Assembly (NCBI RefSeq): GCF_014203735.1 | Contig: NZ_JACHJQ010000011.1 | Coordinates: 1 to 64,000 of the forward strand | Length of the DNA stretch: 64,000 nt | Direction: 5' to 3' | DNA from: Actinophytocola algeriensis | Lineage (GTDB): Bacteria; Actinomycetota; Actinomycetes; Mycobacteriales; Pseudonocardiaceae | Shown: piece after piece, positions 1 to 64,000 of the stretch | Layout: each line of letters begins with the position of its first letter | Position numbering within the stretch: the first letter of the stretch is position 1 | The notes under the pieces: model-generated | Told to the model about the DNA's origin: nothing | What the model saw: only the letters and a program-made list of their open reading frames with translations | Database searches by the model: none | Position numbers and translations under genes: made by a program

Positions 1-60
1 AGTGTGCCGGATAACCCACTCCCACCACTGATTAGGCGCGTTCAGGACATCGCCGACGCT

Positions 61-139
61 GTGAAAGGCGCGTTGAGGACGGTGAGCGCCCTGAACGCGC
101 CTTTCACGGCATGGCCAACGCCGTGAAAGCGCCTTTCAC
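61..139. repeat. palindromic repeat, GTGAAAGGCGC family
   Basis: GTGAAAGGCGCGTT (61-74) pairs perfectly with AACGCGCCTTTCAC (94-107), a 14-bp stem around a 19-nt loop. A smaller palindrome GTGAAAG-cgc-CTTTCAC follows at 123-139. The same family recurs at 49860-49912 between two convergent genes. Terminator or REP-like role is inference. Confidence 0.8.
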
Positions 140-411
140 AGCACAACGGACACCGTGAAGGCGCGCAGGCGCGAAGGGGGCGCGAGCCCCACACCACACG
201 CAGGCAGACCGACCCATGCCAAAGAACCGAAGATGCCATCCCGCAAGGCCATCCCGGAGACCTGCCCCTCCGGCGAGGAGCCACCGGAGGCAAACCCCGT
301 CCGGCGAGGACAAACCACGAACCCACCCCGGCCAACCTAAGTGGACGCAGCCCTAGCGGCCACCAACGTTGCCGATGCCCTGAAAGACGCTTCGGCACGT
401 AACCCGATGTC

Positions 412-501
412 ATGAAGGAGCCCTTCATCACGTTGAACGCAACGAAGGGGTCCTTCATCGCACCGAGCGCAACGAAGGAGCCCTTCACCACGGTGAGCAC
501 C
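412..501. repeat. 30-bp tandem repeat, AAGGAGCCCTTCAT family
   Basis: Three consecutive 30-bp units start at 412, 442 and 472. Each begins with a small palindrome of the form AACGAAGGGGTCCTTCAT, followed by a variable spacer. The same 30-bp family recurs at 35930-36001. Confidence 0.8.
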
Positions 502-624
502 GGCGGGCAACGTCCGCGCACTGACACGTACTTCGCCCTGCACAGGGCCCATACCCGAACGAGTGAACTATTCCGGCGTGGTGGACCGCTGGGCCATTCG
601 GCGTAAGCTGTTCATATGTTCGAT

Positions 625-1740
625 TCAGTCAGCGCTCTTTCCTCGGCCCCGCAACGCTTCCCTTACCCCGAAACGAAAACGCGCCAACGCCGACGCGTGC
701 CGTCCGGCGGTGTACCGCGAGTCGGGCAGGATCAACGCCCGCAGGTAGGCGGCCCTGTCCCGGAACCCGGGCAACACGGGCAACGTGGCGATCGCCTGTG
801 CGGCAAAGGTTTTGGTGGCCTGCGTGTGGAGCCCGAGCCAGTGCTCCTCGCGCCGGGTCGGCGCATAAGACGCCGCCCAGCCCTGCAACGGGCTGGTGGT
901 GGGCAACCCGAGCAACCGGGTCGCGTCGGCCACAGCGGCCGCGACAACGGCTTGCACACCCCAGGCCTGGGCCCGGTCCAGCACGTCCGAGGAGTGCGGC
1001 AACAGCTGAGCGACATCCCGCAACGACCCCAGCCGCAGCGGCCAGTCACCCAGCGCGGCGTGGTAACACGCGTGCAGGAACCGGTTGGTGGCCGACAACG
1101 CGACGAGGGTGCGGCCCCCGACGGTGAACTCCTCACCGGCGTCCCACAACTCGTCGATGTTGACCCGCACTCCCCACGGTCCCAGCACGAACGTCCGGTG
1201 CAGGTCGATCTCGAACCCGTTGCCCCGCAACGTGGTTCCCTTGTCGAACCGCTCGTCGAACCCGGGTCGGGGCTCGGCGAGGATGCGCGTGAACCCGGCT
1301 GCGGAGAGCACCTCCACCGCACGGCCGACGTCTGTGGGCCGGAACAACAGGTCGAGGTCGATGAAGGACCGCAGAGCAGGCTCGGGATAGTCGAGATGCG
1401 CGTAGGAGCTGCCCTTCAACACCCGGCACTCGACCTCACCAAGGAGGTCGTGCAACGCCACGAGGTGCTGCTCCAACGACAACACCCGAAGCAGCACAGC
1501 GCGATGCGCACCCCGGGCCTGCTGTCGTTGCCCGTCGGTCACCGGCAGCACCCCGGCGTCCACCGCGGTACGCAACTGCCCGAGCACCCGATGAGCCTTG
1601 GCCGCCGCAAGGAGCGCTACCCATGACGCATCGGACAGTGGCGCTACGGGAAACGCCCGGGTGACGTCGGGCAGGCCGTGCCCGGCGACAGCGAGCAGGG
1701 CGGCCAGGTAGTTGTCCTCACCGCACAGTCGACGTGCCAC
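625..1740 (-). CDS. nucleotidyltransferase family protein (NTP_transf_5-like)
   Basis: 371 aa. The motif LKGSS near residue 108, followed about 20 residues later by SFIDLDLLF (the D-x-D pair near 128/130), is typical of the uncharacterised nucleotidyltransferases often found in polysaccharide clusters (family knowledge). The substrate is unknown. The frame is open further upstream, but that part is only antisense to the preceding gene. I chose GTG at 1740 because GGGAGAG lies about 6 nt upstream and it leaves a 23-nt overlap with the upstream glycosyltransferase stop, suggesting translational coupling. It is the last gene of the polysaccharide operon. Confidence 0.75.
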   Translation of the reverse strand: MARRLCGEDNYLAALLAVAGHGLPDVTRAFPVAPLSDASWVALLAAAKAHRVLGQLRTAVDAGVLPVTDGQRQQARGAHRAVLLRVLSLEQHLVALHDLLGEVECRVLKGSSYAHLDYPEPALRSFIDLDLLFRPTDVGRAVEVLSAAGFTRILAEPRPGFDERFDKGTTLRGNGFEIDLHRTFVLGPWGVRVNIDELWDAGEEFTVGGRTLVALSATNRFLHACYHAALGDWPLRLGSLRDVAQLLPHSSDVLDRAQAWGVQAVVAAAVADATRLLGLPTTSPLQGWAASYAPTRREEHWLGLHTQATKTFAAQAIATLPVLPGFRDRAAYLRALILPDSRYTAGRHASALARFRFGVREALRGRGKSAD

Positions 1741-2929
1741 GGCGGCTCTCCCGGACAACCCGTTCGTACTGCGCGACAAGGTTCGCCAACCCCACCGAGG
1801 GCGTGAACCCGTGCTCGTACCGAGCCCGAGCAGCACGTCCGAGCGACGACGGCGCCCGCACGATCTGCCCGAGCGCGGATGCGAGCGAAGCGGCGTCACC
1901 GGGAGTGTGGGTAAGCCCGGTGACCCCGTCGTCCACCAGCTCGGCAAGCGAACTGTGCCCGGCCACCACGGAAGGAACCCCGGCAGCCATGGCCTCCACC
2001 ACGACAAGCCCGAACGTCTCCAGCCACCGGGACGGCACCACCACCGCAATGGAACGAGCGATCAATGCACGACTGGAAGCCTTGTCCTGCAACCCGGCAA
2101 AGGTCACGTCCGCACGCGCCCGAGCCCACGCGGCCACCTCGTCGGCCAGGGGTCCGGCCCCCGCGATCACGAGCGGCACCCCCAGCCCACCGGCCCGCGA
2201 GACCCGTTCCCAGGCCGCCATGAGCAGCCGGACCCCTTTCTCCTCGGTAAGCCGGCCGAGATAAAGGAGATGCTCACCGGTCCCAGCCCGGCGAACGTCA
2301 GTGTCCTCGACGAAGTTGTACTTGACGGTCAACAGTTCGGCAGGCATCCCGTTGGCGACAAGCGTCCGCCGCTGCGCGTCGGAGATGCACAGGAACCGCG
2401 AGACCCCCGACCACCACCGCCGCTGATTGACAAGGAGGTTCACCGCCAGCGGCACGGTGGCAACGGTCGATCCGCGGTAGCACCCGTGCCGCAACGCCGG
2501 CAGAGGCAGCTTCCCCACGCACGCGGTGCAGGTCGCCCCGTCCCGGTACAACGTCCCGGAAGGACAGACCTGCGTGTAGTTGTGCAGGGTCGCCACGACG
2601 GGCACGCCGGCATCGCGGCAGGCGTCCAGAACCGAAGCCGAAAGGAGAGGAAAGGTGTTGTGAACGTGCACGACGTCCGGCCGCTCGGTCCGCAACCGCT
2701 CGGCCAGCGCGGATCGGGCACGCGGGTTCCATGGCACACCAAGCGGCACGAGTGCCTTGCGTGGCAACGACATCCCGGCGATGTCGTCACTGCGGCGCTC
2801 GAACCGGTCCACGTCGTGCCCGGCCGCCCGCAACAACGCGACCTCCTGGTCGACGACGTTGTCCTCCCCGCTGGGCTGCTCAGTGCGGTAGCGGTTGTGC
2901 ACGACGAGCACGCGCAAGAGATCGCTCAC
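1718..2929 (-). CDS. glycosyltransferase family 4 protein
   Basis: 403 aa, GT-B fold retaining glycosyltransferase, presumably transferring a sugar from a nucleotide donor to a lipid-linked glycan on the cytoplasmic face. The N-terminal acceptor half starts VLVVHNRY and has DVVHVHNTFP. A CPSGTLYRDG...CTACVG segment near residue 120 is a Cys pair seen in some GT4 enzymes of this type. The donor half shows LYLGRLTEEKG and SRWLETFGLVVVEAMAAG (E-x7-E). The GTG start has AAGGAG just upstream and overlaps the stop of the polymerase gene by 4 nt (GTGA). Acceptor and sugar cannot be read from sequence. Confidence 0.88.
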   Translation of the reverse strand: MSDLLRVLVVHNRYRTEQPSGEDNVVDQEVALLRAAGHDVDRFERRSDDIAGMSLPRKALVPLGVPWNPRARSALAERLRTERPDVVHVHNTFPLLSASVLDACRDAGVPVVATLHNYTQVCPSGTLYRDGATCTACVGKLPLPALRHGCYRGSTVATVPLAVNLLVNQRRWWSGVSRFLCISDAQRRTLVANGMPAELLTVKYNFVEDTDVRRAGTGEHLLYLGRLTEEKGVRLLMAAWERVSRAGGLGVPLVIAGAGPLADEVAAWARARADVTFAGLQDKASSRALIARSIAVVVPSRWLETFGLVVVEAMAAGVPSVVAGHSSLAELVDDGVTGLTHTPGDAASLASALGQIVRAPSSLGRAARARYEHGFTPSVGLANLVAQYERVVRESRRGTSTVR

Positions 2930-4113
2930 GTGGTCTCCTTCGTCCTCGTCAGCAGCGCCGCCGCGAGCGCCAGGTTCAGCAGGTACGGCGAAGCGTCGCC
3001 GAGCCCGGCCTCCGTGTAGGACGCGATGACGCAGTAGAAGATCAAGAACAACGCGATGGCCCTCGGCAAGGACGGCGGCCGCAGGCAGGCCACAGCCAGC
3101 AAAGTCACCAGGAAGGCAGCCACGATGACAAGCCCGAGATACCCCTGCTCCTGATAGACGGCGAGCCAGCTGGAGTCGATGGGCAACCCGTCGAACGACT
3201 TGTTGGTCAGCCCGACCCCGAGGAGCTGCTCGTCAAGCGAACGAGGCGCTGACAACAGCGCGTCCCACACCTTCTCGCGACCGGTGAGTGAACCCAGGTC
3301 GTCCTGACCGCGACGGAACCACGTCTGCACGGCAGGCCCGACGACCACCGCACTGACCCCGGTGATCAGCACGGCACGCCCGAACACCTTCCTGGCGCGC
3401 GACGACGTCGACGCGAGCGCCAGCAACGCGACCACGAGCCCACCGACCAACCCGAGCAACGCCGTCCTGGTGTGGCTCATCAACAGCAACGCGATCCCCG
3501 GCACAGCGAGCCACAACAGGCTCGACCGGGTGGTCTTGTGGCCCAACCAGAGGAGGATCACGAGTCCGGTCATGGTGGCCGAGTACAGACCGATCTGCGG
3601 CGGCGTCAGCGGCCAGACGGCGCCCACGATCCGGCCCCCGTACACGTCCGGCCGCGCCATGCCGGGCGCGACCACCAAGCCGAGCGCCACGGTGAACAAC
3701 ACGGCGGCGAACGCCCGGACGTGGTGGCGCAGCAGTGAGAGCCAGTCGTCCCACCAGCGGCTGACCAGCCACAGCGTGCCGACGAACATGGCGAACCGGA
3801 AGCAGCGGAACAACGCGCCGTACCCGGACTCGAGCCGGGCGCTCGACGCGATGCTGACCGCCAGCAGCAACGTGAGCAGCAGCAGGTACGCGCTGGGCCG
3901 CAGCTGAACACGAGGGTTCAGCAGCAGCGCCAGCACGAACGCGCCGACGACGGCCCCCATCGTGACCATCTGCGCCACCGGCCGCGGGATGGGGATGATC
4001 GTGTCCGCACCCTGGGAGCCCAGGGTGTTGATCACGAGCAGCGCCCACACCGCGCCGAGCAGACGTGGAGACGTCCGCTCGGGCAGGAAGGTCTGCGCGG
4101 GGGCCAGGTTCAC
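2926..4113 (-). CDS. O-antigen ligase/Wzy-like polymerase membrane protein
   Basis: About 395 aa with roughly ten hydrophobic helices and a longer polar loop near residues 255-300, the usual layout of Wzy polymerases and WaaL ligases. These join glycan repeat units on the outer face of the membrane (family knowledge). SHTRTALLGLVGG near mid-protein resembles the conserved SxSRTA region of the family. Two starts are possible: GTG at 4113 (4-nt GTGA overlap with the methyltransferase, chosen) or GTG at 4137. Polymerase versus ligase cannot be decided; the two Wzz-like genes in the same operon favour polymerase. Confidence 0.75.
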   Translation of the reverse strand: MNLAPAQTFLPERTSPRLLGAVWALLVINTLGSQGADTIIPIPRPVAQMVTMGAVVGAFVLALLLNPRVQLRPSAYLLLLTLLLAVSIASSARLESGYGALFRCFRFAMFVGTLWLVSRWWDDWLSLLRHHVRAFAAVLFTVALGLVVAPGMARPDVYGGRIVGAVWPLTPPQIGLYSATMTGLVILLWLGHKTTRSSLLWLAVPGIALLLMSHTRTALLGLVGGLVVALLALASTSSRARKVFGRAVLITGVSAVVVGPAVQTWFRRGQDDLGSLTGREKVWDALLSAPRSLDEQLLGVGLTNKSFDGLPIDSSWLAVYQEQGYLGLVIVAAFLVTLLAVACLRPPSLPRAIALFLIFYCVIASYTEAGLGDASPYLLNLALAAALLTRTKETT

Positions 4114-4967
4114 GGCCGTGCCTGCAGGGTGACCCACAGGTGCCAGCCGAGGCGGTCACCGAACGGGAGGTGGTGCACCGGCAGCGGCGGTGCGTGCATG
4201 TACCGCTGGAAGGAGTCCACGATCTCGAAGGAGGAGAAGTCACGTGCCACGTCGGAGAGCGAGTACACGCGAGCGAACGGGTTCCGCGGCCCGTCGGTGT
4301 TGCGGTGCGTGAACGCGTCCAGCGACAGGTAGTTCCGCAGCCCGACCGCCGACGCGTTGTCGAGGTGCTGCCGGAGCATGCCGTCACCGCCGACGAACCC
4401 CCGGACGGGGTATGCGGCCGCCAGCACCGCGCGGCGGACGAACCGGATGCTGACCTGGAAGTTCAGCGACCGCCGCGCGTACAGCATCGCGACGAGCGTG
4501 CCGCCCGGCTTGAGCACGCGGTGGATCTCGGCCTGCGCCGTCGCGATGTCGGGGATGTGGTGCAGCACGCCGTGACTGAACACGTGGTCGAAGCTGTTGT
4601 CCGGGTACGGGATGGCGAGCGCGGAACCCTGCTTGAGGTCGTCGTGCGGCAGGTCGCGCAGCGCGAGCCGGGCGCCGACCCTGGCCACCGACTCGGCGGT
4701 CAGGTCCAGCCCGGACCAGCGCGCGCCGCGGCGGATCAGCTGCTCGGACTCCGCACCCTGGCCGAGGCCGATCTCCAGGACCTTCTTGTCCCGCCAGTCG
4801 AAGCGGTCGAGGCAGGCCGGGATGTGACCTTCCTGGTCGTAGCGCCAGCGGTCGTAGGCGGCGAAGAACCGCTCGTAGTCGTCCGCGAACTCCTGCCGCA
4901 GCCCGCCGACGATGTGGTCGCCGCACGGGTGCGCGTTCCAGAAGTCCTGTACCTGGGTCTCGTTCAT
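4110..4967 (-). CDS. class I SAM-dependent methyltransferase
   Basis: 285 aa. Motif I is VLEIGLGQG near residue 65; the following acidic motif is in SGLDLTAES, and DNSFDHVFSHGVLHHIPD is the typical post-I/II region of Methyltransf_11 enzymes. The substrate is probably a sugar or glycan end in this operon (inference). ATG has GGGAG about 5 nt upstream, and the gene starts 9 nt after the beta-helix gene stop. The C-terminal 100 residues are less conserved and may hold acceptor specificity. Confidence 0.85.
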   Translation of the reverse strand: MNETQVQDFWNAHPCGDHIVGGLRQEFADDYERFFAAYDRWRYDQEGHIPACLDRFDWRDKKVLEIGLGQGAESEQLIRRGARWSGLDLTAESVARVGARLALRDLPHDDLKQGSALAIPYPDNSFDHVFSHGVLHHIPDIATAQAEIHRVLKPGGTLVAMLYARRSLNFQVSIRFVRRAVLAAAYPVRGFVGGDGMLRQHLDNASAVGLRNYLSLDAFTHRNTDGPRNPFARVYSLSDVARDFSSFEIVDSFQRYMHAPPLPVHHLPFGDRLGWHLWVTLQARP

Positions 4968-4976
4968 GCTGCTCCC

Positions 4977-6482
4977 TCAGCCGCCCGACTGGACGAACGT
5001 GCTGTTCTTGTCCTGCGAGTAGGGCGCCGACTGCCACTGCCCCGGGTGGATGACGCGGCCGGTGTCCTTCGCCATGAAGGTCCACGGGCCCGTGTAGTGG
5101 TTGTCGTGCCACGAGTTGTGCTGCCCGAACGTGATCGCCTGCTGCACGGTGTCCGCCCGGTAGGGCGACCAGTCCGGGTAGGTGCCGTAGTTGGAGATGA
5201 TCGCCATCCGCGCGCACAGGGCGTTGCAGCCGATCTTGCTGGGATCCACGGAGAACCGGTTGCCGTGGATGTCCACCCGCTGCGTCTTCCAGCGGCAGTC
5301 GTCGTACAGCGGGTCCTTCGAGATCGCGGGCGGCTTGCACCTGTCGATGTCCCGCACCAGCCGGGTGCAGCCGCCGGAGGTGTTCGCGGCGCTGTTGCAG
5401 AACCGGTCGGCGTTCTCCCACAGGGTGACGCCGGACCAGTTGTCCACCAGCACGTTGTCGTAGATGTCTATCTTGTCGGTGCGGGCGGGCACCCGCTTGT
5501 CGCCGCCGGCCTCGGACAGGTAGATCGCCGCGGAGGGGAAGCTGTCGCCGCTGTTGGCGAACTTGCGACCCTCGACGATGTTGTTGCGGCGGATCGTGTT
5601 GTCCCGGATCACCGCGTTGTAGCTGATCTCGTAGAAGATCGCGGGCCCGTCGTTGTCCTCGATGACGTTCTGCTCGATGAGGAAGTCGTTGTTGTTCGTG
5701 TCCGCCCACAGCCCGGCGCCGCGGTTGTCGTGCACCCAGTTGCCGCGGATGTCGGCGCCGTCCACCGCCCAGAACTTGACGCCGCCGGTGCAGCCGCAGC
5801 CCTCGAGTTTCGACTCCCAGTCGTCGGTGTTGTTGCCGGTGATCTCGTTGCCCTCGACCACGAGGTCGGTCAGCTCGCCGTCCTTGTAGGCGTTGATGCC
5901 GTACTGCCCGTTGTCCCGCAGGCAGTTCCCACGCACCACCTGCCGCGCGCCTGCCATGAGCGCGGCGCCGCCGTTCTTCTCGATCGTGTTGTCCTCGATG
6001 ACCCAGCCGTCACCGGAGTCGTGGTTGACCACACCCTCGTTGGGCGGCGGGACGAACCCGCGGATCGTGAGGCCACGGATCGTGACGTCGCTCGCGTGGA
6101 ACACGAACCCATACTTGTTCACGCGCCTGCCGTCGAGCACCGCGCCGGGTGCGCCGAGGTAGGTGTTGCCGTCCTTCGGTTCGACCGAGCCGTACTCGTC
6201 GGCGGCGAGCGTGTGGGTGCCCGGTGCCAGCCAGAACGTGGAGCCCGGCGGGTTCGCGTCGGTCTTGGCGCTCAGGTCGCCCGCGACACCGGCGTCCACG
6301 GTCACCGCACCGTCCGGCGCCGCGGCCGGCCCGGGTTTCGTGTTCCCGCACACGGCCGCGATCCGCCCGGACGGCTCCGTCGACCGGTCGTCCGGCTGGG
6401 GCGCCGCGGTGCCCGTGCACGACATGAGCATCGGCAGCAGCGCGCACAGCAGTGCCCTGCGGGTCCACTGTGGAGTGCGCAC
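4977..6482 (-). CDS. right-handed parallel beta-helix lipoprotein
   Basis: 501 aa. GTG at 6482 has GGAGG 7 nt upstream. A short basic n-region, a hydrophobic stretch and LMSC near residue 22 form a lipobox, so export and lipid anchoring outside the membrane are likely. Residues about 100-420 carry repeated turns such as IRGLTIRGF, VIEDNTIEKNG, VVEGNEITGNN, IRGNWVHDN, IEQNVIEDN and IRDNTIRRNN. This Asn-ladder pattern is typical of parallel beta-helix proteins (pectate lyase, alginate epimerase or inverting-hydrolase folds). Together with the adjacent heparinase-type gene it suggests polysaccharide modification or cleavage. Catalytic residues could not be assigned. Confidence 0.85.
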   Translation of the reverse strand: MRTPQWTRRALLCALLPMLMSCTGTAAPQPDDRSTEPSGRIAAVCGNTKPGPAAAPDGAVTVDAGVAGDLSAKTDANPPGSTFWLAPGTHTLAADEYGSVEPKDGNTYLGAPGAVLDGRRVNKYGFVFHASDVTIRGLTIRGFVPPPNEGVVNHDSGDGWVIEDNTIEKNGGAALMAGARQVVRGNCLRDNGQYGINAYKDGELTDLVVEGNEITGNNTDDWESKLEGCGCTGGVKFWAVDGADIRGNWVHDNRGAGLWADTNNNDFLIEQNVIEDNDGPAIFYEISYNAVIRDNTIRRNNIVEGRKFANSGDSFPSAAIYLSEAGGDKRVPARTDKIDIYDNVLVDNWSGVTLWENADRFCNSAANTSGGCTRLVRDIDRCKPPAISKDPLYDDCRWKTQRVDIHGNRFSVDPSKIGCNALCARMAIISNYGTYPDWSPYRADTVQQAITFGQHNSWHDNHYTGPWTFMAKDTGRVIHPGQWQSAPYSQDKNSTFVQSGG

Positions 6483-6499
6483 GGGAGAACCTCCGAAGG

Positions 6500-8476
6500 T
6501 CAACAGGGGAAGCGGAGCAGGGTCACGAGCGGGGCGGACACACCGCCACCGGCACGGCCGGTGCCGATGAGCGTGGTGGCGGGTTGACGCTGGCCGAAAC
6601 TCTCGGAGTACCAGCCGAGCGGCGGTTCCTCCTGGCCGTGGTGGACGGCCCACGCGAGGTCCCGCGGCAACTCGAGTACAGCGGTCCGGTCGTCCCACGA
6701 CAGCAGCGCGGTGTCGCCGTCCAGCACAGCCGTCACCCTCGGCCCCAGGTGGAACGCGAGACGGCAGTCGTGCGCTATCGGCGAGCGGACCTCGTCGTGG
6801 ATCTCGAGCTCGCCGATCCTGCGGTCGAGCCGCACGGTCCTGCGGTGCTCGGCCGGTTCGCGGCCACGGGTGTACCCGTCGTGCTCGGCGGTCCACGTCG
6901 CGACACCGCCCCGGCCCGGGTCGGAGGTGAGCACGGTGGTGCGGGCGTGCCGGGTCCACATGAACGGTCCACCGGACTGCGACTGGTTCCGCCCACTCAC
7001 CTCGAGCGTGTTGTGCGCGAGCGTGGACCGGAAGTAGGCACGCCACTCGGGCTGCCCGTGGTAGCAGTACGTGCCGGGGTCGGCGAGGATCTCGACGCCG
7101 TCGTGCCGCACCTCGACGGACAGTGCGTCGGCGTGCGCGTGCGCGGCGATGGACAGGAACCCGTGCGGGCCACCGTCGCAACGGCACCAGATCTCGGGCC
7201 GGGTGTCGTCGTTGGTGCGCAGGATCGTCATCCCGGCGTCGGCGAGGTGGTCCGGCTTGCTGCTCGGGCGGACCGCGTCGTTGCGCGCACCGTTGGTGAG
7301 CGCGGCGACGAGCGGCGTGCGCACGTCGTCGACGGGCACGACCGGCCACCAGCCCTGCCTGCCGAACAGCGCGTCGCCGGTGTGCAGGAGGCTGGCCCAC
7401 CGGTGCGCGTCCGCGCCGTCGACGACGAGTCCGTACCCGTCGTCGGCGTCGCCCTGGCGGGGCGGGTTGAGCCGGACGTCGACGATCGCGGCGAGCGTGT
7501 CGCACATGCGCATCAGCACGAGCCACGTCGTGTCCGGCACCCGGACCCCGGCGGCGTCGGCCTCGATCACCGCGGCGAGCCCCAGTTCGAGCACGAGCCC
7601 GTGGTACTCGGTGGCGAGCTCCCGGTTGAGGCCGGACGCGAACGTGTTCCGGTGCAGGTGCTCGTCGAACTGCCGAAGCGCCGCGGACCGCCAGGAGGGA
7701 GACTCCGGAAACCAGTCGAACGCGCAGGCCGCGACGAGCTGGCCCGCGGTCTCGGCGATGACGTGGTTGTTGGCGGACGACCCGTGACTGCCGAGCGCGG
7801 CGAGCCACCGCTGGTGGTGCCAGATCTGGGTCAGGGCATCCGCGTTGTCCTCGAACAACGCGGCCGCTCCGGACCAGCGGTCGAGCAGCCTGCGCACCCA
7901 CACCCAGGAGATGAGGCGAATCCCCAGCTCGATGCCGCTCACCCAGTGCACCCCGCGCAGGGGCGGGTTGTCGGCCCACCACGACCGCAGGTGCTCGGCC
8001 ACGCGGTCCGCGTACTGCTCCTCACCGGTGAGGGCGTAGGCGGCGGCGAGCACCGTGAGGTGCTGGTGCCGGGACGGTTCCCACAGCTGCTTGATGTCCC
8101 CGACGGCGAGTTCGTCGCGGTAGGGGATGTCGAAGGCGTACCGGTCGGTGGGCGCACGCCTGCCGGTCTTGGGGTCCCACGACCAGTCGGGCGCGACCAT
8201 GTCCTCGCGGGCGATCCCGAAGTACGAGGCACGCCCGGCCATCAGCTCGTCGGCGGCGGCAACGAGCTGCGCCTTGGCGGTCGGGGTGACCGCGGCCAGC
8301 GCCTGATCCGGCAGTACGGGCACGAACCGACGGTTGGGCAGCCAGACCGCGTTCATCGCCGCGGCGTCGTCGAGGACCCGCCGCCACCGGTGGACCCGGG
8401 CGGCGACCACGGCACGCGCGGCGACTTCACGTGGCCCCATGCGGGACAGGCGGCGGAGATACCAGGTGGGTCTCAT
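6500..8476 (-). CDS. heparinase II/III family protein
   Basis: 658 aa. An N-terminal all-helical (alpha/alpha toroid) region is followed from about residue 400 by the Hepar_II_III beta-rich domain. The latter contains AAHAHADALSVEVRHDG and ADPGTYCYHG, the family signature with candidate catalytic His and Tyr. Such enzymes cleave uronic-acid polysaccharides by beta-elimination, but many cluster-encoded members have unknown substrates. No signal peptide is evident at the basic N-terminus (MRPTWYLRRLSRMG), so cytoplasmic or non-classical location is possible. Its start overlaps the oxidoreductase stop (ATGA). Gene pairs of this enzyme with the bi-domain oxidoreductase occur in other exopolysaccharide loci (family knowledge). 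Confidence 0.85.
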   Translation of the reverse strand: MRPTWYLRRLSRMGPREVAARAVVAARVHRWRRVLDDAAAMNAVWLPNRRFVPVLPDQALAAVTPTAKAQLVAAADELMAGRASYFGIAREDMVAPDWSWDPKTGRRAPTDRYAFDIPYRDELAVGDIKQLWEPSRHQHLTVLAAAYALTGEEQYADRVAEHLRSWWADNPPLRGVHWVSGIELGIRLISWVWVRRLLDRWSGAAALFEDNADALTQIWHHQRWLAALGSHGSSANNHVIAETAGQLVAACAFDWFPESPSWRSAALRQFDEHLHRNTFASGLNRELATEYHGLVLELGLAAVIEADAAGVRVPDTTWLVLMRMCDTLAAIVDVRLNPPRQGDADDGYGLVVDGADAHRWASLLHTGDALFGRQGWWPVVPVDDVRTPLVAALTNGARNDAVRPSSKPDHLADAGMTILRTNDDTRPEIWCRCDGGPHGFLSIAAHAHADALSVEVRHDGVEILADPGTYCYHGQPEWRAYFRSTLAHNTLEVSGRNQSQSGGPFMWTRHARTTVLTSDPGRGGVATWTAEHDGYTRGREPAEHRRTVRLDRRIGELEIHDEVRSPIAHDCRLAFHLGPRVTAVLDGDTALLSWDDRTAVLELPRDLAWAVHHGQEEPPLGWYSESFGQRQPATTLIGTGRAGGGVSAPLVTLLRFPC

Positions 8477-10893
8477 GGCGTCAGCTCGCGGATGTGCACG
8501 GGCACGCCGGTGCCGAGGCTGGTCTCGACGGCAAGGGTCGCCAGGGTGGTGGCGGCGAGCGAGTCGAACGGGACGGGCATGGGCGCACCGGACGCGACGG
8601 CGTCGACGAACTCACGCAGCTCGGCGGCCTGCCCCTTGTCCCGGGCCTTGGGCAGCCGCGAGCTGACCCACTTCTTCCGCCCGTACACGGCGGCGCGGGC
8701 GAAGTCGTCGAACCGCAGCACCTTGCCGTCGGCGGTGAAGTCGATGGTCTCCTTCTGGAACTGCGAGGACCCGGTGGTGGTGTAGGTGACCGCGGCGGTG
8801 GACCCGTCGGGGTAGGTCAGGACGACCTGCAGGTCGGTGTGGCCGGGGGTGGCGGTGGCGTAGACGGTGACGGGGTCGTCGGCGAGCATCCACGACACGG
8901 TGTCGATGAAGTGCCCACCTTCACCGGCGAACCGGCTGCCTTCGGCGCCGTGGGTGTACCAGCTGCCGCCGTCGAGCGACCCGGCGTTGACGAGGTACCG
9001 AACCGAAGCCGGCCCGACCCGCCGCCCGAACTGCCGTCGGCTTTCGTTGAGCAGCGGCGCGAACCGCCGGTTGAAGCCGACCTGGAGCCGGTCGTTCCCG
9101 GTCTCGTCGATGGTGGCGCGGACGCTGTCGAACTCCGCGTCGGACAGGGCGAGCGGCTTCTCGACGAACACGGCCTTGCCCGCCCGCAGTGCGCGGTTGG
9201 TGAGGGCGGCGTGCGAACTGTGCCGCGTGACGACGAAGACGGCGTCGACGGAGTCGTCGCCGAGGAGGTCGTCGATCTCGGTGGAGGCGTGCCGGAACCC
9301 GAACTTGCGCTTGGCGTTGGCCCCGGAAAGCGCGGAGGTGGTGACCACACGATGGAGGTCGGCTCGTTCGTTCTCGGCCAGGTGCGGCAGAAGCATGGAG
9401 GAGGCGTAGTTCCCGGCCCCGATGAACCCGATCCGCACCGTCGACTTGCGAACAGCGGACCGCTGCCTTGTCAACCCGGCCGCATTCCCCACTCCGTGCG
9501 AGAGTCCCATTGGCGCGGCAGGGGGCCCCCCGATTTCCACACTACCGTCGGCCGCCGCGTTTTCGGAAGCGTCGACGGCGGTGTCTCCGTGCGAGAGTCC
9601 CATTCGCTCGCCAGGGAGCCCCCCGATTTCCACTTTACCGTTTGTGGTGCCGTTTTCCGAAGTCTTGTCGGCTGCGTTCCCGTTCGAGAGTCCCATTCGC
9701 TCGTCGGCGGAAGGCTCTTCGATTTTCACGTTGTCAGCGAGTGCCGACAATTCCGGCGCCTCGTCCTGCGGGTAGGCGAACAGCACCGCCACGGCTTTCA
9801 GTTCGCCGTCGTTCAGGGAGCGGTAGGTCTCCACCGCGTCGTCGAAGCCGGCCACGTGGGTGATCAGCGGCGAGACGTCGATCTTGTCGCGCGCGGCCAG
9901 GTCCAGGAAGCACTCCAGGTTCCTGCGCTCGGTCCACCGCACGTACCCGATCGGGTAGTCGCGGCCCTCCAGCTCGTACGACGGGTCGTAGCGCCCAGGC
10001 CCGTACGACCTGGAGAACCGGACGGACAGTTCCTTCTCGTAGTACGCGTTCCACGGCAGGTTCAGGCTGCACTTGCCGATGTCGACCACCGTGCCGCGGT
10101 CCCGCGACAGCTTGGCCGCCAGTTCCACCGGCTGGTTCGTCGAGCCGCCCGCCGCCAGGTACACCTGGTCCACGCCGTGCCCGCCGGTCAGCGACGCGAC
10201 CGCCATCTCCACCGTGTCGGAGCCGGGCGCGGCGCACAGCGCGGCACCCACCGACTCCGCCAGCGCGCACCGCGTCGGGTCCGGGTCCACGCCGATGACC
10301 GTCACGCCCGCCGCGCCCAGCAGCTGCACCACCAGCTGGCCGATCAGGCCGAGGCCGATCACCAGCGCCACGTCACCCAGCTGCGGCTCACCCTGCCGCA
10401 CACCCTGCATGGCGATCGAACCCACCGTGCCGAACGCGGCGTGCTGGGGCGACAACGCGGTGGGGACCGGGGCGTACAGGTTCTTCGGCACCCAGTTCAG
10501 CTCGGCGTGCAGCGCGTGCTCGTTCCCCGCGCACGCGACCAGCGACCCCACCGACACGTCGGTGATCCCGTCGCCGACGGCGGTCACCACGCCGCAGAGC
10601 GAGTAGCCGAGCGGGGTGTAGGAATCGAGCTTGCTGGTCACCTTGCGGTAGGTGGCGGCGAGACCGTTGGTGGCGACGCTCTGCATGACCTTCGCGACCT
10701 GGTCGGGCCGGGCCTTCGCCTTGCCCAGCAACGACTTGCTCGCCTCGCTGACCTTCATCAGCTCGGTGCCGGTGGAGATCAGCGAGTACAGGGTCCGCAC
10801 CAGCACCCCGCCCGGCTTGCACGCCGGCTCCGGCACGTCAAGGAGCGCCAGCTCGCCGCTCTTGTAATTCTGCACTACCTGCTTCAAGACCAT
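8473..10893 (-). CDS. bi-domain oxidoreductase: zinc-type alcohol dehydrogenase fused to Gfo/Idh/MocA
   Basis: 806 aa. Residues 1-375 are a medium-chain dehydrogenase: GYSLCGVV, then VIGLGLIGQLVVQLLG as the nucleotide fold and IGVDPDP. Residues about 482-806 are a Gfo/Idh/MocA enzyme: IGFIGAGNYA, VFVEKPLAL (catalytic EKP) and GEGGHFIDTVSWML. This fusion is known from exopolysaccharide clusters and is presumed to oxidise or reduce a nucleotide sugar or glycan. The linker (386-480) is odd: a 31-residue repeat occurs about 2.6 times (see repeat entry). ATG is preceded by AAAGGAAA and lies 6 nt after the asnB stop. Confidence 0.87.
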   Translation of the reverse strand: MVLKQVVQNYKSGELALLDVPEPACKPGGVLVRTLYSLISTGTELMKVSEASKSLLGKAKARPDQVAKVMQSVATNGLAATYRKVTSKLDSYTPLGYSLCGVVTAVGDGITDVSVGSLVACAGNEHALHAELNWVPKNLYAPVPTALSPQHAAFGTVGSIAMQGVRQGEPQLGDVALVIGLGLIGQLVVQLLGAAGVTVIGVDPDPTRCALAESVGAALCAAPGSDTVEMAVASLTGGHGVDQVYLAAGGSTNQPVELAAKLSRDRGTVVDIGKCSLNLPWNAYYEKELSVRFSRSYGPGRYDPSYELEGRDYPIGYVRWTERRNLECFLDLAARDKIDVSPLITHVAGFDDAVETYRSLNDGELKAVAVLFAYPQDEAPELSALADNVKIEEPSADERMGLSNGNAADKTSENGTTNGKVEIGGLPGERMGLSHGDTAVDASENAAADGSVEIGGPPAAPMGLSHGVGNAAGLTRQRSAVRKSTVRIGFIGAGNYASSMLLPHLAENERADLHRVVTTSALSGANAKRKFGFRHASTEIDDLLGDDSVDAVFVVTRHSSHAALTNRALRAGKAVFVEKPLALSDAEFDSVRATIDETGNDRLQVGFNRRFAPLLNESRRQFGRRVGPASVRYLVNAGSLDGGSWYTHGAEGSRFAGEGGHFIDTVSWMLADDPVTVYATATPGHTDLQVVLTYPDGSTAAVTYTTTGSSQFQKETIDFTADGKVLRFDDFARAAVYGRKKWVSSRLPKARDKGQAAELREFVDAVASGAPMPVPFDSLAATTLATLAVETSLGTGVPVHIRELTP
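9495..9736 (-). repeat. 93-bp tandem repeat inside the oxidoreductase linker
   Basis: Units begin at 9495, 9588 and 9681 (the last partial). The period is 93 nt, exactly 31 codons, so the frame is kept. Each encodes a variant of MGLSHG plus a Ser/Asn/Ala-rich stretch plus VEIGGxP. The DNA core GCGAGAGTCCCATTCGCTCG is nearly identical between copies. No globular fold is expected. Origin as an inserted repeat is inference. Confidence 0.85.
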
Positions 10894-10899
10894 TTTCCT

Positions 10900-12795
10900 T
10901 TACTCAGCCGAGAGAGCGGCGCGGTACCAGTGTTCGAGCGTCAGCACGTGCCAGAGGTGTTTCGACCGGTCCTGCCTGCCGGACGCGTCCTCGTCAACCA
11001 AAAGCCGCAGGGCGTCGCGACGGAGGAAACCGTTGCGCACCAGCAGGCCGTCCTCGATGACCTCCCGCACCAGCGGCGCCAGGTCCCGGCTCATCCACGC
11101 GCGCAGCGGCGCGGAGAACAACCCCTTCGGGCGGTACACGATCTCGCTCGGCAGGAGCTGCTCGGCGGCCTTCTTCAGCGCCACCTTCCCCTGCCCGCGC
11201 ACGATCTTGCGGTTGCCGGGGACCGCGAACGCCGCCTTCACCACCTCGACGTCCACGAACGGCACCCGCACCTCCGTCGACGCGGCCATGCTCGACCGGT
11301 CCGTGTACGCGAGGTTCAGACCCGGCAGGAACATCCGCGAATCGGCGAGGCACATGCGGTTCACGAAGTCGGACAGGGTGTTGTCGTGGTAGGTGTCCGC
11401 GTGCTCGGTCAGCACGTCGTCGACCGCGCCGGACAGGTCCGGGCTCACCAGCGCGGCCAGCTCGTCCCGGTCGTACATGGTGTAGCTGCGGCGGAACGCC
11501 GTCTCCTCCGGCAGGTCCGCGAACGACAGGAACCGCTTCGCGAACCGCACCGAGCGGTAGCCGCGCCGGGACGACGCCACCGGCAGCCGGTCCACCAAGG
11601 AGTGCACGGGGCGCCGCACGACGCCGGGGATCTGCTGGTAACCGAGCGCCAGCTTGTTCGCCAGGTGCTTGCGGTAGCCCGCGAACAGCTCGTCGGCGCC
11701 CATCCCCGACAGCATCACCTTCACGCCGGCCTCGCGGGCGGCGGTGCAGATGAGGAACGTGTTGATCGCCGCCGGGTCGCCGATCGGCTCGTCCAGGTGG
11801 TAGGTCATCTTCGGCAGCAGGTCCAGGACGTTCGGCGCGATCTCGATCTCGTTCAGGTCCACCCCGAACTTCGCGGCCACGATCCGGGCGTACTTCAGGT
11901 CGTCCGGCATCGCCTCGAACTTCGCGTCCTCGGGGCGGAAACCGATGGTGTACGCGGAGATCCCCGGCTGGTGGCGGGCCGCGAGCGCGGTCAGGTAGCT
12001 CGAGTCGAGGCCACCGGACAGGAAGGTCGCCACCGGCACGTCCGACAGCAGGTGCGCCTTCGTCGACTCCTCGACCACCGCCGCCAGGTCCACCTCGGAC
12101 ACGTGCTGGGCCTCGTCGGCCACCTGCCGCAGCGACCAGTACGTGCCGGTCTCGGACGAGCCGTCCGGGCGGACACGCAACCACGAACCGGGTGGCAGCT
12201 TCGACGCCTCCCGGTACGCGCACCGGCTGTCCGGCACCCAGTAGTACAGCAGCGACGCGACCAGCGCCGTGTCGTCCACGGTCAGGTCGCCCAGCTCGGT
12301 CGCGAGCGCCTTCAGCTCCGACGCGAACACCACGCCCGCGCCGCGGCGCACGTAGAACAGCGGCTTGATGCCCAGCTGGTCGCGGACCAGCGTCATCTCC
12401 CCGGTCCGCTCGTCGAACACCGAGAACGCGAACATCCCGCGCAGCCGGGGCAGGCAGTCCACCCCCCAGCGCCGCCACGCCCGCAGCAGCACCTCCGTGT
12501 CCGACGTGCCGCGGAACCGGTCACCCAGCGACTCCAGCTCCCGGCGGAGGGCAGGCGCGTTGTACAGCTCGCCGTTGTAGGTCAGGGCGAGGCCCTCGGC
12601 CACCATCGGCTGCGCGCCCGTCTCGGTCAGGTCGATGATCGACAGGCGGCGATGTCCCAGGTGGACCTCACCGTCGCCCGCGCGCCCCGACCAGCGCCCC
12701 GACCCGTCCGGGCCGCGGTGGGCCAACGTCTTCGTCAGCCGGTCCGTCAGCGGTCCGCCGTCGGGCCACAGGTAACTCCCCGCGATGCCACACAT
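10900..12795 (-). CDS. asnB: asparagine synthase (glutamine-hydrolysing)
   Basis: 631 aa. MCGIAGS places the N-terminal nucleophile Cys2 of the class II glutaminase domain (residues 2-210), with TYNGELYN and RGMFAFSVFD. The synthetase domain has the PP-loop SGGLDSS near residue 262 and MLSGMGADELFAGY. In polysaccharide clusters such enzymes often amidate uronic acids or sugar-linked carboxylates instead of supplying free asparagine (family knowledge; here inference from context and the two nucleotide-sugar dehydrogenases). A strong GAGGGGG lies upstream of ATG, 12 nt after the Wzz-like gene. Biosynthetic asparagine synthase remains possible. Confidence 0.9.
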   Translation of the reverse strand: MCGIAGSYLWPDGGPLTDRLTKTLAHRGPDGSGRWSGRAGDGEVHLGHRRLSIIDLTETGAQPMVAEGLALTYNGELYNAPALRRELESLGDRFRGTSDTEVLLRAWRRWGVDCLPRLRGMFAFSVFDERTGEMTLVRDQLGIKPLFYVRRGAGVVFASELKALATELGDLTVDDTALVASLLYYWVPDSRCAYREASKLPPGSWLRVRPDGSSETGTYWSLRQVADEAQHVSEVDLAAVVEESTKAHLLSDVPVATFLSGGLDSSYLTALAARHQPGISAYTIGFRPEDAKFEAMPDDLKYARIVAAKFGVDLNEIEIAPNVLDLLPKMTYHLDEPIGDPAAINTFLICTAAREAGVKVMLSGMGADELFAGYRKHLANKLALGYQQIPGVVRRPVHSLVDRLPVASSRRGYRSVRFAKRFLSFADLPEETAFRRSYTMYDRDELAALVSPDLSGAVDDVLTEHADTYHDNTLSDFVNRMCLADSRMFLPGLNLAYTDRSSMAASTEVRVPFVDVEVVKAAFAVPGNRKIVRGQGKVALKKAAEQLLPSEIVYRPKGLFSAPLRAWMSRDLAPLVREVIEDGLLVRNGFLRRDALRLLVDEDASGRQDRSKHLWHVLTLEHWYRAALSAE

Positions 12796-12807
12796 GCGTC
12801 CGCCCCC

Positions 12808-14352
12808 TCAGCCCTGTGTCCTGCGCTGGGACAACTCGTCGCTGTCCCGCCGCACCGGTGCGAACTTCTTCGTCGGCAGGTCGTGCCCCGGCGGCTGCAC
12901 CGGCGCCAGCCGCTTCGTCGGCAGGTCGGCGCCGTTCGTGCCGTTGGTGCCGTTGGTGCCGTTGGTGCCGTTGGTGGTCTTCTCCGCGTGCTTCGCCCGT
13001 CCGCGCAGCGCGGTGTGCAGGCCGTCCCACAGCGTCCCGTCGGTCCGGTCCCGCGGGTCCGGGTCGACGAGCACGACGCCGACGACCGGGATGCCCAGGT
13101 CGGCGAGCTGCCGGGCGACCGTGTGCAGCCACGCCGTGTGCGCGTACCCGACGCGCACCACCAGCACCGCCTCCGCACCGAGGTGCGGCAGGTCCGTCCA
13201 CGACGCACCGGGAGCGACCGACCCGACGCCGAGCCGCGCTTCGCCGTCGTCCAGTGCGGCGTCGACCGCGGCCGCCAGCGCGGCCGCGACCTTCGGCGCA
13301 CCCAGCTCCAGCACCGACACCGGCCCGGAACCGTTCCGCACCAACCGGACCAGCGTCTCGGCGACTCCGGCGTGCTCGTCGCCGGCCGCCTTGTTCGGCA
13401 GCAGACGCCGCTTGCGGCCCGGGAGCTGTGCGATCACCGACGCACCCAGGTTCGCCGCGATGTCGCGGCGCAGGACCGGCTTGTCCCGCACCACGCCGGT
13501 CACCGCGGCCAGCGCGACACCCACCACCAGGCCGAACGCCAGCCCGATGCCGGCGTTGGTGGCACCGGTGATCTTCAGCGATGTCCGCACCGGGCGTGGC
13601 GCGTCCACGATCTGCGTGCCGGCCGCCACCCGCGGCGCACCCAGCCCGGCCTCCTGCGCCTGCTGCGTGAGCTGGCTGATCTGGTCGGTCAGCTCCGCAC
13701 GCCGCGCGTACAGCGAGTCCAGGGTCGCGGCGTTCGACGGGGGCGGCGCCGCGCTCTCCTCGTTGTTCTGGTCGTTGTCGTTTTCGTCGTTGTTCTCCGC
13801 GTTGACGGCCGCGGCCTCCGCACCCGAGATCTGCCCGTTGACCTCGTTCAGCTCCGCCTGCACCTGCGTGCGCTGGTCGGTCAGCGCCTTTGCCTCCGCC
13901 GCCGCGGCCGACTGGATGCGGCCCACGTGGTCGGCGATGAACGCCTCCGCGAGCGCCTTCGCCCGCCGGGCCGCCTCCGCGCCGGTCGGCGCCTCGACCG
14001 TCACCTCGAGCACGTTGTTGGTGAGCCCGACGACCGTGATCGTCTTCAGGAACTCCTCCGGTCGCTCGGCCACCGTCAGCCGTTCCAGCGCGTCCGCGGC
14101 GATCCTGGTCGTGCTCATCAGCGCCACGTCCGTGCGGATCAGGCTGCCGCCGTCGGACGGGCCGTCCTGCTCGTGCACCACGAGGATCCGGGTCACCGCG
14201 GTCGGGGTCGGCGGCATCAGCACCGTCAGCAACCCGCCTGCGAGGAACCCGAGCAGCGCGAAGCTCAGCCACAGGCGGCGCCCTCGGCGGATCGCCGTCC
14301 ACAGCCGGGTGAAGTCCAGCAGGTGCTGGGGGCTCTGCGAGGTGGTGGTCAC
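12808..14352 (-). CDS. Wzz-like polysaccharide co-polymerase with degenerate kinase-like C-terminus
   Basis: 514 aa. A membrane helix near residues 25-45 and a second near 270-295 (GIGLAFGLVVGVALAAVTGVV) flank a mostly helical extracytoplasmic region with long coiled-coil potential and an Asn/Glu/Asp-rich loop near 180-200. This is the Wzz/BY-kinase membrane domain layout. The C-terminal cytoplasmic part resembles a BY-kinase fold (VLVVRVGYAHTA, LADLGIPVVGVVLVD), but no Walker A GxxxxGK(S/T) is present. The tail has five Thr-Asn-Gly units and two DLPTK motifs. GTG overlaps the preceding stop (GTGA). Likely role: control of glycan chain length or export. Confidence 0.8.
   Translation of the reverse strand: MTTTSQSPQHLLDFTRLWTAIRRGRRLWLSFALLGFLAGGLLTVLMPPTPTAVTRILVVHEQDGPSDGGSLIRTDVALMSTTRIAADALERLTVAERPEEFLKTITVVGLTNNVLEVTVEAPTGAEAARRAKALAEAFIADHVGRIQSAAAAEAKALTDQRTQVQAELNEVNGQISGAEAAAVNAENNDENDNDQNNEESAAPPPSNAATLDSLYARRAELTDQISQLTQQAQEAGLGAPRVAAGTQIVDAPRPVRTSLKITGATNAGIGLAFGLVVGVALAAVTGVVRDKPVLRRDIAANLGASVIAQLPGRKRRLLPNKAAGDEHAGVAETLVRLVRNGSGPVSVLELGAPKVAAALAAAVDAALDDGEARLGVGSVAPGASWTDLPHLGAEAVLVVRVGYAHTAWLHTVARQLADLGIPVVGVVLVDPDPRDRTDGTLWDGLHTALRGRAKHAEKTTNGTNGTNGTNGTNGADLPTKRLAPVQPPGHDLPTKKFAPVRRDSDELSQRRTQG
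12931..12975 (-). repeat. 9-bp coding minisatellite (Thr-Asn-Gly)
   Basis: Five consecutive 9-bp units (GCCGTTSGT on the plus strand) encode TNG repeats in the tail of the second Wzz-like protein. The in-frame period means copy-number changes would alter tail length without a frameshift. Confidence 0.85.
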
Positions 14353-15713
14353 GGTGCACCTGCCAGCGCGGGTTCGGCGGGGCGATCGGGAACCTGTTCG
14401 AGCGGGCGGGCCCGGCGGGTGACCACCGCGCCGAGCACCTCGTGCCCGGCGTCGCGGCACGCCTCGGCGATGCCGACGAGCTGCCAGCCGGTCCGCGTGC
14501 CCGTGGTGACGACCACCAGTACGCCAGGCACCGCCTCGTCCGGCACCACCGGGCGGTCCGCGTCCACCTCGACGACCTGCAACGCCAGCCTGCTCTCGGC
14601 CGCGACGGCACCCAGCCGGTCCGCGGCGCGGCGCGCCGCGGGGTCGTCCTTCGCGACCACCACCAGCACCCGGCCCGGGCCGGGGGGCAGGTGCTCGCGC
14701 AGCCGCGACAGCGCGCGGCGGTAGCGGATGTCCAGTCCGGTCTCGTCCGCGGCCGACGGCAGCTCCGGCAGGTGCCACGGCCGGTCGTCCACGACCAGCC
14801 CGGCCACCTTCTGCCACCACGACTTCGGCGCGGGAGCGGCGGCCGCCTCCGGCACGTCGGGCACGTCGACGCCACCCATCACGGCCGTGCCCAGCGCGGC
14901 CGTGATCTGCTCGTCGTCCCGCAGCCGCTTGTCGGCGCGGGCCGCGAACAGGTGCCCGAACACGCCGAGCACCAGGAACACCACCGCGCCACCCGCGACG
15001 AAGTGCGTCATCGTCGGCGTCGCGGGGCCGAGCGGGCGCTCCGCCGGGCCCATCACCACGATCTTCGACGAGCTCGACACCGTGTCCAGCTCGTCGAGCT
15101 TCGCCACCGCCTGCGACAGCGCGGTCCGCAGCGACTCCAGCTCCGTGCGCACGCCGACGCTGTCGATCGTCTGGCCCTGACCCGCGGAGTTGTGCAGGTC
15201 GGAGATCTTCTGGTTCGTTTCGATGATCTGCTGGCGCAGCGTCTCCTGCTGCTCCTGCGACACCTGCGCCGACGCGTCCGCCGTGTTCGCCATCAGCTGC
15301 GTCGAGAACGTCACGTACTCCTGCGCGACCCGGTCCGCGAGCTGCTGCGCCTGCTCCGGGGTGTCCGCCACCCCGGTGATCTCGATGATGTTGCCGTCCG
15401 CCACGGTCGCGGTCACGTCGTCGGCGAGGTCCGCTCCCGACCTGCCCCACCGCAACGCGGCGGCGGTGCGGTCCAGCACGACCGTGCTGTGCGCCACCTG
15501 GGCCTCGGTCGTCAGCTCGTCCGGGTCCCGGGGGCCCTGGAGCAGCACGCTCGCCGACGTCTCGTAGCCGGGCGAGAGCACCAGCGACGCACCCGCCCCC
15601 ACCAGCGCACCCAACACGGCGATCACTATGAGTAATCGCCACCTCTGGCGCAGTACTCGCCAGATGATGGCGAGCCGCGCTGTGTCAGCGGCGTCGGAGA
15701 CGTCATGGATCAT
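14349..15713 (-). CDS. Wzz-like polysaccharide co-polymerase
   Basis: 454 aa. N-terminal Wzz domain: helix LLIVIAVLGALVGAGASLVL near residue 30, then SPGYETSASVLLQ. A Gln/Glu-rich helical segment (residues 110-220) precedes the second membrane helix near 238-258 with the PxxP-like GPATPTM just before it. The C-terminal domain begins like a BY-kinase (GRVLVVVAKDDPAARRAADR), but the P-loop Gly/Lys/Ser are replaced. It may be a pseudokinase partner of its neighbour, or the active tyrosine kinase may be encoded elsewhere. GAAAGGGGG lies upstream of ATG. It is the first gene after a 108-nt gap. Confidence 0.82.
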   Translation of the reverse strand: MIHDVSDAADTARLAIIWRVLRQRWRLLIVIAVLGALVGAGASLVLSPGYETSASVLLQGPRDPDELTTEAQVAHSTVVLDRTAAALRWGRSGADLADDVTATVADGNIIEITGVADTPEQAQQLADRVAQEYVTFSTQLMANTADASAQVSQEQQETLRQQIIETNQKISDLHNSAGQGQTIDSVGVRTELESLRTALSQAVAKLDELDTVSSSSKIVVMGPAERPLGPATPTMTHFVAGGAVVFLVLGVFGHLFAARADKRLRDDEQITAALGTAVMGGVDVPDVPEAAAAPAPKSWWQKVAGLVVDDRPWHLPELPSAADETGLDIRYRRALSRLREHLPPGPGRVLVVVAKDDPAARRAADRLGAVAAESRLALQVVEVDADRPVVPDEAVPGVLVVVTTGTRTGWQLVGIAEACRDAGHEVLGAVVTRRARPLEQVPDRPAEPALAGAP

Positions 15714-15796
15714 CGCGTCGGGCCCCCTTTCGAGGAACTACGGCACCTGAGCGGGGCCGGCGCCTCACGAGTCCCGTCGCGGCGGACCCGGTTTGA

Positions 15797-15825
15797 GTTA
15801 CACCCCGACGGTTACTCTTGGTCAA
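15797..15825 (-). promoter_or_regulatory. possible internal promoter of the polysaccharide operon
   Basis: On the minus strand TTGACC (15820-15825), a 17-nt spacer and TGTAAC (15797-15802) resemble a housekeeping sigma promoter. It sits in the only sizeable gap of the operon, upstream of the Wzz-like pair. Seen by eye only. Confidence 0.4.
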
Positions 15826-17009
15826 GATGTTGCGGTCGCGTACGCCGCGAGCAGTGCTTTCTGTGAGTTGCTCCACGCGAGCGGGCCCTCGACGCGCTCC
15901 TTGCCGAGCTTGCCCATCCGCATCCGCTCCTCGGGGTCGTCGAGGAGCCGCGCCGTGAGCCGCGCGAACTCCCGCTCGTCGTTGGCAGGCGCGTAGACGG
16001 CCGCGTCCCCCGCCGACACCCGCGCCTCCCGCAGCTCGAACGACACCATCGGCCGGGACATGGCCATGTACTCCATGACCTTGTTCATCGTCGACACGTT
16101 GTTCAGGGGGTTGTGCGGGTCCGGCGACAGGCACACGTCCGCGGTCGACAGGTACCGCACCAGGTCCTCGTCCGGGATGCGGCCGGTGAACTCGACCACG
16201 TCGTCGAGTCCGAGTTTTCCCGCCAGCGCCACCATCTCGTCGAACGTGTCGCCCGCGCCGACGAACACGGCGTGCCAGTCGTCGCGTTCCTCCCGCAGCA
16301 GAGCCAGCGACCGCAGCGCGTAGTCCACGCCGTCCTGCGGGCCCATCACACCCAGGTAGCACAGCAGGTGCGGCTTGCCCTTCTTCAGCTCCGGCTCCGC
16401 CTCGACCTGCTGGAACCGCTCGATCACCGGCGCGCTGCGGACCACGAACACCTTCTCCGGGTCCATGTTCCCGCGCGTGATCGCCGCCTCGCGGTAGCTC
16501 TCGTTGGTCGAGATCACCACGTCCGCGGCCTTGTACGTGGCCCGCTCCAGGCGGCACACCGCGCGGTACAGCGCGTCCTCGCCCCGGCCCGCGAACCGCG
16601 ACAGGTACAGCTCCGGGCACAGGTCGTGCTGGTCGAAGACGAACTTCGTGCCCTGGCGCTTCAGCACCTTCGCCACCAGGTACAGCAGGTCCGGCGGGTT
16701 GCACGCGTGGACCACGTCGATCCTGCCCTGCTTCGCGATCTTCCTGGCCAGGCGCAGCGTGTGCCACAGCGCGGCGCCGTACTCCTTGACGTACCCGCGC
16801 GGGCCGCCGGTCGCCGCCACCAGCGGGTAGCGGTGGATCTTCACCCCGTCCAGCTCGACGTACGGCTCCCGGTCCCGTTTCGTCCCCTGTGGACAGATGA
16901 CGTGCACGTCCCAGCCCGCGTCCCGCAACGTCTGCGACTCCTGCCAGACGCGGCGGTCGAACGGCACCGAGAGGTTCTCGACGAGGATGAGTGCTCGCTT
17001 ACCAGGCAA
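15822..17009 (-). CDS. glycosyltransferase family 4 protein
   Basis: 395 aa GT-B enzyme. N-terminal LILVENLSVPFDRRVWQESQ is typical of the family found in actinobacterial and alphaproteobacterial exopolysaccharide clusters. The donor half has LCYLGVMGPQDGVDYAL, FVGAGD and NVSTMNKVMEYMAMSRPMV. Only a TTG (17009) provides a start in this frame before conserved sequence; it overlaps the upstream dehydrogenase stop by 11 nt. It probably adds an early sugar to the carrier-linked glycan; specificity unknown. Confidence 0.85.
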   Translation of the reverse strand: MPGKRALILVENLSVPFDRRVWQESQTLRDAGWDVHVICPQGTKRDREPYVELDGVKIHRYPLVAATGGPRGYVKEYGAALWHTLRLARKIAKQGRIDVVHACNPPDLLYLVAKVLKRQGTKFVFDQHDLCPELYLSRFAGRGEDALYRAVCRLERATYKAADVVISTNESYREAAITRGNMDPEKVFVVRSAPVIERFQQVEAEPELKKGKPHLLCYLGVMGPQDGVDYALRSLALLREERDDWHAVFVGAGDTFDEMVALAGKLGLDDVVEFTGRIPDEDLVRYLSTADVCLSPDPHNPLNNVSTMNKVMEYMAMSRPMVSFELREARVSAGDAAVYAPANDEREFARLTARLLDDPEERMRMGKLGKERVEGPLAWSNSQKALLAAYATATS

Positions 17010-18318
17010 GGCCCACGTACCCCTTGTCGGCCCGGCGCGCCTCGGCGTCGGGGAGGCGGACGAGATCGATCAGCGTGCGGTGGTCGTCACCAGAGGGCAG
17101 CGCGGCCAGCACGGTCGGGTCGGTCGTCGCGACCAGGTACACCTCGGCGTGCGCGAGGACCTCGTCGACGTCGGCCGCCAGCAGCTGGCCGAGGTGCGGC
17201 AGGCGCTGCTCGATGTACTCGCGGTTCGCGCCGAGCAGCCGCGACATGCTCACGCATCCGTCGTAGATCCTCAGGTCGTAACCCTTGCCCAGCAGGCGCT
17301 CCGCCAGCTCCACCATCGGGCTCTCGCGCAGGTCGTCGGTGCCCGGCTTGAACGACAGGCCGAACAGGCCGACCTTGCGCTTGCCGGTGCGCGCGACCAG
17401 CTCGAACGACCGCTTCAGGTGCTCCTCGTTGGACGGCAGCACGTGCGACAGGATCGGCACCGACACGTCCACGCGGTGCGCGGCGTGCACCAGGCCGCGC
17501 AGGTCCTTCGGCAGGCACGACCCGCCGAACGCGAACCCCGGCTTCAGGTACGCGGGGCTGATGTTGAGCTTGCGGTCGGCGACGAACACGTCCATCACCG
17601 CGTGCGAGTCCAGGCCCAGCGCCGCGCAGATCGAGCCCAGCTCGTTCGCGAAGCCGATCTTGAGCGCGTGGAAGGAGTTGTCCGCGTACTTGGTGATCTC
17701 GGCGACCGGGATCGGCACCCGGAACACGGCGCCGGGCAGGCCCTCGTACAGGGCCGCGACCACGTCACCGCTGTCGGCGTCCAGCTCGCCGATCACGGTC
17801 TTCGGCGGGTCGAAGAAGTCGCGGACGCTCGAGCCCTCCCGCAGGAACTCCGGGTTCACCGCCACGCCGAAGTCGACGCCCGCGGTCCTGCCCGACGCCT
17901 TCTCCAGGATCGGGACCAGCAGGTTCAGGCAGGTGCCCGGCAGCATCGTGCTGCGGAACACGACCGTGTGACGGGTGTCGCGCTCGGCTATCGCCTCACC
18001 GATCTGCTCGGCGACCCGCTCCAGGTACGTCGTGGACAGGCTGCCGTTCTGCGCGGACGGCGTGCCGACGCAGACCAGCGACACGTCACTGTTCGCGACC
18101 GCGTCGGCGACGTCGGTGGTCGCGCGGAGCAGCCCGGTCGCGACCACCTCGGCGGTCAGCTCACCGATCTTCTCCTCGACCACGGGCGCGTGCCCGCCCA
18201 TGATCAGGTCGACCTTGGTGGGGTTGACGTCGACGCCGACGACGTCGTTGCCGCGGGAGGCGAGGCACGCGGCCGACACCGAGCCGACGTAGCCGAGGCC
18301 GAAGACGCTGACTCTCAT
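16999..18318 (-). CDS. nucleotide-sugar 6-dehydrogenase, GDP-mannose dehydrogenase (AlgD)-like
   Basis: 439 aa. FGLGYVGSVSAACLASRGNDV is the NAD-binding Rossmann start. NPEFLREGSSVRDFFDPPKTVIGE, EITKYADNSFHALKIGFANE and the catalytic-Cys motif FGGSCLPKD follow. The pattern APVVEEKIGEL and absence of a long C-terminal insertion resemble AlgD more than standard UDP-glucose dehydrogenase. It oxidises a nucleotide hexose to the uronate with two NAD+ (family knowledge). ATG at 18318 is chosen over upstream frame extension because the Rossmann motif starts at once. It heads the operon and faces a second dehydrogenase gene. Confidence 0.85.
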   Translation of the reverse strand: MRVSVFGLGYVGSVSAACLASRGNDVVGVDVNPTKVDLIMGGHAPVVEEKIGELTAEVVATGLLRATTDVADAVANSDVSLVCVGTPSAQNGSLSTTYLERVAEQIGEAIAERDTRHTVVFRSTMLPGTCLNLLVPILEKASGRTAGVDFGVAVNPEFLREGSSVRDFFDPPKTVIGELDADSGDVVAALYEGLPGAVFRVPIPVAEITKYADNSFHALKIGFANELGSICAALGLDSHAVMDVFVADRKLNISPAYLKPGFAFGGSCLPKDLRGLVHAAHRVDVSVPILSHVLPSNEEHLKRSFELVARTGKRKVGLFGLSFKPGTDDLRESPMVELAERLLGKGYDLRIYDGCVSMSRLLGANREYIEQRLPHLGQLLAADVDEVLAHAEVYLVATTDPTVLAALPSGDDHRTLIDLVRLPDAEARRADKGYVGLAW

Positions 18319-18517
18319 CTGCCGCCCGCCTTTCTGGAGGCAGCACAAAAGAAGCGTGCCATTACCACGCGTTCCTCCGGTGGGGATGTTTTGCGCACGT
18401 GCGGGCCCCGAGAACCGCACCTGGTTCAGACAGTGAGTCGGCCGTCAGGCTGTTCCCGTTACGACACATGTAGCGTTCGTTCTGACGTGTTGGGGATCAG
18501 CGAGGGGAGTCCGGCCC

Positions 18518-19822
18518 GTGTTCGTACGGCGGATCGCGGTGGTGGGAACCGGGTATGTCGGGCTGACGACCGGCGCGTGTCTCGCGTCGCTCGGACACCA
18601 CGTGGTGTGCGCCGACGTCGACGCGGAGAAGGTCAAGCGCCTGTCCAACGGTGAGGTCGACATCCTCGAGCCCGGCCTGGCCGACCTGGTGGCCGGTGGC
18701 CTCGCCGCGGGCCGCCTGTCGTTCGTGCTCGGCGCCGCCGCGGCGGTCGAGGGCAGCGAGGTCGTGTTCCTGTGCGTGCCGACGCCCATGGGCGTCGGCG
18801 GTGTGGCGGACCTCTCGGTGGTCGAGTCGGTGCTGGAGGAGGTCGCGTCGCTGCTGCCCGCCGGTGCCGTCGTGGTCAACAAGTCGACCGTGCCGGTCGG
18901 CACCGCCCAGCGCACCGCGGAACTGCTCGAACGCGACGACGTCGCGGTCGTCTCCAACCCCGAGTTCCTGCGCGAGGGCTCCGCGGTCCACGACTTCCTG
19001 CACCCCGACCGCATCGTCGTCGGCTGCGACAAGCAGGACGCCGCCGAGAAGGTCGCGGCGCTCTACGCCCGCCTCGGCGCCCCGACCGTGCTGACCGACG
19101 CCGCGTCCGCCGAGCTGGTCAAGTACGCGGCGAACTGCTTCCTCGCGATGAAGCTGTCCTACGTGAACGCGGTCGCCGAGCTGTGCGACCGCCTCGGCGC
19201 CGACATCTCGGACGTCACCGAGGGCATGGGCTACGACAAGCGCATCGGCCAGGCGTTCCTCAACCCCGGCCCCGGCTGGGGCGGCTCGTGCCTGCCGAAG
19301 GACACGTCCGCGATGCTGCAGCTCGCCGACGCCGCCGACTTCGAGTTCCGGCTCATCCGCGCCACCATCGACACCAACAACCGGCAGCGGCAGCGCATGG
19401 TCGAGAAGGTGCGCATCGCCGTCACCGGCAAGCGCGGCGGTTCGCTGTCGAAGGTCCGGCTCGGCGTTCTCGGGCTCACGTTCAAGGCGGGCACCGACGA
19501 CCTGCGGGACAGCCCGGCGCTCGCGGTGTCCGCGCTGCTCCGCCAGGCCGGTGCCAAGCTGACCGCGTACGACCCGGCCCTGCGCTCCGGTGACACCCGA
19601 CCCGACCTGGACGGCATCACCGTCGTCGACGACCCGTACCGCGCCGCGGAAGGTGTCGACGCGCTGGTCGTGCTCACCGAGTGGCCCGAGTTCCGCGGTC
19701 TCGACTGGGCCAAGCTCGCCGGGGTGGTCAACCGCCCGGTGGTGGTCGACACCCGCAACCTGCTCGACCCGGACGTGCTGCGCCGCGCCGGCTTCGAGTG
19801 GAACGGCCTCGGCCGCCCCTAG
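18518..19822 (+). CDS. UDP-glucose 6-dehydrogenase family protein
   Basis: 434 aa. VVGTGYVGLTTGACLASLGH, VVNKSTVPVGTA, NPEFLREGSAVHDFLHPDRIV, KYAANCFLAMKLSYVNAVAE and the active-site GWGGSCLPKD are all present, as are GLTFKAGTDDLRDSPA and the C-terminal VVDTRNLLD. The product would be UDP-glucuronate, a precursor for uronate glycans. GTG start with GAGGGGA upstream. It diverges from the AlgD-like gene over a 199-nt spacer and ends 3 nt before a convergent gene. Confidence 0.9.
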   Translation: MFVRRIAVVGTGYVGLTTGACLASLGHHVVCADVDAEKVKRLSNGEVDILEPGLADLVAGGLAAGRLSFVLGAAAAVEGSEVVFLCVPTPMGVGGVADLSVVESVLEEVASLLPAGAVVVNKSTVPVGTAQRTAELLERDDVAVVSNPEFLREGSAVHDFLHPDRIVVGCDKQDAAEKVAALYARLGAPTVLTDAASAELVKYAANCFLAMKLSYVNAVAELCDRLGADISDVTEGMGYDKRIGQAFLNPGPGWGGSCLPKDTSAMLQLADAADFEFRLIRATIDTNNRQRQRMVEKVRIAVTGKRGGSLSKVRLGVLGLTFKAGTDDLRDSPALAVSALLRQAGAKLTAYDPALRSGDTRPDLDGITVVDDPYRAAEGVDALVVLTEWPEFRGLDWAKLAGVVNRPVVVDTRNLLDPDVLRRAGFEWNGLGRP

Positions 19823-19825
19823 CAC

Positions 19826-20338
19826 TCACGTGCGGCCGCGCAGCCTCGCCCGCACGTCCAGGTAGGACAGGCCGTGCGTGGCGAGGAGTTGGCCCGCCAC
19901 ACCCTCGTGGGCGGCGAGGGCCAGCAGCAGGTGCTCGTCGCCCAGTTCGCGGTCGCGTAGCGACTTCGCCTGGGCCAGTGCGCCGCGCAGGACGTCCTTC
20001 GCCGCGTCGCCGAACCGGCGGTCCCGTGCCGGTGGGGTGAGCACGCCCTTTCCCAGCGCGCGCTCGACGCCTGCCACGACCTCGTCGACGTCGATGCCCA
20101 GCTCACGCAGCATCGCCGCGGCCTCGGCGTCCGACAGGCCACCCTTGCGTTCCGCGGTGCGGAACGCGGCGTCGACCTTGTCCGCGGTCACGCCCGCCTC
20201 CGACAGCAGTCGCGCCGAGGTCGTGCCCTCCTGGTCGAGGAGCGCGAGCAGCAGGTGCTCCTCGGTGACCTCCCGGCGGGCCTGCTTCGCGGCCTCGGTC
20301 ACGACCCGCCTCGCGACATCGGTGAAGCGGTTGAACAT
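19826..20338 (-). CDS. Clp N-terminal (repeat) domain protein without ATPase
   Basis: 170 aa with two Clp-N repeats: the first (residues 1-70) has FTDVARRVVTEAAKQARREV and EEHLLLALLDQEGT; the second (105-165) has FGDAAKDVLRGALAQAK and DEHLLLALAAHEGVA. This is the substrate/adaptor-binding module of ClpC/ClpA, but no AAA+ domain follows. It may modulate ClpC or bind misfolded proteins or arginine-phosphate marks (inference). ATG is preceded by GGGAGGG, 1 nt after the stop of the small HTH gene, so the two are cotranscribed. Confidence 0.88.
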   Translation of the reverse strand: MFNRFTDVARRVVTEAAKQARREVTEEHLLLALLDQEGTTSARLLSEAGVTADKVDAAFRTAERKGGLSDAEAAAMLRELGIDVDEVVAGVERALGKGVLTPPARDRRFGDAAKDVLRGALAQAKSLRDRELGDEHLLLALAAHEGVAGQLLATHGLSYLDVRARLRGRT

Positions 20339-20339
20339 G

Positions 20340-20549
20340 TCAGGCCCTCCCGTGCTTCTTGTGCACCGCTTGGCGGGAAACCCCCAGCTCGGCGGCGATC
20401 TCCTGCCACGACCAACCCTTCAGCCGCGCGTTGCGGACCTGCACGGCCTCCAGGCGTTCGAGGAGCTTGCGCAGCGCCGCGACCGCCCGGAGGCCGACCT
20501 TGGGGTCCCGGTCGCCCGCTGCGGCGGCGAGTTGTGTCGCTTCGGTCAT
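20340..20549 (-). CDS. small helix-turn-helix DNA-binding protein
   Basis: 69 aa. The C-terminal half LKGWSWQEIAAELGVSRQAVHKKHG is a clear HTH of the sigma-70 region 4/Crp-like type. The N-terminal helix holds RDPKVGLRAVAALRKLLERLEAVQVRNAR. ATG at 20549 lies 6 nt after a TATGTT -10 box, so the mRNA is probably leaderless; the longer frame would run through the operator. It is the likely repressor binding the two GTCAAC-n4-GTTGAC sites next to it. Confidence 0.85.
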   Translation of the reverse strand: MTEATQLAAAAGDRDPKVGLRAVAALRKLLERLEAVQVRNARLKGWSWQEIAAELGVSRQAVHKKHGRA

Positions 20550-20552
20550 GAT

Positions 20553-20604
20553 GTCAACATAGGTTGACAAGCCCTCGACGTCAACTCTGGTTGACATCTA
20601 TGAT
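20553..20604. promoter_or_regulatory. divergent promoter region with two GTCAAC-n4-GTTGAC operators
   Basis: Perfect-arm palindromes GTCAAC-atag-GTTGAC (20553-20568) and GTCAAC-tctg-GTTGAC (20580-20595) are 27 bp apart. On the minus strand TTGACG (20579-20584), a 17-nt spacer and TATGTT (20556-20561) form a good promoter ending 6 nt before the HTH gene ATG. On the plus strand TATGAT (20599-20604) ends 7 nt before the ATG at 20612. Both promoters overlap the operators. Confidence 0.75.
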
Positions 20605-20611
20605 TTTGATC

Positions 20612-21436
20612 ATGATGCCCCGCATCGAGGTGGCGGAACGGCCCGGCGTCGGTCTCGACGGCGCGGTCCGCCCCAGCGAGGACGTGGTCGCGGTACTGCC
20701 GAACGCGGTGGTGCTGCTCGACGGCGCGACCACGCTGGACCCCGACCTGCCCACCGGCGGCTGGTACGCGTCGAGACTGGCCGGCGAGCTCGCCGGCAGA
20801 CTCGTCGGCTACCCCGACGCCGACCTCGCGGACCTGCTGGCAGCCGCGATCAAAGCCCTGGCCAGGGACAACGGCCTGATACCCGGCGAGTCCCCTTCGA
20901 GCACGGTCGCGCTGCTGCGCTGGAACGACCACCTCGTCGAGGGCCTGGTCCTGGCCGACAGCCCGATCGTCGCGTTCACCGCGGACGGCCCGTCCCCGCT
21001 GGTCGACGCACGCCTGGCGGCCATGCCGAGAGGCGCGGGCTACCGCGACCGCCTCGCGTCCGGCGCGGGCTACGGCGACGACCACCTGGTGGCCCTGCGC
21101 GAAGCGGCCACGTCCATGAGCCGCCGCCGCAACACCGAGGACGGCTTCTGGGTCGCGGAGGCCGACCCGGACGCGGCCCACTACGCGGAACGCGCGACCT
21201 GGCCCCGCGCCGCGCTCACCCAGGTCCTGATGGCGAGCGACGGCGTCTCGTGCGGCGTCGACACCTACCGGGTGTTCCCCGACTGGACCGCCGTCCGCGA
21301 CCTGGCCGCGGCCGACGGCCCGGAAGCCGTGCTGGACCGGGTCCGCGCCGCGGAACTCGACGACCCTCGCGGCACCCGCTGGCCCCGCGCGAAACCCCAC
21401 GACGACCAGGCGCTGGTGATCGTGGACTTCACGTAG
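20612..21436 (+). CDS. PP2C-like phosphatase domain protein
   Basis: 274 aa. VLLDGATTLDPDLPTGGWYAS near residue 33 and the later SDGVSCGVDTY and DDQALVIVDF match the layout of actinobacterial PP2C_2-type serine/threonine phosphatases (metal-binding Asp-Gly and C-terminal DD motifs). ATG at 20612 follows a TATGAT -10 by 7 nt and no ribosome-binding site is seen, so leaderless translation is likely; ATG at 20615 is an alternative. It diverges from the HTH/Clp-N pair and shares its operators. Substrate unknown. Confidence 0.7.
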   Translation: MMPRIEVAERPGVGLDGAVRPSEDVVAVLPNAVVLLDGATTLDPDLPTGGWYASRLAGELAGRLVGYPDADLADLLAAAIKALARDNGLIPGESPSSTVALLRWNDHLVEGLVLADSPIVAFTADGPSPLVDARLAAMPRGAGYRDRLASGAGYGDDHLVALREAATSMSRRRNTEDGFWVAEADPDAAHYAERATWPRAALTQVLMASDGVSCGVDTYRVFPDWTAVRDLAAADGPEAVLDRVRAAELDDPRGTRWPRAKPHDDQALVIVDFT

Positions 21437-21456
21437 GCCGGTCCGGTAACCGCAGG

Positions 21457-22089
21457 TCAGCCCGCGGTCTTGCCGCCCCGCCAGGTGACGAACGGCAGGA
21501 ACGCCTGCACGAGCGGCCCGATCGCGAGCGCGTACACCACGGTGCCCACGCCGACGGTGCCGCCGAGCAGCCAGCCACCGGCGAGCACGGTCAGCTCGAT
21601 CGCCGTGCGCACCAGCCGGATCGACCACCCGGTCCGCGCGTTCAGCCCGGTCATCAGCCCGTCCCGCGGGCCGGGGCCGAGGCGGACGCCGATGTAGGCC
21701 GCCGACGCGAGGCCGTTCAGCACCACGCCCGACACGACCAGCGCGATCCGGGGCACCAGCGACGACGGCGGCGCGACCACGGCGAGCGTCAGGTCCACCG
21801 CCACCGCGATCACCAGGATGTTCGACACCGTCCCGACGCCGGGTCGCTGGCGCAGCGGGATCCAGCACAGCAGCACCAGCGCGCCGACGATGGCCGTGAT
21901 CGTGCCGAACGTGAGGCCCGTCCGCTTCGACAGCGCCTCGTGCAGCACGTCCCACGGGTCCAGCCCCAGCCCGGACCTGATCATCAGGCCCATGCTCACG
22001 CCGTACAGGGCGAGCCCGCCGAACAACTGGGGCAGGCGGCGCACCGGCGACGAGGTGACAGGGACCGGGCGGAGATCGATCGGCGACAT
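21457..22089 (-). CDS. YczE/YitT-like integral membrane protein
   Basis: 210 aa with about five to six hydrophobic helices. The conserved segment GLALYGVSMGLMIRSGLGLDPWDVLHEAL, then TVSNILVIAVAVDL and GPRDGLMTGL, are characteristic of the YczE family, whose molecular function is unknown. It diverges from a MocR-type regulator, the standard arrangement for YczE-YczR pairs, so that regulator probably controls it. It ends 20 nt from the convergent PP2C-like gene. Confidence 0.85.
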   Translation of the reverse strand: MSPIDLRPVPVTSSPVRRLPQLFGGLALYGVSMGLMIRSGLGLDPWDVLHEALSKRTGLTFGTITAIVGALVLLCWIPLRQRPGVGTVSNILVIAVAVDLTLAVVAPPSSLVPRIALVVSGVVLNGLASAAYIGVRLGPGPRDGLMTGLNARTGWSIRLVRTAIELTVLAGGWLLGGTVGVGTVVYALAIGPLVQAFLPFVTWRGGKTAG

Positions 22090-22108
22090 GTGGCCATGGT
22101 CTGGAAAA

Positions 22109-22148
22109 CATTGGCTTGTCTTCAATAGCCAATGTTCATAAATTGGCC
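22109..22148. promoter_or_regulatory. MocR operator: TTGGC direct and inverted repeats
   Basis: CATTGGCT (22109-22116) and AGCCAATG (22127-22134) form a perfect 8-bp inverted repeat with a 10-nt spacer. A further TTGGCC copy lies at 22143-22148. They sit between yczE and the mocR gene and abut its GTG, as expected for an autoregulated MocR site. Confidence 0.65.
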
Positions 22149-22150
22149 TG

Positions 22151-23566
22151 GTGAATGCGAGACGTCTGGCACACCTGCTCGGCAACTGGCGCCGCCACGG
22201 CTCCCGGCAGGGCGCCACCGATCTGGCCGCCGGCCTGCGGCTTCTCATCCTCGACGGCCGTCTCCCGGCGGGCACCGCACTGCCGCCCGAGCGTGAACTG
22301 GCCACCGCGCTGGACGTCAGCCGCACGATGATCTCCGCAGCCTGGGAGAAGCTGAAGACCGACGGTCTCGTCGTCAGCCGTCGCGGTGCCGGGTCGTGGA
22401 CCGCCATCCCCGCGGTGGGTGGCGCGCACGAACCGCTCGAGGACCCCGGGACCATCGACATGGCGCGCGCCGTGCCACCCGCCATCGCCGGCATCGCGGC
22501 CGCCGCCGCGGCCGCCACCCCCCGCCTCGCCGCCGAGCTGTGCTCGCACGGCTACTACGAGCAGGGCATGCCCGACCTGCGGGAACGCCTCGCCGCCCGG
22601 TACAGCGCCCGCGGTCTGCCCACCACGCCCGACCAGATCCTCGTCACCAACGGCGCGCACAGCGGGCTCGCCACCGCGCTGCGCCTGTTCACCGGTCCCG
22701 GTGACCGCGTGCTGATCGAGCAGCCGACCTACCCGAACGCGATCGAGGCCATCCTCGGCGCGCACACCGTCCCGGTGCCGGTCGCGATGACCGACGGGGC
22801 CGACGGCGCGGGCTGGGACCTCGACGGCATCGAGGCCACCCTCCGCCAGACCGCGCCCCGGCTCGCCTACCTGATCGTCGACTTCCAGAACCCGACCGGT
22901 CACCGCCTCGACGAACCAGGCCGCGCGCACCTCGCCGCCGCGTTCCGCCGCGCCCGCACCCCGGTCGTCATCGACGAGACCAACGTCGACCTGGACTTCA
23001 GCGGCGCGCCGCTGCCGCCCTTCAACGGCGATCTCGTGCTGGCCGCGGGCTCGGCGGGCAAGTCGTACTGGGGCGGGCTGCGGCTGGGCTGGGTCCGCGC
23101 GTCCACGGAGATCATCAACCGGCTCACCGCCGCCCGCCGCGGCTTCGACCTCGGGACGCCGGTGTTCGAACAACTGGTGCTGTGCGAACTGCTCGACGGC
23201 CCGCCGGAACCGATGCTCGACCGCCGCCGCCTGCTGGTCGAACGACGCGACGCACTCGCCGGCCTGCTCCGCACGCACTGCCCGGACTGGACGTTCACCG
23301 TGCCGGACGGCGGGCTGAGCCTGTGGTGCCGGCTGCCCGCGCCGGTCAGCACCCGGCTCGCGGCCGTCGCGCAGAACTTCGGGGTGCGGGTCGCGCCCGG
23401 CTCGTTCTTCACCCCGCACGGGGGACTCGAGCACTACCTGCGGGTGCCGTACACCCAACCGGTCGACGTGCTGGGGGACGCGGTGCTGGGGCTGGCCGCG
23501 GCCGCCGCCTCAGTGGCCGAATCTCGTGCTCCGATAGCGGAGAACGGGTTCATTCCGGTCACATGA
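22151..23566 (+). CDS. MocR-family (GntR-type HTH + aminotransferase fold) regulator
   Basis: 471 aa. The winged HTH occupies residues about 20-85 (LPPERELATALDVSRTMISAAWEKLKTDGLVVSRRGAGSW). A fold-type I aminotransferase domain follows: TNGAHSGLATAL, DFQNPTGHRL, IDETNVDLDF and AGSAGKSYWGGLRLGW, the last containing the PLP-binding Lys. Such proteins bind PLP and regulate a neighbouring gene, here yczE. GTG at 22151 has no clear ribosome-binding site and may be leaderless. Confidence 0.9.
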   Translation: MNARRLAHLLGNWRRHGSRQGATDLAAGLRLLILDGRLPAGTALPPERELATALDVSRTMISAAWEKLKTDGLVVSRRGAGSWTAIPAVGGAHEPLEDPGTIDMARAVPPAIAGIAAAAAAATPRLAAELCSHGYYEQGMPDLRERLAARYSARGLPTTPDQILVTNGAHSGLATALRLFTGPGDRVLIEQPTYPNAIEAILGAHTVPVPVAMTDGADGAGWDLDGIEATLRQTAPRLAYLIVDFQNPTGHRLDEPGRAHLAAAFRRARTPVVIDETNVDLDFSGAPLPPFNGDLVLAAGSAGKSYWGGLRLGWVRASTEIINRLTAARRGFDLGTPVFEQLVLCELLDGPPEPMLDRRRLLVERRDALAGLLRTHCPDWTFTVPDGGLSLWCRLPAPVSTRLAAVAQNFGVRVAPGSFFTPHGGLEHYLRVPYTQPVDVLGDAVLGLAAAAASVAESRAPIAENGFIPVT

Positions 23567-23579
23567 CTGGACCGGAGGA

Positions 23580-23813
23580 CTGTATACAGGGTAGAAAGCA
23601 GTGCGCTGGATGGCCTAGTCCACTGTCGGCCGATCGGCCGGGAGTACACCATCCAGCGCACTGCTCGCCTCTGGGTGCTCGGCAGGGACCGAGCGGCACA
23701 GCCCCTCGTTGTGCCGCCCGGACGAGTTGCCAGAGGGGCAGCCCCGGCGCCGCGGGGGCATCGCGGCGCCGGGGCCAGGTCCCGACCTGACCGGGCGCGG
23801 TCGGCAGGTCGGG
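23580..23813. other. hairpin-rich convergent intergenic region (23567-23941)
   Basis: No gene is supported in this 375-nt gap. It holds a CTGTATACAG palindrome (23580-23589); a 16-bp perfect stem (23598-23613 with 23649-23664) enclosing CGGCCGATCGGCCG (23627-23640); a 6-bp GCTCGG/CCGAGC hairpin (23677-23694); GGCACA/TGTGCC (23695-23715); a 14-bp all-GC stem (23741-23754 with 23762-23775); and a 9-bp stem (23781-23789 with 23805-23813). Bidirectional terminator or structured RNA; undecided. Confidence 0.65.
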
Positions 23814-23941
23814 TAGCTTGTGAAGGTGTTCGGGGGGGACGCCGGGAGAGTTCGTTCGGACCGGTCGGTTGGGCCGGTTGGCCCACGTCAAAGGTCGTTG
23901 TTGGCGATTCGGGACACAGGTGTCCGGTGCCGATGGCCCAT

Positions 23942-24721
23942 TCAGTCGGGCGTGGAGACCGGTAAACCGGCGTCGCGACCCGCGGCGTTCACCGCGCGGC
24001 TGCGGGTGGTGAACCCGGCGTCGGCCGGGTGGGAGAGGGTGGCCTGCGAGACGAGCACGCCGTGCGTGCCGCGGGCGCCACCCGAGTCGTGGTGTGCGGC
24101 GGACACCGTCGAACCGGGCCCGGACGGGCCGGCAGGCGTCTTCACCGGCTCCGGTGTGGAGCCCGTACCTGCCTCGTGGCCGGTGGCGGTGGGGGTGGTG
24201 GTCTTTTCCTGGGCGGCGGCCTGCTGGGGAGCGGGTGCCGCCGCGGGAACGGGTGCGGGGGCCACGTCCTCGACGGGCGTGGCGACGACGGGCCTGGGTG
24301 CGGGTGCGACGGGCAGCGGCGCCGGTGCCGGTGCCGGCGCGGGAACGGGTGCCCGCTCGACGCGGTCGGTCCCGTTCGAACCGGTCCACTCGTCGATCGG
24401 CAGCAGCTCCGGCACGTCGGCGATCGGCTCCTGTGGGGGCTGGGTGACCGGCGTCAGCAGCGTCGAGGTCGTGTCGATCACCGATCCGGTGATGTCGACG
24501 ACCGTGTCGGTCAGCCCGGTGACCGAGTGCGTGATCCCGCCGAGCAGTCCACCGAGAAGACCTCCCGCCGACTGCTCTCGCGTCTGCGGCTGGTCGCCCG
24601 GCAGCTCGTCCGCACTCGCCGAACCGGCGAAGACGGCACTGAGCAACCACCCGGCCACAGCGATCGCGGCGACGAGCAGCCCGCGGCGCAGCAGGCGCGA
24701 AAACTCCACTGCGACCACCAC
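23942..24721 (-). CDS. secreted Pro/Ala-rich protein of unknown function
   Basis: 259 aa. A basic start (FSRLLRRG), hydrophobic LLVAAIAVAGWLLSAVFAG and SASA-DE near residue 37 look like a cleavable signal peptide. The mature part has a Gly/Leu patch (GGLLGGLLGGI), Thr/Val-rich repeats (TDTVVDITGSVIDTTSTLL), then an Ala-Pro stretch (residues 120-170) and a Ser/Thr/Gly-rich tail. No known domain; it resembles cell-wall-associated low-complexity proteins of actinomycetes. Start is the first of two adjacent GTG codons; a GTG three codons later is also possible. The 245-nt upstream gap holds a GATCAC-n5-GTGATC palindrome at 24870-24886. Confidence 0.7.
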   Translation of the reverse strand: MVVAVEFSRLLRRGLLVAAIAVAGWLLSAVFAGSASADELPGDQPQTREQSAGGLLGGLLGGITHSVTGLTDTVVDITGSVIDTTSTLLTPVTQPPQEPIADVPELLPIDEWTGSNGTDRVERAPVPAPAPAPAPLPVAPAPRPVVATPVEDVAPAPVPAAAPAPQQAAAQEKTTTPTATGHEAGTGSTPEPVKTPAGPSGPGSTVSAAHHDSGGARGTHGVLVSQATLSHPADAGFTTRSRAVNAAGRDAGLPVSTPD

Positions 24722-24966
24722 CGTCCGTCAACGCTTGTCAGCCGGCAGGGGTACCCGTGCCGACAGTGCACACTATCTAGCACCACACCGACAATGTGCA
24801 CCCTAGCCGCGCGAGATCCACCCGGAAAGACGGCAAAAGCGCACGGTATCGGCCGGATGGGGCAATGTTGATCACGTGAGGTGATCCTCTGTCACGCTCA
24901 CCGCCGGTCCCACCCGTTCCGGTCAGGTTCGGGGTCTCGGGTGAACGCGTTGAGTCATCGGGACGG

Positions 24967-26139
24967 TCACGCCAGCTTGTGCAAACGCACGATCGCTTCG
25001 TCGAGCACCTCGTCCTTCTTGCAGAACGCGAAGCGGACGATGTGCTTCCACGCGTCCGGTGTGTCGGTGAAGACCTGCACGGGCACGGCGGCCACGCCGA
25101 CGCGTTCCGGCAGTCGCAGGCACAGCTCCGCGCCGTCGGAGAAGCCGAGCGGCCGGACGTCCGCGCACACGAAGTAGGTGCCCGCGCTGGGCCGCACGCC
25201 GAAACCGGCCGCCGCCAGCCCTTCCGACAGCCGGGTCCGCTTCGCCGCGAGGTCGTCCCGCAGCGCCGTCACCCACGCGGACTCGTGCTCCAGCGCGTAG
25301 GCCACGGCGGGCTGGAACGGCGCGCCGCCGACGAAGGTCAGGAACTGCTTGGCCGCGCGGACCGCCGACGTGAGCTCCTCCGGCGCGCACACCCAGCCGA
25401 TCTTCCAGCCCGTGCAGTTGAACATCTTCCCGGCCGACGAGATGGTCACGGTCCGCTCCGCCATGCCGGGGAACGTGCACAGCGGCAGGTGGGGCACACC
25501 GCCACAGCCGAGGTCGTAGGTCAGCGACTCGTACACCTCGTCGGTGATCGCGATCAGGTCGTGCTCGACGCAGAGCGCCGCGATCCCGGCCAGTTCCTCG
25601 TGGGTGAACACGGTGCCGGTCGGGTTGTGCGGCGAGTTCACGAGGATCGCCCGCGTCTTCGGCGTGATCGCGGCGCGCACGGCGTCCAGGTCGACCGAGA
25701 ACCGCTCACCGTCGACCAGGGACACGACCTTGCGGGTCGCGCCCGCGAGGGCCACAGAAGCCGCGTAGGAGTCGTAGTACGGCTCGAACAGGATGACCTC
25801 GTCACCGGGTTCGGTCAGCGCCAGCAGCGCCGACGCGATGGCCTCCGTGGCGCCGACGGTCACCAGGACCTCGGTGTCCGGGTCGAACTCGATCCCGTAA
25901 CCGGCGCGCTGGGCGGCGATCGCGGCCCGCAGCTCCGGGCGGCCGGGCCCGGGCGGGTACTGGTTCACCCCGGACGCGATGGCCCGCTGGGCCTCCTCGA
26001 GCATGCCGGCGGGGCCGTCCGTGTCGGGGAAGCCCTGCCCGAGGTTCACCGCCCCGGTCCTGGTCGCGAGCGCGGTCATCTCCGCGAAGATCGTCGACGT
26101 GAAGGGGGTCAGGCGGGACACGAGAGCAGGACGACGCAC
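24967..26139 (-). CDS. pyridoxal phosphate-dependent class I/II aminotransferase
   Basis: 390 aa. NLGQGFPDTDGP, NQYPPGPGRPELR, VNSPHNPTGTVF, ITDEVYESLTYD and SSAGKMFNCTGWKIGW (PLP Lys) define the aspartate-aminotransferase superfamily. Close mycobacterial relatives are annotated as N-succinyldiaminopimelate aminotransferase DapC or methionine/kynurenine aminotransferases; specificity is not decided by sequence alone. GTG start with AGGA about 10 nt upstream. Divergent from the DUF445 gene, 29 nt between starts. Confidence 0.87.
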   Translation of the reverse strand: MRRPALVSRLTPFTSTIFAEMTALATRTGAVNLGQGFPDTDGPAGMLEEAQRAIASGVNQYPPGPGRPELRAAIAAQRAGYGIEFDPDTEVLVTVGATEAIASALLALTEPGDEVILFEPYYDSYAASVALAGATRKVVSLVDGERFSVDLDAVRAAITPKTRAILVNSPHNPTGTVFTHEELAGIAALCVEHDLIAITDEVYESLTYDLGCGGVPHLPLCTFPGMAERTVTISSAGKMFNCTGWKIGWVCAPEELTSAVRAAKQFLTFVGGAPFQPAVAYALEHESAWVTALRDDLAAKRTRLSEGLAAAGFGVRPSAGTYFVCADVRPLGFSDGAELCLRLPERVGVAAVPVQVFTDTPDAWKHIVRFAFCKKDEVLDEAIVRLHKLA

Positions 26140-26168
26140 GGTCAGCCATCCTCACGGACAATGGAGGT

Positions 26169-27494
26169 GTGCGGCAACTGACCGAGACGAAGAACATCGC
26201 GACCGAGAACATCGCGACCAGGAACATCGCCGGCAAGAACATCGCGGCCCCGATCCCGGACGAGGCCGAGAAGAAGCGCGCGCTGCGGAAGATGAAGCTC
26301 GTCGCGCTGTCGTTCCTGGTCGGCGCCGCCGTGATCTTCGTGGTCATGTCGCTGTGGCCGGGTGAGCCCGCGTGGACGGGCTACGTGAAGGCGGCCGCCG
26401 AGGCGGGCATGGTCGGCGCGCTCGCCGACTGGTTCGCGGTCACGGCGCTGTTCCGGCACCCGATGGGGATCAGGATCCCGCACACGGCGATCATCCCGAC
26501 CCGCAAGGACGCGATCGGCAACAGCCTCGGCGAGTTCGTGGGCTCGAACTTCCTGTCCGAGCAGGTCGTGCGGGAACGGCTGCGCCGGGTCGGGGTGGCG
26601 TCGCGGCTCGGCGCCTGGGTGGCCGAACCGGACAACTCCGAGCGCGTGACCGCCGAGCTGGCGACCGTGGTGCGCGGCGTGGTCGCCGTGCTGCGGGACG
26701 AGGACGTGCAGGAGGTCATGGAGCAGGCCGTGGTCAAGCGCGTGGTCGCGGTGCCGTGGGGGCCGCCGCTGGGCAAGCTGCTGGCCGGGGTGTTCGCGGA
26801 CGGCTCGCACCACAAGCTCGTCGACCTGATGTGCGACCGCGCCTACGAGTGGGTCAAGAACAACCACTCGCAGGTCATGCGGGTGGTGTCGGACCGGTCG
26901 CCGAGCTGGTCGCCGAAGTTCGTCGACTCGATGGTCGCCGACAAGGTGTACGGCGAGGTGCTGTCGTTCGCGTGGCTGGTCAAGACCGACCCGAACCACC
27001 CGATGCGGCTCGCGGTCGACAAGTTCCTCGCCGAGTTCGCGTCCGACCTGCAGACCGACCCGGCCACCATGGAACGCGCCGAGGCCGTCAAGCAGCAGGT
27101 GCTGGCGCACCGCGAGGTCCAGAACGTGATCGGCTCGGCCTGGTCGACGGCCAAGCGGATGCTGCTCGACGCGGCCGAGGACCCGTCCAGCGAGCTGCGC
27201 AAACGCGTGCGCGAGGGCCTGATCTCACTCGGCCGCAAGCTCACCGACGACGACGCGCTGCGCGACAAGGTCGACAGCTGGGTCGAGGGCGCGGCCGCGT
27301 ACGTGGTGGTCAACTACCGCGACGAGATCACCACGCTGATCACCGACACCGTGCAGCGCTGGGACGCCGAGGAGACGTCCCGCAAGATCGAGCTGCAGGT
27401 CGGCCGCGACCTCCAGTTCATCCGGATCAACGGCACGGTCGTCGGCGCGCTGGCCGGCCTGCTGATCTACACGATCGCTCAGCTCACCCTCTGA
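26169..27494 (+). CDS. DUF445 family membrane protein
   Basis: 441 aa. A membrane helix near residues 44-62 (VALSFLVGAAVIFVVMSLW), the conserved MVGALADWFAVTALFRHPMG and IPHTAIIPTRKDAIGNSLGEFV, a long amphipathic helical middle and a C-terminal helix GTVVGALAGLLIYTIAQL are typical of DUF445 (YjiN-like) proteins; function unknown. The N-terminal 28 residues are unusual: four pentapeptides of the form N-I-A-x-x (residues 9-28). GTG start preceded by GGAGGT very close; GGA of ATGGAGG is the likely ribosome-binding core. Its 3' end overlaps the convergent kinase remnant by 16 nt. Confidence 0.88.
   Translation: MRQLTETKNIATENIATRNIAGKNIAAPIPDEAEKKRALRKMKLVALSFLVGAAVIFVVMSLWPGEPAWTGYVKAAAEAGMVGALADWFAVTALFRHPMGIRIPHTAIIPTRKDAIGNSLGEFVGSNFLSEQVVRERLRRVGVASRLGAWVAEPDNSERVTAELATVVRGVVAVLRDEDVQEVMEQAVVKRVVAVPWGPPLGKLLAGVFADGSHHKLVDLMCDRAYEWVKNNHSQVMRVVSDRSPSWSPKFVDSMVADKVYGEVLSFAWLVKTDPNHPMRLAVDKFLAEFASDLQTDPATMERAEAVKQQVLAHREVQNVIGSAWSTAKRMLLDAAEDPSSELRKRVREGLISLGRKLTDDDALRDKVDSWVEGAAAYVVVNYRDEITTLITDTVQRWDAEETSRKIELQVGRDLQFIRINGTVVGALAGLLIYTIAQLTL
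26193..26252 (+). repeat. 15-bp tandem repeat coding NIAxx pentapeptides
   Basis: Four 15-bp units begin with AACATCGC at 26193, 26208, 26223 and 26238. They encode NIATE, NIATR, NIAGK and NIAAP ahead of the first membrane helix of the DUF445 protein. Confidence 0.9.
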
Positions 27495-27988
27495 AACAGC
27501 TGCCAGTACAGGCTGTTCGCGCGGGCGGCCGCCGGTGCGTGGCGGGCGAGGATCGCGGCCACGTGCGCGGGCGCGCCGGGCGGTACGCCGCCGGTGGCGC
27601 ACCACGCGACGAACTCGTTGCGGGCGGCGGGGACGCTGCTCACCCCGCACACCTCGGTCGCCAGCCAGTTGACCAGGCGCATGGCCGCGTAGTCGGCGTC
27701 GTGCGTGGCGTTGCGCCGCACGAAGGCCCGCTCGGCCACCGACAGGTCGAAGCGCGGCGACGTGACCAGCCCGAAGTCGGTGAGGCACAGCCGCGCGCCG
27801 TCGGTACGGAGGTTGCCGAAGTGCCCGTCCTTGTGCAGCAGTTCGTGGTCGCGCAGGAACGCCACGATGTGCGTGAGCTGCTGTTCCATCAGCTCTGCCT
27901 TGCTCGCCGGCTCGTCGCGCAGCCAGTCGTACAGCGAGTGCGGGACGTACTCGCTGACCAGCACGAGGCTGTGCGTCGCGGCCGCCAT
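27479..27988 (-). pseudogene. protein kinase-like gene lacking the N-terminal lobe
   Basis: 169 aa from the first possible ATG. The hinge-like SLVLVSEYVPHSLYDWL, catalytic loop HKDGHFGNL, LTDFGL and a helical end are intact and match the C-terminal half of an actinomycete protein-kinase-like family. The N-lobe (glycine loop, VAIK-type Lys, helix C) should precede but is absent. The frame stays open for only about 43 codons upstream, without a start codon, before a TGA at 28118. The 150 nt upstream show no homologous code in other frames. Likely a 5'-deleted remnant. Confidence 0.65.
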
Positions 27989-28140
27989 CAGGGGGGTGTC
28001 TTTTGGATCTTTGTGGAGAGTCTGGGCCTGAGCAGCAGATACCTCAGGGGAACGTGATGGCGGGCAACCACTGACCGCCTGCGGTCGGGGAGCGTCGCCG
28101 GGTCGGGACCAACACTTTCAAATCCGGGGAGGCGGACTAG

Positions 28141-28602
28141 TCACCGCCGCGCCGAGCGCCACGTGCGGGCCTTCTCGCGGTTGCCGCACACCTGCATGGA
28201 GCACCACGTGCGGGAGTGGTTGCGCGAGCGGTCGTAGAACGCCCACCGGCAGTCGTCGGCGGGGCAGATCTTCACCCGCGCCCACTGCCCGAGCACGGCC
28301 AGCCTGCTGGCGGCCGCGAGCACCGCGCCAGCCACGTCGGCCGCCGCGAGCCGTGGCGCGCCGCCCGCGGACAGCTCGACGGTCACCGGGACGGCGGCGT
28401 CCTCGGGCTCGGCGGACGCGTCGACGGGGTCGCCGACCGCGGCCCGCAGCGCGGTCCGCACGGCACCGGCGTCGGCCGCGCCGTCGGCCAGTCCTCGGTC
28501 GGCGAGCCACCGCCGCCAGGCGTCCGGATCGGACAGCACATCCGTGTGCGCGTCATGGTCGACGGTGTTCAGGAAGTCGACCACCAGGTCCACGTCGGTC
28601 AC
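28141..28602 (-). CDS. CGNR zinc-finger / ABATE-domain putative transcription regulator
   Basis: 153 aa. N-terminal DLVVDFLNTVD is the start of the ABATE domain. C-terminal CPADDCRWAFYDRSRNHSRTWCSMQVCGNREKAR contains the CGNR motif and four Cys of the zinc finger. Such proteins are usually single-domain regulators. I prefer GTG at 28602, which follows a TACAGT box by 7 nt and gives the usual family N-terminus; GTG at 28611 is the alternative. Divergent from the PadR gene. Confidence 0.85.
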   Translation of the reverse strand: MTDVDLVVDFLNTVDHDAHTDVLSDPDAWRRWLADRGLADGAADAGAVRTALRAAVGDPVDASAEPEDAAVPVTVELSAGGAPRLAAADVAGAVLAAASRLAVLGQWARVKICPADDCRWAFYDRSRNHSRTWCSMQVCGNREKARTWRSARR

Positions 28603-28633
28603 GACAACCACTGTAGGCCAGACACCGGTTGTC
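28603..28633. promoter_or_regulatory. GACAACC-n17-GGTTGTC inverted repeat
   Basis: Perfect 7-bp arms at 28603-28609 and 28627-28633 lie directly upstream of the CGNR regulator start. A likely operator for that gene; which protein binds is unknown. Confidence 0.5.
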
Positions 28634-28669
28634 GCGATAAAAGACCTGGTCAGGCGGCTATTCGCAGGG

Positions 28670-28689
28670 TGTATAGACCCAGCTATACA
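28670..28689. promoter_or_regulatory. TGTATAG-n6-CTATACA operator upstream of padR
   Basis: A perfect 7-bp inverted repeat at 28670-28676 and 28683-28689, followed by TGTACA at 28695-28700, 11 nt before the padR ATG. AT-rich dyads of this kind are bound by PadR proteins (family knowledge), so autoregulation of the padR-ABC operon is likely. Confidence 0.65.
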
Positions 28690-28710
28690 CCGCGTGTACA
28701 GTTCTCAGGC

Positions 28711-29235
28711 ATGTCGATCGGACACACTCTGTTAGGACTGCTCGAAGGCGGGCCGAGACACGGCTACGACCTCAAGCGGGCGTACGACGAGCACTTCGGG
28801 CACGGTCGGCCGCTGCACTACGGGCAGGTCTACGCGACGCTCTCGCGGCTGTTGAAGAACGGCCTCATCGAGGAGAGCGGCGTCGAGCAGGGCGGCGGCC
28901 CGGACCGCAAGCGCTACGCGGTCACGGCCGAGGGCGTCACCGACGTCGACACGTGGCTCGGCACGCCGGAGAAGCCCGAGCTGTACATGCAGAGCACGCT
29001 CTACACGAAGGTCGTCATCGCGCTCATGTCCGAGCGCGACGCCCAGGACGTGCTCGACACCCAGCGGCACGCGCACCTGCGCGCCATGCGTGAGCTCACC
29101 GCCCGCAAGCGCGGCGGTGACCTCGCGGACCAGCTGATCTGCGACCACGCGCTCTTCCACCTCGAGGCCGACCTGCGCTGGCTCGAGCTGACCGCGGCCC
29201 GCATCGACGAACTACGGAATCAGGTGACCTCATGA
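28711..29235 (+). CDS. PadR family transcriptional regulator
   Basis: 174 aa. The PadR winged HTH spans residues 1-80: LLGLLEGGPRHGYDLKRAYDEHF, YGQVYATLSRLLKNGLIEE and RKRYAVTAEG. The C-terminal helical Vir_act_alpha_C-like part (95-174) would dimerise. It overlaps the ABC ATPase start by 4 nt (ATGA), so it most likely represses the exporter it is cotranscribed with, responding to a transported drug or metabolite. Confidence 0.92.
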   Translation: MSIGHTLLGLLEGGPRHGYDLKRAYDEHFGHGRPLHYGQVYATLSRLLKNGLIEESGVEQGGGPDRKRYAVTAEGVTDVDTWLGTPEKPELYMQSTLYTKVVIALMSERDAQDVLDTQRHAHLRAMRELTARKRGGDLADQLICDHALFHLEADLRWLELTAARIDELRNQVTS

Positions 29236-29909
29236 CACAGCCACTGCTGGCGGCGACCGGCGTCGTCAAGTCCTTCGGCCCGACCAAGGCGCTCGACGGC
29301 GCGAACATGTCCGTCCGCGCCGGTGAGGTCGTGGCCGTCATGGGCCCGTCCGGGTCCGGCAAGTCGACGATGCTGCACTGCCTCGCGGGCATCATCCAGC
29401 CCGACGCGGGGACGGTGATGTACGACGGCAAGGAGCTGTCCGCCATGCCGGACCAGCCACGCAGCACGCTGCGGCGCACCGAGTTCGGCTTCGTGTTCCA
29501 GTTCGGGCAGCTCGTGCCGGAGCTCTCGTGCATCGAGAACGTGGCGCTGCCGATGCGCCTCGGCGGCATGAAGCGGCGCGACGCCGAGGCCAAGGCCCGC
29601 ACGTGGCTGGACCGCCTCGAGGTCGGCGAGGTCGCTGCCAAGCGGCCCGGCGAGGTGTCCGGCGGTCAGGGCCAGCGGGTCGCGGTGGCCCGCGCGCTCG
29701 TCACCGGTCCACGGGTGATCTTCGCGGACGAGCCGACCGGCGCACTGGACTCGCTCAACGGCGAGCACGTGATGCGCCTGCTCACCGAGGCCGCGAAGGA
29801 CACCGGCGCGGCCGTCATCCTCGTGACCCACGAGCCCCGCGTCGCCGCGTACTCCGACCGCGAGGTCATCGTGCGTGACGGGCACACGAGGCAGGTGGAG
29901 TTCGCGTGA
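29232..29909 (+). CDS. ABC transporter ATP-binding protein (MacB/LolD type)
   Basis: 225 aa. Walker A GPSGSGKST near residue 40, Q-loop FVFQFGQLVPELS, signature VSGGQGQRVAVARAL, Walker B VIFADEPTGALD and H-loop VTHEP are all intact. The short length and ALD after Walker B are typical of ATPases paired with FtsX-like permeases. Operon with padR and the permease that follows after 55 nt. Confidence 0.95.
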   Translation: MTQPLLAATGVVKSFGPTKALDGANMSVRAGEVVAVMGPSGSGKSTMLHCLAGIIQPDAGTVMYDGKELSAMPDQPRSTLRRTEFGFVFQFGQLVPELSCIENVALPMRLGGMKRRDAEAKARTWLDRLEVGEVAAKRPGEVSGGQGQRVAVARALVTGPRVIFADEPTGALDSLNGEHVMRLLTEAAKDTGAAVILVTHEPRVAAYSDREVIVRDGHTRQVEFA

Positions 29910-29964
29910 TGGCGGGCAACTCCGGGCGCACGCCGTGCGTCCTCGAAGCGGGGGAGGGACGGGC

Positions 29965-32271
29965 GTGAACGTCCGGGGGTGGATGAGCGACCTCGTCCTC
30001 GGGGTCCGGCTGGCCGTCGGGGGCGGCCGGACCTCGTGGGCGAGGCTCGCACTCAGCGCGGTGGGGATCGCGATCGCGACGGCCGTGCTGCTGGTGGCCG
30101 CGTCCGCGGGCACCATGCACCAGGAGCGCGAGGTGCGGCAGTACGCCGACTTCGTGCAGGACGCGCCGGTCGAGGGCGTGGACCCCACGCTGACCGACCG
30201 CAACTACACCGAGTTCCGCGGCGACCACGTCGCCCTCACCTACGTCGCGGCCACCGGGCCGTCCTCGCCGAAGCCGGCGGGGCTGCCCGAACTGCCCGCC
30301 GCGGGTGAGATGTACGCGTCGCCGGCACTGGCCGAGCTGCTGGCGTCGCCGGAGGGCGAGCTGCTGCTGCCGCGCGTGCCCGAGAAGGTGGCAGGCACGC
30401 TCCCCCAGGGCATGGTGGAGCTGCCGGGCGACCTGGTGGCGTGGATCGGCGTCGACGAGAAGACGCTGGCGGACATCGACGCGGTCCCGGCGTACGGGTT
30501 CGGCTCCGATCCCGAGGCGGCGTCCCTCGACCCGGGGCTGCTCGCGTTGCTGCTGGTGGGTGCGGTCGTGCTGCTGCTGCCGGTGTTCATCTTCGTGACG
30601 TCCGCGAGCCGGATCGCGGGCGCGGAGCGGGACCGCAGACTCTCCGCGCTGCGGCTCGTCGGGTCCGGTTCCCGGCAGGTGCGCAGGATCGCGGCCGCCG
30701 AGTCGCTCGCGGGTGCGTTCGTCGGGCTGGTGCTCGGCGCGGTGGTGTTCGTGGTGGCGCGCCAGTTCACCGACCGCATCGACCTGTTCGGTGAGCGGGC
30801 GTACGTCTCCGACGTGGTGCCCGACCCGGTGCTGACGGCGTTGATCGTGCTGCTGATCCCGGCGCTGTCGGTGCTCACCGCCCTGTTCGCGCTGCGGCGC
30901 ACGATCATCGAGCCGCTCGGCGTGGTGCGGCAGAGCAAGCCGGTGCGCAGGCGCCTGTGGTGGCGGCTCGCGCTGATCATGCTGGGTGTGGTGCTGCTGA
31001 CCACGCAGCTCGGCGCGGCGGACAACAGCGACACGTGGGCGTGGGCCGTGAGCGGTGGCGCCGCGCTGCTGCTGATCGGGGTGCCCGTGCTGCTGCCGTG
31101 GCTGGTCGAGCGGGTCGCGGGGCAGGTGTCGGGCGGCCCGACGTCGTGGCTGCTCGCGGTCCGCAGGCTGCAGCTGGACAGCGGCACGTCGGCGCGGGTC
31201 GTCGGCGGGGTCGCGGTCGTGCTGGCCGGTGCGATCACGCTGCAGACCGTGCTGATGTCGGTCGAGGGCGTGGTCGGTCTGCCGGGCGGTGAGGACGCGC
31301 CCCCCGGCGCGGTCGAGGTCTCGACCAGCCAGGAGCTGGCGTCCGCGGTGTCGGCGGAGGTGGCGGCCGCCGACGGTGTGGACGCCGTGCACACGCTGCG
31401 GTACACGTCCTTCTACGAGGCGAGCACGACGGACAACGCGTGGGGTGCGGTCGTGGTGGACTGCGCGGCCGTGCGCGACCTGGTGCGCGTCCGCGACTGC
31501 ACGGACGGCGACGTGTACCTGATGCGCGACGAGTACCAGATGCCGCCGGAGCCGGGGACGGCACTCGAGCAGCGCGACTACCAGGGCACGTCGAACGCGG
31601 ACCTCGTGGTCACCGGCACGTGGTCGGTGCCTGCGGACGCGAAGTACTTCGACCGGCCGGACAACAGCAGCGTCTACGCGACGATCGTGGTGACGCCGGG
31701 CGCGATCGCCGCCGCGGCACTGCCGCAGGACGAGTCGGCGACGGTGTACGCCATGGTCTCCCACGACCTGACGAGCGACCAGCTGGAAGGCATCCGCAAC
31801 TCGGTCGCCGCCCACCGCGTCGGGGCCCACGTGTACTCGTTCAACACGGGCCCGGACCTGGACGACAACCAGCAGACCTACGTGGCGATCCGCACCGGCC
31901 TGTACGCGGGCTCGATCTTCACGCTGCTGCTGGCGGGCATCAGCCTGCTCGTGCTGGCACTGGAACACATCCGCGAACGCCGCCGCACGCTGGCGATGCT
32001 GACGGCGAGCGGGGTGCCGCGCGGGGTGCTGGGACGGTCGCTGCTGTGGCAGGTGGCGCTGCCGATCGTGCTGGGCGTGGTGGTCGCGCTGCTGACGGGC
32101 ATCGGTCTGGCCGCGCTGGTGATGCGCCTGACGGAGGACCCGATGGTCGTCGACTGGGCGGGCGTCGCGCTGCTGTGCGCGGGCGCGATCGCGCTGAGCC
32201 TGCTGGTCAGCGCGATGACCATGCCGTTCCTCCGCAACGCGACCCGCCTGTCGGCGTTGCGGACCGAATGA
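29965..32271 (+). CDS. FtsX-like ABC transporter permease
   Basis: 768 aa. Membrane helices lie near residues 25-48 and 185-210, with clusters near 245-300 and 330-380 and three C-terminal helices (about 640-765). Two FtsX-type domains flank an extracytoplasmic part with GGEDAPPGAVEVST and DCAAVRDLVRVRDCTD. RERRRTLAMLTASGVPRGVL before the last helices is the usual FtsX coupling region. GTG start with GGGAGGGA upstream. With the preceding ATPase it forms an exporter of unknown substrate, possibly peptide antibiotics (inference from PadR control). Confidence 0.9.
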   Translation: MNVRGWMSDLVLGVRLAVGGGRTSWARLALSAVGIAIATAVLLVAASAGTMHQEREVRQYADFVQDAPVEGVDPTLTDRNYTEFRGDHVALTYVAATGPSSPKPAGLPELPAAGEMYASPALAELLASPEGELLLPRVPEKVAGTLPQGMVELPGDLVAWIGVDEKTLADIDAVPAYGFGSDPEAASLDPGLLALLLVGAVVLLLPVFIFVTSASRIAGAERDRRLSALRLVGSGSRQVRRIAAAESLAGAFVGLVLGAVVFVVARQFTDRIDLFGERAYVSDVVPDPVLTALIVLLIPALSVLTALFALRRTIIEPLGVVRQSKPVRRRLWWRLALIMLGVVLLTTQLGAADNSDTWAWAVSGGAALLLIGVPVLLPWLVERVAGQVSGGPTSWLLAVRRLQLDSGTSARVVGGVAVVLAGAITLQTVLMSVEGVVGLPGGEDAPPGAVEVSTSQELASAVSAEVAAADGVDAVHTLRYTSFYEASTTDNAWGAVVVDCAAVRDLVRVRDCTDGDVYLMRDEYQMPPEPGTALEQRDYQGTSNADLVVTGTWSVPADAKYFDRPDNSSVYATIVVTPGAIAAAALPQDESATVYAMVSHDLTSDQLEGIRNSVAAHRVGAHVYSFNTGPDLDDNQQTYVAIRTGLYAGSIFTLLLAGISLLVLALEHIRERRRTLAMLTASGVPRGVLGRSLLWQVALPIVLGVVVALLTGIGLAALVMRLTEDPMVVDWAGVALLCAGAIALSLLVSAMTMPFLRNATRLSALRTE

Positions 32272-32280
32272 GCCGGGGGT

Positions 32281-32311
32281 GCCGGGGAGAGGCCGCCCGC
32301 CTCTCCCCGGC
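32281..32311. terminator. bidirectional terminator hairpin
   Basis: GCCGGGGAGAGG (32281-32292) pairs perfectly with CCTCTCCCCGGC (32300-32311) around a 7-nt loop, between the convergent permease and esterase stops. No U-tract, as usual for high-GC actinomycetes. Confidence 0.8.
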
Positions 32312-32315
32312 CAGG

Positions 32316-33269
32316 TCACGCGGCGAGGCGCCAGGCGGAACCCATGTGCCACGCGGCGCAGATGTTCACGTCCAGCAGGTACGCGCCCGCCGTCCCGCAC
32401 TGCGTGGACCCGGTCCCGGGATCCAGTGGCTGCCCGTGGCCCATGCCGGTGATCGTGTACTTCTCGACCACCGCCCGGCCGCCGGCGGCGTACACCTCGT
32501 GCGGGTAGCCCGCGACCGTGTCGGTACTCGTCGGTGTGGCGGGGATGCCGTGCACGTTCGTCCACTGTTCGACCAGTTCGGTCGCGTTCGCCGGGGCCAC
32601 CGTGTAGTCGGCGCTGCCCTGCCAGATGCTGACCGTCGGCCACGGGCCGGTGTGCGGTGAGGCCGCCCGGACCGCGTCACCCAGCGCAGAGGGCGTGCGG
32701 TTCTTGCCGGGGTTCATGCACGAGAACGCGTCGACCATGCTCGCCGCGCACCGGTACGCGATGCCCGCGACCACGCCGCCGCCCGCGAACATCTCCGGGT
32801 AGGTGGCCAGCATGACCGCCGTCATCGCGCCGCCCGCCGACAGGCCGGTCACGTGCACCCGCGCCGGGTCCGCGCCCGTGTCGGCGATCGTCCTGCGCAC
32901 CATCTGCGCGATCGACTCCGCCTCGCCCTGGCCGCGCGTGGTGTCGCCGCGCTCGAACCAGTTGAAGCACTTGTTGAAGTTGTTGCCGCTCTGCTGTTCC
33001 GGCAGCACCACGCTGAACTTCAGCCGGTCCGCCAGCTGGGTCCAGCCGGCGCCGGAACCGTACCCGGACGCGTTCTGCGTGCAGCCGTGCAGTGCGACGA
33101 CCACCGGTCTTCCCGCCGGCAGACCCGTTGGCACGTAACGGAACATCTTCAGGTTGCCGGGATTGCTGCCGAAGCTCGGCACCGGTTCGATCGCGGCCGC
33201 TGCCGGGGTCGCGCCGATGAGCGTCAGCAGGAGCGTGGCCACCACGGCCACGGACGCTGGTCGGAACAT
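32316..33269 (-). CDS. secreted PHB depolymerase-family esterase
   Basis: 317 aa. Signal peptide: VAVVATLLLTLIGATPAAAA. VVALHGCTQN (oxyanion region) and the nucleophile elbow GLSAGGAMTAV (Ser near 150), plus GGRAVVEKYTITGMGHGQPLDPG with the catalytic His, match the esterase PHB/feruloyl-esterase (LpqC/CE1-like) family. Likely secreted and active on polyesters or plant-derived esters. Two Cys pairs could form disulfides. ATG at 33269 sits at the signal peptide. Divergent from another secreted hydrolase, 150 nt apart. Confidence 0.88.
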   Translation of the reverse strand: MFRPASVAVVATLLLTLIGATPAAAAIEPVPSFGSNPGNLKMFRYVPTGLPAGRPVVVALHGCTQNASGYGSGAGWTQLADRLKFSVVLPEQQSGNNFNKCFNWFERGDTTRGQGEAESIAQMVRRTIADTGADPARVHVTGLSAGGAMTAVMLATYPEMFAGGGVVAGIAYRCAASMVDAFSCMNPGKNRTPSALGDAVRAASPHTGPWPTVSIWQGSADYTVAPANATELVEQWTNVHGIPATPTSTDTVAGYPHEVYAAGGRAVVEKYTITGMGHGQPLDPGTGSTQCGTAGAYLLDVNICAAWHMGSAWRLAA

Positions 33270-33419
33270 GCCGTCACCACCTCGTTGTGTTTCGGCGTAC
33301 CTCACTGACGGTAGGCGTGCGACAGCTCTGTGTTCAGAGTGGCGGCCACCACATTCGGGGCCCGGTTTGTGGTGTCCGCACTCATTTCCGCGCGCGCGGA
33401 AGGCTTCTACGTTTCCGGT

Positions 33420-34712
33420 ATGCGTGCTGCCCTGGTCGCCAGTGCCGTTGGTGCCGTTGTCTGCGCCACGGTCGCCCTGTCCACCCCCGCGGTCGCCTCT
33501 GGTGTTGCCTCTGGGGCACCCGCCGGCTGTGCCCGGGTCCACGTGCCCATGGCGGAACGCCAGGTGGTGTCCTGTCTCGACGAGCTGACGACCGCGGGCA
33601 CCGCCGCGTCCGGGCACACGGTCGCCGCCGACTGGGCCGGTCTCACGCAGGCGTCGCTGCCGCAACCCAGTGGTGTGCCGGGCATCCAGGTCGACGGCTA
33701 CTTCTCCGACACGTCCACGACCAACGCCAACAACGGCTGGCACCACGACGCGCAGTTCGTGCTGCGGCTGCCGGACGAGTGGAACGGCGGCCTGGTCGTG
33801 ACGGGCTCTCCTGGCTCGCGCCGCCAGTACGCGAACGACCGCGCGATCGCGGACTTCGTGCTGTCCAAGGGATACGCGTTCGCCGCGACCGACAAGGGCA
33901 ACACCGGCGTCACCTTCTACCACGACGGCCGCAGGCCCGGCGACGCGCTCGCCGAGTGGAACACCCGCGTCACCCAGCTGACGATCGCGGCGAAAGCCGT
34001 TGTGGCGCAACGGTATGGACGGCTCCCCGCCCGCACGCTGATGGCGGGCATCTCCAACGGTGGCTACCTGGTGCGCTGGCAGCTGGAGAACGTGCCGTGG
34101 CTGTACGACGGCGGCATCGACTGGGAGGGCACGCTCTGGACCACGAAGGGCCCGAACCTGTTCACGTTCCTGCCCGGCGCGATGAGGAACTACCCGGGCT
34201 ACGCGGCGGGGTCACCGGCGGCACACGACGCGATGCTGGCCGCGGGCTACGCACCGGGCTCGGAGTTCCTGTGGCCGTTCCACAACCAGGTCTACTGGGA
34301 CCTCACACAACGCACGTACCGCGAGGAGTTCGACCCGTCGTTCGACGGTGACCTGGACGCCGGCGTCCCGTACTGCGCGAGCGGCACCCCGCACTGCGAC
34401 GCGGACTACGACTACGCGTCCCGCCCGAGGTCGGTCCACGCGGCGGTCGCGAAGGTCGCGCTGACGGGCCGCATCGGCAAACCGATGATCACGTTGCACG
34501 GCACGCTCGACACGCTGCTCCCGATCAGCCGGAGCAGCGACGTGTACGCGCGGATGATCCACGACAAGGGCCGCGACCACCTGCACCGCTACCACCGCGT
34601 CGAGGGCGGCAACCACACCGACGGGCTGGTGGACACGTACCCGGACAAGCTCGTCCCGCTGGCCCCGGAGTTCCGGAAGGCGGTCACCGAGATGGAGAAC
34701 TGGCTGCGCTGA
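33420..34712 (+). CDS. secreted alpha/beta hydrolase, tannase/feruloyl esterase or 3-hydroxybutyrate-oligomer hydrolase type
   Basis: 430 aa. Signal peptide ALVASAVGAVVCATVALSTPAVA. RLPDEWNGGLVVTGSPG, nucleophile elbow MAGISNGGYLVRWQLE (Ser near 205), MITLHGTLDTLLPI and VEGGNHTDG (candidate acid and His) give a complete triad. Pairing with a PHB-depolymerase-family gene would fit polyester breakdown, but substrate is unproven. The 3' end overlaps the convergent MFS gene by 29 nt. Confidence 0.8.
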   Translation: MRAALVASAVGAVVCATVALSTPAVASGVASGAPAGCARVHVPMAERQVVSCLDELTTAGTAASGHTVAADWAGLTQASLPQPSGVPGIQVDGYFSDTSTTNANNGWHHDAQFVLRLPDEWNGGLVVTGSPGSRRQYANDRAIADFVLSKGYAFAATDKGNTGVTFYHDGRRPGDALAEWNTRVTQLTIAAKAVVAQRYGRLPARTLMAGISNGGYLVRWQLENVPWLYDGGIDWEGTLWTTKGPNLFTFLPGAMRNYPGYAAGSPAAHDAMLAAGYAPGSEFLWPFHNQVYWDLTQRTYREEFDPSFDGDLDAGVPYCASGTPHCDADYDYASRPRSVHAAVAKVALTGRIGKPMITLHGTLDTLLPISRSSDVYARMIHDKGRDHLHRYHRVEGGNHTDGLVDTYPDKLVPLAPEFRKAVTEMENWLR

Positions 34713-35856
34713 GCGCGTCGGCGGGTAGGCGGGCACCGAGCCACCGGAACGCGCCCGCGCCGGCGGTGGCGGCGGCAGCGACCACCAGCCACGGCACCCA
34801 CACCCCGGCCGCGAACAGCGCGACGACGGCGGGTGCCAGCACCACGGGCACGGTGAACGCGTACTGGAACGCGGCGAGGTGCCGCCCTCGGGACTCGGCG
34901 GGCGCCATCGCGACGGCGAGGGCGTTGGCCCGTGCTCCGAAGAGGACACCACTGACGGCGAGCACCAGCGAGGTGGCCAGCAGCCACGCGGGCCGCCACC
35001 CGGCGGGCAGGGCCACGGCGACCAGACACAGGGCGCACCAGACGGCCATGAGCACGGCGGCGTGCGCGAGTGTGGTGGTGCGCGGCAGGTTCCGGGTGAG
35101 CCGGACGGCGAGCGTGCCGCACGTGCTGGTCACGGCGGTGTGGAGCGCGAGGATGACACCGGGCAGCCACGCGGGCGACCCGAGGTCGAGCACGTACACG
35201 GGCAGACCGACGAGGAAGAAGTCCAACCCGAGCGCCACGAGCCCGGTGACGACGACGATCCCGAGGAACCGCCGGGAGATCCGGTGCCCGGTCACGCGGA
35301 CGGCGGGTGTGTGCGGCGCGCGCACCCGCGACGCGAGCATCAGCGCGCAGGCAACGAAACTGACGGCGTTCACGGCCGCGGCGACCCGCAGCGACCCGAA
35401 CGCGAGCAGCCCGCCGGCGGCCAGCGCCCCGAGCCCGAAGCACGCCGCCCGCACCATGCCGACGACGGCGAAGGGGTGGTCCTTGGGCCGGTCCCCGACG
35501 ACGTCGGCGATGAGCGCGAACAACGAACTGTAGAACAGCTGCTGTCCGGCGGCGAGCAGGCAGACGGCGACGGCGACGGTGGCGATCCCGTCCGCGACGA
35601 GGAAACCGAGGGCGCCCAGGGCCTGCACGACCTGTGAGGCGATCACGACCGGCCGCGGCCCGACCCGGTCGACGAACCGCCCCGCGATCGGCGGCACGAG
35701 CAACCCGACCACGGTCCCGGCGGTGACGGTCACCCCGGCGACGGCGAGCGGCAGCCCGATCTCGCGGGTCGCGTAGACCAGGGTGAGCGGCAGGAACAGC
35801 CCGGACCCGAAGTTGTCGACCCCCAGCGCGATCAACAGTGCGAGCACCGGACCCAC
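34684..35856 (-). CDS. MFS transporter
   Basis: 390 aa with about twelve hydrophobic helices. The loop 2-3 motif is GRFVDRVGPRPVVI near residue 60. FYSSLFALIADVVGDRPKD and GARANALAVAMAPAESRGRHLAAFQ resemble drug/unknown-substrate MFS of the MdtH-like type. GTG at 35856 begins just before the first helix; longer frames would read through the 30-bp repeats and are rejected. Substrate unknown. Confidence 0.85.
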   Translation of the reverse strand: MGPVLALLIALGVDNFGSGLFLPLTLVYATREIGLPLAVAGVTVTAGTVVGLLVPPIAGRFVDRVGPRPVVIASQVVQALGALGFLVADGIATVAVAVCLLAAGQQLFYSSLFALIADVVGDRPKDHPFAVVGMVRAACFGLGALAAGGLLAFGSLRVAAAVNAVSFVACALMLASRVRAPHTPAVRVTGHRISRRFLGIVVVTGLVALGLDFFLVGLPVYVLDLGSPAWLPGVILALHTAVTSTCGTLAVRLTRNLPRTTTLAHAAVLMAVWCALCLVAVALPAGWRPAWLLATSLVLAVSGVLFGARANALAVAMAPAESRGRHLAAFQYAFTVPVVLAPAVVALFAAGVWVPWLVVAAAATAGAGAFRWLGARLPADALSAASSPSR

Positions 35857-35929
35857 TGTGCCAGCGGGTGGCTTACAGCCAAGCCCCGCCCCGACATCTC
35901 GAAGACGCTGCCGAGACAGCAGCAATGCC

Positions 35930-36001
35930 ACGAAGGGCCCCTTCGTAACACCCGGCGTGATGAAGGACCCCTTCGTTGCGCTCAACGTGATGAAGGACCC
36001 C
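35930..36001. repeat. 30-bp tandem repeat, ATGAAGGACCCCTTCGT family
   Basis: Units start at 35930, 35960 and 35990 (partial), each with a palindromic core like GAAGGaCCCCTTC. Same 30-bp period and core as the repeat at 412. It lies just downstream of the truncated YdeI gene. Confidence 0.8.
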
Positions 36002-36067
36002 AACCAGCAATCGAGAAACACAGGCCCAACGCCCAGAACGACGTCTTCCAGAAATCGTCGGCGACCA

Positions 36068-36412
36068 TCACGGCGACCAGCGCCCGTTCGCCTTCGCCGT
36101 GTCGATGGCTGTTTGTCCGTGGGGTGTCATCAGCCCCTGCTCGATCAACCTGGCCGCGCGCTCGCGGTTCGACGCGCTCCACGAGCTGCGCGACCGCCGT
36201 GGCGTGAACCGCAGCCGCGAGTGCCCGGCGTCGTGCTTGCGGTGCAGCCCGTCGATCCACCCGAAACACAACGCCTGCTCGACCGCCTCCTGGTACGGCA
36301 CGCCGGGCAGCCCCTTGTGCGGGATCACCAGCCACACCTCGGAAGCCGAAGCACAGTGGGCCGCCAGCCACGTCCGCCATTCGCCTGCGGTGCGCACCTC
36401 GATGATGTCCAT
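36068..36412 (-). pseudogene. YdeI/OmpD-associated family protein, C-terminally truncated
   Basis: 114 aa from ATG 36412. EWRTWLAAHCASASEVWLVIPHKGLPGVPYQEAVEQALCFGWIDGLHRKHDA and the following FTPRRSRSSWSASNRERAARLIEQGLMTPHGQ are the conserved N-terminal two thirds of the YdeI family (members are usually about 190 aa). The family continues after ANGRW, but here a stop follows within two codons. The downstream 60 nt do not encode the rest in any frame before the repeats begin. Probably truncated; a functional short version is not excluded. Confidence 0.65.
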
Positions 36413-36454
36413 GCACACCATGCTCCCGGCCAAAGTGCTCACCGACTGAGCGCT

Positions 36455-38386
36455 TTACCCGTGCAGTTGGTGCAACCGCAGCGCGATCTGGATCTCGAGT
36501 GCCCGCGCGGGCGTCTGCCAGTCGTCGCCGAGCAGGGACGCGATGCGGTCCAGCCGCTGCACGACCGTGTTGACGTGCACGTGCAGCACGTCCTTCGCGC
36601 GCGTCAGGTTCGTACCGCACTCGAAGTACGCCTGCAGCGTCGCCACGAGGTCGGTCCCGCGCCGCTGGTCGTAGTCCAGCACCGGTCCGAGCGTCGCCCG
36701 CACGTACCCCGCCAGGTCCGTGCGGTCGCCGATCAGCTGACCCACGAACCCGAGATCGGCCAGCGCGGCCCCGTGCCCGACCCGGCCCAGCGCGAGCAGC
36801 GACCGGACACACCGCCGTGCCTCGTCCGCGGCCGCGGCCAACGCGGCGGGCCCAGCGGCGGGGCCGGACGCGCCCACGGTCACGGGGGCCTCCACCGACG
36901 CCGAAAGCGAGGTCGCCAGCCGGCCCGCCAGCTCCGACGGGTCCCCGTCGGCCACCAGCAGCACCACCTGCTCGGCATGCAACCCGACCAGCGTCGCGAA
37001 CCGCCCGCACGCCATCGCCAGCCGCCGCCGCGGTACACCGTCGACGTGCGCGATCAGCACCGCGTGCGGCGCGGCCAGGTCGATGCCCAGCCGGCGGCCG
37101 CGCGCCAGCAGCGCGGCCGGGTTGCGGTCCGGGGCGGTCAGCAGATCGGTCAGCAGCTCACCGCGGACCTCGTCCTCCGCCTTCGCCACCGACCGGCGCA
37201 GCAGCAACAGCAGCGCCGCGACCACGCACGCCCGCTCGAACAGCCGCCGGTCCGCCTCGTCGAGTGCCGCGCGGCCGGTCAGCACGAGACTGCCGAGCAG
37301 TTCCGGGCCGGCCAGCACGGCGCACACCCACTGGTCACCGACCCGCACCGCCCGGCCGGCCGCCCGCGACGCCGCGACCGCCTCCTCCGGCCAGATGACT
37401 GCCGCCGCCACCGCGCCCGCGAACCCCGACCGGGTCGGTGCGTTGCCGGTGCCGACCACCGGCGGGGTGGCCACGGGAACGCGGGCCAGCTCGGCGCCGG
37501 ACGCGTCGAAGAACACAATGCCGCCGTCGAGGACCGCGGCCACCTCGGCGGCCACCTCCGCCACGTCACCGCCGCGGAGCACCAGCTCCATCAGCCGGTC
37601 GTGGGCGTCCTCCGCCCGGCGCATCGAGTCGTTGCCCGCGCTGATCGTCTCGTTCGCGCGCCGGGTCTCGTCCAGCAGCTGCGCGTTGTCGATGGCGATC
37701 GCGGCGTGGTCGGCCAGCGACGCCAGCAGCGCGACCTCCTCCGCGGTGAACTCGCGGCGCTGCCGGTCGGCGGCGAACAGCACGCCGATCACCTTGCTGC
37801 CCAGCATGAGCGGCACACCGAGGATGCCGACCATGCGTTCGGCCGCCACCGCGTCGTCGATCGACGACTTGTGCGCGAACCGGGGGTCGGACAGGTAGTC
37901 GGCGCTCGCGTACGGGTGGGCGGTCTGCGCGACCAGACCGCCGAGGCCCTCGCCGTGCCCGATCCGCAGGCTCGGCAGCAGCGACGACACCGAACCGTCG
38001 GTGACCCGCATGTACGTGGTCCCGGCGGCCTCGTCGTTGAGCGACAGGTACGACAGGTCCACGCGCAGCAGCATCCGCGCGCGGTGCACGATTGAGCGCA
38101 GCACCGCGTCGAGGTCCCGCAGCTTCGACAGGTCGCTCGCCGTGTCGAACAGCGCCCGCAGCTCGGTCTCGCGGCGCCGGTGCTCGGTCAGCGTGTGCCG
38201 GATCCGCAGCGCCACCTCGGTCGCCCGCGCGAGCGCCGTGTGCTCCTCGTCGGACAGCCCGGCCGAGCGCGCGGCCACCGGCACGTGCGCCAGCTGCTCG
38301 CCGCTCGCGTCACTGGCGAGCAGGTCGAGCAGCCGGCGCACGGCATCGTTGACGGCTGTGCCGACGCCTCGGTCCACGCTGGTCAT
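36455..38386 (-). CDS. GAF-domain PucR/CdaR-type transcriptional regulator
   Basis: 643 aa. The GAF domain (about 75-230) has LFDTASDLSKLRDLDAVLRSIVHRARMLL and LGVPLMLGSKVIGVLFAADR. A GGDEF-like/diguanylate-related middle part follows, and the C-terminal PucR-type HTH has LVATLQAYFECGTNLTRAKDVLHVHVNTVVQRLDRIASLLG (about 575-620). Proteins like this regulate catabolic or transport genes in response to small ligands. It overlaps the stop of the MFS transporter by 4 nt (ATGA), so it is cotranscribed with and likely controls it. Confidence 0.9.
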   Translation of the reverse strand: MTSVDRGVGTAVNDAVRRLLDLLASDASGEQLAHVPVAARSAGLSDEEHTALARATEVALRIRHTLTEHRRRETELRALFDTASDLSKLRDLDAVLRSIVHRARMLLRVDLSYLSLNDEAAGTTYMRVTDGSVSSLLPSLRIGHGEGLGGLVAQTAHPYASADYLSDPRFAHKSSIDDAVAAERMVGILGVPLMLGSKVIGVLFAADRQRREFTAEEVALLASLADHAAIAIDNAQLLDETRRANETISAGNDSMRRAEDAHDRLMELVLRGGDVAEVAAEVAAVLDGGIVFFDASGAELARVPVATPPVVGTGNAPTRSGFAGAVAAAVIWPEEAVAASRAAGRAVRVGDQWVCAVLAGPELLGSLVLTGRAALDEADRRLFERACVVAALLLLLRRSVAKAEDEVRGELLTDLLTAPDRNPAALLARGRRLGIDLAAPHAVLIAHVDGVPRRRLAMACGRFATLVGLHAEQVVLLVADGDPSELAGRLATSLSASVEAPVTVGASGPAAGPAALAAAADEARRCVRSLLALGRVGHGAALADLGFVGQLIGDRTDLAGYVRATLGPVLDYDQRRGTDLVATLQAYFECGTNLTRAKDVLHVHVNTVVQRLDRIASLLGDDWQTPARALEIQIALRLHQLHG

Positions 38387-39762
38387 CGTGTCACTAGTGG
38401 TGCGCTGTCGTCAGCGGAGCGGACCTCCTCGGGTTCGAGCGACGCGCCCTTGGTCTCCCGCGCCACCAGCACCGCGACCACGGTGATCAGGCACATCGCG
38501 ACCAGGTACAGCGACACCGGCAGCGTCGAGTCCCACGCGTCGAGCAGCGCGACCGCGATCAGCGGCGCGACCGCACCGGCCAGGATCGACGCGAGCTGGT
38601 AGCCGACCGACGCGCCCGAGTAGCGCACCCGCGTGCCGAACAGCTCGGAGAAGAACGCCGCCTGCGGGCCGTACATGGCGCCGTGCAGCACGAGGCCGAC
38701 CGTGGTGGCGAACGCGATCACGCCGAACGACCTCGTGTCGAGCAGCGCGAAGAACACGAAGCCCCACGCGCCCATCGCGACCGCGCCGAACAGGTACACC
38801 GCACGCCGCCCGATCCGGTCGGACAGCAGGCCCCACAAGGGGATCGTGACGAAGTGGATGGCCGAGCCGATCAGCACCGCGTTGAGGCCGACCGACTTCG
38901 CGAGGTCCAGCGACTCGGTGATGTACACGAGGATGAACGCGGTGATCACGTAGTACGAGACGTTCTCGCCCATCCGCGCGCCCATCGCGATCAGCACCTG
39001 CCGCCAGTTGTGCTTGAACACCTGCACGATCGGCGCCTTCTCCTCGGCGCCGCGCTCCTCGGCTTTCCGTTGTGCGGCGAGGAACACCGGCGACTCGGCG
39101 ACCGCGAGCCGGATCCACAGGCCGATCACCACGAGCACCGCGGACAGCAGGAACGGGATCCGCCAGCCCCACGACAGGAACGCCTCGTCGGTCTGCACCG
39201 CGGCGAGGATCGCGAGCACGGCGGTGGCGAGCAGGTTGCCGCCTGGCGCGCCGCACTGCGGCCACGACGCCCAGAAGCCGCGGCGTGCCGCGCCGCCGTG
39301 CTCGGACACGATGAGCACCGCGCCACCCCACTCGCCGCCGAGCGCGAAGCCCTGGACGAGGCGCAGCAGGGTGAGCAGGACCGGCGCCGCCACGCCGATC
39401 GTCGCGTACGTGGGCAGCAGGCCCATCGCGAACGTGGCGCCGCCCATCATCAGGAGGCTGATCACGAGCAGCTTCTTGCGGCCGATCTTGTCGCCGTAGT
39501 GGCCGAAGATCAGCCCGCCGATGGGCCGGGCGAGGAAGCCGATCGCGTAGGTGGTGAACGCGAGCAGCGTGCCGGTCAGCGGGTCGGAGGTGGGGAAGAA
39601 CAGCTTGTTGAACACCAGCGCGGCGGCCGATGAGTAGAGGAAGAAGTCGTACCACTCGACGGTCGTGCCGACGAGGCTCGCAGACACGATCCTGGCGAGT
39701 GAGCGAGCTCGCGAGCGATCAGTCGGCTCAGAGCGGGGTGTGTGAGCAGGGCCACTGGTCAT
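38383..39762 (-). CDS. MFS transporter, metabolite:H+ symporter (MHS) family
   Basis: 459 aa, twelve predicted helices. ASLVGTTVEWYDFFLYSSAAALVFNKLFFP near residue 30, FLARPIGGLIFGHYGDKIGRKKLL and RLVQGFALGGEWGGAVLIVSEH are diagnostic of the MHS subgroup (proline/betaine, shikimate, citrate importers). Substrate is not fixed by sequence. An 18-bp palindrome (39780-39797) lies just upstream. Same operon as the GAF-PucR regulator. Confidence 0.92.
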   Translation of the reverse strand: MTSGPAHTPRSEPTDRSRARSLARIVSASLVGTTVEWYDFFLYSSAAALVFNKLFFPTSDPLTGTLLAFTTYAIGFLARPIGGLIFGHYGDKIGRKKLLVISLLMMGGATFAMGLLPTYATIGVAAPVLLTLLRLVQGFALGGEWGGAVLIVSEHGGAARRGFWASWPQCGAPGGNLLATAVLAILAAVQTDEAFLSWGWRIPFLLSAVLVVIGLWIRLAVAESPVFLAAQRKAEERGAEEKAPIVQVFKHNWRQVLIAMGARMGENVSYYVITAFILVYITESLDLAKSVGLNAVLIGSAIHFVTIPLWGLLSDRIGRRAVYLFGAVAMGAWGFVFFALLDTRSFGVIAFATTVGLVLHGAMYGPQAAFFSELFGTRVRYSGASVGYQLASILAGAVAPLIAVALLDAWDSTLPVSLYLVAMCLITVVAVLVARETKGASLEPEEVRSADDSAPLVTR

Positions 39763-39779
39763 GAGTGAAAACGTTAGGT

Positions 39780-39797
39780 TTCACGACGGCTCGTGAA
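39780..39797. promoter_or_regulatory. TTCACGA-n4-TCGTGAA palindrome upstream of the MHS transporter
   Basis: Perfect 7-bp arms (39780-39786, 39791-39797), 18 bp before the transporter ATG on the minus strand. Candidate operator for the PucR-type regulator encoded in the same operon (inference). Confidence 0.5.
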
Positions 39798-39889
39798 CCA
39801 TGTGTCAACCGGACATATCACGTGACGATCGAGTGGTGACGCGGGCCACAGGTGGCCGTCGAGTATGCGACCTGGCTAATGTTGGAAGC

Positions 39890-40237
39890 GTGATTTGCCC
39901 GAAGTGTCAGAACGCGATGCGCACCGTGGACCGCCAAGGCATCCACATCGACCAGTGCGACAGCTGCCGCGGGATCTTCCTCGACCGCGGTGAGCTGGAG
40001 GCCATCCTGAACGCCGAGCGCCAGTACTCGGCACAGGCCGCGCCGCCGCCGTACCAGGGCGGTCCGCCGCAGCCCTACCAGGGCGGTCCACCGCCGGGCC
40101 GGTACTCCGACTCGCCGCGCGGCTACTCGGACTCCCCCCGCGGCTACCGCGGCGGGTATGCCGACTCGCCACGTGGCCACCACGGTGGTCACGGCCACCG
40201 GCGTCGCAAGAGCTTCATGGAGCAGCTGTTCGACTGA
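39890..40237 (+). CDS. TFIIB-type zinc-ribbon protein with repetitive tail
   Basis: 115 aa. CPKCQNAM...CDSCRGIFLDRGELEAIL (residues 3-45) is the zf-TFIIB family pattern with four Cys. The remainder is low complexity: YQGGPPQP repeats, then SDSPRGY repeated three times, a His/Gly-rich patch and RRRKSFMEQLFD at the end, common in this family. Function unknown; possibly metal binding or protein-protein contacts. GTG at 39890 with GGAAG close upstream; it ends 13 nt before the next gene. Confidence 0.85.
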   Translation: MICPKCQNAMRTVDRQGIHIDQCDSCRGIFLDRGELEAILNAERQYSAQAAPPPYQGGPPQPYQGGPPPGRYSDSPRGYSDSPRGYRGGYADSPRGHHGGHGHRRRKSFMEQLFD

Positions 40238-40250
40238 GGCATCCCTGTCC

Positions 40251-40925
40251 GTGCACCCCATGATCTGCGCGGGTTGCGGTCACTGGACCGACGAACCGCG
40301 GGTCGAGATCGCCGGCGCCGGCACGGTTCTCGTGTGTGTCGAGTGTGGACACCGAGAGCCGTACCGGCGCCTGCCGCTGTTCGCGGTCACCGGCCCCAGC
40401 GGCACGGGCAAGTCGACGGTCGGCCGCGTGCTGGTCGACCGGCTCGCCGACGAGTGCGTGATCGTCGAGCAGGACCTGTTGTGGGTGGGCGCGTTGCGCG
40501 ACCCGACCGGGGACTCGGAGGCGTTCCGCCAGACGTGGCTGCGGCTCGCGGCGAGCCTGCAGCAGTCGGGCCGTCCCGTGGTGTTGTGCGGCACGGTCGT
40601 GCCGCCGCAGTTCGAGGGCAGGCCGGAACGCGCGCTGTTCAGCGACATCCACTACCTGGCACTGGTGTGCGACGTGGACGTGCTCCGCGCCCGGCTGCGG
40701 GCCCGCCCCGCCTGGCGCGGCTGGGACGAGGCCCGCATCGACGAGATGCTCGACTTCGCGGAGTGGGTGCGCACCGAGGAGACCGAGCCGCCGATGACGC
40801 GGCTGGACACCACGACCACGCCCGTCGCCGAGACCGCCGACGCGATCGAGAAGTGGGTGCGCGCCCGGCTAGGGCCGGGCGATGATCGACAGCTCCACCC
40901 CGAACGGGTCGCGGAACACGGCTGA
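40251..40925 (+). CDS. P-loop kinase/AAA-type ATPase with N-terminal zinc ribbon
   Basis: 224 aa. CAGC and CVEC pairs (residues 6-35) form a small zinc ribbon. Walker A GPSGTGKST follows near residue 47, then DLLWVGALRD, VVLCGTVVPPQFEGRPER and a Arg-rich lid with RLRARPAWRGWDE. This resembles gluconate/shikimate/nucleoside kinase-like P-loop proteins of actinomycetes without a defined substrate. GTG at 40251 has GAGG about 10 nt upstream; ATG three codons later is possible. Its 3' end overlaps the convergent VOC gene by 57 nt. Confidence 0.8.
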   Translation: MHPMICAGCGHWTDEPRVEIAGAGTVLVCVECGHREPYRRLPLFAVTGPSGTGKSTVGRVLVDRLADECVIVEQDLLWVGALRDPTGDSEAFRQTWLRLAASLQQSGRPVVLCGTVVPPQFEGRPERALFSDIHYLALVCDVDVLRARLRARPAWRGWDEARIDEMLDFAEWVRTEETEPPMTRLDTTTTPVAETADAIEKWVRARLGPGDDRQLHPERVAEHG

Positions 40926-41588
40926 CCTGCCGTAGGGCGTGTCGTCGGGCTTGATGTCGCCGCCGCCTGCCTTCGCCAGCGTCGCGTCGGTGTCGGCGAC
41001 CTCGAAGCACGTGCCCCAGGCTGGTGTCGCGCCCGGCACGCCCATGATCCCGCCGACCTCGTGCCCGTCCGGGCGGCGCAGGAACGTGAAGTCGAACTCC
41101 GGCAGGTCCGGGTTGCCGTCGAGATCGAAGCCGAACACCGCCGGGTAGAACTCGCGGGCCGGACCGGGCTGCCCGGTCACGAGGTCGTTGCGCACCAGCG
41201 TGTCCGGCTCGTTCACGAGCCGGCAGCCGGGGAACGTGCGGCCCTGCCACAGCCCGAACACCGCTCCCGCCGGGTCGGTCGCGAGTGCGGCCCGGCCGAG
41301 GTCGCCGACGTCGTGCGGCTCCTCGGTGACGGTGCCACCTGCCGCCGTGATCGCCTTGGCGGTGGCGTCGCAGTCGTCGGTGGCGAGGTGCACCGTCCAG
41401 CCGCCCGTGCCTTCCCGGACCCCGGCCACCGGCACGCCCCGCAGCAAGCACATGGTGCCCAGCTCGCCGTCCTCGAAGGACCACCCGAACACGCCGCCGT
41501 AGTAGTCCTTCGCCGCCGCCACGTCCGGCACCCGCAGGTCCAGCCACGTGGGCGTGCCCAGCGGCTGGTTCTCGTTCACTTCGCTCAT
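40869..41588 (-). CDS. VOC (glyoxalase/bleomycin resistance) family protein
   Basis: 239 aa with two VOC modules: TPTWLDLRVPDVAAAKDYYGGVFGW (near residue 10) and a second half from about 130 (AREFYPAVFGFDLD, GTCFEVADTDATLAKA, FRDPFGVELSII). This matches the 27-kDa glyoxalase-like proteins of actinomycetes with unknown substrates. ATG at 41588 begins MSEVNENQP; an upstream ATG (41609) is possible. Convergent overlap with the kinase gene. Confidence 0.87.
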   Translation of the reverse strand: MSEVNENQPLGTPTWLDLRVPDVAAAKDYYGGVFGWSFEDGELGTMCLLRGVPVAGVREGTGGWTVHLATDDCDATAKAITAAGGTVTEEPHDVGDLGRAALATDPAGAVFGLWQGRTFPGCRLVNEPDTLVRNDLVTGQPGPAREFYPAVFGFDLDGNPDLPEFDFTFLRRPDGHEVGGIMGVPGATPAWGTCFEVADTDATLAKAGGGDIKPDDTPYGRSAVFRDPFGVELSIIARP

Positions 41589-41649
41589 GGCGGGCACGCT
41601 ACGGGCCATGTAGGTCAGGACAGGTCCTAGTTGCGACGTGCGCCACGAC

Positions 41650-41692
41650 TGCAAGCAGTGTGCTTGCAACTGCTAGCACTCCGGCGTACGGT
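41650..41692 (+). promoter_or_regulatory. palindromic operator and promoter of the XRE-hbhA operon
   Basis: TGCAAGCA-gtg-TGCTTGCA (41650-41668) is a perfect 8-bp-arm dyad. A TTGCAA -35 (41664-41669), 17-nt spacer and TACGGT -10 (41687-41692) overlap it. The XRE regulator 30 nt downstream probably binds here. Confidence 0.65.
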
Positions 41693-41722
41693 CGAAGTTG
41701 TCACGAGGAGGTGGCCGGGCGG

Positions 41723-42127
41723 ATGAGCAGGATGAACGAGAACCCGATCGACAAGGTCGCCGACCTCGGACGGGACATCGGCGAGTACATCAAGCAGCAG
41801 CGCAGCAACGCGAAGATCTCGTTGCGCCAGCTGTCGAAGCTCGCGGGGGTGTCCAACCCGTACCTCAGCCAGATCGAGCGGGGACTGCGCAAGCCCAGCG
41901 CGGAAATCCTGCAGCAGATCGCCAAGGGTCTGCGGATCTCGGCCGAGGCGCTCTACGTACAGGCCGGAATTCTCGACCTGCCGCAGGGTGGACCGGTGGT
42001 GGACGCGGTGCGCGCGGACATGACGCTCACCGAACGTCAGAAGCAGGTGCTGCTCGACGTGTACGAGTCCTTCCGCCGCGAGAACGCCACCACCACCACA
42101 GCGACTGAACCTGAGAACAAGGAGTGA
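41723..42127 (+). CDS. XRE-family regulator upstream of hbhA-like gene
   Basis: 134 aa. The HTH_3 domain spans about residues 20-80: EYIKQQRSNAKISLRQLSKLAGVSNPYLSQIERGLRKPSAEILQQIAKGL. The C-terminal part (TLTERQKQVLLDVYESFRRE) is helical, with a Thr-rich tail. This matches the gene preceding hbhA in mycobacteria (Rv0474; established synteny). ATG at 41723 with GAGGAGG about 10 nt upstream. It likely autoregulates through the dyad at 41650. Confidence 0.9.
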   Translation: MSRMNENPIDKVADLGRDIGEYIKQQRSNAKISLRQLSKLAGVSNPYLSQIERGLRKPSAEILQQIAKGLRISAEALYVQAGILDLPQGGPVVDAVRADMTLTERQKQVLLDVYESFRRENATTTTATEPENKE

Positions 42128-42132
42128 GAGAC

Positions 42133-42849
42133 ATGGCCGCATTGCTGCCCACCACGGAAGACGTCCGCAAGGCGCGCGAGCAGGCCGTCGCGGTGCTCAA
42201 CACCGCCGCCGACAGCGTCCGCACGCCGCTGCTCGCCGCGCTCGGAGCCGGTGACCTGGCGACCCAGGCCGTCATCGACGCCGTCAACAAGGCGCGCACG
42301 AAGGTCAACGAGGGCACCACGTCGGCCAAGGAGACCGTCGACACGCTGCCCAGGGACCTGGCGGGCCTGCGCGACCGGGTCGACCCGGTCGAGCTGCGCA
42401 AGCTCGTCGACGAGTACACCGAGGCCGCGCAGAAGCTGTACCAGAAGCTGGCCGACCAGGGCGAGGACGCCCTCACGAAGCTGAAGTCCGACCCGCGCGT
42501 CGGCAAGGCGATCGACCAGCTGGAGGAGGCCATCGCGACGCTGCAGGAGCGCGTCGGCGACGTGGCCGGTGACGCCCGCGAGATCGCCGACGAGGTCTTC
42601 GCGAAGATGACCCGCCGGACCCGCTCGGTCGGCGAGAAGGCCGCGGTCAAGGTCGAGCGCGTCACCGAGGACGCCGCCCTGGCGGTGGAGGAGGTCGGTG
42701 GCGAGGTCGCGAGCGACGTGCGCTCCGCCTCCCGCAAGGCCGCGAACCGGACGGCGCCGCGCAAGCCCGCCGCCACCCGGACCACCACGCAGGCCACGCA
42801 GGCAGCGACGACCCGCAAGACCAACGGCTCGACGAAGACCACCAAGTAG
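42133..42849 (+). CDS. heparin-binding haemagglutinin (HbhA)-like protein
   Basis: 238 aa. After DVRKAREQAVAVLNTAADSVRTPLLAALGAGDLA comes a long heptad-rich, coiled-coil-prone central region with repeated Glu/Lys/Ala (residues 45-190). The tail is basic, Lys/Arg/Thr/Ala-rich (RKAANRTAPRKPAATRTT). In mycobacteria HbhA binds sulfated glycans and lipid bodies through its Lys-rich tail; here the tail is richer in Thr/Arg and lacks the KKAAPAKK-type repeats, so glycan binding is only inferred. ATG at 42133 has AAGGAG upstream. Order XRE-HbhA-DUF2516 equals Rv0474-0476. Confidence 0.82.
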   Translation: MAALLPTTEDVRKAREQAVAVLNTAADSVRTPLLAALGAGDLATQAVIDAVNKARTKVNEGTTSAKETVDTLPRDLAGLRDRVDPVELRKLVDEYTEAAQKLYQKLADQGEDALTKLKSDPRVGKAIDQLEEAIATLQERVGDVAGDAREIADEVFAKMTRRTRSVGEKAAVKVERVTEDAALAVEEVGGEVASDVRSASRKAANRTAPRKPAATRTTTQATQAATTRKTNGSTKTTK

Positions 42850-42864
42850 GACCGCTGGTCAACA

Positions 42865-42892
42865 CCCCCGGCGCCGGTTTCGGCGCCGGGGG
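42865..42892 (+). terminator. terminator after the hbhA-like gene
   Basis: CCCCCGGCGCCG (42865-42876), loop GTTT, CGGCGCCGGGGG (42881-42892): a perfect 12-bp GC stem followed by TT. Confidence 0.85.
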
Positions 42893-42954
42893 TTCGCCAT
42901 GTCGGCGAAGTGGCCGGCTGGTCACATCGCGACGGGCGCACGTAGTCTGGGGAC

Positions 42955-43248
42955 GTGCCGGCAGAAGCGTTGTGGATCCTCTGGATCATCAAGTGGCTCG
43001 CGGTCCCCGTCGGGGTCTACGCGTTCATCCACGCATTGATGCAGCGTCCGGACGCCTATACCGCGATCGACAGAATGACGAAATCGGCCTGGCTGGGCAT
43101 CACCGCGGGCGGTGCTGTCGCACTGATCCTCTTCGACGCCGCCGGCATCGGCCTGATGTTCTGGATCGCGGGCCTCGTCGCGGTGCTCGTCTACATCGTC
43201 GACGTCCGGCCGAGGCTCATCGAGGTGCAGCGCGGGAACCGATGGTGA
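42955..43248 (+). CDS. DUF2516 family membrane protein
   Basis: 97 aa with three hydrophobic helices: LWIIKWLAVPVGVYAFIHAL, AWLGITAGGAVALILFDAAG and GLMFWIAGLVAVLVYIVDVRP. Its position after hbhA equals mycobacterial Rv0476. Function unknown. GTG start; the stop overlaps the start of the next gene. Confidence 0.85.
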   Translation: MPAEALWILWIIKWLAVPVGVYAFIHALMQRPDAYTAIDRMTKSAWLGITAGGAVALILFDAAGIGLMFWIAGLVAVLVYIVDVRPRLIEVQRGNRW

Positions 43249-43787
43249 GGTGGACCATCGCGGGCTCCCTGGCTGTTTCCCAGGCCGCCGACCACCCCGA
43301 ACTACTGGCCGACCCCGTCGCGAAGGCCCTGGCCGCACTCCCTGACCCCGCGGACGTGGGCGTGGCGGCCATCGACCCGGACCTGGCCGACACGGCCGCG
43401 TTCTGCGAGGCGTACGGCTCCCCGCTGACCGCGTCGGCGAACTGCGTCGTCGTCGCGGGCAAGCGCGCGGGCGAGGAACGCTTCGCCGCGTGCCTGGTGC
43501 TGGCCACGACCCGCGCGGACGTGAACGGCGTGGTCCGCAAGCGCCTGGACGTCCGCAAGGCGTCCTTCGCCCCGATGGACACCGCGGTGGAGCTGACGGG
43601 CATGGCGTACGGCGGCATCACGCCGCTGGGCCTGCCGCCGGAGTGGCCCGTACTGGTGGACGCGGCCGTGGCCGCGGCGCCGGAACTGGTGATCGGCAGC
43701 GGTGTCCGCGGCAGCAAGCTCCTGATCACGGGCGCCACGCTGGCCGCCCTCCCGAACGCGGACGTCATCGCGGGCCTGGGTCGCTGA
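43242..43787 (+). CDS. YbaK/EbsC-type aminoacyl-tRNA deacylase family protein
   Basis: 181 aa. NCVVVAGKRAGEERFAACLVLATTRADVNGVVRKRLDVRKASFA (with the conserved Lys near residue 110), TGMAYGGITPLGLP and VIGSGVRGSKLLITG match the YbaK domain, which hydrolyses mischarged tRNAs such as Cys-tRNA(Pro). ATG overlaps the DUF2516 stop by 7 nt. Confidence 0.88.
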   Translation: MVRWTIAGSLAVSQAADHPELLADPVAKALAALPDPADVGVAAIDPDLADTAAFCEAYGSPLTASANCVVVAGKRAGEERFAACLVLATTRADVNGVVRKRLDVRKASFAPMDTAVELTGMAYGGITPLGLPPEWPVLVDAAVAAAPELVIGSGVRGSKLLITGATLAALPNADVIAGLGR

Positions 43788-43863
43788 CCAGGCGCGACCA
43801 CAGCGCCGTCACGGTAGGAACAACGCGATACCGCCGGTGGGACGCACGACTCCGGAAGTCATC

Positions 43864-43904
43864 TTGCCAGTGGCAACATCTCCGGCTATCTTGTCAGTGA
43901 CAAG
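43864..43904 (+). promoter_or_regulatory. two TTGYCAGTGRCAA palindromic operators
   Basis: TTGCCAGTGGCAA (43864-43876) and CTTGTCAGTGACAAG (43890-43904) are perfect odd-length palindromes whose centres are 27 bp apart, 14 nt before the start of the SCO6745-family gene. They look like TetR-type sites; no TetR gene is near. Confidence 0.65.
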
Positions 43905-43917
43905 ACTGGAGGGTCCA

Positions 43918-44772
43918 ATGACGAACGTCGACCTCGCGCTGGTCCGGCAGATGTGGCAGCTCATGGAGCCCGTCCACGCGCTCGTGTACTACGCGCCCGA
44001 AGTCTCCGCCCGGGTGGCGAAGCTCGGCTTCGACGTCGAGACGCGCTGGCCCGGTTACTTCCCCCTCCGCGCGGCCCCACTGGGCGCGGCGGGCCCCGAA
44101 CTGGTGGCCGCCACGTTCTACAGCTTCAACCCCGCCATGGTCCGCGACCACATCCCGGCGGCCTGGCAGCTCGCCACCCCCGGCGACCTCCTGGCCGCCC
44201 GCCAGGACGGCGTCGACGAGGCACTCGGCGCCCTCACCGCCGACCTGGACCTGCGCGAAGCCGCCGACCTGGCGCGGCGGCTGACGGACGGCGTCAACAC
44301 CGAGGCCCGCCCGCTCGGCGCCGCCAACGCCGACCTCCCCTGGCCCGCCGAGCCGCACCTGGCGCTGTGGCACGCGACCACGATCATGCGCGAGGCCCGA
44401 GGCGACGGCCACGTGGCCGCCCTCCTCACCGCGGGCCTCGACCCGGTCGAGTCACTGGTGTCGTTCGCGGCGGTCGGCGCCGCACCGAAGGAGGTCTTCG
44501 CCAGCCGCGGCTGGCGGGACGACGACTGGACCGCCGCCACCCGGCGCCTCGTCGAGCGGGGCTGGCTGAACGAGGACGGCACCGCCACGGAGGAAGGGCA
44601 CGCGGGCCGGGACGAGGTCGAGCGGATGACCGACGAACTGGCCGCGCCCGCCTACCGGGCGCTGGGCGCGGAACAGGTCGGCAGGCTCGCGCAACTCGTC
44701 ATGCCGGTCACCATGGCGGCCGTGCGGACAGGTTTGCTGCCGATGCGGAGCACGCTCGGTCTGAGCAGGTAA
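43918..44772 (+). CDS. SCO6745 family protein
   Basis: 284 aa. MWQLMEPVHALVYYAPEVSARVAKLGFDVETRWPGYFPLRAAPLGAAGPELVAATFYSFNP and the later WHATTIMREARGDGHVAALLTAGLDPVES are the hallmarks of this actinobacterial family. Its middle resembles a winged-helix/DinB-like fold; biochemical role unknown. GGAGG is ideally placed before ATG. Expression is probably repressed through the two palindromes upstream. Confidence 0.88.
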   Translation: MTNVDLALVRQMWQLMEPVHALVYYAPEVSARVAKLGFDVETRWPGYFPLRAAPLGAAGPELVAATFYSFNPAMVRDHIPAAWQLATPGDLLAARQDGVDEALGALTADLDLREAADLARRLTDGVNTEARPLGAANADLPWPAEPHLALWHATTIMREARGDGHVAALLTAGLDPVESLVSFAAVGAAPKEVFASRGWRDDDWTAATRRLVERGWLNEDGTATEEGHAGRDEVERMTDELAAPAYRALGAEQVGRLAQLVMPVTMAAVRTGLLPMRSTLGLSR

Positions 44773-44777
44773 TGGAC

Positions 44778-44806
44778 GGGCGGGGAGCCCTGTGGACTCC
44801 CCGCCC
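44778..44806. terminator. terminator hairpin
   Basis: GGGCGGGGAG (44778-44787), a 9-nt loop and CTCCCCGCCC (44797-44806), after the SCO6745-family stop and before the convergent oxygenase stop. Confidence 0.85.
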
Positions 44807-44851
44807 TGGATGAGTTGCTCAATACCCCCAAGACATAAGACGCCCCGGGGC

Positions 44852-45799
44852 TCAGAAAGGTTGCGTGTCCAGTTCGGATCGCAGCCGCGGGAACACCTTC
44901 GCGACCTTCGCCGTCAGGTAGTCACCGTAGGTGCCCTCGAACGCGAGTGGTGACGCACCGTCCCACCTGCGTCGCCCGTCCGGGGCGACCGCGGCGCGGT
45001 CGGGCAGTGGTGGCACCGACGTGCCGAAGTCCGGGTCGAAGAAGAACGGGAACGACAGGCGGTCGCGGCCGGACGTGTTCCGCACGCGGTGTGGTGTGGA
45101 CCGGTACCAGCCGCCGGTGAGCCGTTCGAGCATGTCGCCGATGTTGCACACGAACGTGTCCGGCAGCGGCGGCGCGTCGGTCCACCCGTCCGGCGTGTGC
45201 ACCTGCAGGCCACCGTTGTCGTCCTGGAGCAGCAACGTCAGCAGCCCGTAGTCGGTGTGCTCGCCGACGCCCCAGCCGGGGTCGCCCGCCTGCGCGGGCG
45301 GGTAGTGGAAGATCCGGAACAGCACGGTGGGGTTCGCCGTGTAGCCGGCGGCGAAGTAGTCCTCCGCCAGCCCGAGGCTGGCCGCCACGCCCCGCAGCAC
45401 GTCCTGCGCCACCCGGGTCAGCTCGTCCAGGTACGACAGCACCAGCGGCCGCAGCGTCGGCACCTGTGCGGGGAAGAGATTGGGGCCGTGCAGGGGAAGC
45501 GGGTGCCCGGCTGGCAGTTCCGTCCCGAAGTACAGGCCCTCCTTGCGGTCCTGCTCGCCGGCGGTCAGCTCGGCGCCGACGGGGAACCAGCCCCGCCACG
45601 CCCGCCCGCCGCGTGCCATCTCGATGTCGTTCTTCTCCTTGTCCGGCAAGGAGAAGAACGCGCGCGCCGCGCTGTCGAGCGACTCCCTCAGCTCCCGGGG
45701 GACACCGTGCCCGGCGACGTAGAAGAACCCGGTGTCACGGCACGCCGCCTCGATCTTCGCCGGCAGGCCCGGTTCGGACAGGTCGATGACGGGCAGCAC
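44852..45799 (-). CDS. isopenicillin N synthase-like 2-oxoglutarate/Fe(II) oxygenase
   Basis: 315 aa. N-terminal [24 protein letters not shown]. The 2OG-FeII domain has [15 protein letters not shown] (His/Asp ligands), THPHR-like STPHRVRN (second His) and [12 protein letters not shown] (Arg/Ser for oxoglutarate). These enzymes hydroxylate or oxidise small molecules; substrate unknown. GTG follows directly on the purU stop, so the two are one operon. Confidence 0.9.
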
Positions 45800-46651
45800 C
45801 TACAGCACCACCGTTTTGTTGCCGTGCACCAGGATCCGGTTCTCGAGGTGCCACCGCAGGCCGCGGGACAGGACGACCTTCTCGATGTCGCGGCCCTTGC
45901 GCACCATGTCCGGCACCGAGTCGCCGTGGTCGACGCGGATCACGTCCTGCTCGACGATCGGGCCCGCGTCCAGCTCCGCGGTGACGTAGTGGCAGGTCGC
46001 GCCGATCAGTTTGACGCCGCGCCGGTGCGCCTGGTGGTAGGGCTTCGCGCCGACGAACGACGGCAGGAAGCTGTGGTGGATGTTCAGCGCCCGGCCCGTC
46101 CACCTGGCACACAGGTCGGCGGGCAGGATCTGCATGAACCGCGCCAGCACGATCGCGTGCGGGTCCGCGGCGTCGACCAGCTCGGAGACCTTCGCGAACG
46201 CTGTTTCCTTGTCGTCACGCGGAAACACCACGTGGTGGAACGGGATGCCGTGCGCCTCGGTGATCGTCGCGAGGTCGGTGTGGTTGCCGATCACCGCCGA
46301 CACGTCCACGTCCAGCTCCCCGGCCGCGACCCGGCCAAGGATGTCGTACAGGCAGTGGCCTTCCTTCGACACGAGGATCACCACACGGCGCCGCTCCCCG
46401 GTGTCGAGGATCTGCCACTCGCCGCCCAGCGACGCGACCGTCTCGCCGAACCGGGCACGCAGCTCGTCCGCGTGGAACGACAGCGAGTCGGCGGCGACCT
46501 CCTGGCGGGTGAAGAACCAGCCGGTGTCGGGGTCGGTGTGGTAGGAGGCCTCGACGATCGTGCCGCCCGCGTCGGCGAGGAACGACGCGATCGTCGCGAC
46601 GATGCCGATCTGGTCCGGGCAGCCGAAAGTGATCACGTAACGGCGGGCCAT
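45800..46651 (-). CDS. purU: formyltetrahydrofolate deformylase
   Basis: 283 aa. N-terminal ACT domain ([26 protein letters not shown]). The formyltransferase fold has [54 protein letters not shown], with the Asn/His/Asp catalytic set. It hydrolyses 10-formyl-THF to THF and formate. ATG 46651 with GAGAGGA upstream. Confidence 0.95.
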   Translation of the reverse strand: [283 protein letters not shown]

Positions 46652-46673
46652 GGCCGTCCTCTCTGCGGTTGCG

Positions 46674-47390
46674 TCACGGTGTGCGCAGTGCTGCGACGAG
46701 AGCCGGGTCCCCGTTGACCAGAGCGGTGCTCGGCCGCTTCCAGAGCGCACGGTAGACCGCGTCCGCGGTGCCGACCAGCGACGCGTCGGTGTCGATGTCC
46801 GTGGCCTTGCCGATCCGTGGCTTGACCCCCTTGGTGAGGGTCACGAGCCACGCGCGGCCTGCGTCCGCGGCGTGCACGAGGACGGTGCCCGTGACGTCGG
46901 TGGGGAAGCGGGCGACCATGACGGTGAGTACCTCGTCGGCGCCGTCCGCGGCGAACCCGGGGTCGAACACGAGGTGCGGCACGTCGTCGCCGTACGCGGC
47001 GTGCTCGGCGTCGAGCCGGTGCACCGCGGTCTCGTGGGCCTGCCGCCGCGCCCAGAAGCTGGTGCCGGAGAAGTGCGCGAACGCCCACGCGCTCTGCCCC
47101 GGCCCGCGCAGAGCGAGCCCGGCGAGCATCGTGTCGACCGTGGTGTCCCAGAACGCGAGCAGCTCGTCCCAGTCCTCGGGCGGCCGCTCGGTTCTCGGCG
47201 CGTCACCGGCCGGGTCGGCGTCGAACGACAGCACGACCTGGGCCTGCACGCGTGCGATGTGCCGCACCAGCCGGTGCACAGTCCACCCGGGACACGTCGG
47301 CACCTCGGCGCCGGGACCGGCGGTCACCGCCGCCGCACGCAGCGCGGCCGCCTGCTTCCGTGTTTCTTCGAGGTATTCGGCGAACTCCAC
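46674..47390 (-). CDS. maleylpyruvate isomerase-family mycothiol-dependent enzyme
   Basis: 238 aa. CPGWTVHRLVRHIARVQ (residues 33-49) with a metal-binding His, and ARRQAHETAVHRLDAEHA with the HE..H pattern, define the DinB-like MDMPI metal-binding domain; the C-terminal part is SCP2-like. These enzymes use mycothiol, consistent with mshA in this window. Substrate unknown. GTG start; 22 nt upstream of purU, same strand. Confidence 0.87.
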   Translation of the reverse strand: MEFAEYLEETRKQAAALRAAAVTAGPGAEVPTCPGWTVHRLVRHIARVQAQVVLSFDADPAGDAPRTERPPEDWDELLAFWDTTVDTMLAGLALRGPGQSAWAFAHFSGTSFWARRQAHETAVHRLDAEHAAYGDDVPHLVFDPGFAADGADEVLTVMVARFPTDVTGTVLVHAADAGRAWLVTLTKGVKPRIGKATDIDTDASLVGTADAVYRALWKRPSTALVNGDPALVAALRTP

Positions 47391-47424
47391 GGGGAAACCC
47401 TAGTGCTCGGTACAGTGTCCCGTC

Positions 47425-47997
47425 GTGCGCAAACTCGTGTATTTCGTCGCGTCCACCATCGACGGCTTCGTAGCGGGCCCCGACGGCGCGGACCCCAGCG
47501 GCTTCTGGCCGATGTCGCAGGACTACATCCGGTACCTGAGCGAGAACTACCCGGAGACGTTGCCTGGACCGGCCCGCGAGGCCCTGGGAGTCACGGCGGA
47601 AGGCACGACGTTCGACACGGTGCTCGAGGGCCGCAACAGCTACGAGATCGGCGTCAAGGCCGGGGTCGCGGACGCCTTCCCGCACCTGCGGCACCTCGTG
47701 TTCTCCCGCACGCTGGGTGAGAACGAGCACGTCGAGGTCGTCGCGACGGACCCGGTGGACACGGTCCGGGCCATGAAAGCGGAGCCGGGCAAGGACATCT
47801 GGCTGATCGGCGGCGCCACGCTCGCGGGCGCCCTGTACGGGGAGATCGACCGGATGGTCGTGAAGCTGGGCCCGCTCACCATGGGCGCGGGAATCCCGTT
47901 CACCAAGGCCGACTTCGGACTGCGGCTGTGGCAGCTGACACACCACCACGTGCTCGAGTCGGGCGCCCTGTTCCTGACCTACGACCGCGCGGAGTGA
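47425..47997 (+). CDS. dihydrofolate reductase (RibD C-terminal-like) family protein
   Basis: 190 aa. VYFVASTIDGFVAGPDG, LEGRNSYEIG, VFSRTL and IWLIGGATLAGALYGEIDRM are the RibD-C/DHFR-like family motifs common in actinomycetes. NADPH-dependent reductase activity is likely; substrate unknown. GTG start. Confidence 0.88.
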   Translation: MRKLVYFVASTIDGFVAGPDGADPSGFWPMSQDYIRYLSENYPETLPGPAREALGVTAEGTTFDTVLEGRNSYEIGVKAGVADAFPHLRHLVFSRTLGENEHVEVVATDPVDTVRAMKAEPGKDIWLIGGATLAGALYGEIDRMVVKLGPLTMGAGIPFTKADFGLRLWQLTHHHVLESGALFLTYDRAE

Positions 47998-48021
47998 CCC
48001 GGAGGCGGTGTCGCCGGTGAT

Positions 48022-48075
48022 GCCCTGAAAGACGCTTTCGGGGTGTTGAGCGTCCTGACAGCTTCTTTCGAGACG
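48022..48075. repeat. GAAAGACGCTTTCGGG-family palindromic repeat
   Basis: A decayed copy: left arm GAAAGACGCTTTCGGGG, right arm with several mismatches (CTTCTTTCGAGACG). It lies between the convergent DHFR-like and MerR genes. A perfect copy is at 58368-58410. Confidence 0.65.
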
Positions 48076-48134
48076 CCGGCCGGCTTCATGGTGAGCTGCC
48101 CGCGGTGCAGCCCACCGTGATCGTGCCGTGCCTG

Positions 48135-48554
48135 CTACAGCCGCGCCTGCGCGTACACGGCCATGGCCGTGCGCAGGAACTCCGCCAGCCTCGGGTCCGT
48201 CTTGTCGAAGTTCGCGCGGAACCTCGGGTCGTCGGCGTACACGTCGCCGAGACCGGTGTAGGACTCGCGGTTCGGCGTCCAGTGGCCGGACGACAGCCAG
48301 CGGTAGTGGCCGTCGAGCATGTCCAGCACCTCGGCGTCACCCGGCTCGTGGCCCGCGTCGATCAGGGCGATCAGCGCGTCGAGCTGCGCGGCCCACTTCT
48401 TGCCTTCGGACTTCCACCACTCCGCCGACTTGCCCTTGACGTGCGCGTTCGCGGCGTCCACCTGCTCGGCGCCCCACCGCTGCCGCGCCTCCTCCTGCAG
48501 TTCCTCCTGCTTCGCGGAGTCGAACCCCTCGAACCAGTGATCCATCGATGTCAC
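48135..48554 (-). CDS. alternative internal product: TipAS-like effector domain
   Basis: Inside the MerR gene, in frame, the decamer AAGGAGGTGA (minus strand, 48559-48568) is a full match to the Shine-Dalgarno core and sits 4 nt before GTG at 48554. It would start a 139-aa protein (TSMDHWFEGFD...). S. lividans TipAS is made from an internal in-frame start in the same way (established). The full-length start has no such site. Expression is not proven by sequence. Confidence 0.75.
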   Translation of the reverse strand: MTSMDHWFEGFDSAKQEELQEEARQRWGAEQVDAANAHVKGKSAEWWKSEGKKWAAQLDALIALIDAGHEPGDAEVLDMLDGHYRWLSSGHWTPNRESYTGLGDVYADDPRFRANFDKTDPRLAEFLRTAMAVYAQARL

Positions 48555-48890
48555 GTTCTCACCTCCTTCCAGCTCCTCGATCGTCCGCGTGACCGTCCGC
48601 GCGAGCCGCGCGTAGCGGTCCCGCTCGGCCTGCAGCCACCCCCGGTGCATCTTCAGCACCTCGACCGGGTCGCGTCCCTGCTGGACGATCTCCTTGATCG
48701 CGTCCAGCCCGACGCCCAGCTCCCGCATCACGAGAATCTGCTGCAGCCGCAGCAGTTGTTCCTTCTCGTAGTAGCGGTAGCCGTTGCCGCCGACCCACGC
48801 CGGCGGCAGCAACCCGATCTCGTCGTAGTGCCGCAGCGTCCGGGACGTCACCTTCGACATCTTCGCGACCTGCGCGATCGACCACGCCAT
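48135..48890 (-). CDS. MerR-family regulator with TipAS-like effector domain
   Basis: 251 aa. MerR HTH residues 1-70 (SIAQVAKMSKVTSRTLRHYDEIGLLPPAW, GYRYYEKEQLLRLQQIL). A coiled-coil linker follows to about 110, then a TipAS domain (about 113-251: WFEGFDSAKQEELQEEARQRWG, WKSEGKKWAAQLDALIALIDAG, MLDGHYRWLS). TipAL of Streptomyces lividans binds thiopeptides through this globin-like helical domain and activates transcription. ATG is 7 nt after a -10 box, so its mRNA is probably leaderless. An internal start for the effector domain alone is listed separately. Confidence 0.92.
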   Translation of the reverse strand: MAWSIAQVAKMSKVTSRTLRHYDEIGLLPPAWVGGNGYRYYEKEQLLRLQQILVMRELGVGLDAIKEIVQQGRDPVEVLKMHRGWLQAERDRYARLARTVTRTIEELEGGENVTSMDHWFEGFDSAKQEELQEEARQRWGAEQVDAANAHVKGKSAEWWKSEGKKWAAQLDALIALIDAGHEPGDAEVLDMLDGHYRWLSSGHWTPNRESYTGLGDVYADDPRFRANFDKTDPRLAEFLRTAMAVYAQARL

Positions 48891-48897
48891 GGGAACG

Positions 48898-48928
48898 ACG
48901 ATAGAAGTTGACGCAACGTCAAAGTCAA
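48898..48928 (-). promoter_or_regulatory. MerR-type promoter with 19-bp spacer
   Basis: TTGACT (48923-48928), a 19-nt spacer and TATCGT (48898-48903). The spacer contains the dyad TTGACG-n3-CGTCAA (48908-48922). Elongated spacers with a central dyad are the hallmark of MerR-activated promoters. The -10 ends 7 nt before the merR ATG. Confidence 0.8.
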
Positions 48929-48952
48929 GCGCGCATGTGGTAGAAGCACGCC

Positions 48953-49783
48953 GTGCGCGACAACGCTTACGCCAGCCTGGTGGGCACCGCCGTCGGCGAC
49001 GCCCTCGGCGATGGCCTCTACCTCCGGGACAACGCGATCAACCGCCGGCTGCCCACCGCCCCGTGGCGCTGGACGGACGACACGGAGATGGCCTGCTCGG
49101 TGCTCCACGTGCTCCGCGGGCACGGCCACGTCGACCCGGACGCGCTGGCGACGAGCTTCGTCGCGCACTACGACGTCGACCGCGGCTACGGCACCGGCAT
49201 CGACGTGATGATGCGCGACGTCCAGCGCGGCGGGGACCTGCGCGCGCTGGCGACCCGCACCTTCGGCGGCACCGGTTCGTGGGGCAACGGCGCGGCCATG
49301 CGCGTCGCCCCGCTCGGCGCGTGGTTCGCGGGCGACCCGGCCCGCGCGGCGGCGGAGGCGGCGGTGGCCGCGGCGGTCACGCACACGCACCCGGAGGGCA
49401 TCGCGGGCGCGGTGGCGATCGCGGTCGCCGCGGCGGCACCCGCCGAGCACATGTTCGCCGAGGTCCTGCGGCACACGGCGCCGGGCGAGGTGCGGTCCGG
49501 GATCGAGAAGGCCGCCGCGCTCCGGGCCACTCCCGAGGAGGCCGCGCGCGAGCTGGGCACGGGCGGCCGGGTGAGCGCCCCGGACACGGTGCCGCTCGCG
49601 CTGTGGGTGATCGCCCGCCACCCGGACGACTACGAGGAGGCCGTGTGGGAGGTCGCCGCACTGGCCGAGGATGTCGACACCCTGTGCGCGATCGTCGGCG
49701 GCGTCATCGCGGCCCGGGTCGGGCAGGAGGGCATCCCGGCGCTGTGGCGGCAGTCCGTGGAGCCGCTACCCGGCTGGGTCTGA
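48953..49783 (+). CDS. ADP-ribosylglycohydrolase family protein
   Basis: 276 aa. SLVGTAVGDALGDGLYLRDN, WRWTDDTEMACSVL (metal-binding Thr-Asp-Asp), GSWGNGAAMRVAPLG, THTHPEGIAGAVAIA and EDVDTLCAIVGGVIAARVG with the C-terminal D-x-D(T) metal ligand are all present. The family removes ADP-ribose from proteins or small molecules. Divergent from the TipA-like regulator with 62 nt between starts, so coregulation is possible. GTG start without strong ribosome-binding site. Confidence 0.9.
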   Translation: MRDNAYASLVGTAVGDALGDGLYLRDNAINRRLPTAPWRWTDDTEMACSVLHVLRGHGHVDPDALATSFVAHYDVDRGYGTGIDVMMRDVQRGGDLRALATRTFGGTGSWGNGAAMRVAPLGAWFAGDPARAAAEAAVAAAVTHTHPEGIAGAVAIAVAAAAPAEHMFAEVLRHTAPGEVRSGIEKAAALRATPEEAARELGTGGRVSAPDTVPLALWVIARHPDDYEEAVWEVAALAEDVDTLCAIVGGVIAARVGQEGIPALWRQSVEPLPGWV

Positions 49784-49859
49784 CCGTCCTGCTGGGTCTG
49801 ACCGCCTAGTGCTGTCCACTTTCGTTGGCTGGGTTGGGTCGTCCTCGCCGGACGGGCGT

Positions 49860-49912
49860 GCCGTGAAAGGCGCTTTCAGGGCACTGGGCGACCTCAACGC
49901 GCCTTTCACGGC
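49860..49912. repeat. perfect 14-bp inverted repeat, GTGAAAGGCGC family (bidirectional terminator-like)
   Basis: GCCGTGAAAGGCGC (49860-49873) pairs with GCGCCTTTCACGGC (49899-49912). It lies between the convergent stops at 49783 and 49919. Same family as 61-139. Confidence 0.85.
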
Positions 49913-49918
49913 AAAACA

Positions 49919-50782
49919 CTAGGTGGGGGTCACCGCGGCCCAGTCCACCGTCACTTCGCCGAGGCGCCAGCGCTTGCGGCGGTCGCGCACGGGCCACTCC
50001 CGCGCCAGCAACGCCACCGCCTCCGTCCACCGCGCCCGGGGACCGAAGTTCGCGAACGGCGCCGCCCGCGCCCAGCAGTGGTCCAGCGCGACGAACAACG
50101 CGTGCACCCGTTCACCGGGCACGTTGCGGTGGATCAACGCCTTCGGCAGCCGCTCCGCCAGGTCGGACGGCTGCTCCAGGTCACCCGGCAGGCAGGCCAG
50201 CGTCAGCGTGCGCGGGCCGTCGGCGTCGAGCGTGATCCAGCAGCAGCGGCGTCCCAGCTCGTCACACGTGCCCTCGACGACCAGCCCACCGGGTGCGAGC
50301 CGCTCGCACATGGCGGACCAGGCGGCCGCGACCTCGGCCTCCTCGTACTGCCGCAGCACGTTGAAGGCCCGCACCAGCACCGGCCGCGTGCCTGCCAGCT
50401 CGAACCCGCCCCGCCGGAACTCCAGTCGTGGCGGGTCGGCGGCGGGCGTGGCGGCCGCGACCCGCTCGGGGTCGATCTCCAGCCCCAGCACCCGGACGTC
50501 CGCGCGGACGGTCGCCAGCCTGCGTGCCAGCTCGACGGTCGTCACCGGCGTGGCGCCGTACCCGAGGTCGACCACCAGCGGGTCCGCCGCGTCCAGCAGC
50601 GTGTCCCGGACCCACCGCGTGCCCGCCACCCAGCGGTCGGTGCGCCGCAGCCGGTTGGGGTTGGTGGTACCGCGGGTCGGGGCGCCGAGCGGCTTCGCGG
50701 AGCGAACAGTGGGCACGGTCGCGGAGCTTGCGGAGCGCGCTTTGGGCACGGTCGCGGAGCTTGCGGAGCGCGCTTTGGGCAC
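49919..50782 (-). CDS. class I SAM-dependent methyltransferase-like protein
   Basis: About 287 aa. GTTNPNRLRRTDRWV, LVVDLGYGATPVTTVELARRL (motif I) and VLGLEIDPERV, then GGLVVEGTCDELGRRCCWITLD are typical of an uncharacterised actinobacterial methyltransferase-fold family. The first 35 residues are repetitive (two 11-residue units TVPKARSASSA) and derive from a 33-bp DNA repeat, so the true start may be further inside, e.g. GTG 50716. GTG 50782 is chosen because it follows the DUF2505 stop directly. Confidence 0.75.
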   Translation of the reverse strand: MPKARSASSATVPKARSASSATVPTVRSAKPLGAPTRGTTNPNRLRRTDRWVAGTRWVRDTLLDAADPLVVDLGYGATPVTTVELARRLATVRADVRVLGLEIDPERVAAATPAADPPRLEFRRGGFELAGTRPVLVRAFNVLRQYEEAEVAAAWSAMCERLAPGGLVVEGTCDELGRRCCWITLDADGPRTLTLACLPGDLEQPSDLAERLPKALIHRNVPGERVHALFVALDHCWARAAPFANFGPRARWTEAVALLAREWPVRDRRKRWRLGEVTVDWAAVTPT

Positions 50783-50786
50783 GGTC
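50694..50786. repeat. 33-bp tandem repeat with CGGAGCTTGCGGAG core
   Basis: Two identical 33-bp units (50721-50753, 50754-50786) and a diverged third (50694-50720). The core GCGGAGCTTGCGGAG is shared with the 30-bp repeat at 56568. It covers the DUF2505/methyltransferase junction. Confidence 0.88.
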
Positions 50787-51273
50787 AGGCGCGCTCGGCC
50801 AGCCACTTCTCGGCGTACTCCGCTTCGGCGGCGAGCAGCTTCGTGACCTGCTCGGCGACCACCTTCTCGATCTTGCCGCCGATCAGCGGGATGCCCACCT
50901 TCACCTCGGCGCTGATCACCAGCTCCGTGCCGCTGCCGCGCCCGGTCAGCCGCCCGCGCGAGGTGATGTGCGCCGGCACGCCGTTGATGGTCGCCTTGCC
51001 CGCCGTCTCGAGCCCGTGCCAGCGTTCCTCCCGCTCCACCACGAGGTCGCCGTTCAGGATGGACTTCACGGCGCCGGGCAGCTTGCTCGCGTCGACGCCC
51101 TGGCGGAGGCGGTAGGCGGCGTTGTCGCCCTCGATCCTATGGTCGAGCAGCGCGGCGCCCTTGCCACCGATGTCGCGCAGGCGCGCGATGAGGAAGGCCT
51201 CGTCCACCAGGGTCAAGAAGACGTCGTCGGCAGGCGCGGCGAAGGTGGCGCGGTGCTCGAAGCGGCTGGGCAT
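50785..51273 (-). CDS. DUF2505 family protein
   Basis: 162 aa. FEHRATFAAPADDVFLTLVDEAFLIARLRDIGGKGA and the C-terminal EVKVGIPLIGGKIEKVVAEQVTKLLAAEAEYAEKWL are characteristic; the fold is START/SRPBCC-like, suggesting lipid or hydrophobic ligand binding (inference). Divergent from murB as in mycobacteria (Rv0481c-Rv0482). ATG 51273 (MPSRFEH) preferred over 51300, whose ATG overlaps the murB start. Confidence 0.87.
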   Translation of the reverse strand: MPSRFEHRATFAAPADDVFLTLVDEAFLIARLRDIGGKGAALLDHRIEGDNAAYRLRQGVDASKLPGAVKSILNGDLVVEREERWHGLETAGKATINGVPAHITSRGRLTGRGSGTELVISAEVKVGIPLIGGKIEKVVAEQVTKLLAAEAEYAEKWLAERA

Positions 51274-51298
51274 GAACGGCAGGTTACCGTTGGAGCCC

Positions 51299-52366
51299 AT
51301 GACCAGCCTCCCCCTCGCCGCCGTGCCGCTGTCGGGCTACACGACGCTGCGCGTCGGCGGCCCCGCAACCCGGTTCGTGTCGGCCGAGTCGGCGGAAGAG
51401 GTGGTCGCCGCGGTGCGCACGGCCGAGGACCGCCTGCTCGTCCTGGGCGGTGGCTCCAACCTGGTGATCTCCGACGACGGTTTCGACGGGACGGTCGTCC
51501 GGGTCGCCAACACCGGCAGCAAGATCGACTCCCTCGGCGACGGCCGGGTGGCGCTCACGGTCGAGGCGGGCGAGGACTGGGACGCGGTCGTGTGCCGCAC
51601 CGTCGAGGCGGGACTCGGCGGCCTGGAGTGCCTGAGCGGCATCCCGGGCTCGGTCGGTGCGACGCCGGTGCAGAACGTCGGCGCGTACGGCGTGGAGATC
51701 GCGCAGCTGCTGATCTCGGTGGACCTGCTGGACCGCGCCTCGGGTGAGATCCGCACCCTGACCGCCGCCGAGCTGGGCCTCGGCTACCGCACGAGCATGC
51801 TGAAGAACACCGAACGCGCCGTGGTGCTGCGTGTCCGCTTCGAACTGGCGGACGGCGGCCTGTCCGCCCCCATCCGCTATACGGAACTGGCCAGGGTCCT
51901 CGGCGTGCGCCAGGGCCGCCAGGTCCCGGCGGCGGACGCCCGCGCGGCGGTGCTGGAACTCCGCCGAGGCAAGGGCATGGTCCTGGACCAGGACGACCAC
52001 GACACGTGGAGCGTCGGCTCGTTCTTCACGAACCCGGTGGTGGCCGACGGCGAGCTGCCCGGCGTGCTGTCCCGCATCGCGTCGGCGGTCGGCGCGGACA
52101 CCCCGGTGCCGCAGTACCCGGCGGGCGTCGGCACGTCCAAGCTGTCCGCGGCCTGGCTGATCGAACGCGCGGGCTTCGCGAAGGGCTACCCGGGCTCGTC
52201 GAACCCGGTGACGCTGTCGACCAAACACACCCTGGCCCTGACCAACCGGGGCGAGGCGAAGGCCGCCGACGTGGTCGCCCTGGCAAGGGAGATCCGCGAC
52301 GGCGTCGCCGCCCGCTTCGGTGTGACGCTCCACCCGGAACCGGTGCTGGTGGACTGCGCGCTCTAG
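51299..52366 (+). CDS. murB: UDP-N-acetylmuramate dehydrogenase
   Basis: 355 aa. YTTLRVGGPA, VLGGGSNLVISD (FAD binding), SGIPGSVGATPVQNVGAYG, WSVGSFFTNPVV (catalytic Ser), KLSAAWLIERAGFAKG and the C-terminal Glu in HPEPVLV. It reduces UDP-GlcNAc-enolpyruvate to UDP-MurNAc in peptidoglycan synthesis. GGAG lies just before ATG. Confidence 0.96.
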   Translation: MTSLPLAAVPLSGYTTLRVGGPATRFVSAESAEEVVAAVRTAEDRLLVLGGGSNLVISDDGFDGTVVRVANTGSKIDSLGDGRVALTVEAGEDWDAVVCRTVEAGLGGLECLSGIPGSVGATPVQNVGAYGVEIAQLLISVDLLDRASGEIRTLTAAELGLGYRTSMLKNTERAVVLRVRFELADGGLSAPIRYTELARVLGVRQGRQVPAADARAAVLELRRGKGMVLDQDDHDTWSVGSFFTNPVVADGELPGVLSRIASAVGADTPVPQYPAGVGTSKLSAAWLIERAGFAKGYPGSSNPVTLSTKHTLALTNRGEAKAADVVALAREIRDGVAARFGVTLHPEPVLVDCAL

Positions 52367-52372
52367 CCGTAC

Positions 52373-53107
52373 CTAGCCGCGGAACGCACGCGTCGCCGAC
52401 GCCTGTGCCCGTGGCTTCATGACGATCTGGTCCAGGTTCACGTGCGCGGGCCGGGTCACCGCGAACGTGACCACCTCCGCCACGTCGTCCGCGGTCAGCG
52501 GCTCGATCCCCTCGTACACCGACGATGCCCGTGCCGCGTCGCCGTCGAACCGGACCAGCGAGAACTCCGTCTCCACCATCCCCGGCAGCACCTCGGTGAC
52601 CCGCACCGGCTGCCCGAGCAGCTCCCCGCGCAACGTCCGGTGCAGCGCCGACTGCGCGTGCTTGGCACTCGTGTAGCCGGCCCCGTTGTCGTAGACCTCG
52701 GTCGCCGCGATCGACGTGATGGTCACGATGTGGCCGTCGCCCGAGTCGATCAGGCCGGGCAGGAAAGCCTTGGTCAGCCGCAGTGTGCCGAGGACGTTCG
52801 TCTCCCACATCCACCGCCAGTGGTCCTCGTCCGACTCGGCGACCGGGGCCAGGCCGAGCGCACCACCGGCGTTGTTCACCAGCACCCGGCACGGACCCGC
52901 CGCCGCGACGAACGATTCGACAGACGAGGGATCCGTCACATCGAGGGATAGCGGGACGCCGCCGATGGAATCCGCCAGTTCGGTCAACCGATCGAGCCGC
53001 CGGGCACCGAGAACCACCCGAAATCCGGCATCGGCCAGGTGACGGGCGGTGGCGGCGCCGATGCCCGAACTGGCGCCGGTAACAATCGCTGTGCCGAGGT
53101 TGTTCAC
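52373..53107 (-). CDS. short-chain dehydrogenase/reductase
   Basis: 244 aa. AIVTGASSGIGAATARHLA (TGxxxGxG), LVNNAGG, the catalytic Ser/Tyr/Lys in TSIAATEVYDNGAGYTSAKHA and a C-terminal RPAHVNLDQIVMKP, as in the YdfG/Rv0484c-type SDRs. GTG 53107 with AGGA upstream. Positional counterpart of Rv0484c; substrate unknown. Confidence 0.92.
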   Translation of the reverse strand: MNNLGTAIVTGASSGIGAATARHLADAGFRVVLGARRLDRLTELADSIGGVPLSLDVTDPSSVESFVAAAGPCRVLVNNAGGALGLAPVAESDEDHWRWMWETNVLGTLRLTKAFLPGLIDSGDGHIVTITSIAATEVYDNGAGYTSAKHAQSALHRTLRGELLGQPVRVTEVLPGMVETEFSLVRFDGDAARASSVYEGIEPLTADDVAEVVTFAVTRPAHVNLDQIVMKPRAQASATRAFRG

Positions 53108-53243
53108 GTGAACGATCCTGCACACGCGGGTGACCCGGTTGGCGGGAGGGTGTCGTGACGACTGTCACACTCGCGCCCGCGCACCAGGACGGCGCTGGGG
53201 CGTCATACACATGAGGGACTCGAGCCAGGCGGAGGTTTTGGAC

Positions 53244-54416
53244 GTGAGATCCGGACGGCGGCTTCTCGGCACGGTCGCGACGCTGGTCGCCGCGATCGCA
53301 TTGCTCGCATCGTGCACGTCGGACGACGGCGGTGGCAGCGGCGGGCCGTTCGAGAAAGAGAAGAAGGCACCCGCCGCCAAGCTCGCGTTCGCGCCGGAGA
53401 TCGGTGCCGTCGACGTCGCGCCGACCACACCGGTCAAGATCACCGTCACCGACGGCGAGCTGACCGAGGCGACGGTCACCAACCCGGAGGGCGCACCGGT
53501 CACCGGGCAGCTCGCCCCGGACAAGAAGAGCTGGACCAGCGGCGAGGTCCTCGGCTACGCCAAGGCGTACACGTACACGGTGAAGGCGGAGAATGCCGAC
53601 GGCCGGGTGACCGAGAAGACCGGCACCTTCAACACGCTCGCGCCGGCCGCGACGCCGCGCGCCACGATCAACCCCGGCGACAACGCGACGGTCGGCGTCG
53701 GCATGCCGGTCAGCGTCAAGTTCCCGGAGGGGCCGCCGGAGGACAAGGCCGCGGTCGAGAAGGCGCTGACCGTGGAGACCTCCCAGCCCGTCGAGGGCTC
53801 GTGGGCGTGGATCAGCGACAGCCAGGTCGACTGGCGCCCCAAGGAGTACTGGCCGGCGAACACGCAGGTGACGGTGAACGCGAAGCTGTACGGCGTGGCC
53901 TACGGCGGCGGCGCGTACGGCAAGGCCGACCTGTCGACGCAGTTCACCATCGGCCGCAACCAGGTCGTGAAGATCAACACGCCGGACCACGTGATGAACG
54001 TCTACCGCGACGGACAGCTGTTCGCGAGCTACCCGTCGAGCAACGGCGACGACAACGACCCGAACCTGAACACGCCGAACGGCACGGTCATCGTCATGGC
54101 GAAGGAGGAGGTCGGCGACTTCTCCAACCCGCGCTACGGGTACACGAACGTGATGAAGAAGTGGGCCGTCCGCATCTCCAACCACGGCGAGTTCATCCAC
54201 GAGAACAACGACAACGCCGCCAACATCGGCAAGAAGAACAGCTCGCACGGCTGCGTCAACCTGCTCGAGGCCGACGCGAAGGCGTACTTCGACAGCGCGC
54301 TGATCGGCGACCCGGTGGAGATCACCGGCTCGAAGGCCGACTTCCCGACCACCTCCGACGTGTTCGACTGGCTGCTCTCGTGGGAGCAGTGGCAGTCGAT
54401 GTCGGCGCTGAACTGA
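53244..54416 (+). CDS. L,D-transpeptidase lipoprotein (LprQ/LdtMt-like)
   Basis: 390 aa. GGAGG 8 nt upstream fixes GTG at 53244; the longer frame is rejected. Signal peptide with lipobox LLASC near residue 27. Two Ig-like domains (about 55-140 and 145-240) precede the YkuD domain with ISNHGEFIHENNDN and the catalytic SSHGCVNL (Cys near 340). It forms 3-3 cross-links or anchors proteins in peptidoglycan at the cell surface. Follows murB and the SDR as in mycobacteria (Rv0483). Confidence 0.94.
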   Translation: MRSGRRLLGTVATLVAAIALLASCTSDDGGGSGGPFEKEKKAPAAKLAFAPEIGAVDVAPTTPVKITVTDGELTEATVTNPEGAPVTGQLAPDKKSWTSGEVLGYAKAYTYTVKAENADGRVTEKTGTFNTLAPAATPRATINPGDNATVGVGMPVSVKFPEGPPEDKAAVEKALTVETSQPVEGSWAWISDSQVDWRPKEYWPANTQVTVNAKLYGVAYGGGAYGKADLSTQFTIGRNQVVKINTPDHVMNVYRDGQLFASYPSSNGDDNDPNLNTPNGTVIVMAKEEVGDFSNPRYGYTNVMKKWAVRISNHGEFIHENNDNAANIGKKNSSHGCVNLLEADAKAYFDSALIGDPVEITGSKADFPTTSDVFDWLLSWEQWQSMSALN

Positions 54417-55235
54417 ATGGCAGGCGTCACCACCGGGGGCGGCACCCGCATCGCCTTCCGCACCGCGGGTGATCCACAGGGGCCGCCCATCGTGTTCGTC
54501 CACGGCTGGGCGGCGTCCAGCGCGGCGTGGGCCGGGCAGCTGAGTGATCATTCTCTCAGTGCGCACCGGCTCGTCGCCGTCGACCTGCGCGGGCACGGCG
54601 CGTCCGACATCGCCGCCGACGGCTACGACGACCCGGCCGTGTGGGCGGGCGACCTCGCGGCCGTCCTCGACCATCTCGGCAGGCCGGCGGTGCTCGTCGG
54701 CTGGTCCTACGGCGGCCTCGTGGTCACCGACTACCTGCGGGAACGCGGTACGGCCGGGGTCGCAGGCGTCGTGTACGTCGGCGCGCTCACCGAGATGGGC
54801 CGCGACCGGCCCGGCGGCGCGGTCGGCTCGGCGTGGGACGGGATCATGCGGCCCGCGCTGTCCGAGGACCCCCGCGAGGCGATCCCGGCGCTGACCACGC
54901 TCGCCGAGCGGATGACCGCGGCGCCGCTGCCGGGTCCCGACCTCCAGCGGCACGTCGGGGACATGCTCCGCGTGCCACCGCGCGTCAGGAAAGCGCTGTT
55001 CCGGCGGGATGTCGGCAGCGCGGAGGTGCTCGCGGCGATCGACGTGCCCGTGCTGATCGCGCACGGCACGGCCGACACGGTCGTCGCCCCGGCGAGCGCG
55101 GAGTACGCGGCCGGGAAGATTTCAACCGCCATCGTGCGTTGGTTCGAAGAAGTGGGACACATGCCGTTCGTGGAACGCCGTGCGGAGTTCAACGCGGCCC
55201 TGGTCGATTTCGCGGGGCCGGTCGCCAACCACTAG
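54417..55235 (+). CDS. alpha/beta hydrolase
   Basis: 272 aa. VFVHGWAASSAAW, VDLRGHGASD, nucleophile elbow LVGWSYGGLV (Ser near 95), late Asp in AHGTADTVV and His in VGHMPFVE complete the triad. ATG begins immediately after the L,D-transpeptidase TGA, so it is cotranscribed. No signal peptide; substrate unknown. Confidence 0.9.
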   Translation: MAGVTTGGGTRIAFRTAGDPQGPPIVFVHGWAASSAAWAGQLSDHSLSAHRLVAVDLRGHGASDIAADGYDDPAVWAGDLAAVLDHLGRPAVLVGWSYGGLVVTDYLRERGTAGVAGVVYVGALTEMGRDRPGGAVGSAWDGIMRPALSEDPREAIPALTTLAERMTAAPLPGPDLQRHVGDMLRVPPRVRKALFRRDVGSAEVLAAIDVPVLIAHGTADTVVAPASAEYAAGKISTAIVRWFEEVGHMPFVERRAEFNAALVDFAGPVANH

Positions 55236-55247
55236 TCGGGAGTGGAT

Positions 55248-56567
55248 GTGACGGTCGATCAGGATTCCGTGGGGTCCCTGCTGCGCATGCGGCGGCTGCC
55301 ACGCAGGGTGGCGGTCCTGTCACTGCACACCTCGCCGCTCGAACAGCCGGGCACCGGCGACGCGGGCGGCATGAACGTCTACATCACCCAGACCGCTACC
55401 CACATGGCGCGACGCGGCATCGCAGTCGAGGTCTTCACCCGCGCCACGTCCTCGGACCTGCCACCGGTCGCGGAGCTGGCGCCGGGAGTGCTGGTCAGGC
55501 ACGTCACCGCGGGCCCGTACGAGGGCCTCGGCAAGGACGAGCTGCCTGCTCAGCTGTGCTCGTTCACCGCCGGTGTCCTGCGTGCCGAGGCGCGGCACGA
55601 GCCCGGCTACTACGACCTCGTGCACTCGCACTACTGGCTGTCCGGCCAGGTCGGCTACCTGGTGCGGGACCGCTGGGGCGTGCCGCTCGTGCACTCCGCG
55701 CACACGCTCGCGAAGGTCAAGAACGCCGCGCTCGCCGACGGCGACGTACCGGAGCCGCGCACCCGTGAGATCGGTGAGCAGCAGGTCGTCGACGAGGCGG
55801 ACCAGCTGATCGCCAACACCGACGTCGAAGCCGCGCAGCTCGCCGACCTCTACGACGCCGCGCCCGCGAAGGTGCACACGGTCGCGCCGGGCGTCGACCT
55901 CGACCTGTTCCGGCCGGGTGACCAGGCAGCGGCCCGTGCCGCCCTCGGCATCGCGCCGGACGCCACGGTGCTCGCGTTCGTCGGCCGCATCCAGCCGCTC
56001 AAGGCGCCGGACGTGCTGCTGCGCGCGGCCGCCGAGCTGCTCGCGAGTGGCGCGGTGGCGCGGGAGAAGCTCGTGGTCGTGGTCGTGGGCGGGCCGTCGG
56101 GGTCCGGGCTCGAGGCGCCGACCGCGCTGCAGGAGCTGGCCGCGACGCTGGGCATCGCGGACGTGGTGCGGTTCCTGCCACCACGCAGGGGTGGCGCGCT
56201 GCGGGACGTGTACCGGGCCGCCGACGTGGTCGCGGTGCCGAGCCACAACGAGTCGTTCGGGCTGGTCGCGCTGGAGGCGCAGGCCTGTGGCACGCCGGTC
56301 GTCGCGGCCGCGGTCGGCGGGTTGCCGGTCGCGGTGCGCAACTCCGTGTCGGGGCTGCTCGTGCCCGGTCACCGCGCGGGCACGTGGGCGTCGGCGCTGG
56401 CACGCGTGGCACTGCGGCCGAACGTGCGGGCCCGGCTGTCGGCGGGCGCCGTCGAGCACGCGGCCCGGTTCTCGTGGGACCGTACGACTGACGCGCTGGT
56501 CTCGGGGTACGCCGACGCCGCGACCGCGTTCCGGCGCGCGCTCTTCGAGACGGAGGTGGCGGTATGA
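55248..56567 (+). CDS. mshA: D-inositol-3-phosphate glycosyltransferase
   Basis: 439 aa GT4 enzyme. [68 protein letters not shown] and [23 protein letters not shown] match MshA, the first committed step of mycothiol synthesis (UDP-GlcNAc plus inositol phosphate). GTG at 55248 has GGGAG 5 nt upstream; the GTG 6 nt earlier lies inside that site. Followed by 30-bp tandem repeats and a YbjN gene. Confidence 0.95.
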
Positions 56568-56689
56568 ACGGAGCTTGCGGAGTGAACCGTCTCGTTGACG
56601 GAGCTTGCGGAGTGAACCGTCTCGTTGACGGAGCTTGCGGAGTGAACCGTCTCGTTGACGGAGCTTGCGGAGTGAACCGATGCCGTTGA
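56564..56689 (+). CDS. possible 41-aa repeat ORF bridging mshA and the YbjN gene
   Basis: ATG overlaps the mshA TGA (ATGA) and the TGA at 56687 overlaps the first codons of the next gene. The frame is fully open and encodes about four copies of the 10-residue unit [10 protein letters not shown]. Expression is unproven; it may be only a by-product of the 30-bp repeat, whose period equals 10 codons. Confidence 0.3.
56568..56680 (+). repeat. 30-bp tandem repeat between mshA and the YbjN gene
   Basis: Units begin ACGGAGCTTGCGGAGTGAAC at 56568, 56598, 56628 and 56658 (last partial); copies are identical. Every unit carries a GCGGAGTGAAC segment; the last supplies the GGAG ribosome-binding site of the downstream ATG. 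Core shared with 50694-50786. Confidence 0.92.
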
Positions 56690-57183
56690 CGGACCTGAAC
56701 CAGGTCATCGAGGACACGCTGGCCGAGCGGGAGCTGAAGTACCAGAGCCCCGCGGCCGGGCGGTACTTCGTGACGTTGCCCGGCACCAAGAAGCTGCAGA
56801 CCAACGTGTGGCTGCGGGTGAACCCGCACGCGCTGGTGCTCGAGGCGTTCGTGTGCAGGCGGCCGGACGAGGCGTTCGAGGACGTGTACCGGTTCATGCT
56901 GCGGCGCAACGCGAAGCTCTACGGGGTCGCGTACACGATCGACCAGCTCGGCGACATCTACCTGGTGGGGCGCGTCTCGCACGGGTCGGTGACACCGGAC
57001 GAGCTGGACCGGCTGCTCGGGCAGGTACTGGAAGCGGCCGACGGCGACTTCAACACACTGCTGGAGATCGGCTTCGCGTCATCGATCCAGCGGGAGTACG
57101 AGTGGCGTGTATCACGCGGCGAGTCACTCGCGAACCTCAAGGCCTTCGAGCACATGCTCACGCCGTCGAGCCCGCAGGTTTGA
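56680..57183 (+). CDS. YbjN domain protein
   Basis: 167 aa. LNQVIEDTLAERELKY, VNPHALVLEAFVCRRPDEAFEDVYRFMLRRNAKLYGVAY and GRVSHGSVTPDELDRLLGQVLEAAD are the YbjN fold, related to secretion chaperones. It follows mshA as in Rv0486-Rv0487. ATG 56680 has GGAG 8 nt upstream, provided by the last tandem repeat. Role unknown; stress-related in other bacteria. Confidence 0.9.
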   Translation: MPLTDLNQVIEDTLAERELKYQSPAAGRYFVTLPGTKKLQTNVWLRVNPHALVLEAFVCRRPDEAFEDVYRFMLRRNAKLYGVAYTIDQLGDIYLVGRVSHGSVTPDELDRLLGQVLEAADGDFNTLLEIGFASSIQREYEWRVSRGESLANLKAFEHMLTPSSPQV

Positions 57184-57198
57184 TTTTGTATGCAGGTT

Positions 57199-57248
57199 CG
57201 CGCGGCGGCTCGGGCGAGGGGGGAGTCGCGATCCCGAGCCGCCGCGCG
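57199..57248 (+). terminator. terminator of the mshA-ybjN unit
   Basis: CGCGCGGCGGCTCGGG (57199-57214) pairs perfectly with CCCGAGCCGCCGCGCG (57233-57248), a 16-bp stem starting 15 nt after the YbjN stop. Confidence 0.88.
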
Positions 57249-57580
57249 TTAGGTCCCGCCGCGTCGGAGCCCTGAGCGGGGGGCACCCATGGGAATCCGG
57301 GCGGGGTACGGCTCGGCAGGGGAGACGAGCCGTACTGCTGCCCTTTCGGATCAGGGAGTGCGTGGGAGCTGATCCGCAAGGGCGGTGTCAACCTGTCAGA
57401 AGTCGGGCGGTTACACAAGGCCACTGGTCGCGGCGCGACGGGGTAATTGCGTTCCGTAGGTAACAATCTGATCACGACCCTTACGTTAATTCTCGACGCA
57501 GGGTTGATCGGAGCACTCAGGTTGGCCCGAACGGGTGGCCCGGACCGTGTTGTTCACAAATCTCTGGCAGGCTGCTCGGC
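57249..57580 (+). other. long gene-free leader of gpmA with two tandem hairpins
   Basis: No credible ORF. Hairpin 1: TACGGCTCG (57307-57315)/CGAGCCGTA (57326-57334). Hairpin 2: GCCCTT (57340-57345) plus GGATCAG (57348-57354), paired with CTGATCC (57369-57375) plus AAGGGC (57378-57383), with a symmetric 2x2 internal loop. An AT-richer stretch (about 57440-57490) is probably the gpmA promoter zone. The hairpins could be a small RNA or a leader element; no known riboswitch class was recognised. Confidence 0.5.
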
Positions 57581-58342
57581 ATGTCTGGATCGATGCACGA
57601 CTCCTCGGTCGGAACGCTGATTCTGCTCCGCCACGGCGAGAGCCTCTGGAATGCGGAGAACCTGTTCACCGGCTGGGTGGACGTGGCGCTGTCGGAGAAG
57701 GGCAAGGGCGAGGCGGAACGCGGCGGACAGCTGCTGCGTGAAGCGGACCTGCTGCCGGACGTGGTCCACACCTCCGTGCTGCGCAGGGCCATCGCGACGG
57801 CGAACATCGCGCTGGACGTGGCGGACCGCCACTGGATCCCGGTGAAGCGCGACTGGCGTCTCAACGAGCGCCACTACGGCGCGCTGCAGGGCAAGAACAA
57901 GAAGCAGACCCTGGAGGAGTTCGGCGAGGAGCAGTTCATGCTCTGGCGCCGGTCCTACGACACGCCGCCGCCGCCGATCGAGCTCGGCTCGGAGTTCTCC
58001 CAGGACGGCGACGCCCGGTACGCCGGTATCGACGCGCCTCGTACGGAATGCCTGAAAGACGTCGTCGCCAGGATGCTCCCGTACTGGGAGGCGGAGATCG
58101 TCCCGGACCTGCGTGCCGGCAAAACCGTCCTGCTGGCCGCCCACGGGAACTCGCTGCGCGCACTGGTGAAGTACCTGGACCGCGTTTCCGACGACGCGAT
58201 CGCGGGGCTCAACATCCCGACGGGCATTCCGCTGCGCTACGACCTGAACGACGCGTTGGAGCCGCTGAAGCCGGGCGGCACGTACCTGGACCCGGCCGCG
58301 GCAGAGGCGGCCGCGGCGGCGGTGGCCAACCAGGGTCGCTGA
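57581..58342 (+). CDS. gpmA: 2,3-bisphosphoglycerate-dependent phosphoglycerate mutase
   Basis: 253 aa. [29 protein letters not shown] (phospho-His), [32 protein letters not shown] and [16 protein letters not shown] are all classical dPGM motifs. Glycolysis/gluconeogenesis, cytoplasmic. Same position upstream of senX3-regX3 as in mycobacteria, though an extra AKR and a LuxR-like gene intervene here. Confidence 0.96.
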
Positions 58343-58367
58343 CCTCGCAGCCGAGTAGCGCTGCCCT

Positions 58368-58410
58368 GAAAGACGCTTTCGGGACGCTCAACGCCCCGAA
58401 AGCGTCTTTC
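58368..58410. repeat. perfect 16-bp inverted repeat, GAAAGACGCTTTCGGG family (bidirectional terminator-like)
   Basis: Left arm 58368-58383, 11-nt loop, right arm 58395-58410. It sits between the convergent gpmA and LuxR-like stops. Related copies at 48022 and, partially, 378. Confidence 0.88.
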
Positions 58411-58448
58411 GGGACACCGGCACACCCGGCACGCCGCTTCCGCAGCGG

Positions 58449-59081
58449 TCAGATCAGACCCAGTTCGTGAGCCCGGATGCCTGCCTGGAAGCGCGACTCC
58501 GCACCCAGCGCCGTCATCAACTCCGCGACCCGCCGCCGGTAGGTCCGCACCCCGAGGCCCAGCGTCCTGGCCGCCGTCTCGTCCTTGCACCCGGACGCCA
58601 GCAGCTCCAGCACCCGGGGCGCGAGCGACGTCAGATCCGCGTGCTGCGCGTCGTACACCGCCAGCTCGGTCCCCGACCGCCACGCCGCGTCGAACAGCGA
58701 CTGGACGTTCTGCACCACAGCCGCCTCGGTCACCACGCTGTAGCTGCGCAGCCCGTCGCTGAGATCACCGGCCAGGATCGCGAACCGCCGGTCGATGATG
58801 ATCGTCTCGTTGATGTCGTCGCCGGTGACGCGGACCTGGGCGCCATGTGCCGCGACCGTGCGCACGTGCTGCGCGCCGGACGGGTTGAGCAGCATCGCGG
58901 GCTGGTACAGCTTTCGCACCTTCGGCCGCGTCTCCTGGACGAGCCCGTGGTGCGTGTGCCTGCTCACCGCGAACGTGTTCAGGTCCCGCGCGGCACACGT
59001 CACCTCGCTGGCCGTCGCGAACAGGTGGGCCGTGCGCGCGAACAGCTCCTCCTCGCCACGGACCGTCGTCACCGCACTCAT
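58449..59081 (-). CDS. LuxR-type/TrmB-like helix-turn-helix regulator
   Basis: 210 aa. The C-terminal HTH LAPRVLELLASGCKDETAARTLGLGVRTYRRRVAELMTALGAESRFQAGIRAHELG (about 150-208) is LuxR-like. The N-terminal part (phospholipase D-like TrmB effector region: VRKLYQPAMLL, VTGDDINETIIIDRRFAIL) is shared with many actinomycete regulators. ATG 59081 lies 10 nt after GGGAG. Divergent from the aldo/keto reductase (95 nt apart), its likely target. Confidence 0.88.
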   Translation of the reverse strand: MSAVTTVRGEEELFARTAHLFATASEVTCAARDLNTFAVSRHTHHGLVQETRPKVRKLYQPAMLLNPSGAQHVRTVAAHGAQVRVTGDDINETIIIDRRFAILAGDLSDGLRSYSVVTEAAVVQNVQSLFDAAWRSGTELAVYDAQHADLTSLAPRVLELLASGCKDETAARTLGLGVRTYRRRVAELMTALGAESRFQAGIRAHELGLI

Positions 59082-59176
59082 ACCTCCGAGTCTCCCCGAA
59101 GCGCACCCCGGCTGGCGAGGTCGGCAAGAAGTTGCCATTCCGAGCGGCGGGCACACGCCGTGGACAGGGTGGAGCC

Positions 59177-60043
59177 ATGACATCGATCAACGCGAACGCC
59201 GCAGGCACGTGGCAGCTGGGCGACCGGACCGTCAACCGCATGGGCTTCGGCGCCATGCGGCTCCCCATGACCTCCGACGGCGGGCCCCGCGACCGCGAAC
59301 AGTCCATCGCGGTCCTCCGCAGGGCCGTCGAACTGGGTGTCAACCACATCGACACCGCCGCGTTCTACTTCCTCGGCGGCCTGTCGAGCAACGAGCTGAT
59401 CCACTCCGCGCTCGCGCCCTACCCGGACGATCTCGTGATCACCACCAAGGTCGGCCCCGGCCGGGACGAGGCGGGCAACTTCCTGCACGTCAGCGACAAG
59501 GACGCCCTGCGCGGACAGGTCGAGCAGAACCTCCGCGAGCTCGGGCTCGACCACCTCGAGGTCGTCAACTTCCGCATCGGACAGTCGCTGGAGCGCGGCG
59601 AGGGCTCCCTGGCGGAGGGTTTCGGCGCGCTCGCCGAGCTCCAGCAGGAAGGTCTCATTCGGCACCTCGGCATCTCCAACGTCGACGCCGGCCACCTCAA
59701 GGAGGCGATGGACATCGCCGAGGTCGTGTGCGTCCAAAACCAGTACGGACTCACCACGCGCCGCGAGGACGACGCCCTGCTGGACCTCTGCGCCGAGCAC
59801 GGCGTCGCGTTCGTGCCGTTCTTCGCCATCGCCGCGGGCGGCGAACAGCAGGTCGTGAGTGAGCTCGCGCAGGCGCACGGCGTCAGCGAAGCGCAGGTCA
59901 GGCTCGCGTGGACCCTCCACAAGGGACCGCACGTGCTCGCCATCCCCGGCACCGGCGACCCGGCCCACCTCGAGGAGAACATCGCCGCCGCCGGAGTGCG
60001 GCTGACCGAGGACGAGCTGACCCGTTTGGACACGATCGGGTGA
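59177..60043 (+). CDS. aldo/keto reductase
   Basis: 288 aa. NRMGFGAMRL, GVNHIDTAAFYFLGGLSSNELI (Asp and Tyr of the tetrad), VITTKVG (Lys), GISNVDAGHL and AIPGTGDPAHLEEN for NADP binding. The position that normally carries the catalytic His (…xxH…) reads EVVNFRIG, so the tetrad is incomplete. Probably NADPH-dependent carbonyl reductase with altered chemistry, or a His-less subfamily. GGAG upstream of ATG. Confidence 0.92.
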   Translation: MTSINANAAGTWQLGDRTVNRMGFGAMRLPMTSDGGPRDREQSIAVLRRAVELGVNHIDTAAFYFLGGLSSNELIHSALAPYPDDLVITTKVGPGRDEAGNFLHVSDKDALRGQVEQNLRELGLDHLEVVNFRIGQSLERGEGSLAEGFGALAELQQEGLIRHLGISNVDAGHLKEAMDIAEVVCVQNQYGLTTRREDDALLDLCAEHGVAFVPFFAIAAGGEQQVVSELAQAHGVSEAQVRLAWTLHKGPHVLAIPGTGDPAHLEENIAAAGVRLTEDELTRLDTIG

Positions 60044-60077
60044 ACTTGGGCTTGCGCACGGACGAACAACGCCGATT

Positions 60078-60144
60078 TAGGTGTCGGGACAATCACCTAT
60101 GCCCGTGCCGGACTGGTCCACACCACCCCTGACCTGCTTACGAT
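60078..60144 (+). promoter_or_regulatory. senX3 promoter region
   Basis: TAGGTG-n10-CACCTA inverted repeat (60078-60099). TACGAT (60139-60144) ends 6 nt before the senX3 GTG, fitting a leaderless transcript (TANNNT-n6/7-start is common in actinobacteria). No ribosome-binding site is seen. Confidence 0.45.
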
Positions 60145-60150
60145 TCGCTC

Positions 60151-61299
60151 GTGACCGACGTGGTCTGGATCGTCCTGACAGCCGGTGCGCTGCTCCTCGG
60201 CCTTGTCGCGGGTGCGGCGATCACCAGAGCGAGACATCGGTCGGCGGCGCAGCCTCCGGCCGGCCCGACCATTTCCGTTCTCCTCCAGCGCCTCGTGCAC
60301 TCCTCGCACAACGCGGTCGTCATCCTCAACGAGTTCGGCGACGTCGTGCAGCACAACCCGCGTGCCGAGGAGCTGGGCGTGGTCCGCAACCGGCGGGTCG
60401 ACACCCACACCAAGAAGGCCGCCGAACTCGCCAAGGAGACCGGTGAGCCGGTCGAGATCGAGCTGCGCCCGCAGGAACGCTCCTTCGGGCGCGGCCCGGA
60501 GGCCGTCCGCGGCGAGATCCGTCCACTCGGCGACGGGTTCCTCGCCGTGGACGCGGCCGACGAGTCCGACGCGGTCCGCCTGGAGGCCACCCGCCGCGAC
60601 TTCGTCGCCAACGTCAGCCACGAGCTGAAGACCCCGGTCGGCGCCATGGCCCTGCTGGCCGAGGCCGTGCTGGACTCGGCGGACGACCCCGAGTCGGTCC
60701 GCCGGTTCACCGGCAAGATCCTCCACGAGGCCACCCGCCTCGGCACGCTCGTCACCGAGCTGATCGCGTTGTCCCGCCTGCAGGGCGCCGAGCGGCTGCC
60801 CGACATGAACGCCGTCGAGATCGACGCGGTCGTGCGGGACGCGCTGGGCCGCGCGAAGCTCTCCGCGGAGAACACCGGCATCGACATCGCGACCGACGCC
60901 GAGAGCTGCCTGCTCGTCGAGGGTGACCGGACACTGCTGGTCACCGCTCTGGCCAACCTCCTGGAGAACGCCGTCGCCTACTCCACCCCGGGCAGCCCGG
61001 TCTCGATCAGCCGCCGCCGCGTCGGCGAGTTCGTCGAGATCGCGGTCACCGACCGCGGCATGGGCATCCCGGAGGAGGAACAGCAGCGCGTGTTCGAGCG
61101 CTTCTACCGCCTGGACAAGGCACGTTCCCGCGCCACCGGTGGCACCGGCCTCGGGCTCGCCATCGTCAAGCACGTCGCCGCCAACCACGGCGGCGAGGTC
61201 AGGCTGTGGAGCCGGCCGGGCACCGGCTCCACGTTCACGCTGCGCATACCGGCCCACCCCAACTCCGCACACAGCGTCAACTCAGGAGGAAAGCCGTGA
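60151..61299 (+). CDS. senX3: sensor histidine kinase SenX3
   Basis: 382 aa. One N-terminal membrane helix (VVWIVLTAGALLLGLVAGAAI), a PAS-like segment (about 45-135), HisKA with NVSHELKTPVGAMALLAEAV (phospho-His near 160), N-box NLLENAVAYS, G1 DRGMGIPEEEQ and G2 GGTGLGLAIV. Together with RegX3 it senses phosphate limitation in mycobacteria and other actinobacteria. The stop overlaps the regX3 start (GTGA). Confidence 0.95.
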   Translation: MTDVVWIVLTAGALLLGLVAGAAITRARHRSAAQPPAGPTISVLLQRLVHSSHNAVVILNEFGDVVQHNPRAEELGVVRNRRVDTHTKKAAELAKETGEPVEIELRPQERSFGRGPEAVRGEIRPLGDGFLAVDAADESDAVRLEATRRDFVANVSHELKTPVGAMALLAEAVLDSADDPESVRRFTGKILHEATRLGTLVTELIALSRLQGAERLPDMNAVEIDAVVRDALGRAKLSAENTGIDIATDAESCLLVEGDRTLLVTALANLLENAVAYSTPGSPVSISRRRVGEFVEIAVTDRGMGIPEEEQQRVFERFYRLDKARSRATGGTGLGLAIVKHVAANHGGEVRLWSRPGTGSTFTLRIPAHPNSAHSVNSGGKP

Positions 61300-61982
61300 C
61301 CAGGGTGCTGATCGTGGAGGACGAGGAATCGTTCGCCGACCCGCTCGCCTTCCTGCTGCGCAAGGAAGGGTTCACGGCCGCCGTGGCGAGCACCGGCCAG
61401 CAGGCGCTCGAGGAGTTCGACCGCAACGGCGCCGACATCGTCCTGCTCGACCTGATGCTGCCCGGGATGAGCGGCACGGACGTGTGCAAGGCGCTGCGGC
61501 AGCGCTCCACCGTGCCGGTGATCATGGTGACCGCGCGCGACAGCGAGATCGACAAGGTCGTCGGCCTGGAGATCGGCGCGGACGACTATGTGACCAAGCC
61601 GTACTCGGCGCGCGAGCTGATCGCGCGGGTGCGGGCCGTGCTGCGCCGCGGCGGCGAGTCGCCGGACGGCGAGCTGCTGCCGCAGGTGCTCGCGGCCGGC
61701 CCGGTTCGGATGGACGTCGAGCGGCACGTGGTGACCGTCGACGGGACCGAGGTCCCGCTCCCGCTGAAGGAGTTCGACCTGCTGGAGTACCTTCTCCGCA
61801 ACGTCGGGCGGGTGCTCACGCGCGGTCAGCTGATCGACCGGGTGTGGGGCGCGGACTACGTCGGCGACACGAAGACGCTCGACGTCCACGTCAAGCGGCT
61901 GCGGTCCAAGATCGAACCGGACCCGGCCTCGCCGAGGCACCTCGTCACCGTCCGTGGCCTCGGGTACAAGTTCGAATCGTGA
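61296..61982 (+). CDS. regX3: response regulator RegX3
   Basis: 228 aa OmpR/PhoB type. Receiver: VLIVEDEESF (acidic pocket), IVLLDLMLPGMSG (phospho-Asp near 52), VTAR and YVTKPYS (Lys). Winged HTH: LPLKEFDLLEYLLRNVGRVLTRGQLIDRVWGADY and TLDVHVKRLRSKIE. AGGAGG lies before GTG 61296. Regulates the phosphate response with SenX3. Confidence 0.96.
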   Translation: MTRVLIVEDEESFADPLAFLLRKEGFTAAVASTGQQALEEFDRNGADIVLLDLMLPGMSGTDVCKALRQRSTVPVIMVTARDSEIDKVVGLEIGADDYVTKPYSARELIARVRAVLRRGGESPDGELLPQVLAAGPVRMDVERHVVTVDGTEVPLPLKEFDLLEYLLRNVGRVLTRGQLIDRVWGADYVGDTKTLDVHVKRLRSKIEPDPASPRHLVTVRGLGYKFES

Positions 61983-62061
61983 AGCGGAAACTTCTGGGGA
62001 GCGACCCCCAGACCCCCGAAACCCCTTCCCATAACGCGACCGCCCGGTAACCTTGCGCCCC

Positions 62062-63000
62062 GTGCGCCTAGGGGTTCTGGACGTGGGCTCGAACACGGTC
62101 CACCTGCTCGTCGTGGACGCGCATCGGGGCGCGCACCCGATGCCGGCCAGCTCCGAGCGGACCGTGCTGCGCCTTGCCGAGCGGCTGACCGACGGCGGTG
62201 ACCTCTCCGACACGGGCATCGAGGACCTGGTCCACACGGTCGCACAGGCCAAGAAGACGGCGCGGAAGCTGGGCTGCGAGGACCTGATGGCCTTCGCGAC
62301 CTCGGCCGTCCGCGACTGCGGCAACGTCGCCGACGTGCTCGCCAGCGTCCGCGCCGAGACCGGCGTCGAGCTGAAGGTCCTCACCGGCAACGACGAGGCG
62401 AAGCTGACGTTCCTGGCCGCCCGCCGCTGGCTCGGCTGGTCGGCGGGCAGGCTGCTGGTGCTCGACATCGGCGGCGGTTCGCTGGAGCTGGCCATCGGCA
62501 TGGACGAGGCGCCGGACTACGCGAAGTCGGTCCCCTTCGGCGCGGGCCGCATCACCCGCGAACGGTTCTCGAGCGACCCGCCCAGCCGCGAGGAGGTCGC
62601 CGAGACCGCCGACTGGCTCACCGAGCAGCTCGCGGCGGTCGCGAGGAAGGTCGCGAAACGGGGCGAACCGGACCGGGTCGTCGCCACCTCGAAGACGTTC
62701 CGCACGCTCGCCCGCCTCACCGGCGCCGCGCCGTCCTCGGCAGGCCCGAGGGCGCGGCGCGTGCTGACCGAGCCGGGGCTGCGGCAGCTCGTCGCGTTCA
62801 TCACCCGGATGAGTGCGGCCGACCTCGCCGAGCTGGAGGGCGTGAGCGCGAGCCGGTCGCACCAGCTGGTCGCGGGGGCGCTCGTGGCGCAGGCCACGAT
62901 GCGTGCTCTGTCACGGCAGGAGCTCGAGATCTGCCCGTGGGCGTTGCGGGAGGGAATCATCCTGCGACGCCTTGACCAGGCCAATGGGGAGGAGTCGTGA
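62062..63000 (+). CDS. ppx: Ppx/GppA exopolyphosphatase family protein
   Basis: 312 aa. VLDVGSNTVHLLVVD, FATSAVRDCGN, LTGNDEAKLTFLAARR, VLDIGGGSLELAIG (phosphate loop) and PFGAGRITRERF. Hydrolyses polyphosphate or pppGpp; functionally close to SenX3-RegX3 and phosphate homeostasis. GTG 62062 follows a TAACCT box by 8 nt; TTG 62053 is the alternative. Positional counterpart of Rv0496. Confidence 0.92.
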   Translation: MRLGVLDVGSNTVHLLVVDAHRGAHPMPASSERTVLRLAERLTDGGDLSDTGIEDLVHTVAQAKKTARKLGCEDLMAFATSAVRDCGNVADVLASVRAETGVELKVLTGNDEAKLTFLAARRWLGWSAGRLLVLDIGGGSLELAIGMDEAPDYAKSVPFGAGRITRERFSSDPPSREEVAETADWLTEQLAAVARKVAKRGEPDRVVATSKTFRTLARLTGAAPSSAGPRARRVLTEPGLRQLVAFITRMSAADLAELEGVSASRSHQLVAGALVAQATMRALSRQELEICPWALREGIILRRLDQANGEES

Positions 63001-63118
63001 TGCTCGCGGAAGTCCCCGCCGAGCGGCCGTTCATAATGTTGGCCGAACCCTGCGAGCATGAAAGGCAGTCACGCGTCGCCGCTGGACGATTTGGCCGGCG
63101 CCGGGCACGGTGGAGTCG

Positions 63119-64000
63119 ATGAGTCACGAAGGCGGACCTGAGCAGCCACAGCGCACCGTCGCCGAGCTGCTCGCCAAGTACGGCGCCGAGTCGGGCGAAC
63201 GCGCCCCCCGGCGGCGCCGTCGGCGTGCGGACGACATGGACGACACCGGCGCCCAGGCGATCATCGAACGGGTCCTGTCCGAGTCGGGCGAGATGCAGGC
63301 CATCCGCGACGACATGCCGCCGCCGGAGCGCACCTCGCACCGCAGGGGCCACTCGACCGGCCAGTACCCGCGCCCGCAGCAGCCGCCGCCCCAGGAGCCG
63401 CCGCCACGCCGCCAGGCACCGCAGCCGTCGCAGCAGCTGCCGAGGCCACTGCCACCGCAGCCGTCGCAGCCGCTGCCCAGGCCGCAGCCCGCGCCGCCGC
63501 AGCCGCAACCCGGCCAGCGCTCGTCGAACCAGCTCCCGGCCATCGCACGGCCGAGCGAGCCGACCACACCCGTGCGCGGCACGCCGAGGCCGATCGCGCC
63601 GGGTCCTGGCCCCGACCGGCAGCCACCACGCCCCCAGCCGTCGCAGCGCGTACCGCTGCCCCCGCCGCCACCGGGCGGCACCCGCGAACGCAGCGGCGTC
63701 CAGCCGTCCCTGCGGTCCCGCCTGGACGCCGACTCGGCCCCACCGCCACCGCCCATGCCGGTGGAGCAGGCGGAGCCCACCACCGAGGAACTGCCGAGGG
63801 TCCCCGGCCGCATCCCGGTCGATGGCTCGATGACCGGCCGCCGCCCCATCCCCGGCGCCGACAGCCGCACCCGCATCTCACCCGCGTACCCGCCGCCGCA
63901 CGACCCGTACTCCGACGTGCCGGCCGAGGACGAGGACTACCGCTCCCCGTACCCCGCCGCCGACCCCGACGACCGCTACGACCCGGCCGGGTACGACGAC
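63119..64000 (+). CDS. proline-rich protein, 3' end outside window (Rv0497-like)
   Basis: At least 294 codons, no stop before the window ends. The N-terminus RTVAELLAKYGAESGERAPRRRRRR and QAIIERVLSESGEMQAIRDD is conserved in Pseudonocardiales/mycobacterial proteins downstream of ppx. Then comes a long Pro/Gln/Arg-rich disordered part (about 75-290) ending in Asp/Tyr-rich repeats. Homologues end in a membrane helix beyond this point (family knowledge). GGAG lies close upstream of ATG. Confidence 0.8.
   Translation, partial: MSHEGGPEQPQRTVAELLAKYGAESGERAPRRRRRRADDMDDTGAQAIIERVLSESGEMQAIRDDMPPPERTSHRRGHSTGQYPRPQQPPPQEPPPRRQAPQPSQQLPRPLPPQPSQPLPRPQPAPPQPQPGQRSSNQLPAIARPSEPTTPVRGTPRPIAPGPGPDRQPPRPQPSQRVPLPPPPPGGTRERSGVQPSLRSRLDADSAPPPPPMPVEQAEPTTEELPRVPGRIPVDGSMTGRRPIPGADSRTRISPAYPPPHDPYSDVPAEDEDYRSPYPAADPDDRYDPAGYDD

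Follow-up and report, generated by a model that had tools for sequence, protein, structure and literature searches.

A twelve-gene operon of Actinophytocola algeriensis is very probably half of an ebosin (ste)-type exopolysaccharide cluster

The stretch analysed here, referred to as the window, comprises 64,000 nucleotides of Actinophytocola algeriensis DNA, and contig C11 ends at its base 1. Twelve genes with open reading frames occupy the minus strand from position 18318 to 625. At ten of their eleven junctions, neighbouring genes overlap or are separated by no more than 17 nt, in line with the co-directional arrangement with overlaps or gaps under 20 nt described by the first-pass annotation. 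The exception is the 108 nt between the genes for GT4a and wzz1. All twelve genes are supported by Pfam, with the Wzy-like gene scoring just below the cut-off (30.4 versus 31.7 bits for PF04932). In a sequence scan, promoters (0 versus 0.4) and terminators (8 versus 6.8, sd 2.7) were no more common than in shuffled sequence. A dehydrogenase gene of the plain UDP-glucose type is found at 18518-19822 and was observed at that place in 2 of the 20 family genomes fetched.

In the following, identities refer to the corresponding genes of a Streptomyces genome, G568, and positions to the published ste cluster. Read from 18318 downwards, the genes encode an AlgD-type nucleotide-sugar dehydrogenase (16999..18318; ste6 position, 80% identity), the GT4 glycosyltransferase GT4a (15822..17009; ste7, 76%) and two Wzz-like proteins matching PF02706, namely the chain-length protein wzz1 (14349..15713; ste8, 48-49%) and a second protein (12808..14352; ste9, 47%). 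An AsnB-type amidotransferase with the GATase Cys2 (10900..12795; ste10, 79%) and a bi-domain oxidoreductase of Zn-ADH type plus Gfo/Idh/MocA (8473..10893; ste11, 79 and 67%) follow. These are succeeded by a heparinase II/III-fold protein (6500..8476; ste12, 65%) and a right-handed beta-helix lipoprotein matching PF13229, whose lipobox was read by eye (4977..6482; ste13, 65%). Next are a methyltransferase (4110..4967), the Wzy-like polymerase (2926..4137; ste14, 62%), the GT4 glycosyltransferase GT4b (1718..2929; ste15, 68%) and a PF14907 nucleotidyltransferase, for which the start codon was chosen in this analysis (625..1740). The methyltransferase gene had been counted among the synthesis genes, but it is accessory, occurring in 2 of 80 loci and lying outside the ste run. 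Judged from sequence, the earlier proposal appears to be right that this putative operon serves a uronate-type glycan made by the Wzy route and includes proteins of lyase/epimerase fold as well as an AsnB of the amidotransferase type.

A profile search of contig C11 gave no match to PF02397 or PF01943, and an initiating phosphoglycosyltransferase (PGT) and a PF01943-type flippase are therefore truly absent from the window, as had been stated. This does not extend to the genome. The genome-wide search that the first-pass annotation had proposed was carried out and found a PGT (217.7 bits) and a flippase candidate on contig C3, within a convergent operon that also carries other ste-type genes. 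The flippase candidate was recognised solely by its position and six hydrophobic segments; Pfam gave no match for it and PDB no meaningful one. An outer export protein had also been counted as missing, but it is not expected in a monoderm. The putative Wzx/Wzy parts comprise the PGT match on C3, two Wzz matches, a Wzy match just below cut-off and a candidate flippase. From relatives we infer that C3 most likely adjoins C11 at the window start. In A. oryzae, C3-type DNA directly follows the operon, while C3:1-191 has no match there. Among the family genomes, a PGT was found in the fetched stretch in only 5 of 18, and several stretches that extend beyond the C-methyltransferase gene carry none.

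Ebosin is an exopolysaccharide of Streptomyces sp. 139 that is encoded by the ste cluster. Published work describes mutants of this strain and a polymer with reported anti-arthritic activity, and assigns roles to Ste5, 7, 8, 9, 15 and 22. A polymer with ebosin sugars that is altered on gene disruption is reported for Streptomyces sp. 139 only. Six published qPCR primers, directed against ste5, ste8 and ste17, match G568 with 0 mismatches, inside the genes for the PGT, wzz1 and a cytidylyltransferase (NTPT), respectively. In the G568 run these anchors occupy places 1, 4 and 13, as the ste numbers 5, 8 and 17 demand. The A. algeriensis counterparts share 64% (PGT), 48-49% (wzz1) and 79-87% (NTPT) identity with them. 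With at most one mismatch the ste8 primer is found in 7 Streptomyces genomes; the sole exact match is G568, the one that was read. The primer matches suggest a tie between G568 and Streptomyces sp. 139. The G568 cluster is collinear with the window, and counterparts of ten window genes and of nine C3 genes stand there in a single run. Of the 44 loci in which a PGT was matched, 43 have the ste17 primer pair inside the NTPT gene, with a median of 2 mismatches versus 9 for the reverse-strand control. The ste5 and ste8 pairs are near background in these loci (median 11 mismatches versus 13 on the reverse strand) and are placed in the PGT gene in 1/44 and in wzz1 in 4/44, partly because most loci end within the PGT gene. 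Among the 44 loci only ste17 is decisive, and the proof of ste identity rests on G568.

In Streptomyces sp. KN37, 21 genes form a single annotated run, and 19 of the 21 published functional classes fit by position. All ten window-type genes and the six C3-type genes sought are present in 43 of 46 Streptomycetaceae loci, and all hits are on the same strand in 46/46. In ste numbering, the window contains positions 6-15 in order plus one extra gene, and the counterparts of positions 5 and 16-24 are on C3. We conclude that the operon very probably makes up one half of a Wzx/Wzy-dependent exopolysaccharide cluster of the ebosin (ste) type. The earlier remark that no actinomycete product had been described does not hold, given the G568 primer matches and the ten of twelve genes that are ebosin (ste) orthologues in order.

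For comparison among relatives, 249 genomes were searched, 61 of which (A. algeriensis included) had a heparinase match at 1e-10, and 20 family genomes were fetched from among these 61. Gene counts per locus were taken from tblastn, since the first gene caller missed genes. This gene-order comparison, also suggested by the first-pass annotation, showed the set to be kept in 18 of the 20, which argues for conservation of gene order beyond chance; asnB, the bi-domain gene and the heparinase gene are adjacent in all 18. In the other two genomes the dehydrogenase and GT4a are retained (67-69%), but the heparinase is only a distant one (31-36%). In the genome collection, 373 heparinase relatives were found.

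By best match the dehydrogenase is AlgD-type, as had been claimed, scoring 476.5 bits with AlgD (1mfz) versus 221.8 bits for the best UGD. In AsnB, the GATase Cys2 is present in 79/79 loci covering it. The heparinase-fold protein scores 173.7 bits against PF07940 and retains N237, H238, Y291, H446, H448 and D450, which we take to be the catalytic residues of this fold, in 80/80 loci. The Asn/His, Tyr, His set of heparinase II/III-fold enzymes, which include lyases and dermatan sulfate epimerase, is present in the window protein. Neither an N-terminal hydrophobic stretch nor an export signal was seen. The conserved putative catalytic residues, together with this lack of an export signal, point to an intracellular epimerase or lyase. 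The beta-helix protein (model pLDDT 82) shows a profile match to the GH120 structure 3vst (E 3.8e-4, domain 0.084), in which D261 and E285 are placed opposite D382 and E405, presumably the catalytic Asp and Glu of 3vst. In a fold search with the model, AlgE4 and RbmB rank above 3vst, with AlgE4 best. A tentative and rather unlikely proposal groups AsnB with the bi-domain oxidoreductase and the heparinase-fold enzyme as one intracellular unit that tailors the lipid-linked repeat unit and would recur, whole or partly, in glycan clusters of several phyla. The heparinase-fold enzyme would then not be a lyase but would epimerise uronates at C5, like dermatan sulfate epimerase, of which it would be the bacterial counterpart, and the beta-helix lipoprotein would trim the finished polymer outside. 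Searches of open PMC articles found nothing on a heparinase in actinomycete exopolysaccharide clusters.

In the proposed pathway by which A. algeriensis would produce a polymer, the membrane PGT would load the first sugar onto a lipid carrier, and GT4a, GT4b and the C3-encoded GT2 would lengthen the repeat unit from activated sugars. Donors may include the AlgD-type uronic acid and a sugar derived from the cytidylyltransferase on C3. The unit would be modified intracellularly by amidation (AsnB), a redox step (bi-domain oxidoreductase) and C5-epimerisation or elimination (heparinase-fold enzyme). The candidate flippase might then move the repeat unit across the membrane, where the Wzy-like protein would polymerise it, with the two Wzz-like proteins determining length, and the beta-helix lipoprotein may act on the polymer outside the cell.

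We consider it very unlikely that the operon instead makes an alginate-like mannuronate polymer, with GDP-mannuronate coming from the dehydrogenase, and with the heparinase-fold and beta-helix proteins in the roles of alginate lyase and C5-epimerase. The best matches to AlgD and AlgE4 speak for it, as does the NCBI name of a heparinase-fold orthologue (alginate lyase family protein). However, the position of AlgD Tyr256 is Ala in 76/76 loci covering it, the 21-gene run shows assembly of the PGT, Wzy and Wzz type with no gene annotated as alginate synthase, and ebosin is reported as a mixed heteroglycan. Both lyase folds also contain many catabolic lyases, and the two proteins could break down external uronides. 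This degradation locus is the least probable of the alternatives, as the heparinase-fold protein lacks the N-terminal hydrophobic stretch, its gene lies beside the bi-domain gene amid synthesis genes in 80/80 loci, and the KN37 run has no annotated uptake transporter.

A chimeric operon, in which AsnB and the PF14907 protein have their role in a lasso-peptide pathway, seems even less likely than an alginate-like product. Just past the contig break, C3 encodes a B2 protein above cut-off (54.2 versus 33 bits), a PqqD protein below its cut-offs (51.8 versus 80 and 48.3 versus 70 bits) and an Asn-synthase domain protein without GATase. Against this, AsnB reaches 199.8 bits versus the cut-off of 525 of the lasso cyclase model, and it stays with the bi-domain and heparinase genes where no module gene is seen. 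The lasso reading suits the PF14907 gene only; of the 80 loci, 11 carry this gene, and each of these also has lasso-like module genes. This nucleotidyltransferase gene, previously listed under glycan synthesis, belongs with the module rather than with the sugar pathway. No convincing lasso precursor was found upstream of PqqD in 8 stretches, and searches of open PMC articles found nothing on a lasso-like module together with exopolysaccharide. The module, which some Pseudonocardiaceae have beside the cluster, offers a lead of its own, and the ste-type exopolysaccharide cluster remains the preferred reading of the operon.

Among other systems, the AsnB and GT4a each best-match an XrtA-system model (NCBIfam), as in XrtA/PEP-CTERM exopolysaccharide clusters, but far under cut-off (448 versus 816.9 and 102.9 versus 442.05 bits, respectively). 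With 0 matches to the exosortase family PF09721 in the A. algeriensis genome at 1e-3, membership was rejected. Plasmid-borne clusters show partial likeness. A Shinella plasmid carries adjacent dehydrogenase, GT4 and heparinase genes (50, 47 and 34% versus the window), a Deinococcus plasmid carries PGT, asnB, heparinase, dehydrogenase and GT4 genes consecutively, and on Sphingobium and Parabacteroides plasmids the neighbour of the bi-domain gene belongs to the heparinase or alginate lyase family. At 1e-5, the Parabacteroides lyase gene did not match the window protein. These four do not follow the ste order and have different sugar genes. The A. algeriensis genes also differ from the ste cluster in several respects. 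They lie on two contigs and, in relatives, in two convergent operons, in some genomes with the lasso-like module in between, whereas Streptomyces has one unbroken run. A. algeriensis has the extra methyltransferase, its C3 PGT gene precedes the C-methyltransferase gene and not the dehydrogenase gene, and the Wzz proteins are only 47-49% identical. The published function of ste13 and ste22b is polymerisation/export, which a beta-helix protein and a pyruvyl transferase do not fit, and regulator, DasABC-type and dipeptidase genes are reported alongside ste. On the other hand, ten of the twelve window genes are ste orthologues in the same order, and nine C3 genes were also found by similarity in G568 (PGT, C-methyltransferase, cytidylyltransferase, PIG-L, DUF4910, flippase candidate, GT2, RmlC-like and aminotransferase), with the SDR and pyruvyl transferase of the annotated KN37 run having counterparts by family on C3. 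An actinomycete surface-glycan locus is now tied to the ebosin cluster, where both mutants and a polymer are available, and the unassigned tailoring genes are thereby directly testable in Streptomyces.

The assembly of A. algeriensis comprises 23 contigs (9.73 Mb), and the left edge of the window coincides with the end of its contig, C11. The first-pass annotation had described twelve closely packed genes on the same strand, and this was borne out. From 18318 to 625, the minus strand carries, in order, an AlgD-type dehydrogenase, a GT4, two Wzz-like proteins, AsnB, a bi-domain oxidoreductase (Zn-ADH type and Gfo/Idh/MocA), a heparinase II/III, a beta-helix lipoprotein, a methyltransferase, a Wzy-like protein, a second GT4 and a PF14907 nucleotidyltransferase. 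At ten of the eleven junctions adjacent genes overlap or are separated by no more than 17 nt; the remaining gap is 108 nt. The run is a real and conserved operon, possibly one transcript, and belongs to an exopolysaccharide cluster of a known type. A divergent UDP-glucose dehydrogenase-type gene (18518-19822) adjoins the AlgD-type one, with the same place in Actinophytocola oryzae DSM 45499 and in genome G094. At the contig end (34-503), short units of 30-32 nt that have palindromic cores stand in tandem and may have caused the assembly break.

Among the 249 Pseudonocardiaceae genomes searched, a heparinase match at 1e-10 is present in 61, A. algeriensis counted in; a class sample of 296 genomes gave 15 at 1e-20. 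Comparison of gene order, which the first-pass annotation had suggested for other Pseudonocardiales, showed within the family that the operon is kept in 18 of the 20 genomes fetched. The order dehydrogenase-GT4-wzz-wzz-asnB-bi-domain-heparinase is seen in 15 of these 18, and the wzz pair comes first in three; the genes behind the heparinase are more variable, e.g. in G106 and G041.

The same annotation had reported an initiating phosphoglycosyltransferase (PGT) and a flippase as absent from the window. This holds, but in the genome-wide search contig C3 was found to carry a PGT and a flippase candidate. Profile searches gave two PF02397 sites, one each on C3 and C2, and a single PF01943 site, on C2. 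Past the operon, A. oryzae DNA is collinear with C3 from base 192 of that contig. Further along lies a convergent operon for an aminotransferase, an RmlC-like epimerase, a GT2, the flippase candidate, a DUF4910 protein, a PIG-L protein, a cytidylyltransferase, a C-methyltransferase and a PGT. C3 holds the same nine genes and additionally a methyltransferase, a pyruvyl transferase and an epimerase/dehydratase. From this collinearity and the shared genes, we infer that C11 and C3 adjoin in A. algeriensis. The candidate flippase, whose label rests on gene position, gave no Pfam match and no meaningful PDB match; a simple rule finds six hydrophobic segments in it. It occurs in 14 of the 18 operon-bearing family genomes, the other four being 40-kb stretches that end before its place. 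The PGT has no fixed place among Pseudonocardiaceae, since it was seen in 5 of these 18 genomes and several stretches extend beyond the C-methyltransferase without it. On C2 (965000-984999), about 4 kb separate the second PGT from the only PF01943 match of the genome; the pair is probably a separate glycan locus.

A scan of named genomes with the heparinase gave 373 relatives, and the best 80 were analysed, some cut by contig ends. Among these 80 loci, the bi-domain gene, heparinase and beta-helix are each present in all, asnB, wzz2 and wzy each in 79, wzz1 in 78, the first GT4 in 77, the dehydrogenase in 76 and the second GT4 in 75. The bi-domain gene adjoins the heparinase in all 80, with asnB before both in 79. 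Record titles place 46 of the 80 loci in the Streptomycetaceae (42 Streptomyces, 3 Kitasatospora, 1 Streptacidiphilus); every hit lies on one strand in 46/46, and 43 carry the full set of ten window-type and six C3-type genes sought. Downstream of the operon, the beta-helix gene recurs in inverted orientation, as one or two additional copies, at L057 13588-16532, L059 13910-16800 and L067 4304-5665 (G085, G182 and G193, respectively).

Published papers describe ste of Streptomyces sp. 139 as a 27-ORF cluster for the exopolysaccharide ebosin (PMC4347597, PMC11078827, PMC8902715, PMC6895308). The ste8 primer sequence given in PMC8902715 matches exactly in one of 392 Streptomyces genomes (G568) and with at most one mismatch in seven. 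In G568, all six primers (ste5, ste8, ste17) fall with 0 mismatches within PGT, wzz1 and the cytidylyltransferase gene, respectively, and a single run holds ten of the window genes together with nine from C3, at 47-87% identity. In 43 of 44 loci the ste17 pair likewise lies in the cytidylyltransferase gene, the median number of mismatches being 2, against 9 on the reverse strand; across the same 44 loci, the ste5 and ste8 primers were near background. When ste numbers were placed by position on the annotated 21-gene run of Streptomyces sp. KN37, 19 of 21 functional classes published in PMC11078827 agreed, whereas those of ste13 and ste22b do not fit the genes at their positions. A complete 21-gene cluster lies on a linear Streptomyces plasmid (NZ_CP139046.1 271928-313829), beside a type I polyketide synthase gene; asnB, the bi-domain gene and heparinase occur on two further Streptomyces plasmids.

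Two genes of the run, the methyltransferase (4110-4967) and the PF14907 gene (625-1740), do not belong to the ste-type cluster. The former was found in 2 of the best 80 of 373 loci and in 4 of the 18 operon-bearing family genomes. The PF14907 gene occurs in 11 of the 80; each of these 11 also carries genes of a lasso-like module, and within the 80 loci, limited in length as they are, module genes were never seen without it. It is present in 10 of the 18 family genomes, with module genes nearby in nine (exception G113) and in none of the eight lacking it (exact probability 2e-4, kinship not corrected for). In G568 its sole match lies about 2.1 Mb from the cluster. Together with 625-1740 of the window, C3 179-6667 makes up the module adjoining the cluster: an Asn-synthase domain protein, an MsbA-like ABC transporter, an HPr-kinase-like protein, a B2 protein (over the NCBIfam cut-off) and a PqqD protein. 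A precursor peptide for the module was sought upstream of the PqqD gene in eight stretches, and no convincing one was found.

The operon dehydrogenase scores higher against AlgD (476.5 bits) than against UDP-glucose dehydrogenases (221.8 bits); its divergent neighbour is nearer to the UDP-glucose type (391.6 versus 182.5 bits). At the positions of AlgD Tyr256 and Arg259, which we take to bind substrate, the former is Ala in 76/76 loci from the best 80 of 373, and the latter is Arg in 74/76 and Lys in two, including A. algeriensis. Given this similarity to AlgD, with Tyr256 replaced and Arg259 mostly kept, GDP-mannose is the likely substrate.

In the heparinase-fold protein, N237, H238, Y291, H446, H448 and D450 are kept in all of the best 80 of 373 loci, and no N-terminal hydrophobic stretch was found. 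For its model, moderate in confidence (pLDDT 63.6), fold matches were obtained with HepIII, glycosaminoglycan and alginate lyases and dermatan sulfate epimerase 1. Since a cytosolic enzyme would have no natural access to secreted polymer, it may act on the lipid-linked unit; AsnB, the bi-domain oxidoreductase and this protein are the three putative tailoring enzymes. By fold, the model of the beta-helix lipoprotein (pLDDT 82) is closest to AlgE4 and to RbmB, a Vibrio polysaccharide lyase; a weak sequence match to GH120 aligns D261 and E285, kept in 80/80 of the same loci. Lyase, epimerase and glycosidase are candidate activities, between which fold and sequence do not distinguish.

No exosortase was found in the A. 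algeriensis genome. In a plasmid collection, AsnB matched 237 records (1e-50), the heparinase 13 (1e-15) and the bi-domain protein 7 (1e-40), and at 60-80% identity the same three Streptomyces plasmids were recovered for all three. Four distant records were read. The lyase-family gene lies with an AlgD-type dehydrogenase and a GT4 on the Shinella plasmid, with these and asnB on that of Deinococcus, and with a bi-domain gene on those of Sphingobium and Parabacteroides.
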